Positions 1 through 64,000 of a stretch of 64,000 nucleotides of DNA are shown here, piece by piece (position 1 is the first letter of the stretch; every line of letters begins with the position of its first letter). The notes under the pieces were generated by a model that saw nothing but the letters and a program-made list of their open reading frames with translations, was not told where the DNA came from and did not search any database. The stretch is from Glomus cerebriforme (lineage: Eukaryota > Glomeromycota > Glomeromycetes > Glomerales > Glomeraceae). The translations under genes and the position numbers were made by a program. Where the stretch lies: NCBI GenBank assembly GCA_003550305.1, contig QKYT01000349.1, positions 3,647 to 67,646 of the forward strand. Direction: 5' to 3'.

Positions 1-1
1 A

Positions 2-437
2 AAAGGAGCGAAGGCTCTTTACTTGAATCATAATAATGAAATCATGAAGTACGATGAGAAAGAGCTTATTGAATTATTGGCGGATAAAAAAATCCACTCT
101 CCAGAAATGAGCGAGACGGACAAAGAGTCTCAAAACCGTATAATAAATGTATATAATCTCTCATGGAGATCGGACGAGGTTCTGCATCTGATATTTTATT
201 TTTTTTTATTTGTATATTTGATATTTACATTGTTATTATTTGTTTCAGTTAAAGAATCTTTTTCGAAAAGTTCTCGATCCGTATGCTCTAACATTATAAT
301 CAGCTCAATTAACAAGAAACCGAAATTACAATGATGAAACGCAACGTTACGATCTCCTCCATCTGTTAAATGTACCCGAGTGGTTTTATTTTCAACAAAA
401 AGGCCAAGAATTTGATACCGATATTGAAGAAAGCTAA
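2..437 (+). pseudogene. 3' end of an unrecognised gene, with an in-frame stop
   Basis: The frame is open from the left edge, so the 5' part lies outside the window. Exon 2-178 ends in a Trp-Arg-Ser-Asp-Glu run, a 70-bp intron (179-248, GTTCTG to TTTCAG) follows, and the frame continues from 249. A TAA at 297-299 interrupts it, yet the same frame then stays open with protein-like composition for 45 codons to a TAA at 435-437. I do not recognise the family. Either the protein ends at 296 and the rest is a decayed C-terminus, or this is a pseudogene or a sequence error. The acceptor is good, the donor is weak. Confidence 0.4.
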
Positions 438-2026
438 AGTTATCATCTTTCTATATTCATTGATTATATTATGCTTGACTATTAATTGCTGACAGCTAAG
501 AGTATTAACAATATAATATTCAATCACTTTACAGATTTGCTCATTCATTATAGCATTTATTTCTTTAATATTTGTTTATGCAGTGAATAGGCAAATCCAT
601 TTTGTTGTTAAGATTACACTTCTTTAAGTAATATGTAAGATTACTTTTTTTAGTTTTAGAATAAAGTTCCTTAAAATAAGATCAAATATTAATAACCATA
701 TATTCAGAAATTTTAAGATATTTCAAATAGAAGTTTACTTTTATTAGATTATACTGATATTGCCATTTTGTAATTTTTTTCAGATTTGATAGTTTAAATA
801 ACATATAATTAAATATCTATTTGAGTACTCCTAATTTTTTAGCTTTCTTTACAATGAATCTCTAGTCATATTATGAATTATTAAAGCCTATTTATATCTG
901 AAACTAAAGCTTTCTAATACAATATGAATGCTTTTAATAAATTAACTTAGAATTTGCATATAATTGTAATCTACTATAAGTTTGATGTAATTTCAATATC
1001 AACATGACAGATTTGTTTTAATAATTTAGGATCATCTTTCTAATGAATTGTCATACAAATCATAAATATGACATTTTCTTTATATTTTGCATTAAGCACC
1101 TCACCTGTTTTTCATAAGTTATATGTTTCAATATCCTATATGAAAATAAAAGTTTAATCTCATAAAAGTGCTAAGAAAAATAATGAATTATTATAATCAT
1201 CATCAAAAATTAAATTGTAATTGATTACAGATATTTGAAAGGAATAAACATTTACTGATAAATTTTCTTTATATTCATATAAGTAGTTATTTAGTATTGC
1301 CTAGCTTGAGAAAGGTAATTTTCTTTTATAAACTAGTTTATAATAATAATATATAGGATTTAGATCATCAAAAGCTATATAAATACCATCATCATGAACT
1401 GCCTTTAACATATTATACTGATTAAAATAGGTTCAAGTGCTAACATATATATATAATTTCTTTTCTGTATAGTATCCTTGAAGTAAAAAAGTGCTAATAA
1501 TCTTGATCTTAAACTTCAATACATTATTAAAAATATTATATAATATCCTTACTAATTTGGTTTTAAACATAGATAATGACATATTTTCAGGTACTATAAT
1601 ATCAAAGAAAGGTTTGATATCTGTAATATTCATAATTACCTTTTTCCAATTAATTAAAATACTGGTAATTTGCAAGATATAAATAAATATTTTATTAATA
1701 TATTTGGCTTTATTACTTAGCATAAAATATATGGATTATTTATCAGATAGGTTTTATTGAAGCAAAGAGATAATTCTATTATCAAATTTTGATATAAAAT
1801 CATTATGTGATAGAATATTAGCATCATCATAGCAAATAAGGGTTGGGTTAATCTCATGATTTTGATCAGAAATAGTTAGAGTATACATATTATTAGTAAG
1901 TAAAGATGTGATATTACAATATATTTTCAAAATGTTTAATTTATTTTTTTCAATAAATATAAAAAGAACTAGAATTTAATAAGCAAATTATAAGAGAAAG
2001 ACAATCAGATATGTATTCAGAAAATA

Positions 2027-2560
2027 AGTCTTCTGTATAATTATTATATAAAATATTGGCAGAAGACTTATCTTTGATAGTATATACTGTACTTAGGTAT
2101 ATATTTAGTAGGATAAGTTTTCTGCGTAAATATTATATAAATATTGGCGAAAGACTTATCTTTAATAGTAAGTACTTAGGTATATATCTAATAGGATAAG
2201 TTTTCTGCATAAATATTATATAAAATATTGGTAAAAGCCTACATCTTGATAGTATATTTTTGCAAAATTATTATATAAAAATTGGCAAAAACTTCATTCA
2301 GATACTATTTTTACTTTCATTGGCATAAACTGATTATACAATTTTGGATTATAAAATGAAAATATATATTATATCTTGATAGTATATATCTAAAGTCTTC
2401 TTTAGCGTAAACCTTATACCTTGATGGTATATATTCAGATATGCATCTAAAAATGAAGTTTTTTTCAAAATCTTTATATAAAATAATAGAAGAAGACTTC
2501 ACTTTTCTAAATATGTATTCGGGTATGATATGAAGTTTTCTTTAGAAATATTATCCTATT
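2027..2560. repeat. Degenerate tandem repeat, unit about 65-90 bp
   Basis: Clear copies begin near 2027, 2114, 2197 and 2263. Each starts with AAGT-TTCTG, followed by TATTATATAAA-TATTGGC, AAGACTTATCTTTGATAGTA and, in the first two, ACTTAGGTATATAT. The copies become progressively more diverged, with traces up to about 2560. No coding potential is seen. Unit lengths were counted by eye. Confidence 0.7.
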
Positions 2561-3430
2561 CTAGTTTAAACTATATTTTAACCTTAGAAGTGCTATAGAA
2601 GTATTACAAAAATATTATAAAATTATTGAGAAATTGTTATAAAACTGCTATGAAACTAATATAAAACTGATGAGAAATTGTTAAAATATTACTATAAAAC
2701 TGATTTGGAATTACTATGGAATCTAGCTAAAGCATAAAATTTTTAGCATAATAAATAATAAATATTATATGATTTTTTTTCTTAAAAGTTTAAAAGAAAA
2801 ATTTGGCTAGCACTATTCTATAATTTTGGCTAGATTTTAAAATATAAAAACTTAGCATCAAGCAGATATTAGAAATTAGTGAATAAATAAAAATGCTATG
2901 ATTTTTTGCCAGTTTCATGATAATTTTATATTAGTTCTTAGTCAGTATTCAAAATATTACCTTAATGCTGACATATCACTAAATTGAATCTTTCAAATCA
3001 TATATCTAAAGATTAATCAGAATTATAATATAGTATCAGCTAAAATTAATTACAAATTTATTGCATTATTTAATGCATTTTTTTTATACTAATTTAGTAC
3101 TTTAAAAGACAACCAAATAGATGTAAAAAGCTAGTACCTTTAACTAAGAACTAAACATTTAAATAGATAAAGAAAGTCAGCAGTTAACTTAGTATACTAT
3201 ATATAGTTTATTAATTAATATATACCAAGACACCATAATTTAATGATTAATATGTATCTAATTAAATTATAATATTCCATCATTTCAATATTAAAAAACA
3301 TATAAAGTAATAAAAATAATAATATATTATAATCTAAATGGAAACATATTAATTATTATACTATGATATTCTAGTACATATTAATTAATAGATTATAATG
3401 TACTAGGATATTATATTCTGAACCAAATAG

Positions 3431-3463
3431 AACATATTAATATATTTAATATATTAATATGTT
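3431..3463. repeat. Perfect 33-nt palindrome
   Basis: Sixteen bases (AACATATTAATATATT) are followed by one T and then their exact reverse complement. It could extrude as a hairpin. A second, imperfect inverted repeat around TAGTACAT / ATGTACTA lies just upstream at about 3365-3413. Palindromes are commoner in such AT-rich DNA, so function is not implied. Confidence 0.7.
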
Positions 3464-3711
3464 TTACTTTATTATTTTGAAGAATAATTTATAAATTTTT
3501 ATAATTTTATTCCTTTTAAAATATTAATAATTAAAATAAATAGTAATATTATTTAATTTACTTTATTTTTTAATTTTTTAATTAATGTAATTAGTAAATA
3601 GCAATATTAATTTATATATATATATATTTTATAATTTAAATTATCATATACTAAAGTTTTAAGTAATATTATTATATATACTTTTAAGTAATTAATCAAA
3701 ATTAGAAGTTT

Positions 3712-4108
3712 TTCTGAAGACTAGTACTAGCATCTGATCTCTTTAATTTTATTAATATTTTATGCTAGTTTGAAGATCCAAGAGTATTGAAGGGAGATTC
3801 AGGTAGACTGGATTTAGGAATTGCATTTGACAGAAAGATTCAGGAGGACTGTTTAAGGATTATCTTTGGTATCTGGTACTGGGATATAGGAAAATTCAGA
3901 GCATATCTTATCTAAGAAGATTTGGCAATGTAATCTCACTTTGAGGACCTATATAGCATAAGTACAACAAGTTGGACTTTTCTACTTTAGTAAGAGGGTT
4001 TATCTCTGCATAGCAATATTGTTAATGTATGTATGGGATGGTAAAATATCTTTAAGTATTCCTAATAAAACGTCTATTTAGTCAGCTTGTCTTCAAAAAA
4101 AAAAAAAA
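3712..4108 (+). mobile_element. 5'-truncated LINE-type retroposon with A-tail
   Basis: A 397-bp insertion ends in CAGCTTGTCTTC and a run of A, and is flanked by a 9-bp duplication TAGAAGTTT (3703-3711 and 4109-4117). Its body aligns by eye with the reverse complement of the element at 43745-45190: shared blocks include GAGGACCTATAT-GC-TAAGT, CAAGTTGG, TTTATCTCTGCATAG and the tail. A-tail, target-site duplication and 5' truncation are the hallmarks of target-primed reverse transcription. No intact open frame remains. Confidence 0.85.
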
Positions 4109-5521
4109 TAGAAGTTTGCTATTTTTGTTTAAATAGTGTATTTAAGTTTTTTTATATATACTTGAAGTTAATTGAACTAACAGACAAATTTTGGAACAAT
4201 TTATTATAATAATCTTAAAAAAATTAAAAATTTTAAAAGTTAATTTTTACTATACTATTAAAGGAATTAAAGGAATAATTGCTAATTATTAATTAAAGAC
4301 TATTTTTATTTAAAAATAAGTGATAAAAAAGATTTTATTATTTGCTTTTTATTTAATGCTTTCTTTTTATTGATATATTTTATTAAATATCAAATAATTA
4401 GCTAGAGAATTATAGAAAGTATATTTGATAATCTTTTATAAAAGATTTGATATATTAAATATAAATGATCAAATAGTATTATTAAAAGTAAAAGGTTTAA
4501 CTATTAAATAATTTTGAAAAGCAGTTTTATAATAAAATTTAATGCTCTTTTTTTTTTATTTTACTTGTCAAAACATTAATTATATTTAATAATATATTTT
4601 AAATAATAAAATTAAAAAAATTAAAATTAAAATTTTAAAAAATATAAAAATCCAGGAATTTCTTTTTGGTACCAGTATAGTAAGATAAACTAACAAAAAA
4701 ATCATGTAAAAATTTCCTTTTTTGATAATTTCAGACACAAATTTATTACTTATTTTAGTAACTGACTGACATTATCGTAATTCCCTAAAAAAATGCGAAA
4801 CCCAAAACCAAAGCTAAAATGGGTAACATCCAAATTGGGTTAGTTTGGGTCAAGTTTCGGATATAAGAATATATAAGATTTTTGGATATGGTACAGTAAG
4901 GCAGGTGGTCTGTACCACTGAGGATCGTAAGATCACTTTTTTTTTTTAAAAAAAAAAAAAAACCTCCAAGACAGGACAAAAGTTTCGACTTTTATTCATA
5001 TTCTAGCTGTGAAAAAAAAAACTAAATAAATACGTATGAATATAAAATTCTAAATTACGAAAATAAACCCGTAAAAAGAACCTGTTCCATCACCTCTTTA
5101 ATTCATTCAAAGAAATACATAATTATTTTACAAATAATCGTTGCTCAAATGAAAGTTATAAAAGTATTTAATACTTGTGAAAAAATTTTAGTTGGAATCT
5201 ATTATAGCAATTATTATAAAAAGAATTATTTTAATGTACTGTATATAAGTAAATAGATGCGATTCATATGATCATCGTATTTTACAAACTCGGATTTGTA
5301 GAACAGCCTAAAATATTAGAAAAAATATACGATATATTTGATTGAATACATTTAAAAAATAAAGGGTAAGTGTGTTTCCTAAATATCAAGTTTAATGTAA
5401 TTATTTATTATATGCAAAAAAAAAAAAGATTAAAATTAGTATCGATAAATTGATTTTATTGAACAAAGTTAAAATTCAACTTCCAAATAAACCCTGAACG
5501 GTTTACAGAAAATCCTTCAAA

Positions 5522-7567
5522 TTAACTTTGAGAAAAGTATAAGACAATCTTATTATTCATGACTTCTTTTGCTTCAAATCTAGCTACAAACCAATCCCCT
5601 TCATCCATAATACTAATTCTATCATTAACAGCATTCTTGAAATAAAAGTTACTTGGATTAACTTTTATATTATATCGTTGCTCAATAGTATTGATCAAAT
5701 CTTTGAGAGAAGTCTCGTAAGGAATTACCATCGCATAGCTTTGGATGAGAAATGCGAAAGTAATATATAATTGAGGCTTAAAGATCAATTTTATTAGAGT
5801 ATATGTATAAAGAAGTAAGAAATAAAAAGCAAATAATAAATTAAATTATATTTTACCTCAGTAATAAATGAAATATTCGAAATTTCATCCTCACTTCCAT
5901 GTCGTTTATCAACAAAAGCCTTTAATAAGCAAATATAATTTAGTAATTATTAATCTACTTTAATGATGAATTAAACAATTTACCTCATTTTGGTCAATTG
6001 GTTTGGGCACAGAAATATCTTCACTTTCAAATTTATTATACCCAAGATTCATTATTTCCTATTACAAACCCAAGTAAACGAATCTTTAGTTGCAAGAAGT
6101 TCTAGTCACAAATATGGTAATACATATTAATTCAATTTACGCTGTCATCCATATCAAGAAGACTATTATTCAATCCTCCATTAGCTATAGGTGTGATGCG
6201 TAAATTATTAACTTGCTTCTCAAGTTGTGTAATTACTTCCTCTCTAGGTTTAATAGTAGAAGGAGTCATCGGTAAATCCTTTATCAGACGTATATATATT
6301 TTTTAAAAAATTGTTATTGCTAACAATCAGAAAATACCATAATTTATATAGAATCGATTTTCTTACCATTATATTTTCGGTATCCGTTTTGTTGATCCAT
6401 TCAGCAATTGATTCGTTGCAAGACTGTACAGATTCAATGACAAATTCTCCCTTAGTTACATTAGACTATCCAAAAGAGAATAATGATTAAAGCACATATT
6501 TAGTTTTATTAAAATACGCAGTAATAATTAACCTCTTTGACAACATTTTGTGTGGTAACAACAAATTTAGAAAGATTATAATCTTTCTCAAAAAGGTTAC
6601 CACGATCATCTGTAATATTCGACTGTTCTTGATTTCTACGTTTACAAGTATGCTGTAGTTCCTGGTTGAAAGATTGTTTATGCTCATTAAAACATCGACT
6701 ATATCGACGAGTGATCTGATCATTATCTAAAGGTTCATTGTGTCGAAGCTTAATTGATTTTTCTTGAAGTTGATCAAGCTGAGGGATTCGTTTTTTTGAA
6801 ATTTCTTTTGGCTTTAATCAATTTTATGCATTAATTACTTTAGTTGAAAAAAAAGAAAAGAAAAGAGAAAGAGAAAGAAACAAAATTCCTTTACCTTATT
6901 GAATCTTAATCTTCTCATTTCATTAATTAGTTTTCGGTATCGTTCATCTTCAATGTAATCATATGGACTAAAAACAATTGTTTTGATTTCGTCAAAGAAT
7001 CCCCTCAAAGGATCAATTGCTATTTGAATTCGAGAATCAATTCCTCCGAGAGGGTATTCATAAAACTAACAAAATCAATTTTAGATTTTGTGTGATGTAT
7101 ATACTGCGCCACATCAATCATAAAACTACAATACTTACAAATTTTCTAAAATTTTCCTTCATTTCCAATTCAATATCACGTTTTTCATTAATCGCAAATC
7201 TACAAAGTTGTTCTAAGGGAATCGAAATTTCTTTTTTCTTCTCAATTAACACTATACAAATTTCATTAGTTACAATACGTAAAATTAAAGCCAACGGGGG
7301 TTTATTGAAGAAATGAGGATGTTTTTCTGGATAGAATTGTCCTGATGGTAAAATTTTTAGATGTGCACATTCGAAAATCACATAATCTAATAAATTCTTG
7401 ACCATTTTCAAATCTACATCGTTGTTGGTATTCATTATTTTCATTCTTGAGTAATGGGTTTTATGAAGAAAATCTAGCCTATAATAAAAGAAAGTGTATT
7501 ATTTTAATCTACTGATATATCAAAACGAATAAATTAATTAAATGATTACAATAGATTACCATAACAT
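5522..7567 (-). CDS. Unrecognised 475-aa protein with PB1-like C-terminus
   Basis: Nine exons on the minus strand: 7567-7560, 7478-7139, 7065-6895, 6811-6533, 6465-6367, 6278-6141, 6058-5984, 5919-5857, 5776-5522; the total (1,428 bp) is divisible by three. The first coding exon is only 8 bp (ATG TTA TG). The N-terminal third is compact and hydrophobic-rich and may form a folded domain I cannot name; the middle (about residues 170-380) is charged and probably disordered. The last about 80 residues, with a basic-hydrophobic start, an SLKDLINTIEQRY helix and a DEGDWFVARFEA end, look like a beta-grasp PB1 domain as in Bem1 or p67phox. The PB1 assignment is inference from pattern only. The upstream 8-bp exon is the least certain part; an alternative start lies at 7444. 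Confidence 0.65.
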
Positions 7568-8125
7568 TAATCATCGCCACAATGATTTGACCACCTGATG
7601 ATTACGTAATAACATGAACACTATTTCCTTTCATGACAATTATTTAAAATGAAAAAAAAATTAATATTTTCAAATCATTGAGATCACTTTATACGATATA
7701 CAGTATTCATTAATTTTATAAAAACGCTAGCGATATTATAACTTATTTTAATGTTCGTAACGAATGTTAAATTAATCGCGGAAATAATTTTTAATTAATC
7801 TAATTAAGAATTGCATTCTTCGCTTTTTTTTTCCTTCTCAATATTACTTAATCTTAGTTGGCACAAAATTTAATTGCAACTGGCAAATTTGAAAAGAGAT
7901 TTTAATCTGGCTTCTTGCTTCGTTAAGCTTCTAAGTCGATATATATATATATATGATAACTCATAAATAAACACGTCATTTAATAATTGTATAAAAGAAT
8001 AATTTGTCTTTTTTTTTTGAATTTAACAAGCAGATGGTAACATAGTTTTATTTGTCATTTTGGTGAAGAGGAAAAAGTTTGTTTGTGAATTTTCATTAAA
8101 GAAATGTGTAATAAAAAAGAAACCA
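7568..8125. other. Intergenic, upstream of the 475-aa gene
   Basis: 558 bp between the start of the PB1-like gene and the 3' end of the KEN-box gene. It contains a short AT dinucleotide run near 7942-7954 and homopolymer T tracts. No gene or RNA is seen; it should hold the promoter of the 475-aa gene and the 3' UTR of the small one. Confidence 0.5.
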
Positions 8126-8467
8126 TCATCTCAGTTTCAATAAGCTTTCCATTTTTGGTTTAGTTGCCGGTTTGATAGTTCGTGTCTTCCTTCTCTTTGT
8201 TGCTCGCGTAGGAGAGGTAATTTCAACCGCGACAGCTTCTGTGTCGATCATAATATAAGAATCTTCAGTGTTCATAAAAATTTCCGTCAACGGATCCCTG
8301 TAACGTCTTTGAACTACATAGTTCACCGACTTTGAGTTTGTTCTTCGGTTGAAATTATTATTACGGCGAGTTCCTGCAAAAGTTTTATTGACAGGGTCAA
8401 AGTTTTCCTTATTTTGAAAGAAAAGTCGCGAGTTAACACGTTCGTAGAAAAGTCCTTGTGAGTTCAT
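8126..8467 (-). CDS. Small basic protein with KEN box and D-box, candidate APC/C substrate
   Basis: A single-exon 113-aa frame on the minus strand, basic overall. Visible motifs are a KEN box at residues 20-22 (NKENFDP), a destruction-box-like RDPLTEI at 57-63 (RxxLxxI), a full CDK consensus SPTR at 85-88 and a basic KRRK cluster at 91-94 that could be a nuclear localisation signal. Together these are typical of proteins degraded by the anaphase-promoting complex in mitosis, such as securin- or sororin-like regulators, but I do not recognise the family. Upstream, AAAGCGCGTTTT at about 8547 resembles an MBF/E2F-type site. The frame is isolated and the composition is protein-like. Function is inference from short motifs. 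Confidence 0.6.
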   Translation of the reverse strand: MNSQGLFYERVNSRLFFQNKENFDPVNKTFAGTRRNNNFNRRTNSKSVNYVVQRRYRDPLTEIFMNTEDSYIMIDTEAVAVEITSPTRATKRRKTRTIKPATKPKMESLLKLR

Positions 8468-10714
8468 ATTTCGTGAAAAAAAGGAGTAGTGTATCGTTAA
8501 AAAAATGGAGAAAGGGGAAAAGTTTTAAAGAATTGGTTGCATCTAAAGCGCGTTTTTTCAACATTCATTATATAGAAAAATCGTGCTTACACAAAGATCA
8601 CATGATTGATTGACCGTACCACCTAGATATCATATAAGATCAATAAATCGTGTGAATGATTTATCTTTATTAAAAAAAAAAAAAAAGCTTTTTTTATAAC
8701 TCAGATAATAAATTTAATTTTTTTAGATGACATTAAGACTAGAGCAAAAGAATTGATAAATTGTATAAATTGATAATAAATAAATTCTTCTAACAGATTA
8801 GCCTTTTTTTTTTTTACTGACTTTTAAATTTATTTTTAACTTTTTTTATTTTATTTTTTTATATACTATTGGATAAAAAATTTTTTCATTACATAATTGT
8901 TAAATCATGATCTACTTATAAAAAAGTTATATGAAATTCAAACTCAACTTGTTTTATCTTTATATAGATAAGTATTTGAATTTTGAAGTTACATATTAAT
9001 GATATAATTTTGAGTAGTAATTTATAATTCTAAATAAGTACTATAAGTACTCCAATATTCAGTTTATACTTATAAATTTAATTAGTAAGTATTATTATAA
9101 TTTTTACTCTTATTTTTCTAAAAAGTAGGCTTAATTTTAATTAAAAGAAAGGCTGACTATTGAGTAAAATATATTTATTAAATGAGATATATAGCTTATA
9201 TAAATATTTTCTTTCAAAGGCATAAATTTATATAACATAGTTTTTGTACAGTGAATCAAAGTATATAGTCCCGGGGGGAAGACACTTTCTTTTTGTTATT
9301 ATCCTTTCTCTTTAGGAATTCTCTTTCTATGAACTATTTATTTTTACAAATCGAGTTTAAAATTAAAATCATATCAATTTTTTAACAACCAAAGACAATT
9401 TCACAAAAATATTACTTGTTAATATTTATGTATATTATGTATAATATGCACTTGTTATTTCATAAATATCTGAGAATAACTATCGAGAGGTTTTAGTTCA
9501 TTTGAATTCAGAATTTCCGATTGGATAACGTATAGACATTTTAATTTGAAATAATTATGGCGAATTTACTTGGCGATTGTTTAATTGAATTCAATAATGA
9601 CATAGTTCGTTCAAAAAAATCAATTTCTTTGTTTATTGGATTACTTAACGTGACGATTGAAAAAGATAACAAAAAGATAACAATATAGTCAAAATATTTA
9701 ATGCAGAAAGCTAAACTGAATTTGAATAAAAAATTTTTTTTCGGAGGTGTATATATATTAATATATAATCATCTAACGTTTGATCATCATGTTCATCCAT
9801 GATGATAAACTACTTACTTAAATTCACGAACCTAAAAATTTGGAAACTTTGTGTTTATAAGATGATCCCATTAATAAGCAAATTTAGCGAATTATAAAAG
9901 ATGTATGTAATCTTTTGCATTATGATTTATGATAATGACATTTTGGAGGGACAACAGGAGAACTTCATTTAATGGGAATAAACTTAAAAGTTCTTCCTCT
10001 AATATTAGGGATTATAGAAAAGAAGTTTGGCATTTTAAACCGAATGAACATTATATTTCTCTAGTTTATATTCGTGAAATTTCTACGGAGGATAGTCTGT
10101 ATACTGTATAGTTTAATTAGTGTATGTTGGTAATAAATAATTCACGTGAAATAAATAAGTTATTATCTTTCCCGCTCTTATGCATTTTTTTTTTCATTTG
10201 GTGTCACTGATCGAACAAATTGTCTTTGCTTGTCTTAAAAAACAAAGATCCGCCGAATTTTTAAGTTTATTCCTTTAATTGGTACTAATACTAACTTTAT
10301 TCATTTATTATTAATAGGGAGTTACCTTAAGACAGAATTTAATTGGTGGTTGCAACAACACATGATTTTACTAAACCAAATTTGTATCAAAAATGTCACA
10401 CAAACAAATCAATAAAATAACTAATCAAAAATATTCTTTTTCTTTGGCGTTACATGTATTTTATTAAAAAAACTTTAAACCTTACAAATAAATCTGTCAA
10501 ATCTCATGATATTAAGAATCAGTAATTTATGTGCTCCTTATAATTATTGATTTCCAAGAAATCTTTCTATTTTCTTTGAAAGTACTTTGCAAAGTAAGTA
10601 TCTTTTGTCCAAACACGCAATCACCTTCAATATTCTATTTCTACTCTTGTGATTACTTTTATTACGTTAGAAAATTCGACAGAAAGTTTTCTCGGGGAGT
10701 TTTTTTTTTTTTTT
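8468..10714. other. Intergenic, no convincing gene
   Basis: 2.2 kb of AT-rich DNA with many poly-A and poly-T runs. Two short frames (43 codons from 9557 and 60 codons from 9929) have no visible splice partners or recognised domains and are not annotated. A CCCGGGGGG patch occurs near 9271. No repeat family from elsewhere in the window was recognised here. Confidence 0.5.
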
Positions 10715-11512
10715 ATGGATATATACAACAGTAAAAATATGACAAAATCATCTCAATTTACGACATCATGTTATAAAAATATGCCACCTGTTTCTGTCAA
10801 TACTAAACAAGATAATAATGGAGTGACTTCACTTTCTTTTTTGCGGCATGGTGAATATGTGAAGCAAAAGCCGAACAAGCTTGTTCGTGCCGATTTATTT
10901 AAAGATCAAAAGAGAAAGACAGGACTTAACAGGTTTCTACTTGTTTTTTTTTTGTTCATTTTATTTTTAAATAATTTTCATTGACATTAAAAAATTTTCA
11001 ATTATTTTTAGCTCTGTTGTTATGACAAATGGTGTAAATAAGTTTTTTTTTAAGTCACAACTTGTAAATAAACAATGTACTTACTTTAACAAATATGGTA
11101 GGTCTTAAATTTTTAGTTTCTTTTTTTATCTTGTTTTATATTTCAAAAAAAAAAAAAAAAAAAAATAATTCATACAGGTCGTTGCAAGGACGGTAATTTA
11201 TGCTCTTATAAGCATAATCCAAGTTGTGTTGAGATTTGCAAAAAATGGCTCAAAGGAACCGAATGTTCTGGCAAAAAATGTTATCGTCAACATATTCTAT
11301 CGGCCCATGTAATTCCACATTGCAGTCATTTCGCAAAGGGCATGTGTCTTAAAGGTAGTGAATGTCGTTATACACACGTAAAAGTTAGCAAACGAGCTGA
11401 TTATTGTAAAGAATTTATGGAAGATGGCTTCTGTGATGCAGGTGAAAATTGTCGAAAAAAACATGAATGGGGTAAATATAAAGACCTAAAACCCCCAAAA
11501 ATAATATCATAA
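10715..11512 (+). CDS. CCCH zinc-finger protein, ZC3H3-like
   Basis: Three exons (10715-10932, 11012-11097, 11178-11512) give 212 aa. The C-terminal half carries four consecutive CCCH fingers: C-x8-C-x5-C-x3-H, C-x8-C-x4-C-x3-H, C-x7-C-x5-C-x3-H and C-x8-C-x5-C-x3-H, with linkers such as HVKVSKRADYC and a final CRKKHEWG. Finger spacing and linkers closely match the metazoan ZC3H3 family, which acts in nuclear mRNA 3'-end processing and poly(A) RNA export; that role is transferred from the family. Intron 2 splits finger 1. A second Met, nine codons in, is a possible alternative start. The start sits directly after a 16-nt T run. Confidence 0.85.
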
Positions 11513-11698
11513 CTATAAAACAGGACAGAGATTTCAATGATGAAACAATGAACCTAACAAACAACAAAACGATTTTGGAGAGAAGAAATGTCTGAGATAG
11601 ATTTCTTGGGAATTGTCATTTACCCCAGATATAGTGTTAATCACCACATTTTATTTTATTTTATTTTATTTTATTTATTTATTTTTTTTTTTTTTTTA

Positions 11699-11731
<33 letters not shown>

Positions 11732-12410
11732 TTGATTTTTGATTTTTTTTTTGATTTTTTGATTTGAATTGTAAGTGGACCATTTTTTTATTGTACATAA
11801 TTTTGTAAATAATGCATGATAAAAATAATATATAATTGCGGAAAAAAACAATAATAGTAATAATAAAATAATAATAATAAAATAAAATAAAATATAAATA
11901 ATATAAATAAAAAATAAAAATATATTAATTAAAAAAAAACTATCCCTAAAAGTATTCCTGAAAGGGAATCGTGTGAAAAGAGTAAATTTACTCCGATATT
12001 TCGGCATATAATTTGATTTTCTTGCAGCAAGATTGTTTTTTTTAAAAAAAGTAATTTTTAGGAAAAGGGTAACTTACTGAATAAAAACTAGTCCAAATTG
12101 TTCAAATTCGATTTACACATAAACAAAGTAGATCTGTTAGGTCCTGTTATATGTGTTATAATGTGTTATACATATCAAATTCAGGTATTCATCAATGAAT
12201 GGTTTTACTTAATATTTGTTTCACTGTAGCAAATATGGTATTTATTATTCAATCTTGATATATGCATGAAGGTTTTTATATAACGAACAAAAAAAAAAAA
12301 AGTTAAATATTACTTAATCGGTTCTTTTCACTCTTTTTTTTTTTTTTTTTTTTTTTTAGAACAAAAAAAAATATATATATATATTTATTTACTCCCTTTT
12401 TACATAAACA
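11513..12410. other. Intergenic with (TTTTA)n and homopolymer tracts
   Basis: Between the zinc-finger gene and the large coiled-coil gene. It has a TTTTA pentanucleotide run at about 11648-11675, long T runs at 11680-11727, A/T microsatellite-like DNA to about 11940, a T run near 12336-12358 and an AT run near 12371-12384, just upstream of the next start codon. The minus-strand frame here encodes only low-complexity Phe/Leu/Lys sequence and is not a gene. Confidence 0.55.
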
Positions 12411-15400
12411 ATGGCAACAGTTAAAGAGACCTCACCAAGTTACCGAACGGGTAAAACTGAAGAACTAAATCCTAAAGAAACTCCAAAGCTAAATAAGGTT
12501 TCAAATGTTCTTTCTGCCGCACGTATGTTTGAAACTATGGCTACACCGTCCATAAAAGATAAACTGGCCAAATTTGAAAATAAAGGAATAAAGAACAATG
12601 AAATTTCATCAAATTTTGAACGTAAAAATACTATTAAAGGATTTGAAACAAATTCAAATAAAAAATTTAATAATAATAATAATCCTTCAATCTTTGAAAA
12701 AAAATTCAACAATTCTTCTTCTTCTATATTAAATAAAAATAAAAATAATATTGCCATTGATAAAAAATCCTCCTCCTCTTCTTCCTCTTCTATAATAGAA
12801 AATAAAAGTCCTACAACCATTAATACCACCAATAATACCATAATCACTAATACCGATAATTCTAGTCTTTCCATTAATACCGATAATAAAGATTCAACTA
12901 AAAAAGATTCTGCCATTGACTTGATGAAAAATTCAACTTCAGAACAACCTCCACCTACTGCTGCTGCTGCTGCTATTGCATTGTTGGCTTCTCGTATCTC
13001 TGCTTTAGAGGACGAGTTAGAAACTGTAGGAAAGGAAATGGTAGATAACGTAAAAAGGGAAGTAGATCTAAATTTAGAACTAGACACAAAATTAAATAAA
13101 AAGGAGGAAGAGATAAAAACTGTTACAGAACCTATACAGAATAGATTAAGTCAGCTTGAAGCTGACATTGCTCAATATAAAAATTATAGTGTTAATAATA
13201 ATAATAATGATTATAATAATAAAAGATCTTCTTCTGATACAAAATCTTCAAGAGAACACTCAGATTATTTTTCAGAAATGGGTACTCCCACAACTTATAC
13301 AACTTATAATTCGGATAGTTATAGTTTTTCAAAATCATTATCACAAAGTTCTCCGACTGAGTCAAGTAGTAGAAAATATTCTGGTGGAGGAGGAGGAAGT
13401 TTTCAAGATGATAATAGTAGTGTTAGTAGTATAGCATCATCTCCCTTTTCTCGTTCTCGAGTACCATCATATGAAACAAATCGTAGTGTATATAGTAGTA
13501 CTGAGATGGACACTTCACAATCTTTAAAAGCCCAATTAGAGAAAAAATATAATGAAGATCTCGAAAAAACGAGACAAGAATTAACAAATGAATTAGAAAA
13601 GACAAAAAATAAACATTGGAGTGAATTAGAAAGGACAAGGAAAGAACTTTCAAAACAATACAAAGAGAATGAAGAAAAAATTCGTACAGAATTATTTAAT
13701 TTACATAGATCTGAAAAAGAGGAATTGAAGAGAACTTATGATGCCGAAAAAGATAGGATAAAGATAGAAGTTGAGAAATTAACAATATTAAAAGAACAAA
13801 CTGAAAGAGAGTTAAGAGAAGTAAAAGAAAGGTTTGAAAGAGAAAAACAAACTATAATACAAGAATTTGAAAGAGAAAAAGTATCATTAAGGGAGGAACA
13901 CGAGAAACAATTAAATAATATTTCAAGATTACAAGGTGATGCCGAATATACAATAAATGAAATAAGAAGACAAAATGAGATTGAAAAAAAGGAATTGGAG
14001 ATTAGATTAGAAAAAGCTCATCAATCTGAAAGAGAACAGCTTTTAACAGAAATAAAGCAAAAGGAAGAATCTGAAACTAATTTGCGACGATATAAACAAG
14101 AAACTGAAACTACTTTGAATGATCTAAAAACACAACTTTTATTGCTTGGAGATTTAGTACGTCAAAAAGAAGAAACTGAGTCAAAGTTGAATAAATTAGG
14201 GGAAGAACATACACGTACCCTTGAAGAATTACAAACTCTTATTAAGAAGAAAGAGGATGCTGAAAATATACTTGCTCAATTTCAGCAAGAAAAAGAAAAG
14301 ACTATCCAAGATCTTAGAAGCGAATTATATAATAAAGAAAATGCAATATCTGCATTGGAAGAATTACGTGGTCAACTTAATGATGCTAATGATGAATTAT
14401 CTAATTTACGTCTGGAATTATCCAATCGTGATATGGATATTAGCAAAGTTAAAGAATTAGAAAATTTAATAGCAGATGAAAAGGAACAAGTTCAAAGGTT
14501 AGAACGTCAGCTAAAACAGGTTCAGATAGAGAGAGATGAACAAAATAAAGAGATTCTTGAATTGAAAGATTTCCATCAAAGAGATCGTAAAGAAGCAATT
14601 GCCACGTTGCGTGCAGAATTGACAACTTCACATAGTCGAGCCCTTGATAAACTTCGAGAGCAACTTATTGGTGAACGTGAAGAACAAGAACGTTCCATTA
14701 GACAAGAAATGAAAGAGAATCGTTCTAATGAATTTGAATCAATAAAATCACGTTTGAAAGAAGAGCATGAGGCAAAAATTGCCGAATTAATACGTAAAAA
14801 TGAGACCCTTGAACGCGAACTTTCTGAAAATGCTGTAGCTCTTAAACTTATTAATGATACTACTCGTCGTTTGGAATCTGCGGAAAAATCTTATTCAGAT
14901 CTTAATACGAAACATCAGCAGTTTGTTCAAAAAAATTTGCAAATGTCAACTGATCTTATAAGCTTACGCAAAAAGGTTGAAGAACTTGAACAAAAGAATG
15001 AGGTATTGAAAAACGAAAAGAAGTCTGAAAAAGAAATTTTTAATTCAGAAAAAGAACAGTTAACTTTAGATTTAAATAATGTTAAAGAAGAAATGCAACG
15101 TACACATGAAGAAGGCTTAGCACTGAAAGGTGAAGTTAAAGAATTAGAAGGAGAACGTAATAAATTAGCAGGTGTTATATCCATTATGAAGAAAGAATGG
15201 GAAAAAGAATATAAAAATTTAAAAGAAAAATTTCAGCAATCGGAAGCGGAAAGGATTGATTTACTTTCTCAAGTAACAGATTTACAAGAAGAAAATCTTA
15301 AATCAAAAGAGACATCTGAAAATGCCGAGAAACAGAAAGATGCTTTATCGAAAGTTTTGGAAGAACATCAAAGTGGAATGCAAACTTTAATGAAAAATAT

Positions 15401-16911
15401 GGCTTCTGAACGTGAAGCATGGCTACAAAAAGAGGCCGACCTTATTTCAAATCATGAGTCTATGGAATCCGAATTTAAAAAAAAGGGATCTGAATTAATT
15501 ATGATTCGTGAAGAGTTGGATATAGCTCGCTCAGAAAGACAGACGATGAAGCAAAAATTAATTGATGTTGGTAAAGAAAAGGTTGCGGCAGATATTAAAG
15601 TACGCGAATTAGAAACCGAGAAAAAAAAAATAGAAGGCGATTTGTCAAAGATTTCAGAAGAAAAAAGTAGACTATCAAGTCAGCTGACAGATGCCAGAAA
15701 ACAATTGGATAGATTTAAGGAACAACTTAAAGATTCTTCTCATTTAAAAGAGGAGAGTGAATCGCGTATTCTTATTCTTACTAAAGAAAAGGAAGAATTA
15801 GAAGATAAATTGTCCAACATTTCTGGTATACATAATGAGGAACTTACAATTAAATTAAATAAAATCGAAACTGAGTACGAGAAGAAAGAAATGGAAATTT
15901 GTCAATTGGAAACGAGCAAAAAACAATTGCAAACTCGTATTGAAGGTCTTGAAGCATCAACAAATCGTCTTACAATAAAATTGAGAGCAGCTGAATCAGA
16001 TGCTGAACAGACTAAACGAAGTGCTGATATTCAAGTACGTGAACTTCAAAATCGCCTTACAAATTCACAAATTGAAATTGAAGAACTTCACACACAAGTG
16101 ACAGATCTTCGGCAACAACTTATTGAGAAAGAACATATTGTAGAAACTCATAATAGACAATCTGCAAATAAAGATAATGCAAGGCTTTCCAATGCTACGA
16201 TGACTATTATGACTCTTAATAAACAGATAGAAAAATATAAAGTATCACAGGAAGTACTTGAAGAACAAATCGCATCGCTTAACAAGAAGCTTTCTGAGGC
16301 TGACGGTCAACAACACAGTATTATACAAAGTGCTGATAAGTCTATTGCACAAGCCGAAAAAACTATAGCTATGCTTCGTAGTAAACTTGAAACAACTCAA
16401 AGGGAACACACTCAAGAAAGGAATCAACTTAATCAGAGTCATCAAATCGCAATGAATGTCCTTAAGGAGCAACAAGAGGAGGAAATTGCCAAATTATCCA
16501 AAACAATGCAAATGCGTTTAGAATCCATAGAGAAACGGCAGCGTAACATTTCAACTAGTGATGGAAACGTAGACTCAAGTAAATTGAGTGCTTTGGAGCA
16601 AAAAGTTAAAGAATTGGAAAATTCATTAAAAACATCACAAGGAGAATGTGATCGGCTAAGTGAGACACTTGCACAAGTTCAAATGGGATATTTGGATGCA
16701 ATTAATGATAAAGATCAGTTGACACATGAAAAACGTGAAGTTGACAGAAGATTCAAAACTTTGGAATCTCAATATCAAGAGGTAAATAAATAGTTTTGTT
16801 ATTTAATTTTATAATTTTATTATAATATGTTGACGTATTTTTTAAATAAATTTATCATAATAGGTCTTGCAAAAGAATATGGATCTAGCTATTCAATTGA
16901 GTTCGAAATAG
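12411..16911 (+). CDS. Large coiled-coil protein, 1,472 aa
   Basis: A long first exon (12411-16781) is joined to a 48-bp last exon (16864-16911) by an 82-bp intron, replacing the apparent stop after GTAAATAAATAG. Residues 1-60 hold a conserved-looking stretch (SVLSAARMFETM type, then SIKDKLAKFE). Residues about 80-400 are Asn/Ser/Thr-rich low complexity with poly-Ser and poly-Ala runs. From about 370 to the end it is almost uninterrupted heptad-patterned Glu/Lys/Leu coiled coil. This layout resembles fungal long coiled-coil scaffolds (M-protein-repeat or Golgi/cytoskeletal tether type). I cannot assign a precise family, and generic hits to myosin tail or SMC proteins would be meaningless. Confidence 0.85.
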
Positions 16912-17329
16912 TAAAATTAAAATTGGTTAATTATTTTATATTCTTATGGGTTTTATGGGTACTTATTAATTTTATATATAATCAAAGCGTTTGGATTTGG
17001 ATCTAGTCAGGGGGCGGTTGTATATGTTATATATTTTTTCTTTTTCTTTTTTCCTAATATATTCTGTAATGAGTTTAACACTTTTTTTTGTGAAATCCGA
17101 TTTAAACAAAACATTTCCTTATACATTTTCTATCATAATCATTCATTGTCAAAAATACCTTGTATTTTCAATGTCATTCCTTTTATTTGTAAAATTTTTT
17201 AACTTTCGAATTAAAGTAGTACAGAATGTTATAAATTAATTGTAAACTTAATAATAATAGATAATAATATAATTATAAATTACTAAATATATATTAAATA
17301 AAAAAGACTTTCTATTCAAAAATTTTAAT
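16912..17329. other. Convergent intergenic spacer
   Basis: 418 bp between two convergent genes, holding both 3' UTRs. A frame at 16991-17239 is hydrophobic and unsupported. Nothing else is seen. Confidence 0.5.
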
Positions 17330-20300
17330 TTATACGATTCCCCAAACTAAATCTTCAACTTCTTCCCAATTCTTACATTCTCTAATGTTAGGTAGACAGC
17401 CAACTAAATATTTTACAGCACCTTCAAACTCCCATAAAAGCGTATACCACATTGCTCTTCTTTTAAACATTCTCATTGAAATCTTTTGTTCATTTCCTAT
17501 TTCATCATTATTATTATATTTTTCTAAAAATCTTTTTAATAATAATTTTGAACATCCCAATACCGAAATATAAATTGGTATTAAATCAAATAACGGATCA
17601 CCTCCATATACTTGTGAGTCACCCAAATCAATAACTGTTGTAGGTGTCCAATAACCTGTTAGTATTTCTTCATCTAAACAATTATAATTATTATGTTCTC
17701 GAGTTTCCTCGGCAGATGAGATAATTCCTAATATATTTTCGGCATTCAAATCACCATGTAATATTCCTGCTAATGGTCCGTCAAGTTCCGGATTATACAA
17801 TTCGAGTGGTGATGATGGTAAATATGAAGGAATTTGCGAAATTAAATGTGGTGAAAATATTAACCATTCAGCTTGAACTTTTGGTGCAAGTGATAGTCGA
17901 TGAGAAATAAATTTATGAAATGGATGTAAGGTTGATTGTTCGGTTGTTGTTAAATCGAATGTCATGTTTTCATCCAGAATAGAAGTAGGTGGTAAACTAT
18001 GTAAGGCTAAAAGAAGAATTAAAATAAAACCATTTATAAAGTAAAATAAAAGCTATTTATTTAATTGATATCTCAATTACCATATAAAATTTCAGCAGAA
18101 AAGTCGGTTACTTCACCCCATTTTACCATTCCTTTCTCTCCATTCATGTCTACTTCATCACTGGAACTCAGACCTCCTCCAACAATCACTTCGGCGAGAC
18201 TCATTCCACCGTCAGTGGCGGCTTCAATTACAAGATATGGCCATCTATAATTTCTTTCACTGCTTTCATCAAACAAATAACCTGATCTTACAAGCTTTGG
18301 GAAATATCTCGTGTATTTCTCAGAAATATGATCAGTAATTTTAGAATATGCCTTATTCTCTGCATTAAATGTTTTAATCCCATTAAATAAATGAGAATAA
18401 AATTTTATCACAACCGTAGCATTTCGAAAGACCTAATGTTTTAATAAAAATATTCAATATAAAATTCATTATTATTAATAACATAAATTTTACTTACTGG
18501 ATTTTGTCCATGTGAGATGACATTTATAGGTACATTCTCATCCAATCCACATCTTCTTAATACTTCAATCACTCTAGGTTGCCAAATTCTTAAATCACGG
18601 AATCCTTCAAGAAAATCCAGTTTGGAAGAAAACCCTTCTTCCTTTATAATCGGATCATCAGTATTATCTGAAAATGTTAAGATTTTACGTGTAATAAATG
18701 GTTCAAGATTAGGATAAGTCTTCAGCATCTTTTCATGGAAAGCCTCCCACGCCTGATTAAGATGTAATCAAAAAGATGATTATCATTTATGTTGAAATTC
18801 AATGAATTGAAATTTTAGGAATATTATGAATAGTATACATGCTTTATATTTATCTTTCTCGTTAATCAAAGATTCACAAACATGTTCGAGATTATGAATA
18901 TTGGCAAAGTTTTGGGTAACTGCAACAGTATCATCAATATTAAGGACCTTTATTAAAAACAAGAGCGGATATAAATTAATAAATTATGATTAAAGAACTA
19001 AATGGCAAAAAAGTTTGATACATAAAAAAAAATAATTACCATATGCCACCAACCACTATAATTTACCAACCAAGAAAAGAAAACTGTTAATATAAAGAAT
19101 GCATTTAATTCATATAATTTCGCGCAACGCTTTTTATATTTTTATGTTTTACCTTGGAATAAAAATTGTTTGCCTAAAATTTTTAAACAAAATAAATATT
19201 CGATAATTATTAAAATTTAATGTGTCAATAAGAGAACCTAAATAATTACCCGGGCTCTTGTATAATCTCGAGTGGTCGCATTTCTGGTGTTAATTGAGGA
19301 TAGACTTCAAGATACCAAAATAGAGAAGTTGCTGAATCCTTAGCATTTTCAAGCACATCTGTACTGTAAAGCGACTGATGGCCATTAATACCGGTTCGAG
19401 ATATGCTTAAGCCTAAAATAAAATAGAAAATTTTTCATCGGCAAAGACGTATGAGAGAAAGGAGAATTTCAATGAGCTTGAAAAAGGCGGAGTAAATTGC
19501 GAGTCTCCTGATTAAATTCAAATATTTACCTGGGGGAAAAACGTGTGGTGGGTACCTAAGAATTCAGAACAATTTAAGAAAGAGTTAAGTCAAATTCAAC
19601 TAAAATACATCTTCAATTGAAACCTAAACGTACAATGCCCAACGTTTTCTTCCTTCAATAGTTGTATTCCAAGCTAACCAAAAGAAAGGAATTCGAGATT
19701 TAATTACAAAATCAAAAACAAGTCTATAAATTAAACAGATGTTCAACCTGATGTTCCAGCAGGATCAACATGCCAAGAAGCGCCTAAAATAAAAAAAAAG
19801 AGTATTAAAACCTATTCTCGCATAGAATCAATGAGATTCAAGAATAATCAAGTCTCACCTGATCTTGCAGGACCAATTATAATCCATCGATATGGTGGTC
19901 TCTTATCTGATAAAACGGAAAAAAAATCTTCCTGGAAGTACTTTGGCACTTCATATGCTTCAGCCATTTCCGAATCTCTATCAGCAAAATTAGCATCAAA
20001 AATATATAAAGGTGTTTCATCATGTTGTGTACGTATATAATGTATATATGATTCTAAAGACATCGATAAATATCGATATTTTCCACCTCTTTCGTTGGCT
20101 ACTCGAAATATAGTTTTTCCATACTTTAAGAAAATCAAACCAAATATTATTTTAAAGTTACCGGGAATGCATAAAATAACTCAAGGATCCAAACCTTCTT
20201 CAATAAATTTTTCCACTTCCAATCAGTCCAAGCTTTCCACTTTTCAACTCCATTATCTTTTATCAAGACAGGAACGGATTGTGCATCATACAAACTTTCA

Positions 20301-20917
20301 AATTTTTCTTTTGTCAATTCCATACCATTTTCTACAGGAATTTCAGAGTCTGATGAAGTCTCAGGTGTTGGTATAAAATTGACAAGTAACATATTACAAC
20401 GACACCATTTTGCATATAAATAATGACTATGTCTTGTAATTTCTAAAAATGATAAATAAGAAATTGATCGAAAAAAAACGCTGTAGTTATAAAATTCAAC
20501 AATAATTATATTTACCAGGGAATTGTAAAAGTCGACACAATGGATGTGCCCAAACATTTTCTTTTTCCTCACATTCACTTAACATAGTTGGGAATAAATA
20601 AGTGAGTAACCAAGTTCCACGAAACATGAAGTTTTGCATGACCTCACGGTTATCGCCCCATTTATCTAAACAATGCTTCTTCCAAAGTTGATCATCGCGA
20701 GAAAATACATAAAAGAAACGAGATACTCGAGCACAATGAGCTAAATCCTTTATTAATGGAATGTTAATGGAGGTTTCAGTTAAATATGATACTTTAGTTG
20801 TAACACTGAAAAATTCGAAATGTATACCTGATCCGATAATTGAGCCAATATACGCTCTGAAAATATATTATCTGGAATAACATGTAACGTTCCCAGACCT
20901 CTGGCTCGAGGATCCAT
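17330..20917 (-). CDS. F-box / JmjC / APH-type kinase fusion protein
   Basis: Fourteen exons, 841 aa (2,526 coding bp): 20917-20828, 20747-20516, 20442-20195, 20123-19859, 19783-19748, 19673-19634, 19555-19530, 19412-19250, 19173-19153, 19055-19040, 18947-18843, 18752-18498, 18432-18081, 18006-17330. Residues about 12-60 form an F-box (HVIPDNIFSERILAQLSDQ). Residues about 120-400 are a JMJD6-like JmjC domain: VPVLIKD, PPYRWIIIGPARSG, the Fe-binding WHVD (H283, D285), AWN, and GWWHMV (H378). Residues about 540-841 are an APH/choline-kinase-like domain with HGDLNAEN (H700-N707) and VIDLGDS (D743). Plants have the same three-part architecture (Arabidopsis At1g78280/JMJ21). Exons of 16, 21 and 26 bp encode core JmjC pieces, and intron 18753-18842 is GC-AG. 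Likely an SCF-linked 2-oxoglutarate oxygenase; substrate unknown. Confidence 0.93.
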
Positions 20918-21580
20918 TTGTAATAATCAAAGCTAAACAGGTAAGAAATATGAATTTAAAAACTAGTTGTTTTTCTATAAAACAAAAAGCTGTTCAAATA
21001 TTACACAAAGCATGTGTAAGTACTTGAACGTAAATTACCATTTTATATTCATCTTTGAAATTATATATTCATTATTAAATTTAACTTACAAAATAAGTTA
21101 CAATACCGTGAAGGAACTCTCTAAACTATATAAGACAAGTATATCAAGAAAAAAAAGGTAAATCAGATTCAATTCCAATAACTTATAAGTAAAAACTATT
21201 TATATTGTATCGTCAGAAAAAGTTGTTGTTCACATATTACATCCTTGCGTATTTACACCAGGCATGTGTCGCATAAGATGGTATTCGAACGCAAATTACC
21301 AAAATTTGGAATCATCACACGAAACTAAATTATATATATAATAATTAAAAAAAAAAAAAGGGCATAAAACTTACAGAACTTTGGAGAGTTTATTACAGTG
21401 AGATTATCATAAAATGTATTTTCTGCAGAAAATACATATCGTATATTCGTATCACCAATTTTGATCGTCAAACAAAGAAAAATAAGAATTTTTTTTAATA
21501 CAGCCCAACATAGGTCGCTTTTTTTTTTATTTTTGTTTATTATTTTTTTTTTAAACAACGGTTCTCTGAATCTCTGAAAT
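20918..21580. promoter_or_regulatory. Divergent intergenic region with a diverged duplication
   Basis: 663 bp separates the divergent F-box/JmjC and ER J-protein genes. Two diverged copies of a block are visible near 20986-21045 and 21227-21302, sharing TTCA-ATATTAC, GCATGTGT and GAACG-AAATTACCA. Their meaning is unknown; the TTCGAA core recalls a tRNA T-loop but no cloverleaf can be drawn. Confidence 0.4.
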
Positions 21581-22665
21581 ATGACTTCAAAGAATCGTTT
21601 TATTACTTTTAGTTTTTTTGTTTTCCTTTTGATCCTAGTGCTTTCACCATATGCAAAAGCCTGGGATAATGGTATGTATTTTTTTTAGATAAGGTTTGTG
21701 TCATTATGGCTATGGCTGGTAAAACGATACTCGATATTCATTATTTACTAATACGATTTATCTATTTGTTGTTGTTTTAGAGGATCATGAAATATTTACA
21801 CTTGTAGACGATTTAGAAGCTTATGAAGGTGAAGGTGTAAACTTTTATTCTTGGCTTGGTTTAGAATCTACGGCTACGGAAAAAGAAATTAATAGAGCGT
21901 ATAGAAAATTATCACTTGAATTACAGTAAGTATTTACAATAAATAATCACATAAATATAAAATGCAATATTTATTTCCTTTTTTTTTTTTAGTCCTGATA
22001 AAAATCCTGATGCTGAAAGTAAAGAAAGATTCGCACTATTGGGCGCAATTACAAGAATTCTACGTAATCCCGATATGAGAGAACGTTATAATTTCTTTCT
22101 AAAAAATGGAGTTCCAAGATGGCGTGGTACTGGATATTATTATAATCGATATAGACCCGGATTAGTAACAGTTATAATTGGATTATTAGCATTAGCATCA
22201 TTTTTACATTATGTGATAATGTGGATAGATTACTTTCAGGAAAAAAAGAGAATTCGTCATTATATAAAAGAGTCAAGAGAAATTGCCTGGGGTAAAAAAA
22301 TGAAGAAGCAACTAACAAAAAAATCCGTTCGTGTAAACGATTTAACATTTATAGTTGAAGGTGATAATGTTTACTTAAAAAATGATAATGGAGGTCCATA
22401 TCCTATATTAGATGAAGAAAAAGTTGTTCAACCAAAAATTACTAATGTAATGATTTTTGTGTTACCCAGATGGTTCTATAAAAATATTAAAAAACAATTT
22501 TCCAATAAAAATCCTAATATTAATGGTACTTTAGTAAACTCTGGTAGTGAAAAAGATGGTTTCAGCAGCGATGATGAACGAAGTGAGGTTGGTGATAATC
22601 TTAGAAATAAGACAAGAAGGCGTAGAGGTGGAAATAAAAAACAAAACAGTAAACTGAAATCTTAA
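21581..22665 (+). CDS. ERJ5: ER membrane J-protein (Erj5/DNAJC1-like)
   Basis: Three exons (21581-21671, 21781-21925, 21993-22665) give 302 aa, close to yeast Erj5 (295). It has an N-terminal signal peptide (FFVFLLILVLSPYAKA), a J domain at about residues 45-110 with the HPD motif spanning the second intron, an adjacent transmembrane helix (GLVTVIIGLLALASFLHYVI) and a basic cytosolic tail ending in KTRRRRGGNKKQ. The luminal J domain would stimulate the ER Hsp70 (Kar2/BiP) and the tail may contact ribosomes as in DNAJC1. Family roles are inferred by homology. It ends 170 bp from the convergent QNG1 gene. Confidence 0.88.
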
Positions 22666-22835
22666 AGATTTAATTAAATTTGTTTAAAAGAACAGCCACG
22701 AAAAAAAAAAATTTTTTATTTTGTGGTCTTAAATATTTTTAGAAACTTTACTTTCTTTAAAATAGATTCTGCCAATAATCTTAATAAAAATAACTATATT
22801 AAAAAATTTAATGTGATACACATTCATTAGAATGT

Positions 22836-24346
22836 TTAAAAAAATACAGTATTCCGGAAGACAAGTCTTTCTAATTTCCTATAATTCTCTTCTTTTCCTA
22901 ATTTCCAAATATATTCATTCAAATCCATTAAATTAATTTCATTTCTCCCCAATTCCTTAGCTCGTGATACAATGATTTCAAAAGCGTCAACAGCAGCAGC
23001 ACGTAAACGATATGCATCTTGTATATTTGTGATTTCTTTTCCATCATCAAAATATTGTTTAAGTAGTGGTGTTAAATTAATTATGTTAAGATGATTTAGC
23101 ATTGTCGGTATAATACTATCAGCGCATAAAGTAAGATCAGATATGTCAGAGAAATCAAAATTAATTGTTTGGGCATTAAAATTTGAATGGAAATGACGAT
23201 ATAGGTTAGCGGCGAGAAGTTGTGCTTTTTTAAATATGTACACCGCTACGTTCATATAAAAAATATTAATATGGCTTAATACGGCTTAATACACCAAGCT
23301 AAATTGAGATAATTAAAAGCTTATAATCTTACGTTCTCCATCAACTTTTGTTATGTCTCGAAAAGCTGGAAAAGCTCGAACCAACTGAAAGAATTAAATG
23401 AGTCATACGCCTATATACCAAATAAAAGACAACGTTTTCACGTAAAAATTGCAAACCTTCTCAACAAATCTAGAAGCTTTAGACTTTTCGTTTGGCGTCT
23501 CGGGTTTAGAAGCTTCCAATATGAACGCTGCAAGATTTTTGTAACCATTTTCTTCTAGTATTCTTCCGGTGTCATTTAAAGTCCACGTGATTAATTCCAC
23601 TAAAGCTCGTGATTTTGAAGGCTCAGATACTTTGATTGCTTCAATTGTTGGATGAGCAATTTCAACTTGTAGTGGTATCTGGAAAAAGGAAGAGACCTCA
23701 GAGAGTGCCAATGAGCGTAATGCATGTGCAGATAATGGAGATGATGTAATATGAATGGACATAACTCCATAACGGATCGTGTTAAAAGCACCCTATCATA
23801 AAGATTTTGACTGTCAAAGAAATCCGAATGATATTAAATGAATTCTATTATTAAGTTTACCCTGCCACATTCTTCATGCAATTCTTTACGAAATCCACTT
23901 CCAAAATTCAATAAACTGATTAATCCTATAATGTTTATTTCTTGTTCTAAAGTATCGAATTTTAACGGCATCTAATAATTATAACATAAAGCTCTAACAT
24001 TCATTATGTATATTAAATAAAATGTCTGTATTCACTACCTGTAATCCATCGCTTTTTGAAAGTTCTTGAAAGTGGTTAATGTCTATTTTTTGTATAAAAT
24101 CTGTTATCGCATCTTCATTTATCTATTAATTATTGAAAAAAATATAAATAGCGGTCACAGTCTTTATTAGATAAACTCGATAAAACATAATAATACCTGA
24201 ATGCGACTTCGTTCTCGACAGTCATGACAAGAAGTTCGTATTGCTTGAACAAAATTACCTTGAGGATAAAGGACGGCGCTGTCAGTAATTCCACTTGTGT
24301 TTATATTTGCCATTTCTTTTTTAATAAAATTTCGAATTTTGAGCAT
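22836..24346 (-). CDS. QNG1: Queuosine 5'-phosphate N-glycosylase/hydrolase (DUF2419)
   Basis: Six exons (24346-24197, 24122-24039, 23971-23861, 23792-23457, 23384-23333, 23245-22836) give 380 aa. Diagnostic stretches are KFDTLEQEINIIGLISLLNF, GSGFRKELHEECGRGAFN and LTLCADSIIPTML, which match the DUF2419/C9orf64 family. The family releases queuine base from queuosine nucleotides so that it can be inserted into tRNA by the queuine tRNA-ribosyltransferase. Budding yeast lacks the pathway, so its presence suggests this fungus salvages queuine from host or bacterial sources (inference). The start at 24346 is the first ATG in frame; it lies 77 bp from the divergent NSA1 start. Confidence 0.9.
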
Positions 24347-24423
24347 AAACGGGTCTGTAGTCACGTGTAATCAAAATTTAAGAAATTCCGAAAAAAAAAA
24401 TTTTTATTGTTAATATTGTTAAT
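24347..24423. promoter_or_regulatory. 77-bp divergent promoter, QNG1/NSA1
   Basis: The two start codons face away from each other with only 77 bp between, containing a CACGTG palindrome on the QNG1 side (24362-24367) and a run of nine A. Both 5' UTRs and both promoters must fit here or extend into exons. CACGTG is the classic bHLH/Cbf1-type E-box, shown as sequence only. Confidence 0.6.
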
Positions 24424-26188
24424 ATGAAGATATTTACTGGAGACGAGGCTGGACTGATTAAATGTAAGCTGCTAAATTATTTTAACGTAAATGATTTACT
24501 AATTAATGCTTTTCTTTAGCAATTACAATTTCAGAAAAATCAAAAGACAACATATCATCGCCTATTGTTAAAATATGGGGAAAAATCGACCGAAGTAAAA
24601 GCATACAATTAATGTATTATACAGCTAATAAAAAGGTATTTGCCTTGAATTAATTCAACAATTTTAGTGATATTATAATAAATTGTTTTTTTTATTCAGT
24701 TAGTAGTTGCACGAAAAAATGGACAAATAAACATTCATGATCCAAACGAAGGTAAAATGTGCCAAGAATTCTTTGAAACTCAGGTTGTTGGGGGACATAA
24801 GTCAAGTGCGCGATTCGTAGGTTTATTTGCTAATAACAGGCAGGATTAATAATTTATCTAAGTGAAACTATATATCTATGAAAAATAACTCGGCTAATTT
24901 TTTTTTTTTAAAAAATTAGCATGTTGGTGACGTGTACCGACAAGGGTATCGTACGGTATCAATCCATTTTAGAAGATAAAGTATGAACGACTTTCTTTCT
25001 ATCAATTGTACAATAATAATGAACCTTTGTGAGAGAACTTATGTGTATTTTTTAATTGATTTACTTAGTCATCTGCGACAGGAACAACCCTCACTCTTGT
25101 ACCAGACTTGTGTCGATTGAGAGTTCATTCAAAAGAACATCATATATTTGCTTGCGGAGGCAGGGAACGCGAATTGTCTGTGTGGGATATAAATGCTTAC
25201 AAAGAAGGAACTTGTTTTATGAAAACTCAAAAAGAAAAAGAATCTAAGGCAGGTTTAGTTTGGATGTCGAAAAACGTAAGCCATGATTATTTGGATTTAC
25301 GTGTTCCAGTATGGATTACCGATTTACAATTTCTTAATGATCAAGAAACAACGAAACTTGTAGTTGGCACTAAATATCATCAGGCATGAAAATTTTTTCT
25401 TGCGTCATAAAGATTTTAGAAATTTTTAATTTCTGATTACATTTTCATTTGTATAGATTCGAATATATGATACTAAAGTAAAACGTCGACCAGTTTCCGA
25501 TTTTAACATTGGAGATAATCCAGTTGTATCGTTAATTGTCGGCCGCAATTCAAAGTAAGGACTTATTTTTTTTACGTCATATTTACTGGTGCATTTATTA
25601 ACAATTTTTCTAGTGAAATCTTTTTCACAGATACAATCGGTAATGTTTTCTCGGTGGATATGAGGACAGGTATTTATAATACTCTTTATATTCTGTGTCA
25701 AATGAATTTTAAATTATTTTTTTTTATTTATAGGCAAAATTTTAGGACAGTTTAAAGGTGAGAAATTTATATAATAATAAATATAATAAATATTAATATA
25801 TATGATTCATGTATTTATATTGTATTTATTATGCAGGTTTTGCCGGTTCAGTGACTAGCTTGGCAGTTGCAACCGAATCATCATTATTGGCCACAGTCGC
25901 AATGGACCGATTTTTACGCATACACGAAATTGGAGCCTCGCGTAAGCTTATAAATAAAGTATATTTAAAACAACGACTCACTTATATGGTGGTTGATGAA
26001 TCAGAAGGTATAATTTGACGCGTATTTTTTCTAGCATTTATGATTCTCTATTCTTATATTATTTATTTTTACAATATGATATCCTAGGAGATAACAAACA
26101 AGAACTCGAAAAATATGATTCAGAAGAAGAAAAAATTTGGGAAAATATGGAAGAAGTCAAACCGAAGAAGAGAAAAACCAAGCACTGA
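24424..26188 (+). CDS. NSA1: Ribosome biogenesis WD-repeat protein Nsa1/WDR74
   Basis: Ten exons (24424-24463, 24520-24635, 24700-24839, 24920-24980, 25069-25383, 25457-25554, 25614-25669, 25734-25757, 25837-26007, 26088-26188) give 373 aa. The protein is a single beta-propeller with stretches typical of the family: LVVARKNGQINIHD, RVPVWITDLQFL, YHQIRIYDTKVKRRPV and AMDRFLRIHE, then an acidic-basic tail ending KPKKRKTKH. Nsa1/WDR74 is part of a pre-60S particle with the AAA-ATPase Rix7/NVL in the nucleolus. Two introns (24840-24919 and 25384-25456) need GC donors to keep frame and homology. Confidence 0.93.
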
Positions 26189-26307
26189 TATAAATATTAA
26201 ATAAATATTTATTCAACTAAAAGATAAAATTATTCAATCTCTTATCTAGCGCGTTTAAAAAATGCCTTTATTATAAATCAATTGAATGCAAAGTTGTTAA
26301 TAATTAT

Positions 26308-26865
26308 TTAAAATCCTTTCTTTGCCAACCATTCCTTTACCATCAAGCCATGTCGTCCCTTAATAATTACATGATTATTTGTATGATTGACTCTAATTAA
26401 GTTTTTATCTCGAGAACAATGAAAAAGCTCTTTTCGTATATCATTGCAGAGAGCCTAGTTGACACGATGAAGAAATATGTCAGTAATTAATTGTTCATTA
26501 AAAAAAAAATAATAGGTTAAATTTACCTCACTATCTCCTTCAATCCTGCTTATTTCTGTCAGCACACGCGTTCCACCATTTCTAATATCTATATAAACTG
26601 GCAGTTCTTTCATTTGAGTTCGAGCGACGAAATAAGGATATTGAACATATTTTATCTGTTGTTGAAATGATTGTGAATATGGCTGTTTCCATGTTGAATT
26701 TTGTCCAATCCCCGAAGACGTCACTATTAATTGGGCAATTAATCCAATTAATCATTAATGATAAAGCATGTTTTGAAAAAAGAAATTACCGTATTTAGAC
26801 GGATTTGACTTTGAATGAATAGAACGGGTGGAAATTATACGAGAGAATGTTAAAACTTGCAACAT
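26308..26865 (-). CDS. IMG2: Mitochondrial large-subunit ribosomal protein mL49 (Img2)
   Basis: Three exons (26865-26790, 26723-26527, 26454-26308) give 139 aa. The N-terminus (MLQVLTFSRIISTRSIH) is a typical mitochondrial presequence: Arg and Ser, no acidic residues. The body has PYFVARTQMKELPVYIDIRN, GGTRVLTEISRIEGD and a C-terminal VNHTNNHVIIKGRHGLMVKEW, matching Img2/mL49. It works in the mitochondrial large ribosomal subunit. The convergent NSA1 stop is 119 bp away, and the divergent VPS45 start is 136 bp away. Confidence 0.93.
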
Positions 26866-27001
26866 TTTTCTTAGGAAAAAACATGCGTATACAGGTATTT
26901 ATTCGAGGTTAGTTCAGATCCGTTACACAAACTCGACAGTTAATTTTTCCGCATCATTAAAAACTGGGTTAACCAAATTTTTAACTAACTTTAGTGATCA
27001 A
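26866..27001. promoter_or_regulatory. 136-bp divergent promoter, IMG2/VPS45
   Basis: Only 136 bp separates the start codons of IMG2 (minus) and VPS45 (plus). An open frame runs through it on the plus strand, but the VPS45 homology starts at the ATG at 27002, so this is probably leader and promoter. No strong motif was recognised. Confidence 0.55.
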
Positions 27002-29475
27002 ATGGACATCGTAAAGTCAGTGCAGAATTATATTAATAAGATGGTCAACGAAGTAACAGGCATGAAGGTGTTGCTTCTTGATTCCGAGACGGTTGGTGTT
27101 CAATTAAACATTATTAATAAATTTCAATTGTATTTCGAACCTGCAGTAAATAAACCCAATGTCTTATTAGACTCCGATTATTTCGAACGTAATGACTCAA
27201 TCTAGCCTCTTATCGCACGAAACTTATCTTGTCGATCGGATCGATAATAGAAATCGCGATAGGATGCGGCACCTTAAGTGCATTTGTTTTCTAAGACCTA
27301 CTAGTGAGACCATACAGTTGTTGGTCGAGGAACTCAGAGATCCCAGCTATGGCGATTATTATTTATGTAAGGGTTAATTGCAATTTATCACTTCGTATTT
27401 TTACGAATTAAAGAATTTGTTGTTTATTCTCAGATTTTAGCAATACATTGAATAAATCATCAATCGAAAGATTAGCTGAGGTGGACGAACACGAAGTTGT
27501 TCGCGAAGTGCAGGTATCAATCTTAGTTTGTTATTTGTCACGATTCACTGGGCAATTACTAACATTAGATTCTTTTCGCTTATTTCATTTAGGAATATTT
27601 CGCAGATTATTGTGCGATCAATCCTGATTTTTACTCTCTGAATCTTTCTCTGCCGCAATATAAGCTTTATGGTGATTCACAAAACACTTGGGAGAGTAAA
27701 ACATTTCAGCGTGTTGTTGAGGGTGTCCTTGCTGTTTTACTTTCTTTAAAGAAAAAACCCTTGATACGTTACGAGAATATGAGTGCTATGGCAAAACAGC
27801 TTGCAAAAGAAGTTCATGTATGTCATATATTTCAATCTCTATAAAATTGCGTGGATTTTATAACAATTTTATTTCTATTTATAGTATAATATTCAAAAAG
27901 AAGGACAGCTATTTGACTTTCGTCGAACGGATACTCCACCAATATTACTTATATTAGATCGTCGAAACGATCCAGTAACGCCTTTATTATCACAATGGAC
28001 TTACCAAGCAATGGTTCATGAATTACTTGGTATTCATAATGGTCGTGTAGATTTATCGGATGTTCCTGATATACGTCCGGAATTGAAGGTTTGTATGTAT
28101 GCTAGAAAATTTTTCTTTTGCTCTTTTTTATTCTATTATCTTCAAAAGACTGACTAAAAATCATCATCTTTTTTTTGAAAGGAAATTGTCCTTTCTAGAG
28201 ATCAAGACCCATTTTACAAAAAAAATATGTATTTGAATCTTGGAGATCTTGGTGCTAACATCAAATCATATGTTGAGGAGTATCAAACCAAAACTAAATC
28301 AAGTATAAACATTGAGTCAATCGCTGATATGAAGCGATTTGTAGAAGAATACCCTGAATTTAGAAAGTTATCGGGTAACGTGAGCAAACACGTAGCTTTG
28401 GTTAGCGAATTAAGTCGTCTCGTGGAACAAGAAAATCTATTAGAAGTTAGTGAATTGGAACAGAGTCTAGCCTGTTATGAGCAACATGGCAACGATCTAA
28501 AAGTAGGGATACGTTTGAATGTTTTTTTTAATCTTCGAATGTAACTTAATAACAAACATAAATTTCCTCACAGAATTTACAAAAGCTTATAGAAAATCCT
28601 AAAGTATCAGACGACAGTAAGATTAGATTAGTTTCATTATATTCCTTGCGGTATCAAAGATCACCTAATAATGCTATTACCTCATTAATCGATTTGTTAC
28701 ATCATAATGGTGTGAGCGAGCGTAAAATTTCTGTATGTATTAACGTTGGATGAATTCATTTATTATTATTATTATTATTAAACCTTAAAATCTTCTTAGT
28801 TGGTCGGCTCAATGTTAGAATTTGCTGGTTCTGATCAAAGACAAGATGATCTATTCTCCAATGAGAGTTTGCTATCCAAAGGGCGAAATGTTTTTAAAGG
28901 ATTGAAGGTTGATATAAATTTATAATTTACTACGTTATTTATTATATTACTCACGTGCAATATTTATTAGGGAGTTGAGAATGTATATACACAGCATTCT
29001 CCACATCTTACGCAAACACTTGAATATTTAATTAAAGGCAAATTGAAAGAAACTAGTTATCCATTTATTGAAGGATCGACCAAAGACAGGTAATATATTG
29101 ATTGATTTATGTGATGAATCGTTAAATAATTTTTAATTAAAGTTTATAAATCGAAATAGACCACAAGATATTATTATATTTATGGTCGGTGGTGTCACTT
29201 ATGAAGAGGCTCGTCATATTGCTCAAATAAATGCATCAGCTGCTGGTGTTCGTGTTGTATTAGGTGGAACTACAGTGCATAATAGTGTTAGGTATGTTTA
29301 ATAGGATCATCTCTTATAAATTATTCATTTAATCTTTACTAACCCTTTTTTTTTTAATAACTTAATATTTATTAGCTTCTTGAATGAGATTCAAGATGCA
29401 TTTTACAGATTTCCTTCGGGTGGTGGTACGAATGCTAGACCAGCACGATTTGGTAAATCTCGTAATGGATATTAA
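27002..29475 (+). CDS. VPS45: Sec1/Munc18-family vacuolar sorting protein Vps45
   Basis: Eleven exons (27002-27091, 27171-27366, 27434-27513, 27593-27817, 27885-28088, 28182-28502, 28574-28732, 28800-28907, 28971-29089, 29160-29291, 29376-29475) give 577 aa, the same length as the yeast protein. Diagnostic stretches include [72 protein letters not shown] and the end [13 protein letters not shown]. Vps45 binds the syntaxin Tlg2/STX16 and controls SNARE assembly in TGN-to-endosome transport. The first intron is fixed by homology: its removal gives [19 protein letters not shown]. Confidence 0.97.
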
Positions 29476-29704
29476 AATGATAAAGTTTTAGACATTTTAA
29501 TATTTGTATATTATGTATTAATGTAAATCTAGCAAGATATGAATTAGAAGGATTTTTAATATTTATTTATATTAATATTATTGAAATATAATCAAAATTA
29601 TTTTAGTGTAATATTTATTATTTCGAAATCTTTTTTTATCATTTATATTGAATTATACGCATTTTATAAAAATTTGTTAATATTAATTATTTAATGTGTT
29701 AAAA

Positions 29705-30146
29705 CTAAATATACTTTGCCTCAATGGATTGATCTGACGAAATTGTAACATTGGGGACAAAATTTTGATCAAGTTTAAACGTAAGATTTTTTAGAGATTT
29801 TAAATCTCGTTCAATTACCTTAATATTGTCTCTCGTTTCCTTATAACAAAGAAAAACCATTAAATGAATATAATGAATATATACTACATAATCTTTATAA
29901 ACATTTCTTATGTACAGACCTCGATAGATTTTTGCATTTTGGATAAACTGTCAGAAGTTTGTGTTAGGGTACGAGATATGTTAGTTAATTGGCCATTTGA
30001 ATTATCAAATAATTCTTGTCGTAATTTTTGACTTGATTCATCTAATAATTTTTTTGATTTATTAATAAAGATAACTGTTGAATTTTATTTAAAAAAAAAT
30101 AATAATAATATATACTTAATTCTTTTTGTAATGGGGTTCTATACAT
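29705..30146 (-). CDS. Small coiled-coil protein, 106 aa, unrecognised
   Basis: Three exons (30146-30116, 30074-29920, 29839-29705; 321 bp) give a 106-aa protein beginning MYRTPLQKEL. Residues about 15-90 are helical with heptad-like spacing (KSKKLLDESSQKLRQELF, then TSDSLSKMQKSIEETRDN and RDLKSLKNL). Size and helix content resemble small complex subunits such as those of BLOC-1, but no family signature is certain. The two introns are 80 and 41 bp; the 41-bp one is short for this genome and is the weakest part. It is convergent with VPS45 (229 bp). Confidence 0.6.
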
Positions 30147-30827
30147 ATCCGGTTTAAAAAACTTTTAATAATAAATAAATTGAATGTAAATTTTACTTAG
30201 GATAAAAATCTTACAAGATCAGAGTTTATATCGAATATGAAATACTGGGATAGTTAATAAATATAGAGTATTGGAGTACATTAACTTAATAAGTATAATT
30301 ATTGTTAAAAATTAAAAAATCCCACTACGGACACAGTATTGCTAAATCTCACTCACGCTTAATTCTGGCCGAACATGATAATTTCGGCCAGAGTTAAGAT
30401 ACGTAAAAAAAAAAAAAAAATTATAATTTCATGTTTTTCTCAAAAACTATCTAATCTAAAAAAAACTTATTATTCTTGTAAATTAGTAGACTAGTAAAAA
30501 ATTTACAAAGTAATTTATTACAATTAAGAATAAACATATATTTTGCATCACTAATATTATATATTAGGCAAGAATAGGTTTATTAATATTATTACAATAT
30601 TGTATTTATAAAAAACAAGAAATGCAACAGATAATTTAATATTTTGACTATTATTATATCTGATAATCTGAAGATACAGTTAATTAATATTATTATAGTA
30701 TATATATAAAAATACTATTATTGCATTATTTAAGTTATTATGTAATTTAGTGCTCTAGTTTAATTTAGATTTTAGACTAAACTGAAAGAACAAATCTGAA
30801 ACCAGTTCAGTTCAAATTTTTTGAAAA
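30147..30827. other. Intergenic spacer upstream of the foldback element
   Basis: 681 bp of AT-rich DNA between the small coiled-coil gene and the repeat element. It contains one clear hairpin (30359-30397, listed separately) and a 15-nt A run. No gene is seen. Confidence 0.5.
30359..30397. repeat. Inverted repeat, 15-bp arms
   Basis: TTAATTCTGGCCGAA is followed after 9 nt by TTCGGCCAGAGTTAA; 14 of 15 positions pair. The arms are far more GC-rich than the surroundings, so this is less likely to be a composition artefact. It lies downstream of no plus-strand gene, so a terminator role is unlikely; it may be the remnant of a small foldback element. Confidence 0.6.
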
Positions 30828-31458
30828 GGGTTTTGTTTTTTATCACACCTGTGATATGTTGCATGGGTCATGCCACTGGATTTTATTGGCTAAAATTTTT
30901 TGCCACACTTGTTTTGTAATACATTAAAATTGCGAAAACGTTTTTTATACAATTGTTTATTTTTTTTTCTTTTATATTTTTTTTTTACTACTTTGAACTT
31001 TAGTTTTGTTTTTTNTTGAAACTTTTTTCCAAATATATATTAAACCTAGGTTAGCTATAATATTCATAAAAAAAAATCATGTTTTTTATAACAGTACTAA
31101 TTTTTGAACTTTTTATTTTTTTGTTTACTAATGTTAGGGCATAATTTCAAACTTTGGACAAAGTAAATCAACTTCCTTTATTAATTGAAAGTTGTTCATG
31201 AGTGCAAAACTGCTAGGATCTCAATTTTTATGAAGGTATAGTTAATACTTATGGAGTTATTCATGTTTTTCATAACAGTACTGACTCACGAATTTTATTT
31301 TTTCTGGTTTGTAACTTTAGAGCATAATTTGAATACTTTGGTCAAAGCAAATCAACTTTTTTTATTAATTAAAAGTTATTTAATAAGTCCAAAACTGCTA
31401 GAATCTCAAGTTTTATAAAGGTACAGTTAATACTTGTGGAGTTATTCATGGTTTTCAT

Positions 31459-32881
31459 TAGTGCTCCTAAAAAAATCTGATTCGATCTGAATTCACAGAT
31501 TTAATCTGAAACGGATTCAGATCAGTTTTGCAAATTTAAGATCTGTGGATCCAATCTGAAAGTGAATAAATCTGATCTGAATCTGATCTAATCGAATCAG
31601 ATCATGGTACAAAAAAATCTGGATCCGATTTGATCAGATTCAGATCTTCATATATTAAATATGATAAAAAAAAATTTTTTTTTTATTTTTATCTTTTTTT
31701 AAAGGCTTTAGAGTCAGAACCTGGATGACTGAACGAACAGTTTCTGAATGAACTAAAGGTGAGTTCATTCTTTTTTTACTTTATTTTTTTTAGGGAAAGT
31801 AATTAACGTTCCCTTTTCTCTTTATTTTTAGGAAACTGGACGAACGGATGAAGCCGAATGAACGGAACTTGAACGAATGAACTAAGAGGTTAGTTCGTTC
31901 ATTTCTTTTCATTTTTTTACTTTTAGGAAACGTAATTAACGTCTCCCTTCTCTTATTTTTAGGAAACTGGATGAACGGACGAAGCCGAACAAATAGAACT
32001 TGAACGAACGAACAAAGTGGTTAGTTCGTTCATTTCTTTCATTTTTTTTTACTTTCAGGAAATGTAATTAACGTCTCCCTTCTTTATTTTTAGAAAACCG
32101 GATGAATGGACGAAGCTGAACAAATAGAACTTAAACGAACGAACTAAGAGGTTAGTTCATTCGTTTCTTTCATTTTTTTACTTTCAGGAAACGTAATTAA
32201 CATTTCCCTTCTTTTTTTTAGGAAACCAGACGAACGGATGAAGCCGAACGACTGGGATCTTGGACGAACGTAAGTTCATTTTTTTACTTTATTAATTATT
32301 AGGAAAAGTAATTAACTTCCCTTTTTTCTTTTTTTTTAGGAAACTGGATGAACGGACGAAGCCAAATGAACAGAATTTGAACGAATGAACTAAGAGATTA
32401 GTTCGTTCATTTCTTTCATTTTTTTACTTTCAGGGAACGTAATTAACGTTTCCCTTCTCTTTTTTTTAGGAAACCAGATGAACGAACGAACTAAAAGGTT
32501 AGTTCGTTCATTTCTTTTATTTTTTTTACTTTCAGAGAATGTAATTAACGTTTCCCTTCTCTTTTTTTTTAGGAAATCGGACGAACAGACGAAGCCGAAT
32601 GATTGGGATCTTGGACGAACGTAAGTTCATTTTTTTTATTTTATTAATTATTAGGGAAAATAATTAACTTTCCTTTATGTTCAGATCGGTTCAGTTTTAG
32701 ATCTAAATCAGTTTCAGTTCAGTTCAGTTTCAGATTAATTAGATTCAAATCTGAATCAGTTTCAGATCGGTTCAGATCAGATTTAGTCAGATTCAGATCA
32801 GTTCAGATCTGTTTCAGACCGGATTCAGATCAGATCAGATTTAAATCAAATCTGATCTGAACCGATCTGTTCGGAGCACTA
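31459..32881. mobile_element. Non-autonomous hAT-like element nested in the foldback element
   Basis: 1,423 bp begins TAGTGCTCC and ends GGAGCACTA (9-bp perfect terminal inverted repeat) and is flanked by an 8-bp duplication GTTTTCAT (31451-31458 and 32882-32889). Eight-bp duplications and TA-N-G-type ends are the signature of hAT transposons. Sub-terminal regions are packed with CAGATC/GATCTG-type motifs in both orientations, as hAT transposase-binding regions often are. Removing the insert restores TTATTCATG-GTTTTCATAACGG, which matches sister units of the host element (31261 onward). There is no transposase frame. Confidence 0.88.
31830..32662. repeat. Minisatellite inside the hAT-like element, about 7 units of 103-132 bp
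   Basis: Units start near 31830, 31960, 32092, 32219, 32338, 32468 and 32571 with TTTTTAGGAAAC-GGA-GAACGGA and carry GAAGCCGAA, GGTTAGTTCGTTCATTTCTTT and GTAATTAACGTTTCCC. Several units look like an exon between a polypyrimidine-AG and a GTAAGT (for example TTGGACGAACGTAAGTTC). No conserved reading frame runs through them. Confidence 0.75.
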
Positions 32882-34243
32882 GTTTTCATAACGGTACTAA
32901 CTCAAAAATTTTATATTTTTTCTGTTTTGTAATTCAGAGCATAATTTGAGTACTTTAGTCAAAGTAAATCAACTTTTTTTATTAATTAAATATTATTCAG
33001 CAGGTCAACTGCTAGGATCTCAATTTTCAAAGTATAATTAATACTTATGGAATTATTTACATTTTTTATAATAGTACTAACTTTCAAATTATTTATTTTA
33101 TAACATATTTATTTAGCTTCACAATATTTGAGCATTCTAAATTATACTTAAAAAAATGTAATTTATTGAATTTTTTGAATACATTACAAACTTTTTTATT
33201 AAGATGGTTAAATCCCAAAATTTAAACACAAAACATCAAAAAGAAATATTAATAATGATTTAAGAATGATATTTTAAAATTAAAAGACTGTATAATAATT
33301 CTAATAAAGTTAAAAACATGTAGAAATACAAGGGATAAAAGAAAGAGAAGTTAAGATATAAGTAGTTTTAAAAAACAACTTTACTTAAGCAAAAAATGCT
33401 TAAAATACATTCTGAAGTTCCAGAATGAAAAAAAATAAAATTCGTGAATTAGTACCATTATAAAAACTATGAATAACTCCACAAGTATTAACTGTACCTT
33501 CATAAAAATTGAGATCCTAGCAGTTTTGGACTCGCTGAACAACTTTAAATTAATAAAGGAAGTCAATTTGCTTTGACCAAAGTACTCAAATTATGCTCTG
33601 AAGTTACAAAATGAAAAAAATATAAAATTCGTGAGTCAGTACCATTATGAAAACCATAAATAACTCCACAAATATTAACTGTACCTTCATGAAAATTGAG
33701 ATCCTATCAGTTTCAGATCTACTGAACAACTTTTAATTAATAATGGAAGTCGATTTGCTTTGTCCAAAAGTGTAAAATTACACCCTAACATTAGTAAACA
33801 AAAAATAAAAAGTTCAAAAATTAGTACTGTTATGAAAAATGTGATTTTTTCCATAAATATTACAGCTAACCTCATGAAAATTGAAATGTATAGGTTTAAT
33901 ATATATTTGGAAAAAAGTTTCAATAAAAAACAAAACTATTTCAAAGTTCAAAGTAGTAAAAAAAATATAAAAGAAAAAAAACCAATTGTATAAAAAAGGT
34001 TTTGTGATTTTAATGTATTACAAAACAAGTGTGGCAAAAAATTTTAGCCAATAAAAATTCAGTAACGTGACCATGAGACGGTGCGATAAAAAACAAACCC
34101 CATAATTCGGCTTCTCTGTTCAGGTCATACAGATGAGGAACTGCGGACGTTTTTAGGTTAACTGGAAATCCACTCTTAAAGCTTTAACGATCACATGCAG
34201 CTTGTACATCACTTATTTAAATTTCAACCCCCCATTTTTTTAA

Positions 34244-34249
34244 ACGCGT
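34244..34249. promoter_or_regulatory. MluI cell-cycle box (ACGCGT) upstream of RFA2
   Basis: ACGCGT lies 15 bp before the RFA2 start codon; a second copy is at 34296-34301 in its first intron. In yeasts the MBF complex acts on ACGCGT to give G1/S expression of replication genes. By base composition alone about three such hexamers are expected in the whole window, so the placement rather than the count is suggestive. Confidence 0.45.
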
Positions 34250-34263
34250 TTTTATTTACAAAA

Positions 34264-35537
34264 ATGTCAGGTAAGTAAGAACATATTTATATTTGACGCG
34301 TTTTGCTTTCATTAATTGCATGCTACGTTTCAAGGATATAGCAATTACGCTACGTATTCTTCAACCGAGCAGTCTTATGGAACGTACGGAACAGGCGAAT
34401 ATAGTAGCAATATTGGCGGTGGTTTCATAAAATCCGAGGAAGGCTCAAGTTCTTCTAAGGGCTCACAGGTATATATAATAAAGAGTTAGAATTCCAATGG
34501 CAAAAATAGCATTTCACATTACTGTTTACACTCAACTAGGAAAATGGCCGTCGTAACAATAATCTTAGACCAGTAACTATCAAACAATTACACGAGGCAA
34601 CTTTAATTAGTGATAATTCCGTATCAATAGATGGACTTGAACTTCGTGTCGTATGTATTAAGAAATTATGTGATTTAATTTCAGATTAAATAATTCGTAA
34701 TTTATTTGTATTAGATCAAAATTGTTGGTATTGTTAAATCAAAGACCCCTCGTCACCAAGGCCTTGATTATGTGGTAGATGATGGTACTGGATTTATCGA
34801 TGTAAAAGTATGGCACGATGGTAGCGAAGAAACTAATGTCAACAAGAAAATTGATCTTACGTAAGATTAAAGAAAAAAGGTGTTTTTTTTTTTTAAAAAA
34901 AAAAGATATTAATTTGGATCTATTTTATTGCAGTGTCAATACCTATGCCAAATTTTTTGGAAATTGTAGAATATTTGCCAATAAAAAACATGTTGCAGCG
35001 CATATTGTTCGTCCTATTGAGGATCATAATGAAATAAGTTATCATATGGCTGAAGTTATTTATGCACATTTGTACTTGACTAAAGGATTGAACAATCCAT
35101 CAAATAATCAATTGGTAATTAAAACTGTGATATGTGTTTCTTATAATATTTTTTATTTTAACCTATTTTATTTTATAGGTATCAAATAGTTCTACATATG
35201 AATACCAATCAAGAAATTCTTCTAGTTACGTTGGTAATCAAGCTACTACACAATTACATAAAGATATATTTGATCTCATAAGCAAACAAAATCATACTCA
35301 AATGGGGGCGGATGTGAATGACATTGCACAAAAACTTGCATTCCAATATGGTTCTGATCAGGCTGTGAAGTAAGTAAACAATTTTTGGTCATTGTTAATA
35401 TTACAAATTACAAATAACATAATTTATAATTTATAATAAAAAAAACAATAAATAGGTTTGCTATAGAAGATATGGTTGGAGAAGGTCAACTTTACGTCAC
35501 GAGCGATGATAATCATGTAAAAACGACAGGAAATTAG
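34264..35537 (+). CDS. RFA2: Replication protein A 32-kDa subunit
   Basis: Seven exons (34264-34270, 34335-34468, 34540-34650, 34715-34860, 34934-35114, 35179-35369, 35456-35537) give 283 aa. The first exon holds only 7 coding bases. The N-terminus is Ser/Tyr/Gly-rich, like the phosphorylated tail of RPA32. The OB fold covers about residues 55-175 (LRPVTIKQLHEA, LRVIKIVGIVKS, DYVVDDGTGFIDVKVW, NTYAKFFGNCRIF). The C-terminal winged helix covers about 215-283 (HKDIFDLISKQ, GADVNDIAQKLAF, AIEDMVGEGQLYVTSDDNHVK). It is the middle subunit of the single-stranded DNA-binding RPA trimer. Confidence 0.97.
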
Positions 35538-36025
35538 TATGTCGTGTCAGCACAGTGCAGCATTCATGTGATTAGTCAATTGTTTTTTTTAAAAAAATAA
35601 ATAAATAAATAAATATATATATTTGCTGCTTCTTTTCATCATTCGTTTCTGGTGGACAAAAGATAATAATTATTTTCCTTATAAATGGAAACACGTAACA
35701 GTTTATGTATGCTTCAAAGCATAGATGCTATCATATTTTACCTGTTACCCATATTTTGAATTGAGATTTTATACAAAGGAAAACCATAGATCTAAATAAA
35801 AGCGAAATTTTTTGTCTTCTCGAGTATTAGCAAATGTCACTTCCAACCCGATACAAATATATTGGATATGTAAGACACTTATTTTTTATTAATTCACTTT
35901 GAGTTAAGTCAGTTGTTAATATATATTAAATTTTAAATTTCTAGAGTCATTAATTATCTATATAAATTATACACCGAATGTCTTTATCATGATAATTAAT
36001 TCTTTAATAACAAACTAAACAGCAA
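35538..36025. other. Convergent intergenic spacer, RFA2/PIP-box gene
   Basis: 488 bp with an AAAT/AT microsatellite near 35598-35622. No gene is seen; it holds the two 3' UTRs. Confidence 0.5.
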
Positions 36026-38260
36026 TTATAAAAGATCATCGTTGAGTACTTCAGAATCTAAAGTAGAAACGTTAAATGAAGGCAATGTGTCCCAAGCTGA
36101 TTGAGGCATCATAGCAAGCGTAGTTTGAGAGAGCAAGGATGGCGGTGATGGTGCAGGTGAAATTCCATCTTTTGAAAATCTATCAGATGAACGAATATAA
36201 TCTGTTGGCGATAGTCGATCCTGAAGCGAATTAATTTGCTCTCTCTGATTAGATATACCACTAAACTCTTTTGGAATCGGATCTTTAAGTAATTCAAAAT
36301 TGCTAATTGAGTCTTGATTATAGTTCTCTTTGTCTAATAAATCGTAAATGCGATGAAATCCACATTTATTCTCGGATTGAGAACAACAATGTAAATCAAT
36401 TGGACTTTGATCATCAATCGTATAATTGACATCATTCAAATTAATTCTTTGAAGAATATGCCTCTTTTTTTCTAATGATTCTTCATTCATATTAGTTTTT
36501 TGCTTTGCATGATTCTCATTTTCCGATTGTTCTTTCTGTATCAAACAAGACATATTTTCGTTCAAGTTTGTTTCTTGAATAATAAAACCCTCTTTTTCTA
36601 ATTGTTTTTTGTGGATCATAAAAGATGTTTCTTCATTCGTGTGAATTTTTTGCATCATATTATCCTCATTTTCAAAAGGTTCGTTATGGAAATCAATTAT
36701 TTCGTCTTCCCATGAATAACAATGAGAGTTATCATCCTCATTTTTATTATTTAGATGCATTTTAATACTAAGTTTCCCTTCAACAATTTCGCGATTATCT
36801 GACTGACCATTATCTTCGACATTATCAAAAGAACCATTATGTTTAATAACTCCATTCATTTCACCATCTATGATCATTTTATCTTCAATGGCAACTTCTT
36901 CCGTTATATATTTTTTTTCTTCCTCAATAAGACTCATTTCATTATGGTAAGGATTACCTTGTTGTTTTAGGCATTCATTTTCATTGGTCACATTATTACA
37001 ATAAGATTTATCGGGATAAGATAAAATACTAGAAGAACTCTGTACCTGAGATTCTTCGGACAAATTATTATGGCAAGGTTCCTCAACTTGGTCAGCCACA
37101 GTATGACTAGACGAGCTTTTATAACGCGATCGGTTCACGTTATCACATAAAGATTCTTCATCTGGGTTCGAAGAATTTCTTAGTTGTGGACTGCTGTCCC
37201 GCATAGTTTCTAATAAATTCTCCGCATCTGTATCCTCTGTATCTGTAGATACCATTCGAATTTTGGTGGGTGTTTTTCCAACGTCCAAATCGAAATTTGC
37301 TGTATTAGATGCGACTTTTGGAGAAATTGTGATGAAAGAATCATTTGGTTCAATAGAGAAGTTCGAAAGTTGATAGGATAAAGTATCAGGTGGTGAATGT
37401 TGTAAATCAAACCGGGAAGTAATTAGAGGAGAATCGCAATCCATATCATTATCAAAACTGATGGAATTTCTGTTTATAATTTTTTTTGGATTATATATTT
37501 CTGAAATTTCGCGATTATTTTCCTCGTCTTTCTTTGCAGTACTCAAACACCTTAAATCATCTTCAAATATATTATCCTCCTCAAGATTTGAATCGGCTTT
37601 TCGAATTTCATTATCTATAACATATTATAAATTAATGATATACAATTAAACTCAATTAAACTTCAAAAACAAACGAAAATTATTATACATACTTCGCGTT
37701 GATTCCGATATATTCGAAAGACTAAGCTCACTTATTTGTTCAATAAGATTATAGAACTCAGTCAATTGACGTTGATTTTTCAATAACTCATCATTGTTCT
37801 TTTTTGAGGAACGAGTAGACTTAGTTTGAATTTTCTCGCGGTTATCAATCTCTTTTGCTTTTTCGGGATTTATATAATTAAAAAACATTGGTATTTTTTT
37901 ATTATATTTTTGAATTTCTTCCAACTGCTTTGCCTTACTTTTCTTTGGTTTGTATTTTCGCAAAGCAATTTTTCCTTTGGAGGATAAATTTGAATCAACC
38001 ACATGGCTTGTTCCAGCCGAACTAGTTATTTGCACTTTCTTTGTATCAACTTCCAAAGGACGAAAGAAATGGGATATACTTGCTTGGTTTAAGGAATTTG
38101 GTTGTTCACGTGAGGAGGGTAGCTGTATTGCTCTAGATTCGTCGGCTATAACTTTTTGCCGTCTTTGACGCTTTTGTGGACTTTTTTGACGTGTTTTCCG
38201 TCCAGTCGAAGCGTTATCTTCTTCAATTTCGACTTCTTTTTTCTTTGAGACTCGCGTCAT
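36026..38260 (-). CDS. Nuclear protein with two PCNA-interacting (PIP) motifs, 718 aa
   Basis: Two exons (38260-37693 and 37614-36026) give 718 aa; splicing at CGA-A|GTATGT joins what otherwise look like two frames. Residues 1-40 are strongly basic with a CDK-type SPQK (27-30). Residues 59-66 (QASISHFF) match the canonical PIP box QxxIxxFF, and residues 163-170 (QRQLTEFY) a second one, QxxLxxFY. The remainder is acidic, Asn/Ser/Glu-rich and probably disordered, with degenerate repeats around 430-520 (QKIHTNEE, QETNLNEN, QKTNMNEE, QRINLNDV). I do not recognise the family. PCNA binding is inferred from the motifs. An ACGCGT box lies 39 bp upstream of the ATG. Confidence 0.75.
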
Positions 38261-38490
38261 TATTCACGTAAACACCACAAGCAAAAGATATTGAATAAAC
38301 GCGTAGTTTTTGAAATTCGAATAGTTCCGATACCTAGATCCTATAAAGTCTCAGTATGAGTTATCTTTTCTTGTTTACAAAATGTGACGTTTATTAAACG
38401 ATTAGTCCATTGGTGTAACAATCAAAAAGATTAGAAAATTATCAGATCCGCAATCTCAAAGTAATTTTTTTTTTTTTTTATTCTTTATCA
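38261..38490. promoter_or_regulatory. Divergent promoter with ACGCGT, PIP-box gene/SLS1
   Basis: 230 bp between divergent start codons. ACGCGT occurs at 38299-38304, 39 bp from the PIP-box gene start, and a 15-nt T run precedes the SLS1 start. The MCB-like hexamer links this gene with RFA2, which also has one; both encode replication-fork-type proteins (inference). Confidence 0.45.
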
Positions 38491-41400
38491 ATGTATTCTC
38501 AAATTCGATTTTTAAGTTATCTGACAATAAATCAAAGAATTGGTTTAACCCTTAGTCGTCCATTTAAAACAAATTTTAAAGTATCACGACTGCAATTTAT
38601 ATTATTTCAAAATTATACTTCAACTAGTACCGTGGAGAGTTGCTCAGAAACTTCAACAGCTAATGCTTCAAAAAAGAGCAAAAAACCTAAAAAATCTAAG
38701 AAAATTTCAAAACAAAAAGCAGAAGCTTCAGGAACAGAAGATAAAGTGAAAAAATTTCGAAAGAAAAAGGAAGTTTTACTGTCAACAGAAAAAGTAGACG
38801 AAATGTCCAATAATTTACTCCAAGATTTATGTCAAAGTAAAAATTTATCTGAGAAATTCTCATTAAAGCCTCTATATGTTACTGAGAACATCGACGATAT
38901 CATTGAATCGTATAAACCAGAGAAGGAGTCTTTAACAAGTTTTGAATTTCGAAAATTGGTAAATACAATAGATAAAGCTTTTATTGTATCACAGCTCAGG
39001 GCATTCCTTAAAAAACGAGATTTGGATGCTAAACTAAAGAAAGATAAGTTGATTGAAAAATTAATTGCTGAAGTTTGGAAAATCGAAATAAATGTTGAGG
39101 AACAATGTTTGTAATTTTTAAAAATAAAAGTACTTTTTGATATAATTTAATATATTCTGATCTTTCTTTTCTAACATATTAGATATACAAACTAAGCCAA
39201 TTGATTTATTTTTCATGCTTGGACCAGGTTGAATTGATGTATTTACTTTTAAAGAAATCATCATTTTGATATCTTTCTATAATGAATAGGATCGATTTTT
39301 TATACTTTCATTATATACTTTTTTGATTTTAGAAGGGAAAACTTTACGGGAACTAGAAAGTCAATCAAATGTTAAAATTAAAATTGATTTAAAAAATTTG
39401 TCATACACAATTACTGGTTCTCCACAAGATATTGAAAAAGCCAAAGAGATGATCAAAAGAATTACGGTGTTTATTTGTAATATTATATGAATATTCTATT
39501 GACATATTTGATATAGCTAATTTTTTATTTTGGTTTTATCAAGACTTATCAATCTGTTACTACGGAATTACCTTCTCACATTAGAAATAATAACAAGAGT
39601 TTGCAAGAGATGCCGTTTGTGCAAGATATTTGCATTGCATTAAGAATATTTATTGAGATTGATGCAAACAAACAGGTTACTTATTCAAGTTAAAATATCT
39701 TTTTATTCTTTTAACTTGCGTTAAATTGTTTTATAGTTGATAGTTTCAGGACAATCGCAACAAAATATCAAAGAAGCATTAAGATTACTCAATGCTGCTT
39801 GGCATGAGGTAAAGCTCATCACTTAAGTAAATTCATCTAACATACTATATTCTAATATTCTTCAAGCCTGATCAAAATGAAACAGATTTGCTTTTGTGTA
39901 ATGATACGATGGATATTAATGAATACAGTTTTTTTCCAATTCATGATTCCGAGATCATGTCTTTATATAACCGATATCTGAATTGGCATCGCGTTGGTAG
40001 GATTGGTCCCGAGGTGGTATGTGCTTGAAATGGGATCTATCCTGTTCAAATTATGATATCTCATTTTAGTAATTTAGTGATAGTTTTGATTCTTGATAGG
40101 CTAATGAATCAGCTTTAAGTGATCATTTACATACTTTACACGAAAGCGAAAGGTAAACTGCATCCATCAAACTATTTCCATTATGTTGCATTAACGTGAG
40201 TATATATATAGAATGTATTCTAACTAAAATTTAGTTTCTTGAAGGAACCTACTTCATGGTCTCTTTATTTATCTAATATACAAAACAAGTCAACAAACTT
40301 GTACAAACTTGGCACTTTTCTACACGATTTTTCAAAAGGAATCCAATCGCATAAATCAAAATTTGAAATTTGTTCCGTGTAAGATTTTACAACACATGTA
40401 TTTTTATATTATATATCTTTATAAATTCAGCAATTTTTTTACTAGGTTTGGATATAATGTTTTTCATGACGAGAAAAATGCAGAAAAAAATTTATTTATT
40501 CCTCCATTATCTGGCAATTTCTCTTATAAAATGCTTGAAGAGTGGGCCAAAGGAAATAGTCATTTAAGGACATTTCTTCCTAGGTAAACACTATGTCATT
40601 ATCTCAGTTATATATCATGACCGTAATTGACTTCATTGTTAATTTTCAGTTACCCGTATCCAAATTTCTTGAATTCTTTGAAGAAGCCTATAATTAAATT
40701 TCAAGAATCTGTTCAATTTGACTACATACCATTAAAATCAAAATCTTATCCATCTTATGAAAGAATAAGTATAATGTTAGATGTCAATGACTTTGGATTC
40801 AAATTTAAGGAATCTACTATGTTGAAGAAACGGTTATTAGCGGACTTATTAATGATGGATTGGTAAGAAAAACTTTAGAACAAAATCATTTCACTATTGA
40901 TTTATTGATTTTAATATTCTCATAGTCCGACAGATTTACGATTGTCTGCGATCATTAAAGAATCAGTTGATGATTCACTAAACATGGATAACTTTATAAA
41001 AGAATGTTTATATAAAAGGTATTTCTAACAATGACGACATATGGATTCTTTCTTATATATTATTAATCTTTATTATTATTATTTTTTAGTGCTCAAGACA
41101 TCCAATGTCCTAAAGAATATACATTTTGTTTTGATAATGAAGGAGAAAAAATAAATGTTCCATATAATCTTGAACGTATGAAGTTATATTTAACTAGTCA
41201 TTATGATTATAATGGGTTTATTCTTGCAGTAAGCAAGATTTCAGAACTAGAAACAAATATCATCAGGCCAGATATTAAGGTAAAAAGATTTATTTAATTG
41301 ATTTGTAATTAACTTTTTATAATTTATAAGATTTAATTGATCTTTGTTTATTAGTTGATTTACGAACCAAATATATCACAATCACAAATTATTGAAAATT

Positions 41401-41555
41401 TATTGAATCCTTCTGAACTAAATAAAGAGGAAAATGAAAATTTTGAACCTCTTTCAATAACAAAAATCAATAATGAAAAAAATGATAGTTATTTAGAACA
41501 ATGGAAAATTTTCATTTTAACATCATTAGAAATTATTTATAATATAAAAAAATAA
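38491..41555 (+). CDS. SLS1: Mitochondrial Sls1-like protein with KH-type domain
   Basis: Thirteen exons (38491-39106, 39183-39227, 39333-39466, 39544-39675, 39737-39808, 39867-40016, 40100-40152, 40235-40378, 40446-40583, 40650-40862, 40926-41018, 41090-41279, 41355-41555) give 726 aa. The N-terminus (MYSQIRFLSYLTINQRIGL) looks like a mitochondrial presequence, followed by a Lys-rich stretch. A VSQLRAFLKK...KKDKLIEKLI motif is followed by KPIDLFFMLGPEGKTLRELE and SYTITGSPQDIEKAKEMI, which match the Sls1 N-terminal and KH-like regions. Yeast Sls1 is an inner-membrane protein that couples mitochondrial transcription to translation. Exon 2 (45 bp) is needed to join these blocks. Confidence 0.82.
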
Positions 41556-42188
41556 AAATTACCAAATTGACATAATCTTTAAAACTTTGTAATTTTATCT
41601 ATTTTTTTTTGTTGTTTATTTTTTGATGTGTATTGGAAAAATATAAGATTAATTGAAATTATAAGCAAGAATGGGGGTTTAAGCAAATAAATATAATGAA
41701 ATGATTAAGTCAGTTTTGATATATAAGTCCTAAAAAGAATCATTTTATAAAATTGAATATAATTTTATACTTTTGGTTAAACAAAAAAATTTAATCAAAT
41801 ATTAACAATTTGATATTTAATATTTTACTTATATTCTTTAAAATTGTTATTATTAACTTGATAAATTAATTCTAATAATATATATATTTATATGTTAATT
41901 AAATTTGAAAGATTTTTATTTTTTTTTTATTTTTTTTTTTTTTGAGAAAGATTTTTATTGATTTTTTTTTAATAATAATTGGAAAAGCATTTTAATATTA
42001 AATTTATACACCTATTTTGCTTAAATACCTATGATTATAAATAATTAATTTTTTTTAGCAAATATATATTAATAAAAAATTATATAATATATATTAATAA
42101 TAATTGTATATTTATATTTGATAAATAATTTTAATATAAATTAACATTAAATATTAAAATTTACTAAATATTAAATTTTTTTGATAAA

Positions 42189-42888
42189 AATCCACTCCAC
42201 CTCTACTTTTAAGAAGATTGATGCCATTATCCATTCCAAATGCATTACTTTACAAATCCTGGACAAGTTGATGACCTTTCTTATACAAGTCTTCCATAGA
42301 TATATTTGACTACCTCGCAACAGGATTTTTAAAGAATGGGAAACCTTGCTAATTGCCAATTCTTCTCCTTTCACCACACCTCGCCTGCCATCATACAGTA
42401 ACTACATTATTACATAGCAGAAATACCCATAGATAAATTTGGCAACCCTCAAGAGCCTAGCTTCACGTACTCTTTATGCTCGAACTAGATAGAGAAATAG
42501 TATACATAGGGTAATAAGGAAGGGTTCTAGATTAGGGAATATTGTAATTAAAAAAGTTTCTAAATTATTAAAATTAATAGAAGATATGTACAATAGTGCT
42601 TTGTATAAAAAATTAGACTTAAATTTAGATTTACATAATAATTCACAGGTTTTAAATAGGCTAGTTAATTACTTTGATACATTACTAGTACAGGATCAGG
42701 TTGAGTTAAATAATGATTGAAATCAGTTCTTGGAAATAAGGCTTTCCTCATGAATCTGCTCTTTGCATGACAAGTTATGCTTTTTTATATAAAGGGTATA
42801 TTCGTAATTTATATTTATATAATTATGTATTCTTAAAGAATTTCATTAATTATAATAAACTCGATTAACTTGTCAAAAAAAAAAAAAA
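42189..42888 (+). mobile_element. 5'-truncated LINE copy with decayed ORF end
   Basis: Flanked by a 13-bp duplication TTTTTTTGATAAA (42176-42188 and 42889-42901). A plus-strand frame from about 42182 to a TGA at 42717-42719 has protein-like composition (FKEWETLLIANSS, RKGSRLGNIVIKKVSKLL) but contains at least four internal stops, so it is a dead C-terminal ORF fragment. A 3' UTR of about 150 bp follows, ending ATTAACTTGTC and an A-run. The tail is shared with other insertions in this window. Whether the frame is from the LINE ORF itself is inferred from its position. Confidence 0.82.
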
Positions 42889-43044
42889 TTTTTTTGATAA
42901 ATATTAAAATTATTTAATAAATTAGAAAATTTTAATGCTTATTTCAGATAAAAATTATATTTAATATGTAATAATAATAATTAATTATATAATATTAATA
43001 AAAAAAATATTAAAAAAAATTTATATTTATATTTTTATTATAAA

Positions 43045-43576
43045 CACTGGTCAAAAACTGATCTATCTTACAGATATCTTATAAATATCAGGTACCCAAA
43101 ATGCAGAAAATCTGCTANATATCAGATACCCAATATGTATACTATAGAATTAAAAAATACAATTTATTAATTATCTCGCTATCCAATGATCATAAAAAGA
43201 TGAAATATAACTTATTCGATTTGCCTCACTGAGACGTATCGAATGGTACTAATTTTGCATTTCTAGGTGTGATAAATAATGAGATATTTGATAAATTGTA
43301 AAAAAAAACAAATAAAAAATGCAATATCTCAATATCTATCGCACCTAAAAATGGAAATTAGTACCATTCAATACGTCTCAGTGAGGCAAATTGAATGAGC
43401 TATATTTCATCTTTTTATGATCACTGGATAGCGAGATAATTAATAAATTGTATTTTTTAATTCTATAGTATACATATTAGGTATCTGATATTTAGCAGAT
43501 TTTCTGCATTTTGGTTACCCGATATTTATAAGATATCTGTAAGATATCTGTAAGATAGATCAGTTTTTGACCAGTG
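43045..43576. mobile_element. Foldback MITE, CACTA-like ends
   Basis: 532 bp begins CACTGGTCAAAAACTGATCT and ends with the exact complement of at least the first 19 bases. The two arms (about 230 bp each) pair almost throughout, around a short centre near 43290-43330, so the element would form one long hairpin. The CACTG terminus and a 3-bp flanking AAA repeat (43042-43044, 43577-43579) fit the CACTA/EnSpm superfamily, though AAA is weak evidence in this DNA. It has no coding capacity. One N at 43118. Confidence 0.8.
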
Positions 43577-43744
43577 AAAATATCTAATTATATATTATAA
43601 ACTATAGTACTTTAAATATTTTACAAATTTTAAAAAGTTAATTTTATACTATTAAATTTATAATTCAAATTTTTACTATAAATAATATATATTAAAAACT
43701 TACAATTTAATTTTATTAAATATCTTTTTACAGTATATTACTTT

Positions 43745-45190
43745 TTTTTTTTTTTTTTTTGAAGACAAGTTGACTAAGCAAAATTTTATTGAATATCTGT
43801 GAGGTCGTATTACAGATCCATAAAGAAAAATAAAATTAACTATGCAGAGATAAGCCTTCACACTATAAAAGTAGAAATACCCAACTTGTCGCACTTACGC
43901 CATATAGGTCCTCAGAGTACGGTCAGGCAGTCCTGACCAACTTAGAAAGTATCGACTCTGGATCAACCCCATACCCCAGTGCCAGAAATCAAATAAAATT
44001 TTTTAACCAGTTTTTTTGTATCTCCCTGTCAATTGAAATGCTTACGCCCAGTTCATCTGAATCTCCTCACAATCTCATTGGGTCTTCAAACTAACACAAA
44101 TCATATAATGAATTTAAAGAAATCAGTTACTAGTACCAATTTCTAGGACATAGGATACTCATCCCCAAACTCAGGTCTTCAAACTAGCTAGATACAAACT
44201 GAATTTTAATTTATTTACTAATATTAATTACATTACATAAACTACAGGCATATATAAAAAAATTTATAGAAGCCGGTTGCTAGTACCAACCTCCAGGAAA
44301 AAAAAAACTTACCTAAAAACTAGAACTAGAATATAAAAAAAAACCTAAGCTAATACTAACTCTATTCCTCTACCTCACTTTCACCAATACCAAGTTGTCC
44401 TAACAAATACTCCAGATGAATCAAGTCGACTACTTAAACTGTTTCGTCTGAAGGCCATCATCCAGTATCTTGCCTCCTCCCCCGCTCCAGTGGTAGTTTT
44501 CTGAAATAGACCAATTCTTCATGACACTGCCAGATAATCTCCTAAGAATCGAGTTGACTACTTACTAAAGAGTGAATTCATTTTTTGACCATGACCATCC
44601 AGCTTATCCCTATCAAAGAATCTTCATCCTTGAGATACCTATTGCAAAAAACAATGCCAAAGCAAACCCAACCAAATGTCCTCCAAGACCCTATGGTAGC
44701 GCACTTCGACCCTGTACCCATGTCTTCCGCACCTTTTATTCTGTTTTTAAATTTTCTAATACAACTAAACATGACATCACCTTAGGGGCAAAAATAGGGA
44801 TCACCACAGTGAAATAAACAAAGGAATGTGTAATAACAAGGGAACCAATCATCAACAGATGATCAGCTGTCAATTAATTTTTTAGGTACCCCTATATTCC
44901 GCCAGAAATCCAAAAACAATAGTAAGTTTAGAAAAAAAATAAACCCAAGGAAGTAAACAAAATCCCCCACTAAAGAATTCAGATTTTCAGCCAGTTCAGT
45001 ATTTATCTTTACAAGCCCAAAAAAACTGATGTCCTACCACCTTTTCACTAATAACAAAACGAATAATAAATTTTAAAAAGGAAAATTTTCACCAAACTTA
45101 TTCGCTAGAAAAACCTCTCCCTGCTGCGCCAAACCCATACGACAACTCTGCGAAAAGCCACTTAACTTCCAAAGAAACTCTGCGCTAGGC
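43745..45190 (-). mobile_element. 1.45-kb retroposon with A-tail and 18-bp target duplication
   Basis: Lies on the minus strand: it starts at 45190 (GCCTAGCGCAGAG) and ends in CAACTTGTCTTC plus A-tail (seen as T-run at 43745-43760). Flanking copies of TTTACAGTATATTACTTT are at 43727-43744 and 45191-45208. It has higher GC than its surroundings. The longest frames, about 64-81 codons on either strand (44572-44817), show no known domain, so it is probably non-autonomous and mobilised by a LINE. A CTAGTACCAA-TT/CC-CTAGG/CCAGG block occurs twice (about 44127 and 44278). It is the longest relative of the 3712-4108 copy. Confidence 0.88.
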
Positions 45191-46589
45191 TTTACAGTAT
45201 ATTACTTTAACATTATTAAAATAACTAATATAATACTAAACTAGTTAATTTTATTTTTTTAAATATCTTTTAACCTTTTAGAAGTTAAATAAAAAAATGA
45301 AAAATATTATTATAAAAAAAATGTTTAAGAAAATAAAAACCAAAAAAAAAAATTAAATTAAAAAAATATATATATTTTTTTTAAAGTAAAATAAAAAAAA
45401 CATCAAGTAAATATTTAAAAAAAAAATGTTTTTCTTTAATTTATAAATAACTTTTCATTTTTAAAAAACCTAATAATAAATAAAATTTTGAAAGAATATT
45501 TACATCTGAGGTGACTTGTTACATTTGTCTACTCTTATGATTCTATTTAGAGATAATATTTTTTTATTTTAATATGAGAATAACTATAAATTTACTACAT
45601 ATTAGTTATTTAATAGGGATGTTAGAATATTATTAAATTGCAAAGCAGTTTAGATGATATTTAATACTCCTATCAAATAACTGTCATGACATTATGCTAA
45701 TTATAAACTATTTTTGTGATGCACTCTTTTACTTTATTTTTTTTTTTTTTTTTACCTATATTCATATAAAATACTACAAACAAATTTAAGAAAGAATATA
45801 TAATTTACTTTAAATATTTGCATGATGATTTTTTTCTTTATTATAATATTTCATATTATTTTTAGAAATACATTAAAAATATCAATAATAATTATGCAAT
45901 TGTAGTTTATTTATAGCTTAATAAAAAAATATTAGTACAGTAAAAAAAGCATGATCTTATTTGACTATAGGATAATTTATTATATTTTGTAATAGTTTCT
46001 TTATTATTTAATAAAATTAGGGGTATGATATTTATTAGGTAATATTTAGAGATAGAAGATAAAGCAAAATCTTACATGATATAAAATTAAGCATTTTTAT
46101 TAATCAAAATTAATACTATATATATATATTTAAATATTATTATTTAAAAAAATCTTACCTAAAAAAGGAATAGGACTTCTTATGAAACTAATATTAGATA
46201 ATATATATCATGGTACTTAGTAATTTATATCTATCTGTTTTTTTTTAAAAAAAAACAATAATAAATAAAATTATTTTTATTTATTTATTTTTTTAAAAAA
46301 TTTTTTTTTTTATTTACAATTCTGAAAAAATTAAAATTTATTCAAAAATCAAAAATTTTAAAATAATTAAATAGGAAATAATAAATAAGTTTAAAATTAT
46401 GAAAAAAGTAATTTATTATTATAATGATGCATTGCTACTCCTATTATATGACCTATTATATTACGTGACTTATACTATATTTAAAAAGATTACATGTTTA
46501 CTATTAATTAAATAAAAAAGACATTGTCAAACTCATTTATCAAAAGTCAAGATTTATATTCATTTTTTAATAGGAATATGCTAATAAAA

Positions 46590-47270
46590 ATTGGAAATAG
46601 CAATAAAAAAAACAAAAATGTAAAGAGTAACAATAAAAATAAAAAGGTAAATAAAAAGAATAAAGAAAGATGAAAGGGAACAAAATAAACAATGAAAATA
46701 GAATAAAAAAGAGAAATAATAAAAGGGAAATGAAAGAAAGAAATGATAGAAGGGAGATAAAAGAAAAAGTGTATAAATGGGAATGAAAGAAAGGAATAAA
46801 TAAACGAAAGGAGTGAAGAAAGGGAAGTAAAAGAAAGGAACAAAAAAAGGGAGAGTAAAACAAAGAAATGATGAAAGAAAAATGAAACAAGGAACATTCA
46901 AAAGAGGAATGAAATGAACAAAAAGAAAAACAAAAAAAAATAAAAAGGAATGAATGAAAAATAATAAAAGAAAAAGGGAGAACAAAAGAAACAAAGGAAG
47001 GAAGTGGAAATAAAAAAAAGAACAAAAAAAATGGAATAAGGATGGGAAAATAGGTTAAAGAAATGGGCGAAAAATAGGACAAAAAAATGTGATGAAAAGA
47101 ATAAAAATGAAAGAAAATTAAAAGAAATAAAAAGAATAATAGGGAACGAAAAGGAAATAATAAAAATGGGATGGAAGTTATTAAAATAATGAAGAGAAGA
47201 TAATTAGGAGGAGAAAATGAAGGAACCAACTGACCAAATGAAAAGCAAACTCCCATAAAATAAGAAAGAA
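46590..47270. repeat. Long purine-rich tract (GAAA/AAAG type)
   Basis: About 680 bp of the plus strand is nearly all A and G with occasional T and almost no C, built of GAAAGAAA, AAAAGGGA, GGAATGAAA-like words without a fixed period. The minus-strand open frames here, up to 229 codons, encode only Phe/Leu/Ser/Ile and are artefacts of the composition. Confidence 0.75.
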
Positions 47271-47580
47271 ATTAAATTAGTAAGGAATGGAATGTAATTA
47301 ATAATCAAAAANAAAAAAAATATACCTTAATGCAAAGAAGAAAAAGAAGAGCAAAAGACCTAAAAATAAAAAATAAAATAAAATTAGTAAGGAGCAACGG
47401 AATGTAAGAAATAAAATATAAGAATGAAATAAAAAAATAAAAACTTAAAAGAAACACGAAATAATAGATCTTAATTGCAAAACTAAGAAAGTAAAAAGAC
47501 CTAAAGAAATGAAATAAAGTTAGTAAAGAACAAGTGTAAAAAATAAAATAAAGAAAAAAAAAGAAAAAATATACCTTTAT
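47268..47580. repeat. Three diverged tandem units of about 110-135 bp
   Basis: Units begin near 47268, 47375 and 47510 with AAATTAGTAAGGA or a variant and share CTTAATGCAAAG/CTTAATTGCAAA and AAAAGACCTAAA. A TGAGCAAG triplet repeat follows at about 47598-47630. One N at 47312. Confidence 0.6.
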
Positions 47581-50500
47581 TGCAGGCTGAGGCATTGAGC
47601 ATATTGAGCAAGTGAGCAAGTGAGCAAGAAAAATATAAAAATGCGAAATGATAAATAAAATAAAAAATCATAATGCATTTTTATGTTATGTGTAATGTGC
47701 CTTTAATTCACATGACTTCACAATTACGAAATGATGAAAAAATTAAAAAAATTAAAGATCCAGTATAGGAATCGAATCTGCATTTCTAATATAAAAAAAA
47801 TAATCTAGCGTTCTAACTACTGAACTAACTAAGTAAATCTAATAATTATTAATGAATAATAGTTATATTTATATATTATAAATCATGTAATATATTCGAA
47901 AAAAATTCAGGTAATAATCACTCAGGTGATGATTACCCAGGTGATAATCATACAATTTAATTTAATTTAAACAGAATATTAATAAAAAAAAAGTAAATTA
48001 GAAATTTAGAATTATTAATATTTTTATTTTATTTATAGTAAAATATGCAAAAAAAAATATCAAAAGAATATATATAATTGAGCATTATATTTACTTATCA
48101 TTATAATTACAATAGTAAAAAAAATTCTATTATTATTTTTAAAAAATACATCAGATTATATAATTAAATAATCTAACATTTTTAGTATTCATATATTATT
48201 CATAATTTTATATGTAATTTTAAATTAATTGTTTAAATTTTATAATATTAGTAAAAATCAAAAAAAAAGACATTGAATTCTTAACTCTTAAAAGATTATT
48301 TATTTATTTAATGATTTATGGATTTTGTAATTTATCATCATGGCGATGTATCACCAGTATCACGTAATTCATAATTCTGGTCAAAATTAAATGATCTGTA
48401 ATAAAATTGCCTTTTTAAGAATCTTGCATATTCCAAAATTTTAATTTTTAAGAGAATTTTTGGATTGTATAATGTTACCTAAAATCCAAATAAGGATATT
48501 TCAGCTAGCGTTATAAAAATTAAACATGTGATAAATAACATGTGACAAATAGTATTTATCATATCGAAAAAATTCTGTCACTAGAATAAATAGTAAAAAT
48601 AGAAAACTACGGTATAATATGAGGGATGACAAATTATTATATAGTATAAGTCACGTGATATAATAGATCACATGACAGGGATGGCAACGTATCATCATAA
48701 TGATAAATTACTTTTTTCATAATTTATATATCTTATATATAATTTTTTTTTATAATTCTAATAAATTCATATTATATGTTTTTTTAATTTATATTAAAGT
48801 TTTTTATAATAAATAACTAATAAATAAATATATATTAAATAAAGACTTATATAATTTACTTAAGAAACTTTTATTAAATTATAATAAATATATCTATATC
48901 TTATTCAAAATAAATACTAATAATCTTTTAAATCTACTTTTTAAAAGATTTATATGGGCTATATATAATTAGATTATTACAAAATTAATAATTAATTTTT
49001 ATTACATTATTTATAAATAATCTTTATCTTTTAAAGCTAAATTAATACAGAATATATATATTATATATTAGTTAATTTATTATAAATAGTATAAATACTT
49101 TTTAAATTTTTATTTAATTTATTTAATAATACTAATAAAATATTAAAAATGAAAAATAAAATAATTTTAATAAAAAAACTTTAATTTTAATTTAATTAAA
49201 ATTGGTTAAAAAAAATTTAAAAATAATTTTAGTTTAAAAAATAGTAATATAATTGATTTTAGGATTTTGTAATTTATCACCATGGTGATATATAGTAATT
49301 TTATCACTAGCATGATATATAATGATGAGTTGATGACAAATAGGATTTCACCATTAAAAAAAAATCTTAAGTTCTTAGAATATTTAATAAAAATGAAGAA
49401 AGGTAGGCATGATGAAATGTAATACTAAACCTATTTACCTGACCTTAATTTTAACTCTAATCCTAATCTAACCCTAATCAAACCTTAATTCCAGCCAAAA
49501 TTATTGGGTATGATAAAATATTATGATGATAAAAGATAATTTTCTTGATTTTATTAATTTTTAATATTAGTTTTTTTAAAATAATTTAATTATTAAAAAA
49601 ACTCCTTAAAATTAATATATTCTAATTAAAATAATATAGAATAAACTACTACTTATTATAATCAAAATATTTAAAATATATAATATAGTAAATTAAATAT
49701 TTTTATAATTACTTTTACTATTAGATTTAAACTTTATGTTTTAATACTAATAATAATTTCACAAAAAATTTAATAATTTACTTTTATTTATAAATAATTA
49801 TTTAATAAAATATTTACTAAGACAAATTAATTATATTTATTGTATTAATATCAATAATAATAAATACATTATATAAATTACAAATATATCCTCTAAAAAA
49901 AATATAACTTATTATATGAAAAAACAGATTTGTAAAGGTGAGGCGTAATAGCAATTCCTCCTTAATACAAATTGGTCTTTATGTTTTATCTAGTAATCTT
50001 CTAACCTATTACCTTATGATTATTTATGCTAATATGATTAACATCTACATAACCATCTAAATTAACTACTAAAGCATTCTGTTCAAAACTATCTATATAT
50101 ATTACAATTACATTTACTATTATTATTATCCATCTTACTATCAATACAAACATATCTTTTCTATCTTTTGTAAATTCTAAATTTTGCAGAACATCCTCAC
50201 TATGCATACAATATTTACCAATATTATATAGAAACTTTTATTATTTTATCTATAAGAAAAAAATAGAAATTCTTTATCATCTTATTTATATTAATATCAG
50301 AATTTTATATAGTAATAAATAATAGTAATAAATAATACTATTAAAAAAACTCTAATTATCGTTAATAAATAAAATTTTTTCAAAAATAATAATAATAAAA
50401 ACAAAAATTTTTAATTTTATTTCTTTATTTATAATTTTTTTAAAATTAATATTATAATAAATAATAATAATTATCTATTATTTTTAGAACTTTTTGTTAA

Positions 50501-51533
50501 AAATAATAATAATAATAAATAATAATTATTGCAATTTTAATTTTAGTTTATACTATAATTTTAATAATATTTTGTATAAATTAAATAAATTAAATATATC
50601 AAACTAAATTTAGTTTGATTTAAATTTGATTTAATTTAGATTTTTAAAATTTTAATATTTATAATAATTATATAAATTTTATTAATATTTACTATTTAAC
50701 AAGTTATTTAATTTGAAAGTTTAATTTAATTTAAATTTAATTCAATTTAATTAAATTATTTGCAAATTCTAATGATTTATAATTAAAGATTTAATATTCT
50801 AAAACTTTATTACTTTATTTTTAGATTATAGATTATTTTCTTATTTTTTTTTATTTAAGAAATAATATAAATCTCTAAATATTTTCTTCTATCTTATTAA
50901 AATGAGTTAAATAATAATAAATTTTTTTATAATTACTAAATAGTCAGCAATTTAATAAAATATTAAAATATTAGTATTTTAACTATATTACTTGATATTT
51001 TTTAACATAGAAAAATAAAACTACTACTATTAAAATCAGCTTATTTGAAAAGTTTAACTAAAAATCCATTTTTTTTTAAGTAATATATTTATAAAATATT
51101 CTTCTTCTTCTAATAGAAAGTTTTATTACTATTACAAGTAAGGTTAACATCTCAACTGTTTTTTAAATAGTTGTATAATTATTTGTTATAGATATATAAA
51201 AAACTTAAAGTTGTAGTTATAAATTATGAGTTGCAATTAGTAAAATCTAGTTGTAATATCATTTCTAACTATAACTTTTAAGATTATAATAAGTTTAATC
51301 ATCCAATTGATAATAAAAAAAATAAGACCAGCTTTTATATTTTAATATTTAACTAAAAAGTAGAAAACTGGTATTAAAGATTATATCAATAATTATAAAT
51401 AGAAAGAATAATTTATATTCAAAAAAATCAATAAATTAGTATGATATATTAATTAAATTTATAATTTAGATTCTAATTTTAATTTTTCAGATAATATTAA
51501 ATAATATTAATAATATAATTAATATTTTTAATA

Positions 51534-51559
51534 CGTATACAATAAATACGTTTAACTTG

Positions 51560-51588
<29 letters not shown>
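51534..51588 (+). mobile_element. 55-nt retroposon end with 17-bp target duplication
   Basis: About 30 nt (CGTATACAATAAATACG then TTTAACTTGTCTT) and an A-run are flanked by 17-bp copies AATTAATATTTTTAATA (51517-51533 and 51589-51605). It is an extreme 5' truncation of the retroposon family ending in CTTGTC. The end motif and the duplication support each other; either alone would be weak. Confidence 0.8.
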
Positions 51589-51596
<8 letters not shown>

Positions 51597-52146
51597 TTTT
51601 TAATATTCCTACTTCTTTTTATGATAATATTGGATCAAAATATAGTATAAGGGGCAGTTGATAGCTAAGAAATCTTCTATTATAGAAATTATCTTTAAAA
51701 AGTATGAAAAGTTATACTTTTTGTTTTTATGAAAATATTATATTACTGTATTCAATTTTCTAATGTCACTGATATGTTAATGCCGTAATTCCGGCTAAGT
51801 TTTACAGTATTACGTGATTATTTGACTCCGCTTTAGACAGGCCCTTTTTGGAATTTGTGTAACGGGTGAATATGTTACACATTTGTAAATTGTTTATTTA
51901 TAAAGGTAATCTAAACGTGAATTTAATATAATGTTAAATAGAAATCAGAAGAATAATAAACAAACAAATCGGCAAAAAAATTAAACTAGCAGAAATTTAT
52001 ATATCATCTGGTTACGATTAGAAAAAGAGGCCAAAACCCTGCAAAAAAAAAATTGAAGCAAAAGTTGGTCGAGTAAAAAAGGAATATTCTATTGAGATGA
52101 TTAAACCAAAAAAAAATGTTATTAGTAAAGAACGTGAAACAATTAG

Positions 52147-54642
52147 TTATAGAGGACTATAAAATAATTGTTGCCAAACACCATTCGAGGTACTTGCTAT
52201 AATTATAAGAATAACTAAAATAGCTGTAAAGAAAGAAAAGATAAATAGTTTATATTAGTTATGAATATTTATAGATTTGAATTTTTTATGAAGACGTACC
52301 TCCAACAATTCTACATTGAGCAAGGATTTTAGATGATTTTTTTTCAATTTCAACTTGATTTTTCAACTTCATTAACTGTATAATAAAGACAAAAGCGCGT
52401 AAATTATACGTGAAAAAGTTAATAAGTACTAAATTATACATACGAGTTGCTGATGTTCTTTTAATTTTTCACTTTTATCACGAATACGTGTACGAATTGA
52501 AGGTAATTTATCGGCTATTCCTTGAGTAGTTTGATCTGCCAAATTAATAGTTTCTTCCATTTCTTTTGTTGACCTAGACTTAGTCACCGAAATGGTTTCA
52601 TTCAAATCCTAAATTATTTTAAATAAATTAATCAATCAATACTATTATGTTCTTCTTATAAAGTTTAGCTTTATAACCTCACCTTTGCATGTCTGTCCAA
52701 ATCACGACATTTACGTATATTCAAATCAAGTTCCTTTGATTTTTGTATAATAGTTTCCTAGTGAAATTAAGAGTAAGTCTACATTTACTTCCTTTTAAAA
52801 AAAAAATGAACTTGAAAATGGACTCACACGCAAAGTAACAATTTTATCTTCATATTGATTACATCGATTTGCTAATTCTTCTATCAATTCAATAAAATCT
52901 GTAGGACCAATATCTTCTTCATCACTATCAATTTCATCATCATCATCATCAGAATCTGAGGATTGCAATGTAACTGTAGATTGAAATAAATTAATAAATT
53001 AATCTCATACGCATAATAAATTCCAATAAAACTTACAAGAGGACTTTTTCGTATCATTAAAGAATCGTAAGGTATTCAAAAATTTTCTCTTTTCATTCAA
53101 AAAATATGTTCCAAGTTTAAAATTTTCTTGTCTCGCTTGAATCTTAAATATGTTTATATTCGTACCTACAAAGCCAAAGAGCATGAGTTGATTACTTGTT
53201 ATCTCATGTGCATTGTTAAGATCATAATCAAATAACTTTGAGCCAAAATTTACTCACCAGTGTCATTTTCACCTTTAAAAAGTATTTCATCAATGGAACA
53301 AAGTTCTTTATATTCGACATCTTTAAACCTATCAAACACATTGTCCTTAGATGTTTTAAACCCTTTTTTATTTTGATTAAACAATCTTTTTCTACTAAAA
53401 TTTTCTTTTTCTTCTTCGACAAAATCATTATTATTTTCCTCCATTAATTTACTATTATCATCGGAAAATGGTTTGAAGTGTTCTTTACACCAAGTATATT
53501 CTTCGGTACTATTATTATCGTCAACAATATAATAATATAAAATAAAATTTTCAATCTTGAAAATTAAATAATTTTCAATCTCATTTTTTTCAGTTAAATT
53601 TTTAAAAATAAAAATTATTGGTAAATCAATAAATTTTTGTACACTTTCCAAATTCATTTGTGCAGATAGTCTATCATCAAAAACGGTTTGAGATAAAGAA
53701 GGAGGTTTAGAATGTTGAATTATATTAGTAATTTGATCATAGGGAATAGATTGTAATAAATTTGATTTATTGTTCCTTGATGGTAAATAAAATGTAGCCA
53801 CATTATCAAAATTCATAATATTACGAAATGAAGATGATTTGATATTAAAAGATTTTTGCTTTTTCTTTTTTAACGATTTATTATGTTTACGTTTTCTACC
53901 AAATATCACAGGTGTTGACACATTTGTGGGCGAGGTAGAGGTAGCGCTTGGTTTTGATTTAACAGTTGATGTTCTTGATGAAGGGAATTTAAATTTATTA
54001 ACCACTGATACGGGTGATTGAAATAATATACTATCTTCGCTAAAATATCCATCATTATTATTACTATTATTGTTGTTGTTAATCGGTGTTGTGATTAAAT
54101 TTATTCTTCTTGGATGTAATTTTTTTAAACGTCCAAAAGAATTATTGTTATTGCTAATTTGTGTTGATGAAAAACTTTTTGAAAGATCTGGCATAGATGC
54201 ACTATTATTATTTTGTAAAGTATAATGTCGAGTTGTAGACGGAGTAGACGATGATTCCGCTGGTGATAAATATATTATTGGTATGCTTTGATTCTGATTC
54301 ATTCTACTATGTGCTGGTGTAATATCTGTACGAGTAATATCAAATAAAAATCTTTTTTTTTTGTATATCAAATATTATCCTCGAAACTAAAACAAGAAAA
54401 CAATATGACTTACCATGTTCGTCTGCACTAGATCCACCACTATCAGAGAATCCTTTAAGTTGTCTTTGTAATCTAGGTAATTTAGCTGTTATTTTACGTA
54501 CAGCTCTTTTTTTCTTACCAGAAGAAACTGCAATATGGCGAACATTTGGGGAAGTTGGCTTTGATAGTGTATTGGTAGTATTGTCAACGTTAATATCAGT
54601 ATTAACCGTTATTGTGGGTGGTAATGATTTTGACAATGACAT
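52147..54642 (-). CDS. Tail-anchored coiled-coil protein, 654 aa, unrecognised
   Basis: Eight exons (54642-54414, 54325-53258, 53165-53037, 52973-52828, 52757-52683, 52608-52444, 52375-52300, 52223-52147; 1,965 bp) give 654 aa. The N-terminal half is low complexity (Asn/Ser/Thr-rich, with KKKRAVRKITAK and KRKHNKSLKKKKQK basic clusters). A globular-looking stretch follows (FIDLPIIFIFKNL...YLIFKIENFILYYYIV), then an acidic patch (SDSDDDDDEIDSDEED) and a C-terminal coiled coil of about 190 residues. The last exon encodes a single hydrophobic helix (AILVILIIIAS) close to the C-terminus, as in tail-anchored membrane proteins. I do not recognise the family; the anchor and coil recall SNARE-like or tether proteins, but no SNARE motif is clear. 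Confidence 0.75.
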
Positions 54643-54809
54643 TAAAGCTGTAATTGTACAAAATAAGCAATATATTTTTCCGGCTCGAGAAGTTATGTGC
54701 AACAACCTATTCTAACTGGATTCCATAAGTGGACCATGCGTAAATAGTACGACATAACTAAATCCTCAAAAAATTTTTTTTTTTTAAAAAAAATACCGGA
54801 ATAATAATA
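54643..54809. promoter_or_regulatory. 167-bp divergent promoter, tail-anchored gene/RPF2
   Basis: 167 bp separates the start codons. It includes a T-run followed by an A-run (54773-54791). No recognised factor site. Confidence 0.5.
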
Positions 54810-56091
54810 ATGTTGAAGAAAATGTATGTTTTATGTTCAAAAAGTTCTATTTTACCTTACTTATTTTAATATTATTTGATGTAATAGCAAACCAAAAAAC
54901 GCGCGCTCAAAAAGAGCTTTACAAAAACGAGAGCCAAAAACTGAAGAAAATGTAAAGAAAGCAATATTTATTAGGGGTAGTTCAACAAGTCAAATAGTTA
55001 ATGAAGCATTATCAGACCTAGTAAGTTACGAAAGTAATCTTGTACTTTTTTCATATATATGTATATTTAATTTCATTAACTTTCCTCTCCTCTTTCATAA
55101 ATAGTGTAAATTAAAAAAACCGGATGCAATAAATTTTACAAAAAAGAATAATACAATACATCCATTCGATAACGATACTTCATTAAATTTTTTCTGTGAA
55201 AAAAATGATACTTCATTATTCGTTGTTGGTTCCCATTCAAAAAAGCGTCCAAACAATTTAACTTTTATTAGAATGTTTGATGGTCAAATACTCGATATGG
55301 TTGAAGTTGGTATTGAAAATGCTAAATCATTAAGTGAATTCAAGGTAAATATGTTCTTGACTAGATGAATATTTAAACCAAGAAATTCTTTATTATATTA
55401 AAACAAAAAATATAATATTCATTCTTAGACCTCAAAATGTGCTATTGGAATAAAACCTTTATTTTTATTTGTCGGTGATTTATTTGAAAATTCTCAAGTA
55501 CACAAAACTTTTAAAAATATGTTGCTGGATTTTTATCGTGGTCAATCTGTAAAAAATATTAATTTATCAGGGTTAGAACATGTTATTTCTGTTACAGCCA
55601 TTGATTCTTCTTCAGAACAATCAAGTGATACTAGAGCTATGCCAGGGATAATTTATTTTAGGGTATACACTACACAATTTAAAAAATCTGGCGAAAAAAC
55701 TCCAAGAATTGAATTAGAAGAAATGGGACCAAGTTATAATTTTAGAATTAGAAGATTTAAATTTGCTAATGATGATGTTTATAAATTAGCCACAAAAGTT
55801 CCTAAAGTTAATAAGGTATCTTACAATAATNTTTTTTTTTTTTTTTTTTTTAAAGGAATTTCTTTTCTTATACAATTTTATTTTATTTTTATTTTTTAGC
55901 CAAAGAAAATCAAGAATATTGATGTTAATGAAATGGGTGATAAAATTGGTCGTATTCATCTCGGTAAACAAGATTTAAGTAAATTACAAACAAGGAAAAT
56001 GAAAGGTCTTAAACGTATTGCCGAAGATTATACAGAAGAAGATCTTGAATCGGAAGAACTTGTTCCTCTAACCAAAAAGCAAAAAGCCTAG
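54810..56091 (+). CDS. RPF2: Ribosome biogenesis Brix-domain protein Rpf2
   Basis: Five exons (54810-54823, 54888-55020, 55105-55344, 55429-55815, 55900-56091) give 321 aa. The 14-bp first exon splices to give MLKKIKPKNARSKRAL, the family N-terminus. The Brix domain follows (AIFIRGSSTSQIVNEALSDL, LFVVGSHSKKRPNNLTFIRM, GLEHVISVTA, YNFRIRRFKFANDD), then a basic C-terminal tail (KMKGLKRIAEDY). Rpf2 with Rrs1 loads 5S rRNA, uL5 and uL18 into the pre-60S particle. An N at 55831 lies in the last intron and does not affect the coding sequence. Confidence 0.96.
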
Positions 56092-56281
56092 TAAAATTAG
56101 GTTTAATATTTTTTTTTGCAACCTTCTTTTGTAATTTGAATTTAATTGGCTTTGGAGCTCAAGTTAGCAGTAATTTTTTTCTAATTCAACATCTGAAATA
56201 AAATTAAAGTAAAGAAACAAGTCCTAAATTTTTATAAAACTTGAATAGAACAAAGAATACAAGTTGAAAATTCATTGTTTT

Positions 56282-57493
56282 TTAGGCGATGAAAGGGAAC
56301 ATAGCCGTACGATTCTTTGGATAATCTTTAAATTCTTTACGATAACTCTTATGTTTTTTTACTGCCCACAGAAACATTTGAGTAGAGCCTACAACAAGAA
56401 ATAGCCAAGCTTATCCGAGAAAAAAATTTTATTTAGTAGAGATTTTATCATTGTAACAAATTCACATATAATGATCAGACTTTTGATAATACCTGCAAAC
56501 GATTTGGTTAAAATACTAACACTAAGCCATGCAAGTGTTTCAAATAGATAATTGGGACAAGATACCAAATTAAAACCATATCCATAAGGAATCCTACGAA
56601 CGCGAGTTCCCGGCGGGCGAAGATTGCGCAGAATGATGTGACTATAAAGATTAGAAATTTGTGCCCACTATAGAAATATTAAGAATTCAGACATACGTTA
56701 TTCGTGATATAGTGCATTATAGGGAAATTTACATAATAACATACAGCAAACACCCCTAGACAAGTCCAAATCAGCCATTCTTCGCGCTCACTACCATGTT
56801 TTCCAGCAGCATTCCAGGGACCATATACCCAATAAGCTAAGTTTATACCACTAAGCGCATGATAATGGAAAGAATTTTTGAATACATTAAAGAAAGGCAT
56901 AGTGCTATGTGAGAAACGGTGAACGAACAAAGTTTCGATTTCACGTTTGATAAAATGAGCCATAATCATATAGTACGCGATCCTATTAAAGTAATTAACA
57001 AAAAAAAAAGATGAATACGAATTGATAAGTAGAATTGTTGTTAATTTAACTCACTTACGTTTGCATCTTGCTGTGTTCAAATTCTTCTCCATAAATTTGG
57101 GACTTGAAATAATAGACTAACGGATGAACTAAGATGGGACCAAAATATTCAATAAGGAATACAGTTCTCCAGCTGATTTGCGGACCTTTTTAAATTTAAT
57201 CAATAAAAAAAAAAATGTAAAAATAAATAAAAATATATTAAATAAACAAATTAATACTTACCTAAGTCTTTAAACGAAATAGAATCTCCTTCTTTAATAT
57301 CATAATCCTTTAGAAGTTTCCCTTCTTGTAAAACCGATTGGTTAATAGTCAAACGTTGGCGGTCAGGATAATATTTTGGCACTACTTTATATATAGCTTG
57401 TTTAAGCTGGTCAACAGTCGCGTCGACCGGTATATTAATTGTTAAAGGAAATTTTTGGGAATTCTCCGTACGAGAAACAATATTTATTTGCAT
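56282..57493 (-). CDS. TSC13: Very-long-chain enoyl-CoA reductase Tsc13/TECR
   Basis: Five exons (57493-57262, 57185-57059, 56982-56697, 56667-56493, 56388-56282) give 308 aa (yeast Tsc13: 310). The N-terminal about 75 residues form a ubiquitin-like region (DATVDQLKQAIYKVVPKYYP). The C-terminal steroid-reductase-type membrane domain has FGPILVHPLVYYF, ETLFVHRFSHSTMP, GYGFNLVSCPNYLFE and the end KEFKDYPKNRTAMFPFIA. It performs the last reduction of fatty-acid elongation in the ER membrane, supplying very-long chains for sphingolipids. One intron is only 29 bp (56668-56696), unusually short; homology across it supports the splice. Confidence 0.95.
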
Positions 57494-57563
57494 TGCGAAA
57501 GTTCAATGAAAAGAAGGATAAAAGATTAAAGAGGGTAAATTTCACATGCCTAGTATAAATTAA

Positions 57564-57603
<40 letters not shown>

Positions 57604-57801
57604 GATGGGGTTGAAAACTTGAAATGAATTCGCGATCTCGTGAAAAGGAATAGATCTACACGATAATAAGGATAATAGTCGTTTTAGTATCCATTATAAA
57701 ATTTTGCTATGTGCCACGTTTTAGTACAAATTGGGTAAATAACAATATAGACTCGTTATTTGACGGATTTTCAACAAAAAAAAAAAGCTTTGTAAAGAAA
57801 A
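57494..57801. promoter_or_regulatory. 308-bp divergent promoter, TSC13/coatomer zeta
   Basis: Contains an AT dinucleotide run at about 57561-57586 followed by a T-run. The open frame at 57711-57908 reads through the first COPZ intron and is a shadow. No recognised factor site. Confidence 0.5.
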
Positions 57802-58636
57802 ATGGTAATCTCACTTTTCTAAATTTAAGTTTGAAATTACTTTTTTTTTTGCTAAAAACGTTCTTTTATTCTAGGTTAATTTATCTCTTTATACAACCAC
57901 TGCCGTGATAATTCTTGATAGTGACGGCAATAGAATAATTGGAAAATATTATGGTATTAAGAATCCGTATCCTACTTCAAAAGAGCAAAAAGTTTTCGAA
58001 AAGGGATTATTTGAAAAGACCAGAAGGGCTAATGGTAAATTTTTAATTGCAAGACTTGTTTAATTTTTATTATAATTATCTAAACTCTTTTCTTTATTTT
58101 AAATCTCGGCGGTAGGTGAAATTATCCTTTATGATAACCAGGTAGTTCTTTACCGTAATAGCATTGACGTTTTTTTTTATGTTGTTGGATCTGCGGAGGA
58201 AAATGAACTTATATTGAGCAGTATCTTGAGCGCATTTTATGATTCTATATCAAGTTTATTAAGGTAAATTATATAAAATCTTTTATTTGGAAAATTTAAC
58301 GATTTATTGAAAATATTAAACTTTTTGTGTAATAGGCATCAGGTTGAGAAAAGAACACTTGTCGATAATCTCGATCTGGTTGTTCTTGCTTTGGATGAGA
58401 CAATAGATGATGGGTAAGCAAAAGAAAAATTGAATTTTTCTTAACTTTGAAAGAAATTTTAACGTTTCTTTCGCTTTTTTAGAATCGTTTTGGAAACTGA
58501 TTCGAATGTAATTGTTTCTCGAGTATCTCGTCTTCGCACTGACACAACAGACATTCCAATCACAGAACAAACTTTCATTCAAGCATATCATACTGCAAGA
58601 GAAAGGGTCGCTGAGAGATTACTACGAGGAGTGTAA
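57802..58636 (+). CDS. RET3: Coatomer zeta subunit (COPI)
   Basis: Five exons (57802-57804, 57875-58034, 58116-58263, 58336-58413, 58483-58636) give 180 aa. The first coding exon is the ATG alone; the next exon continues VNLSLYTTTAVIILDSDG. An in-frame TAA two codons before the ATG excludes a longer exon. Conserved stretches are GKYYGIKNPYPTSKEQKVFE, DVFFYVVGSAEENELIL, VEKRTLVDNLDLVVLALDE and TEQTFIQAYHTARERVAERL. Zeta is the small longin-fold subunit paired with gamma-COP in Golgi-to-ER coats. Confidence 0.95.
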
Positions 58637-58786
58637 CATATACAGCTATTTTGTAATAAGACTAATAAATTTTTATAATTTATTTTATATTTCTGTCTTT
58701 ATATATTACATTACATACCTCTATATAAATAAATAAAAAAAAAAATTATTTAAATAAATCAATAAAGCAAACAAACCAAACTTTAA

Positions 58787-59209
58787 TTATACGCACCTCG
58801 CTTTCATTTGTAAAACTAATTGAACCTTTTTTCTAATAGCATCCTTAAATTTTTTTTGTTCAATTTCCATTCTAACACGTTGTCTTTTTAAAAAAGGTTT
58901 TTCGTAATATCTATTTCTTCTAACCTCTTGCCGAATTTTATTTGAATTAAGTATAGTCCATAATTTTCTATAACCAGCCATAACATTATTTCCTACTGTA
59001 ACAGTACGACCTGCCGTAGTACTTTTATCGCCTTCTTTTGGTGCAGCTATTTGTTGAACTTTTGAATGCATAATAATTGATTCTCTTTTAAATGGTGTCG
59101 GGATTTGTTCTGACTTCTTTGTATGTTTTGATCGAAGGAAGAAAGTTGAAGGACGTAATTTAAGTTGTTGGTTTGTGAAAGTAAAGAATTTCTTGTTTAA
59201 TGAGAACAT
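58787..59209 (-). CDS. MRP21: Mitochondrial small-subunit ribosomal protein bS21m
   Basis: A single 140-aa frame (59209-58787). The N-terminus (MFSLNKKFFTFTNQQLKLR) is presequence-like. The C-terminal about 65 residues are the S21 domain: AGYRKLWTILNSNKIRQEV, RYYEKPFLKRQRVRME, RKKVQLVLQMK. It would sit in the mitochondrial 37S/28S subunit. The frame is open further upstream, but the first conserved-looking targeting sequence begins at this Met. It is 142 bp from the divergent UTR4 start. Confidence 0.9.
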   Translation of the reverse strand: MFSLNKKFFTFTNQQLKLRPSTFFLRSKHTKKSEQIPTPFKRESIIMHSKVQQIAAPKEGDKSTTAGRTVTVGNNVMAGYRKLWTILNSNKIRQEVRRNRYYEKPFLKRQRVRMEIEQKKFKDAIRKKVQLVLQMKARCV

Positions 59210-59351
59210 CGTTAAATTCACATGAATGTTAAGAATGTAGAGTTTGATTTTTTGATTTTTATTTCTTATCATGCACGTGACAGACTTAGATCTTTGAGGC
59301 ATATAAAAATTTTTTTTTTTTACGGGACCAACTTGTAGAAAAAGATACAAA
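59210..59351. promoter_or_regulatory. 142-bp divergent promoter, MRP21/UTR4
   Basis: 142 bp between start codons, with GCACGTGAC at 59273-59281 (an E-box-type CACGTG at 59274-59279) and a T-run near 59311-59321. CACGTG also occurs between QNG1 and NSA1. Confidence 0.5.
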
Positions 59352-60149
59352 ATGTCCATAACATCCACATATAAATGTGTTCTTCTTGATATTGAAGGAA
59401 CAACTACACCAATTTCATTTGTTCATGATCGTTTATTTCCATACGTTAAAAATAATTTAATAAATTTCTTGAATGAAAATTGGAATTCGCCAGAATTACA
59501 AGAACAAATTCAATTATTAAGAGAACAAGCAACAAAGGATGTCAACAATAATTTAACTGATGCGATTCTCATTCCAGAAGCACAGCAACAAGGAGAAAAA
59601 AGTAAAGAAGAAGAGATTAAAAAAGCTATTATACAAAATATTCAATGGCAAATGAAAATAAATAGAAAAGTGGGTGCACTTAAATCATTTCAAGGATTTA
59701 TGTGGAAATCAGGTTATGAATCAGGAGAATTAAAAGGAGAAATATTTGATGATGTATTAGATGCATTAAAAAAGTGGAAAGAAATTGGAATTAAAATTTA
59801 TATTTATTCATCTGGTAGTATTTCAGCACAAAAATATTTATTTAAGAATTCTGATAAAGGTGACTTATTAGTATACATTGATGGTCATTTCGACACTTCT
59901 ATTGGAAGTAAAATGGAAAAATCTAGTTATGTAATCATTGCTAAAGAAATTCAATTTGAACCTAATGAAATCTTATTTCTTAGTGATAATGTTAAGGAAA
60001 TAAGTGCTGCTAAATCTGTTGGTTATCAAACTGCTATTATTGAGCGTAAAAACAATTTACCTTTGTCTGATGATGATCGTAAAGATAATGTTATTTTCAC
60101 AGATTTTTTTCATATATTTTCTCATTCTTTTTGTAGAATCGAAAATTAG
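59352..60149 (+). CDS. UTR4: Enolase-phosphatase E1 (methionine salvage)
   Basis: An intronless 265-aa frame, rare here. HAD motifs are visible: motif I LLDIEGTTTPISF with D13 and E15, motif II YIYSSGS, and motif IV ILFLSDN. Family-specific stretches FVHDRLFPYVKNN, LKSFQGFMWKSGYESGELKG and VYIDGHFDTSIGSK make it a clear MASA/Utr4 enzyme. It converts 2,3-diketo-5-methylthiopentyl-1-phosphate to the acireductone in methionine salvage, in cytosol and nucleus. Confidence 0.96.
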   Translation: MSITSTYKCVLLDIEGTTTPISFVHDRLFPYVKNNLINFLNENWNSPELQEQIQLLREQATKDVNNNLTDAILIPEAQQQGEKSKEEEIKKAIIQNIQWQMKINRKVGALKSFQGFMWKSGYESGELKGEIFDDVLDALKKWKEIGIKIYIYSSGSISAQKYLFKNSDKGDLLVYIDGHFDTSIGSKMEKSSYVIIAKEIQFEPNEILFLSDNVKEISAAKSVGYQTAIIERKNNLPLSDDDRKDNVIFTDFFHIFSHSFCRIEN

Positions 60150-60902
60150 CTTTGTATTTTTAAAATATATACTGTATAATTCGTGTAATCTGCGTATTGA
60201 GTAAGTCACATGTAATCCCATAATTTCTATAAATCTACAAGTCTAATTAGAAAAAAAAAAAATTTTTTTTTTTCCATTAACTAAATGCTAAATCATTACG
60301 ATATGTGTAACTAATTATGCTGCAAAGAATTGTTATTTAGTAATTTGCGGTTTCCATGACACATTATATTAATTTGCAGAGTATCTGAGAGCTGTAACAT
60401 TGTATCTGTTATACCAGAGGTTGTTTTAGCTTATTTCACGTCTGCTACAAATAAAAATTTGATACTACCATGTTCGTTATCTTTTAAACATTTCAATCTA
60501 TTTTTTATAAATAAAAGAAAGTACACATTACAGAGAATCATAACTTTTATGACTGGATTGATTGCCCTCTATTAAAATTTTTGAATTATACGGCAGGCTT
60601 TATATTGTGACTAATGCCATAGTAGATAACATTATGTTTAAAACAACCATAAAATTAATACTTTATTTTATTTGACATTCTAAAAAAAAAATTACCAAAA
60701 ATATTTTTGCAAATATATTATTTTATAATAAATGTACATGTTAACCTTGCATATTCTTTTTGCACATGTTAACTAAAGAACAGATTATATATATAATTTT
60801 AATTTTTTGGGGGGGGGGTATCTAAAAAAATCAAAATAATAGTTTTAATAATATACGTCATTTAAGTCTATAAATAAATTTATACGAAATATTCCTACTT
60901 GC
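60150..60902. other. Convergent intergenic spacer
   Basis: 753 bp between UTR4 and the JmjC gene. It contains an A13-T10-type homopolymer pair near 60250-60273 and a run of ten G at 60809-60818. No gene is seen. Confidence 0.5.
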
Positions 60903-63432
60903 TTAATCACTGCTTTCATCCCAAGAAGTAACCCATGCGTGATAAAGAATGTTTGGGAGTTGGAGAATATCTATCTTTCTCTTATGACCATTACGCAACT
61001 TTCTAAATTGTTGGTTTACAATGTAACTTCGGGCAACTCCTTCTGGAGAAACAAAGTCAACTGCAGTTTTGATACAACTCGTATAATTACAAACTTGATG
61101 TGCACATCCTGCAGGAACAAAGATGACGTCACCAGGGTTTTGGAAAAATCTAATATTGAAGCAATATTAATTTTCTCAACCACAAAATAAACCGATATAA
61201 AGAGAGCAAAAAAATTTACTATTTACCTCCATCCCGTAACACCTTCCTCCGCAGCTAATCGATCTCTCAATCCTTTGTCCAAATAGAAACATTGGTCATG
61301 TATAGGATGGTTGATTGATAATCCATATTCTTTTGCAATTTTTCTTAAAAATCGTCGTACTCTTGGAAGGTCGGCTGGATGATATAAATCCCAGACTGCT
61401 GCTGCCGGCTTATCCCGCTCTTCTTCTAGGCGATTTTCAACACTCGGAGCATACGCCATCATATTAACTGCATCAGTCATATCAAGATGGAGGTTTGTAG
61501 TACCTTTACCACCTACATTATCTTCAGAACCATAAGCATTATACATCTTTGGACCGAGATCAGGACGGTTAATCTCCAACGGTAATCTGTGGGCCAGATT
61601 CATGATTCCATTACGAGTCGTATATTCCTTAAATGGTAAAGAATTAGAGAAATCTTCATAGTGTTCTGGGAACGTCTCTGCGAAGTCATCTGCTGGTGGC
61701 CAGTCCTATTTTACGCAAATAAAATAAGTTTATTAAAAGATATAAAATTCAAGCAAATTTTCAGTAAGTTTCAAATATATACTTTTAATTTTAAGCAAGG
61801 ATAAGTTCCATATTTGTTCATGAATCGTTTACTACTATCTTCAAAGCCCCTGAAAAATGTTTTAACGTCCATTTTATACTCAACATTCTCCTTGACATCG
61901 ATTACTGTACAATCTTTATTACCGTAGTGTTTAATGAAGTAATCTGGTTTCCAGATATTTTCTTTTAATTTGTCCACACTCTTGATCACAAAAGGATATC
62001 CTTTCCTCCATAGATCTCTGAAGATTTCTTCGGTCATTTCGTTAGCTTTATACTCAGTCTTCTTATGTTCGTCATGTAATTGGGGAGTACGATCATGACA
62101 ATCCTGTGGTGGTGATGTAAAGATGCCATTATCTTGATTTGATATTGACACGACGGAATCCTTAAAATGAACTGTTGTTGCTTTAGCTTTACTTTTAGAT
62201 GTTCTGTATTTTCGCGAATCTTTCCGACGTCGAGTCATAACTCTTGAACTTTCTACGGATTTGATAGTAGAGCTTGAACTTTCTGCAGATAGATTCGCAG
62301 CGTCATCATCGGGCAATTCACCTTCGTCTAAATCCGAGCTATCCTCATCGTCAAGAATCATCTGATTACATTGATCAAAAAGACGAACAATTTCTTCTTT
62401 TGTGTAATGATAAATCGGCACCAACTGTTCTTTGTAGTGGTGCCTTTTTTGAGAGCATTTTCTGGTCTCTTTTAACGAATCATCAGAATCGTTCCATTCT
62501 TCATAGCAAGAAAGGCAATATTCCCTTCCGCAAACACAACACATCCAAAATCCGCTGAATATTGTTGTTTGGCAATAATCGCATAATTGGCAAATCTTAC
62601 GTTCTGGAAACTTGCGGATTTTTGCCATCTCGAGATGTGGAAGTTCCTTTTGAAGGAACCTCATGAATGTTGGTGCAATCAAGTCTATATATTAAAGAAG
62701 AAATCAGCATGTCAAAATTTTTTTTTGCCGAATATTAATCGAGACCCATGACTATTTACTTACCAAGAATGCGAACGTTTTTGACCTCGTCATCACTTAC
62801 ACCACCCTCATAAGTTGACTCTGGATCAGGTCCTTCCACCGATATAAAATCCGGGCCATATACTAGATCGTCCTTTTTTTGCCCAAACACCCGTATGCCG
62901 TTGAATCGGCATATGTCTGACTTCTTGGCCAAGCCTAAATTATAGTAAAAAAATTAATCAAATTAAAAGAAATAATTGACATAAAAAAATACTTACATGC
63001 GGTACATCTTTCAAAATCGTAGTATCTTGCCGAGAAGCAACGTCCCTGTTGGATATGCTTCTTACCCGGCACTGGACGAACTTTAATTAACGGTAACCTT
63101 TTCTTTCGAGGTTCTTCAGCTTCATCTTCATTACTTTCGGAGTCAAGCTTTCGCTTGGACGCCGCGGGCTCTGCAACTTTTCTTTTCTTCGGTTGTTCAA
63201 CGGGAACATCAATAGCCTTTCTCTTGCCACCAGTTGTTATAGGCTTTTCGTTTCTTGCAACTTTCTTATTCTTTGTTCTTCCAGGAAATTTCTTTTGTTG
63301 CTTTTTAGGAGAAGGAGAGTAAAATTTTGTCGTCTTTCTTGTTCGCTGTGGTCTCTTTGAACTTCCAAAAGTTGCGTTTGCAGCTGCATCAGGTCGAGTT
63401 TCAGAAATGGAACCAATTCCTTGGTCGGACAT
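60903..63432 (-). CDS. KDM3-like JmjC histone demethylase with zinc finger
   Basis: Five exons (63432-62997, 62934-62764, 62684-61783, 61705-61227, 61149-60903; 2,235 bp) give 744 aa. Residues 1-140 are basic and Ser/Lys/Arg-rich with several possible nuclear localisation signals. A Cys-rich zinc finger (CQLCDYC, CCVCGREYCLSCYEEW) is at about 234-270. An acidic linker (DDEDSSDLDEGELPDDD) follows. The JmjC domain spans about 440-720, with TTNLHLDMTDAVN giving the iron ligands H576 and D578, and CAHQVCN giving H680. The zinc finger plus TTNLHLD signature is that of the KDM3/JHDM2 family, which removes methyl groups from H3K9. Substrate specificity is inferred from the family. All three metal ligands are present, so activity is expected. 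Confidence 0.92.
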
Positions 63433-64000
63433 GACTGAACTTGAATGGTTGAAATTTGTTATAAAAGTTAAATTTTAAATATAATTGATAAGTCATAATG
63501 GTATGGAATTTATGACGAGACAATTCTTTTATGCAAATTTTTTCTAGTCGCATCTCTTTTTTATTGACTCCTCTTATTATTTTCGTTACTTTTAAATTTT
63601 AACTTTGTGATTATAAACGTTTCTCTTTATAACAAATTTATAACATTGTAGTTACCTGCATAAAAATTTTCTGAAATCAGTGAAAATTACGAGTGAATTT
63701 ACTTCGAGAGACTATTGATAGAAGAGAGCTTGTGTTACAATAAGCTTGTGTAATGTGAATCTGTGCACCGCTAAGAGAATAAGTTACGCTTGGAAGATAC
63801 GAAAATATTAGAGTTGAGAATTGATAACTTTTTTTTTTCGTCGCCTTTTCTATCTGGAGAAAAACTGCGACTGAAAATTCAGTTACGTTATACAACTAAC
63901 TATTCAACAAACTTTATTGTTTATGTTGTGTCAAAACAACACGTTTCCTAGACTAATAAGAAAAGGAGGTTATTTCAATACAAGAAATCATGCCATTTAC
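63433..64000. other. Upstream region of the JmjC gene, right edge
   Basis: 568 bp to the window end. The short minus-strand frame at 63677-63895 has no support. Nothing else is recognised. Confidence 0.5.

Follow-up and report, generated by a model that had tools for sequence, protein, structure and literature searches.

Eighteen consecutive genes on alternating strands in Glomus (Rhizophagus) cerebriforme and the orientation of close neighbours in its genome

In a stretch of 64,000 nucleotides from Glomus cerebriforme (contig QKYT01000349.1; "the window", whose coordinates are used below), eighteen consecutive genes were noticed that seemed to lie on strictly alternating strands. If orientation is random, 17 alternating junctions have a probability of 2^-17 = 7.6e-6, and a sequence-only reading of the window had taken this figure as a sign of selection or of a mechanism favouring shared promoters and shared terminator zones. 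The locus raises the question of whether the run is real and, if so, whether it must be explained as a unit.

Genes were predicted with a two-strand HMM gene finder trained on this genome. A single-strand finder had fused genes across opposite-strand neighbours and was therefore replaced by the joint model. Any model that scored below 15, or whose exons averaged less than 60 bp of coding sequence, was set aside as an artefact. Two sub-threshold genes were restored because of homology: gene 8 of the run and, at 116033-116332 in window coordinates, a LYR-family gene with a Pfam match and a score of 12; restoring homology-backed weak genes adds one alternating junction outside the run, where the rescue of weak models was unsystematic. 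The finder recovered 17 of the 18 run genes above the score threshold. The genes are as follows.

12411..16911, plus strand: gene 1, large coiled-coil protein, 1472 aa (HMM model; 1461-aa open frame)
17330..20917, minus strand: gene 2, F-box/JmjC protein, 802 aa (Pfam F-box-like, JmjC, Cupin_8)
21581..22665, plus strand: gene 3, DnaJ-domain protein, 302 aa (Pfam DnaJ)
22836..24313, minus strand: gene 4, queuosine salvage protein, 362 aa (Pfam Q_salvage)
24424..26188, plus strand: gene 5, WD40 protein, 349 aa (matches to 14 WD40-type families, the best at E 5.4e-11, none reaching its curated cut-off)
26308..26865, minus strand: gene 6, mitochondrial ribosomal protein Img2, 139 aa (Pfam Img2, 6.5e-28)
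26883..29475, plus strand: gene 7, Sec1-family protein, 570 aa (Pfam Sec1, 2.7e-134)
29705..30146, minus strand: gene 8, BLOC1S3-like, deposited 95-aa Glomus cerebriforme protein, 3 exons (Pfam, homologs, deposited protein)
34264..35537, plus strand: gene 9, replication protein A 32 kDa-like, 283 aa (Pfam RPA_C)
36026..38260, minus strand: gene 10, protein without Pfam match, 718 aa, 2 exons (HMM model)
38491..41555, plus strand: gene 11, SLS1-like protein with KH domain, 726 aa (Pfam SLS1_N, KH_1)
52004..54737, minus strand: gene 12, protein without Pfam match, 666 aa, C-terminal hydrophobic segment (six homologs)
54810..56091, plus strand: gene 13, Brix-domain protein, 317-321 aa, start uncertain (Pfam Brix, 6.1e-49, 317-aa version)
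56282..57493, minus strand: gene 14, enoyl reductase TECR/Tsc13-like, 292 aa (Pfam Steroid_dh; TECR_N slightly below cut-off)
57802..58636, plus strand: gene 15, small adaptor chain, 161-180 aa (Pfam Clat_adaptor_s, 161-aa version)
58711..59209, minus strand: gene 16, ribosomal protein S21 family, 140 aa (Pfam Ribosomal_S21)
59352..60149, plus strand: gene 17, HAD hydrolase, 265 aa (Pfam Hydrolase)
60903..63432, minus strand: gene 18, JmjC protein, 744 aa (Pfam JmjC, 6.3e-13; JmjC match in its own genome)

The unbroken strand alternation of 18 genes over 12411-63432 is confirmed: the strands read plus-minus nine times over, and all 17 of the 17 junctions alternate. As originally claimed, every junction is divergent or convergent; with 0 tandem pairs, the run has none of the co-directional series by which an operon-like or polycistronic arrangement is recognised. 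The proteins of 17 run genes were sent to Pfam, the coiled-coil protein (gene 1) being the member left out; for 15 of the 17, Pfam gave a match at E<=0.001, in 14 cases above the curated cut-off, and no family was found for 36026-38260 or 52004-54737. Searches of the window found no tRNA and no Rfam family at the gathering score. Two models that might have been merges proved to be single genes: gene 2 matches an 836-aa Rhizophagus protein with 82% identity over 100% of the query, and gene 12 aligns over 94-95% with proteins of 638-642 aa; five of the six gene 12 homologs are named (Rhizophagus, Funneliformis). We take gene 5 to be WDR74/Nsa1-like, gene 7 to be Vps45, gene 13 to be Rpf2, gene 15 to be zeta-COP Ret3 and gene 17 to be the enolase-phosphatase Utr4. 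Gene 18 had been labelled KDM3-like from the letters; our assignment stops at JmjC.

Gene 8 carries the alternation over the first repeat block, and the order without it would contain one tandem pair (29475/34264). The gene finder gave only a weak 50-aa model here (score 3-4 against the threshold of 15). A hand-built 3-exon model of 106 aa reached 27.6 bits with Pfam BLOC1S3 (cut-off, 27) and matched seven homologous proteins (identity, 75-89%; query coverage, 45-100%), the best of which is the deposited 95-aa G. cerebriforme protein; it is deposited for a contig of 120,518 bp, as long as the present one, and is encoded at this locus on the minus strand. The window yields residues 1-10, 12-51 and 52-95 of that protein exactly, with the first codon at 30146; the hand-built model differs from it in one splice site and starts at 30137.

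The run is a compact gene island in an arbuscular mycorrhizal (root-symbiotic) fungus. Seven of its eight divergent gaps are under 1 kb from start to start (17-663 bp), the median divergent gap in the window being 186 bp, and the eighth, of 4.1 kb, is occupied by a transposon-like element. The gaps of 17, 72 and 110 bp were measured between predicted starts, some of which may be misplaced; the start of gene 7, 17 bp from that of gene 6, is one such case. Two repeat blocks lie within the run.

30826..34101, no strand assigned: inverted-repeat transposon-like element with long inverted arms, ends approximate, in the divergent gap of genes 8 and 9
41556..52003, no strand assigned: second repeat block, in the convergent gap of genes 11 and 12, with a 532-bp inverted repeat at 43045-43576

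One arm of the first element gave 40 scored genome matches (its own two arms included), among them eight opposed pairs at 1.5-3.1 kb from start to start, so it is a high-copy element. The only gene model in the second block is one of 35 aa with a score of 2. Both blocks were probably inserted later into already existing gaps, which would be why the alternation, as had been noticed, continues across them.

On the left, the run is limited by a gene in tandem with gene 1.

10739..11540, plus strand: CCCH zinc-finger gene (gene model; Pfam zf-CCCH)

To the right, about 29 kb are gene-poor; the junction that links gene 18 with 92991 spans 29.6 kb, part of it N, and was excluded from the curated count. 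If it were counted, the run would extend to 100252-102161 (22 genes); we claim 18 because weak plus-strand models at 80117-81475 could interrupt the longer run.

Whether such a run is unusual depends on orientation elsewhere in the genome. The sample outside the run consisted of 44 curated junctions on three contigs, 12 of them on the run's own contig (C468) and the others on C568 and C247. Dropped from this count were two features recognised by eye, a LINE-like stretch of three models (C568 74263-80993) and a hAT-like fragment (C568 4855-6218); on the same contig, four models of 59-227 aa (at 2099, 32167, 35431 and 39944) and a model flanked by long gaps (43409-46064); a weak window model (8126-8467); and the junctions between the four C568 clusters. 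Alternation was found in 29/44 junctions (0.66; p=0.024), the remaining 15/44 being tandem; the tandem share was 9/29 on C568, 3/3 on C247, and 2/10 on the right arm and 1/2 at the left end of C468. With a limit of 500 bp, which was picked after the gaps were seen, 23/30 closer junctions alternate (p=0.0026) as against 6/14 at 500 bp or more (Fisher p=0.042); for C568 and C247 alone, the closer junctions give 17/22 (p=0.0085). The machine count before curation was 34/54 (p=0.038), with 22/28 below 500 bp and 8/18 at 1,000 bp or more. These counts suggest that closely spaced tandem pairs are avoided in this genome, in a small sample that depends on the gene models.

Against this background the use of 2^-17 as the null is not supported. 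Runs of at least 18 genes are expected 0.08 times per approximately 21,000 genes at an alternation rate of 0.5, 1.4 times at 0.60 and 6.1 times at 0.66. The run is therefore unusual if orientation is purely random but not if the weaker bias estimated from other parts of the genome applies; since about 1-6 such runs are expected at 0.60-0.66, it can be explained without selection having acted on the 18 genes together. What stands of the proposal of selection or a mechanism is the excess of opposite-strand neighbours at short gaps; its extension to the run itself is not supported.

The reading that we favour, and consider rather probable, is that the run is a chance long stretch on top of a local bias of close genes toward divergent or convergent pairs, not a selected unit. 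It would consist of successive divergent pairs, each with one short promoter zone, and convergent pairs, each with one common 3' zone. Tandem order would be disfavoured at spacings of up to a few hundred bp because, in the mechanism proposed, transcription running on from the first gene would pass through the promoter of the second; divergent pairs would be retained because the promoter is common to both genes; and the exact length of 18 would be a chance outcome on top of this bias.

The words in the gaps are consistent with shared zones. Across the sample, the palindrome CACGTG occurs 7 times in 5,547 bp of divergent gaps, 0 times in 5,953 bp of convergent gaps and 3 times in 4,357 bp of tandem gaps, and the genic and other DNA (265 kb) has 29 copies; it is present in only 6/20 divergent gaps. 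Two of the copies in divergent gaps belong to the run.

24361..24367, minus strand: CACGTG palindrome close to the midpoint of the divergent gap (110 bp) between genes 4 and 5
59274..59280, plus strand: CACGTG palindrome close to the midpoint of the divergent gap (142 bp) between genes 16 and 17

By these word counts, CACGTG is a candidate promoter-type palindrome of divergent gaps. It is conspicuous only relative to the background rate: in the comparison of gap words, the best words of the divergent set had nominal p values of 0.0006-0.01 among 1,389-3,804 words, and no word of that set was significant after correction. The longer word CACGTGA matches 10 times at 7 places in the window (1.6 expected), but only 2/7 places are in divergent gaps. 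AATAAAT, a word picked afterwards and uncorrected, was found in 16/20 convergent and 5/20 divergent gaps. The suggestion of shared promoter and terminator zones thus gains some support from the short divergent gaps, from CACGTG in them and from the more frequent AATAAAT in convergent gaps.

A broader form of this explanation, which we regard as possible though doubtful, is that very AT-rich arbuscular mycorrhizal fungi avoid close tandem genes genome-wide because AT-rich intergenic DNA ends transcription poorly; dense islands would therefore come to alternate between divergent and convergent pairs, and in some of the divergent ones the palindrome CACGTG would serve as a promoter core that favours neither direction.

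It is unlikely, in our judgement, that orientation is random throughout the genome and the run a rare coincidence, spotted because many windows and features were read. Co-directional pairs make up about 50% in the majority of 64 eukaryotes according to the passages drawn on here from a published survey (PMC2871058), the two other contigs alone do not depart significantly from randomness (20/32 alternating, 12/32 tandem; p=0.11), and C247 has four successive genes on the same strand. These points have to be weighed against the very small number of such runs expected under randomness and against the alternation of close junctions outside the run, which extends to 8/10 junctions on the right arm of the same contig.

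A less likely explanation still is that the run is real and the background bias an artefact of models that fuse close tandem genes. Three such merges were found and split, and more may remain.

Merged pair: complex I 75-kDa-like gene and membrane protein gene
Merged pair: PSS and His7-like gene
Merged pair: ITFG2 and a C-terminal unit, presumably AdoMet decarboxylase

Settings that split more readily also reduce the alternation figure: five that recover the 17 window genes gave 0.59-0.68 outside the run (p 0.009-0.10), and three that over-split known window genes gave 0.40-0.59. However, the curated counts were made after all three merges had been split, and the window genes that were checked are not merges. 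In 44 genomes with randomly flipped gene segments, the finder returned a mean alternation of 0.50 (sd 0.07), without inflation, in a control that is blind to merges already in the models; the observed 0.70 over all three contigs was reached in 0/44 (per contig, the observed value was reached in 3/44 for C568 and in 44/44 for C247, which has no alternation).

The original idea in its strong form, joint maintenance of the array by selection or a mechanism acting on many genes (a chromatin domain, for instance, or a balance of supercoiling), is very improbable: 17/17 does exceed the 0.66-0.77 found outside (P at that background, 0.0009-0.012), but the expected number of runs makes one this long unexceptional, the window originates from a scan that reports striking features, and the functions of the genes, judged from their names, seem unrelated.

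The bias proposed here resembles published gene-orientation surveys, in which a departure from the 50% co-directional expectation is reported in a fungus among others; the passages drawn on do not give its direction, nor do they mention long alternating runs or Glomeromycotina (PMC2871058). Fungal divergent pairs at short distance are described, in such passages, as notable for being conserved. Seven of the eight divergent gaps of the run fall in or near the shared-promoter range of yeast divergent pairs with minimal promoter spacing, whereas old divergent gaps below approximately 130 bp are, in the part of that study used, practically absent from those yeasts (PMC3128071). Transcriptional interference at the 3' ends of close neighbours in Arabidopsis offers a possible reason against close tandem pairs; as described in the relevant part of that work, it was inferred from co-expression and affects close convergent pairs too, whereas these are common in the run (PMC2851598). 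Judging by titles and the openings of abstracts, our literature search found no paper that deals with how genes are oriented in Rhizophagus or in arbuscular mycorrhizal fungi. If close neighbours do avoid tandem order, this fungus, from a group in which genetics is hard, would allow a test of whether transcription interference shapes gene order, and the rule would be a simple prior when genes are predicted and promoters sought in arbuscular mycorrhizal fungi.

Glomus (Rhizophagus) cerebriforme is an arbuscular mycorrhizal fungus. The window corresponds to bases 3647-67646 of the 120,518-bp contig C468, in a genome sequence of 112.5 Mb (1,117 contigs); this sequence probably lacks some contigs, since 136.89 Mb (2,592 scaffolds, 26.55% GC; about 21,500 genes at 1.574 per 10 kb) is reported for R. 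cerebriforme DAOM227022 (PMC9453076). Gene orientation was analyzed in 340.5 kb (59 kb of which is N), namely all of C468 with 160 kb and 60 kb of two other contigs (C568 and C247, respectively), and genes were predicted with a joint two-strand HMM gene finder iteratively trained on the sampled DNA.

The unbroken strand alternation of 18 genes (12411-63432) claimed in the sequence-only reading was confirmed at 17 of 17 junctions when gene 8 (BLOC1S3-like, 29705-30146, minus strand) was included. Seventeen of the 18 genes were above the finder threshold; 15 of 17 proteins submitted had a Pfam family at E<=0.001, and 14 passed the curated cut-off. Long homologs showed 17330-20917 and 52004-54737 to be one gene each. 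Gene 8 was a weak model (50 aa) in the finder; the model from direct sequence reading (106 aa, 3 exons) had a BLOC1S3 match barely over the Pfam cut-off and 7 homologs, 4 of them with the same domain. Its best match was a deposited G. cerebriforme protein of 95 aa, which is encoded at the gene 8 locus, with the start at 30146 versus 30137 in the manual model and a different splice site. The left neighbour of the run (10739-11540, plus strand) is in tandem with gene 1, and the right flank (29.6 kb, 6.0 kb of which is N) contains weak models only. Two distinct JmjC genes lie close to either end of the run (17330-20917 and 60903-63432); some homologs of the former also have PF01636 (phosphotransferase-like) towards the C-terminus.

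With the machine models, 51 of 71 junctions on the three contigs alternated (gene 8 counted), 34 of 54 outside the run. As a control, 44 genomes with randomly inverted gene segments were re-run through the finder; their alternation averaged 0.50 (sd 0.07), so the finder by itself introduces no alternation among separate genes. The observed value of 0.70 (gene 8 not counted) was reached by 0/44; per contig, that of C468 was reached by 0/44, that of C568 by 3/44, and that of C247, where alternation was zero, by 44/44. The finder fused some close tandem genes, and the three merges spotted by eye (with Pfam on the pieces) were all split for a curated count, from which a LINE-like stretch, a hAT-like fragment, four models of 59-227 aa, one weak and one isolated model, the junctions between C568 clusters and the junction between gene 18 and 92991 were dropped. 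Outside the run, 29 of 44 curated junctions alternated (p=0.024): 23 of 30 with a gap <500 bp (p=0.0026), 6 of 14 at >=500 bp and 2 of 7 at >=1,000 bp. The values for C568 and C247 only were 20/32 (p=0.11), and 17/22 (p=0.0085) for gaps <500 bp. By cluster, alternation was 7/8, 2/3, 9/14 and 2/4 on C568, 0/3 on C247, and 8/10 and 1/2 on C468 outside the run. Among eight finder settings with two score thresholds, the five settings recovering 17 window genes gave 0.59-0.68 outside the run (p 0.009-0.10), and the three over-splitting known window genes gave 0.40-0.59. An orientation bias in the sampled genome is likely but not proven. The cluster with 8 of 10 alternating junctions is a second dense island to the right of the window (92991-116332 in window coordinates), with genes for S7e, S17e, NAD(P)H-hydrate dehydratase, an ITFG2-like protein and a LYR protein (Pfam), and polyubiquitin (by eye).

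The gaps of the run are 663, 110, 17, 4126, 230, 72, 308 and 142 bp (divergent) and 418, 170, 119, 229, 488, 10448, 190, 74 and 753 bp (convergent); the start codon at the 17-bp gap may be misplaced, and the 4,126-bp gap becomes 4,117 bp with the deposited gene 8 start. The following features were located in the gaps.

24361 and 59274: CACGTG (word match), near the middle of two divergent gaps of the run
About 30826-34101: inverted-repeat element (3.3 kb; inverted arms, high copy), inside the 4.1-kb divergent gap
43045-43576: inverted repeat of 532 bp, its two arms 95-96% complementary, inside the 10.4-kb convergent gap

One arm of the 3.3-kb element had 40 scored matches genome-wide (its own two included), with 8 opposed pairs at 1.5-3.1 kb start to start; tandem arrays (131-bp and TCAGATCAGATC-type) lie inside the element, and about 0.84 kb of the gap remains without it. 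The 532-bp repeat, with the ends CACTGGTCAAAAACTGATC, resembles a MITE, and the same gap contains further low-complexity DNA. The repeats of both large gaps were presumably inserted later. Within the second repeat block, the plus strand of 46001-48000 is strongly purine-rich (GC skew +0.36, AT skew +0.35).

Words were counted in gap classes taken from the machine models before curation. CACGTG occurred in 7 copies in 6 of 20 divergent gaps (<=900 bp, 5,547 bp in total), 3 times per 4,357 bp in tandem gaps, 0 times in convergent gaps within the same size limit (5,953 bp), and 29 times per 265 kb in genic and other DNA. Its frequency in divergent gaps was about ten times that in genic and other DNA (C468 and C568; Poisson 3.5e-6 against this background, about 0.005 after x1,389 six-letter words), and is a candidate promoter element of R. 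cerebriforme. AATAAAT was present in 16 of 20 convergent versus 5 of 20 divergent gaps (uncorrected). Both distributions are compatible with, but do not prove, a promoter role of the divergent gaps and a poly(A) role of the convergent gaps.

Co-directional pairs are reported to be about 50% in the majority of 64 eukaryotes, four species, including Cryptococcus neoformans, seeming less random, and short-distance divergent pairs in fungi to be conspicuously conserved (PMC2871058). Orientation bias is described as varying among Cryptococcus species (PMC8022950), yeast gaps with promoters as having a minimum size, similar in divergent and co-directional pairs (PMC3128071), and close pairs in Arabidopsis as showing 3'-end interference (PMC2851598). 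No publication on how genes are oriented in arbuscular mycorrhizal fungi was listed in the literature searches.

The probability of about 2^-17 attached to the run earlier overstated the surprise: per 21,000 genes, 1.4-6.1 runs of at least 18 genes are expected at 0.60-0.66 alternation (0.08 at 0.5). The proposed selection or mechanism for shared promoters and terminator zones is supported in part, in that close opposite-strand neighbours are in excess (23/30 at <500 bp). The length of the run is best explained by chance acting on such a biased orientation. Overall, the run, a compact gene island, is most plausibly interpreted as a pronounced local case of an orientation bias that depends on the distance between genes.
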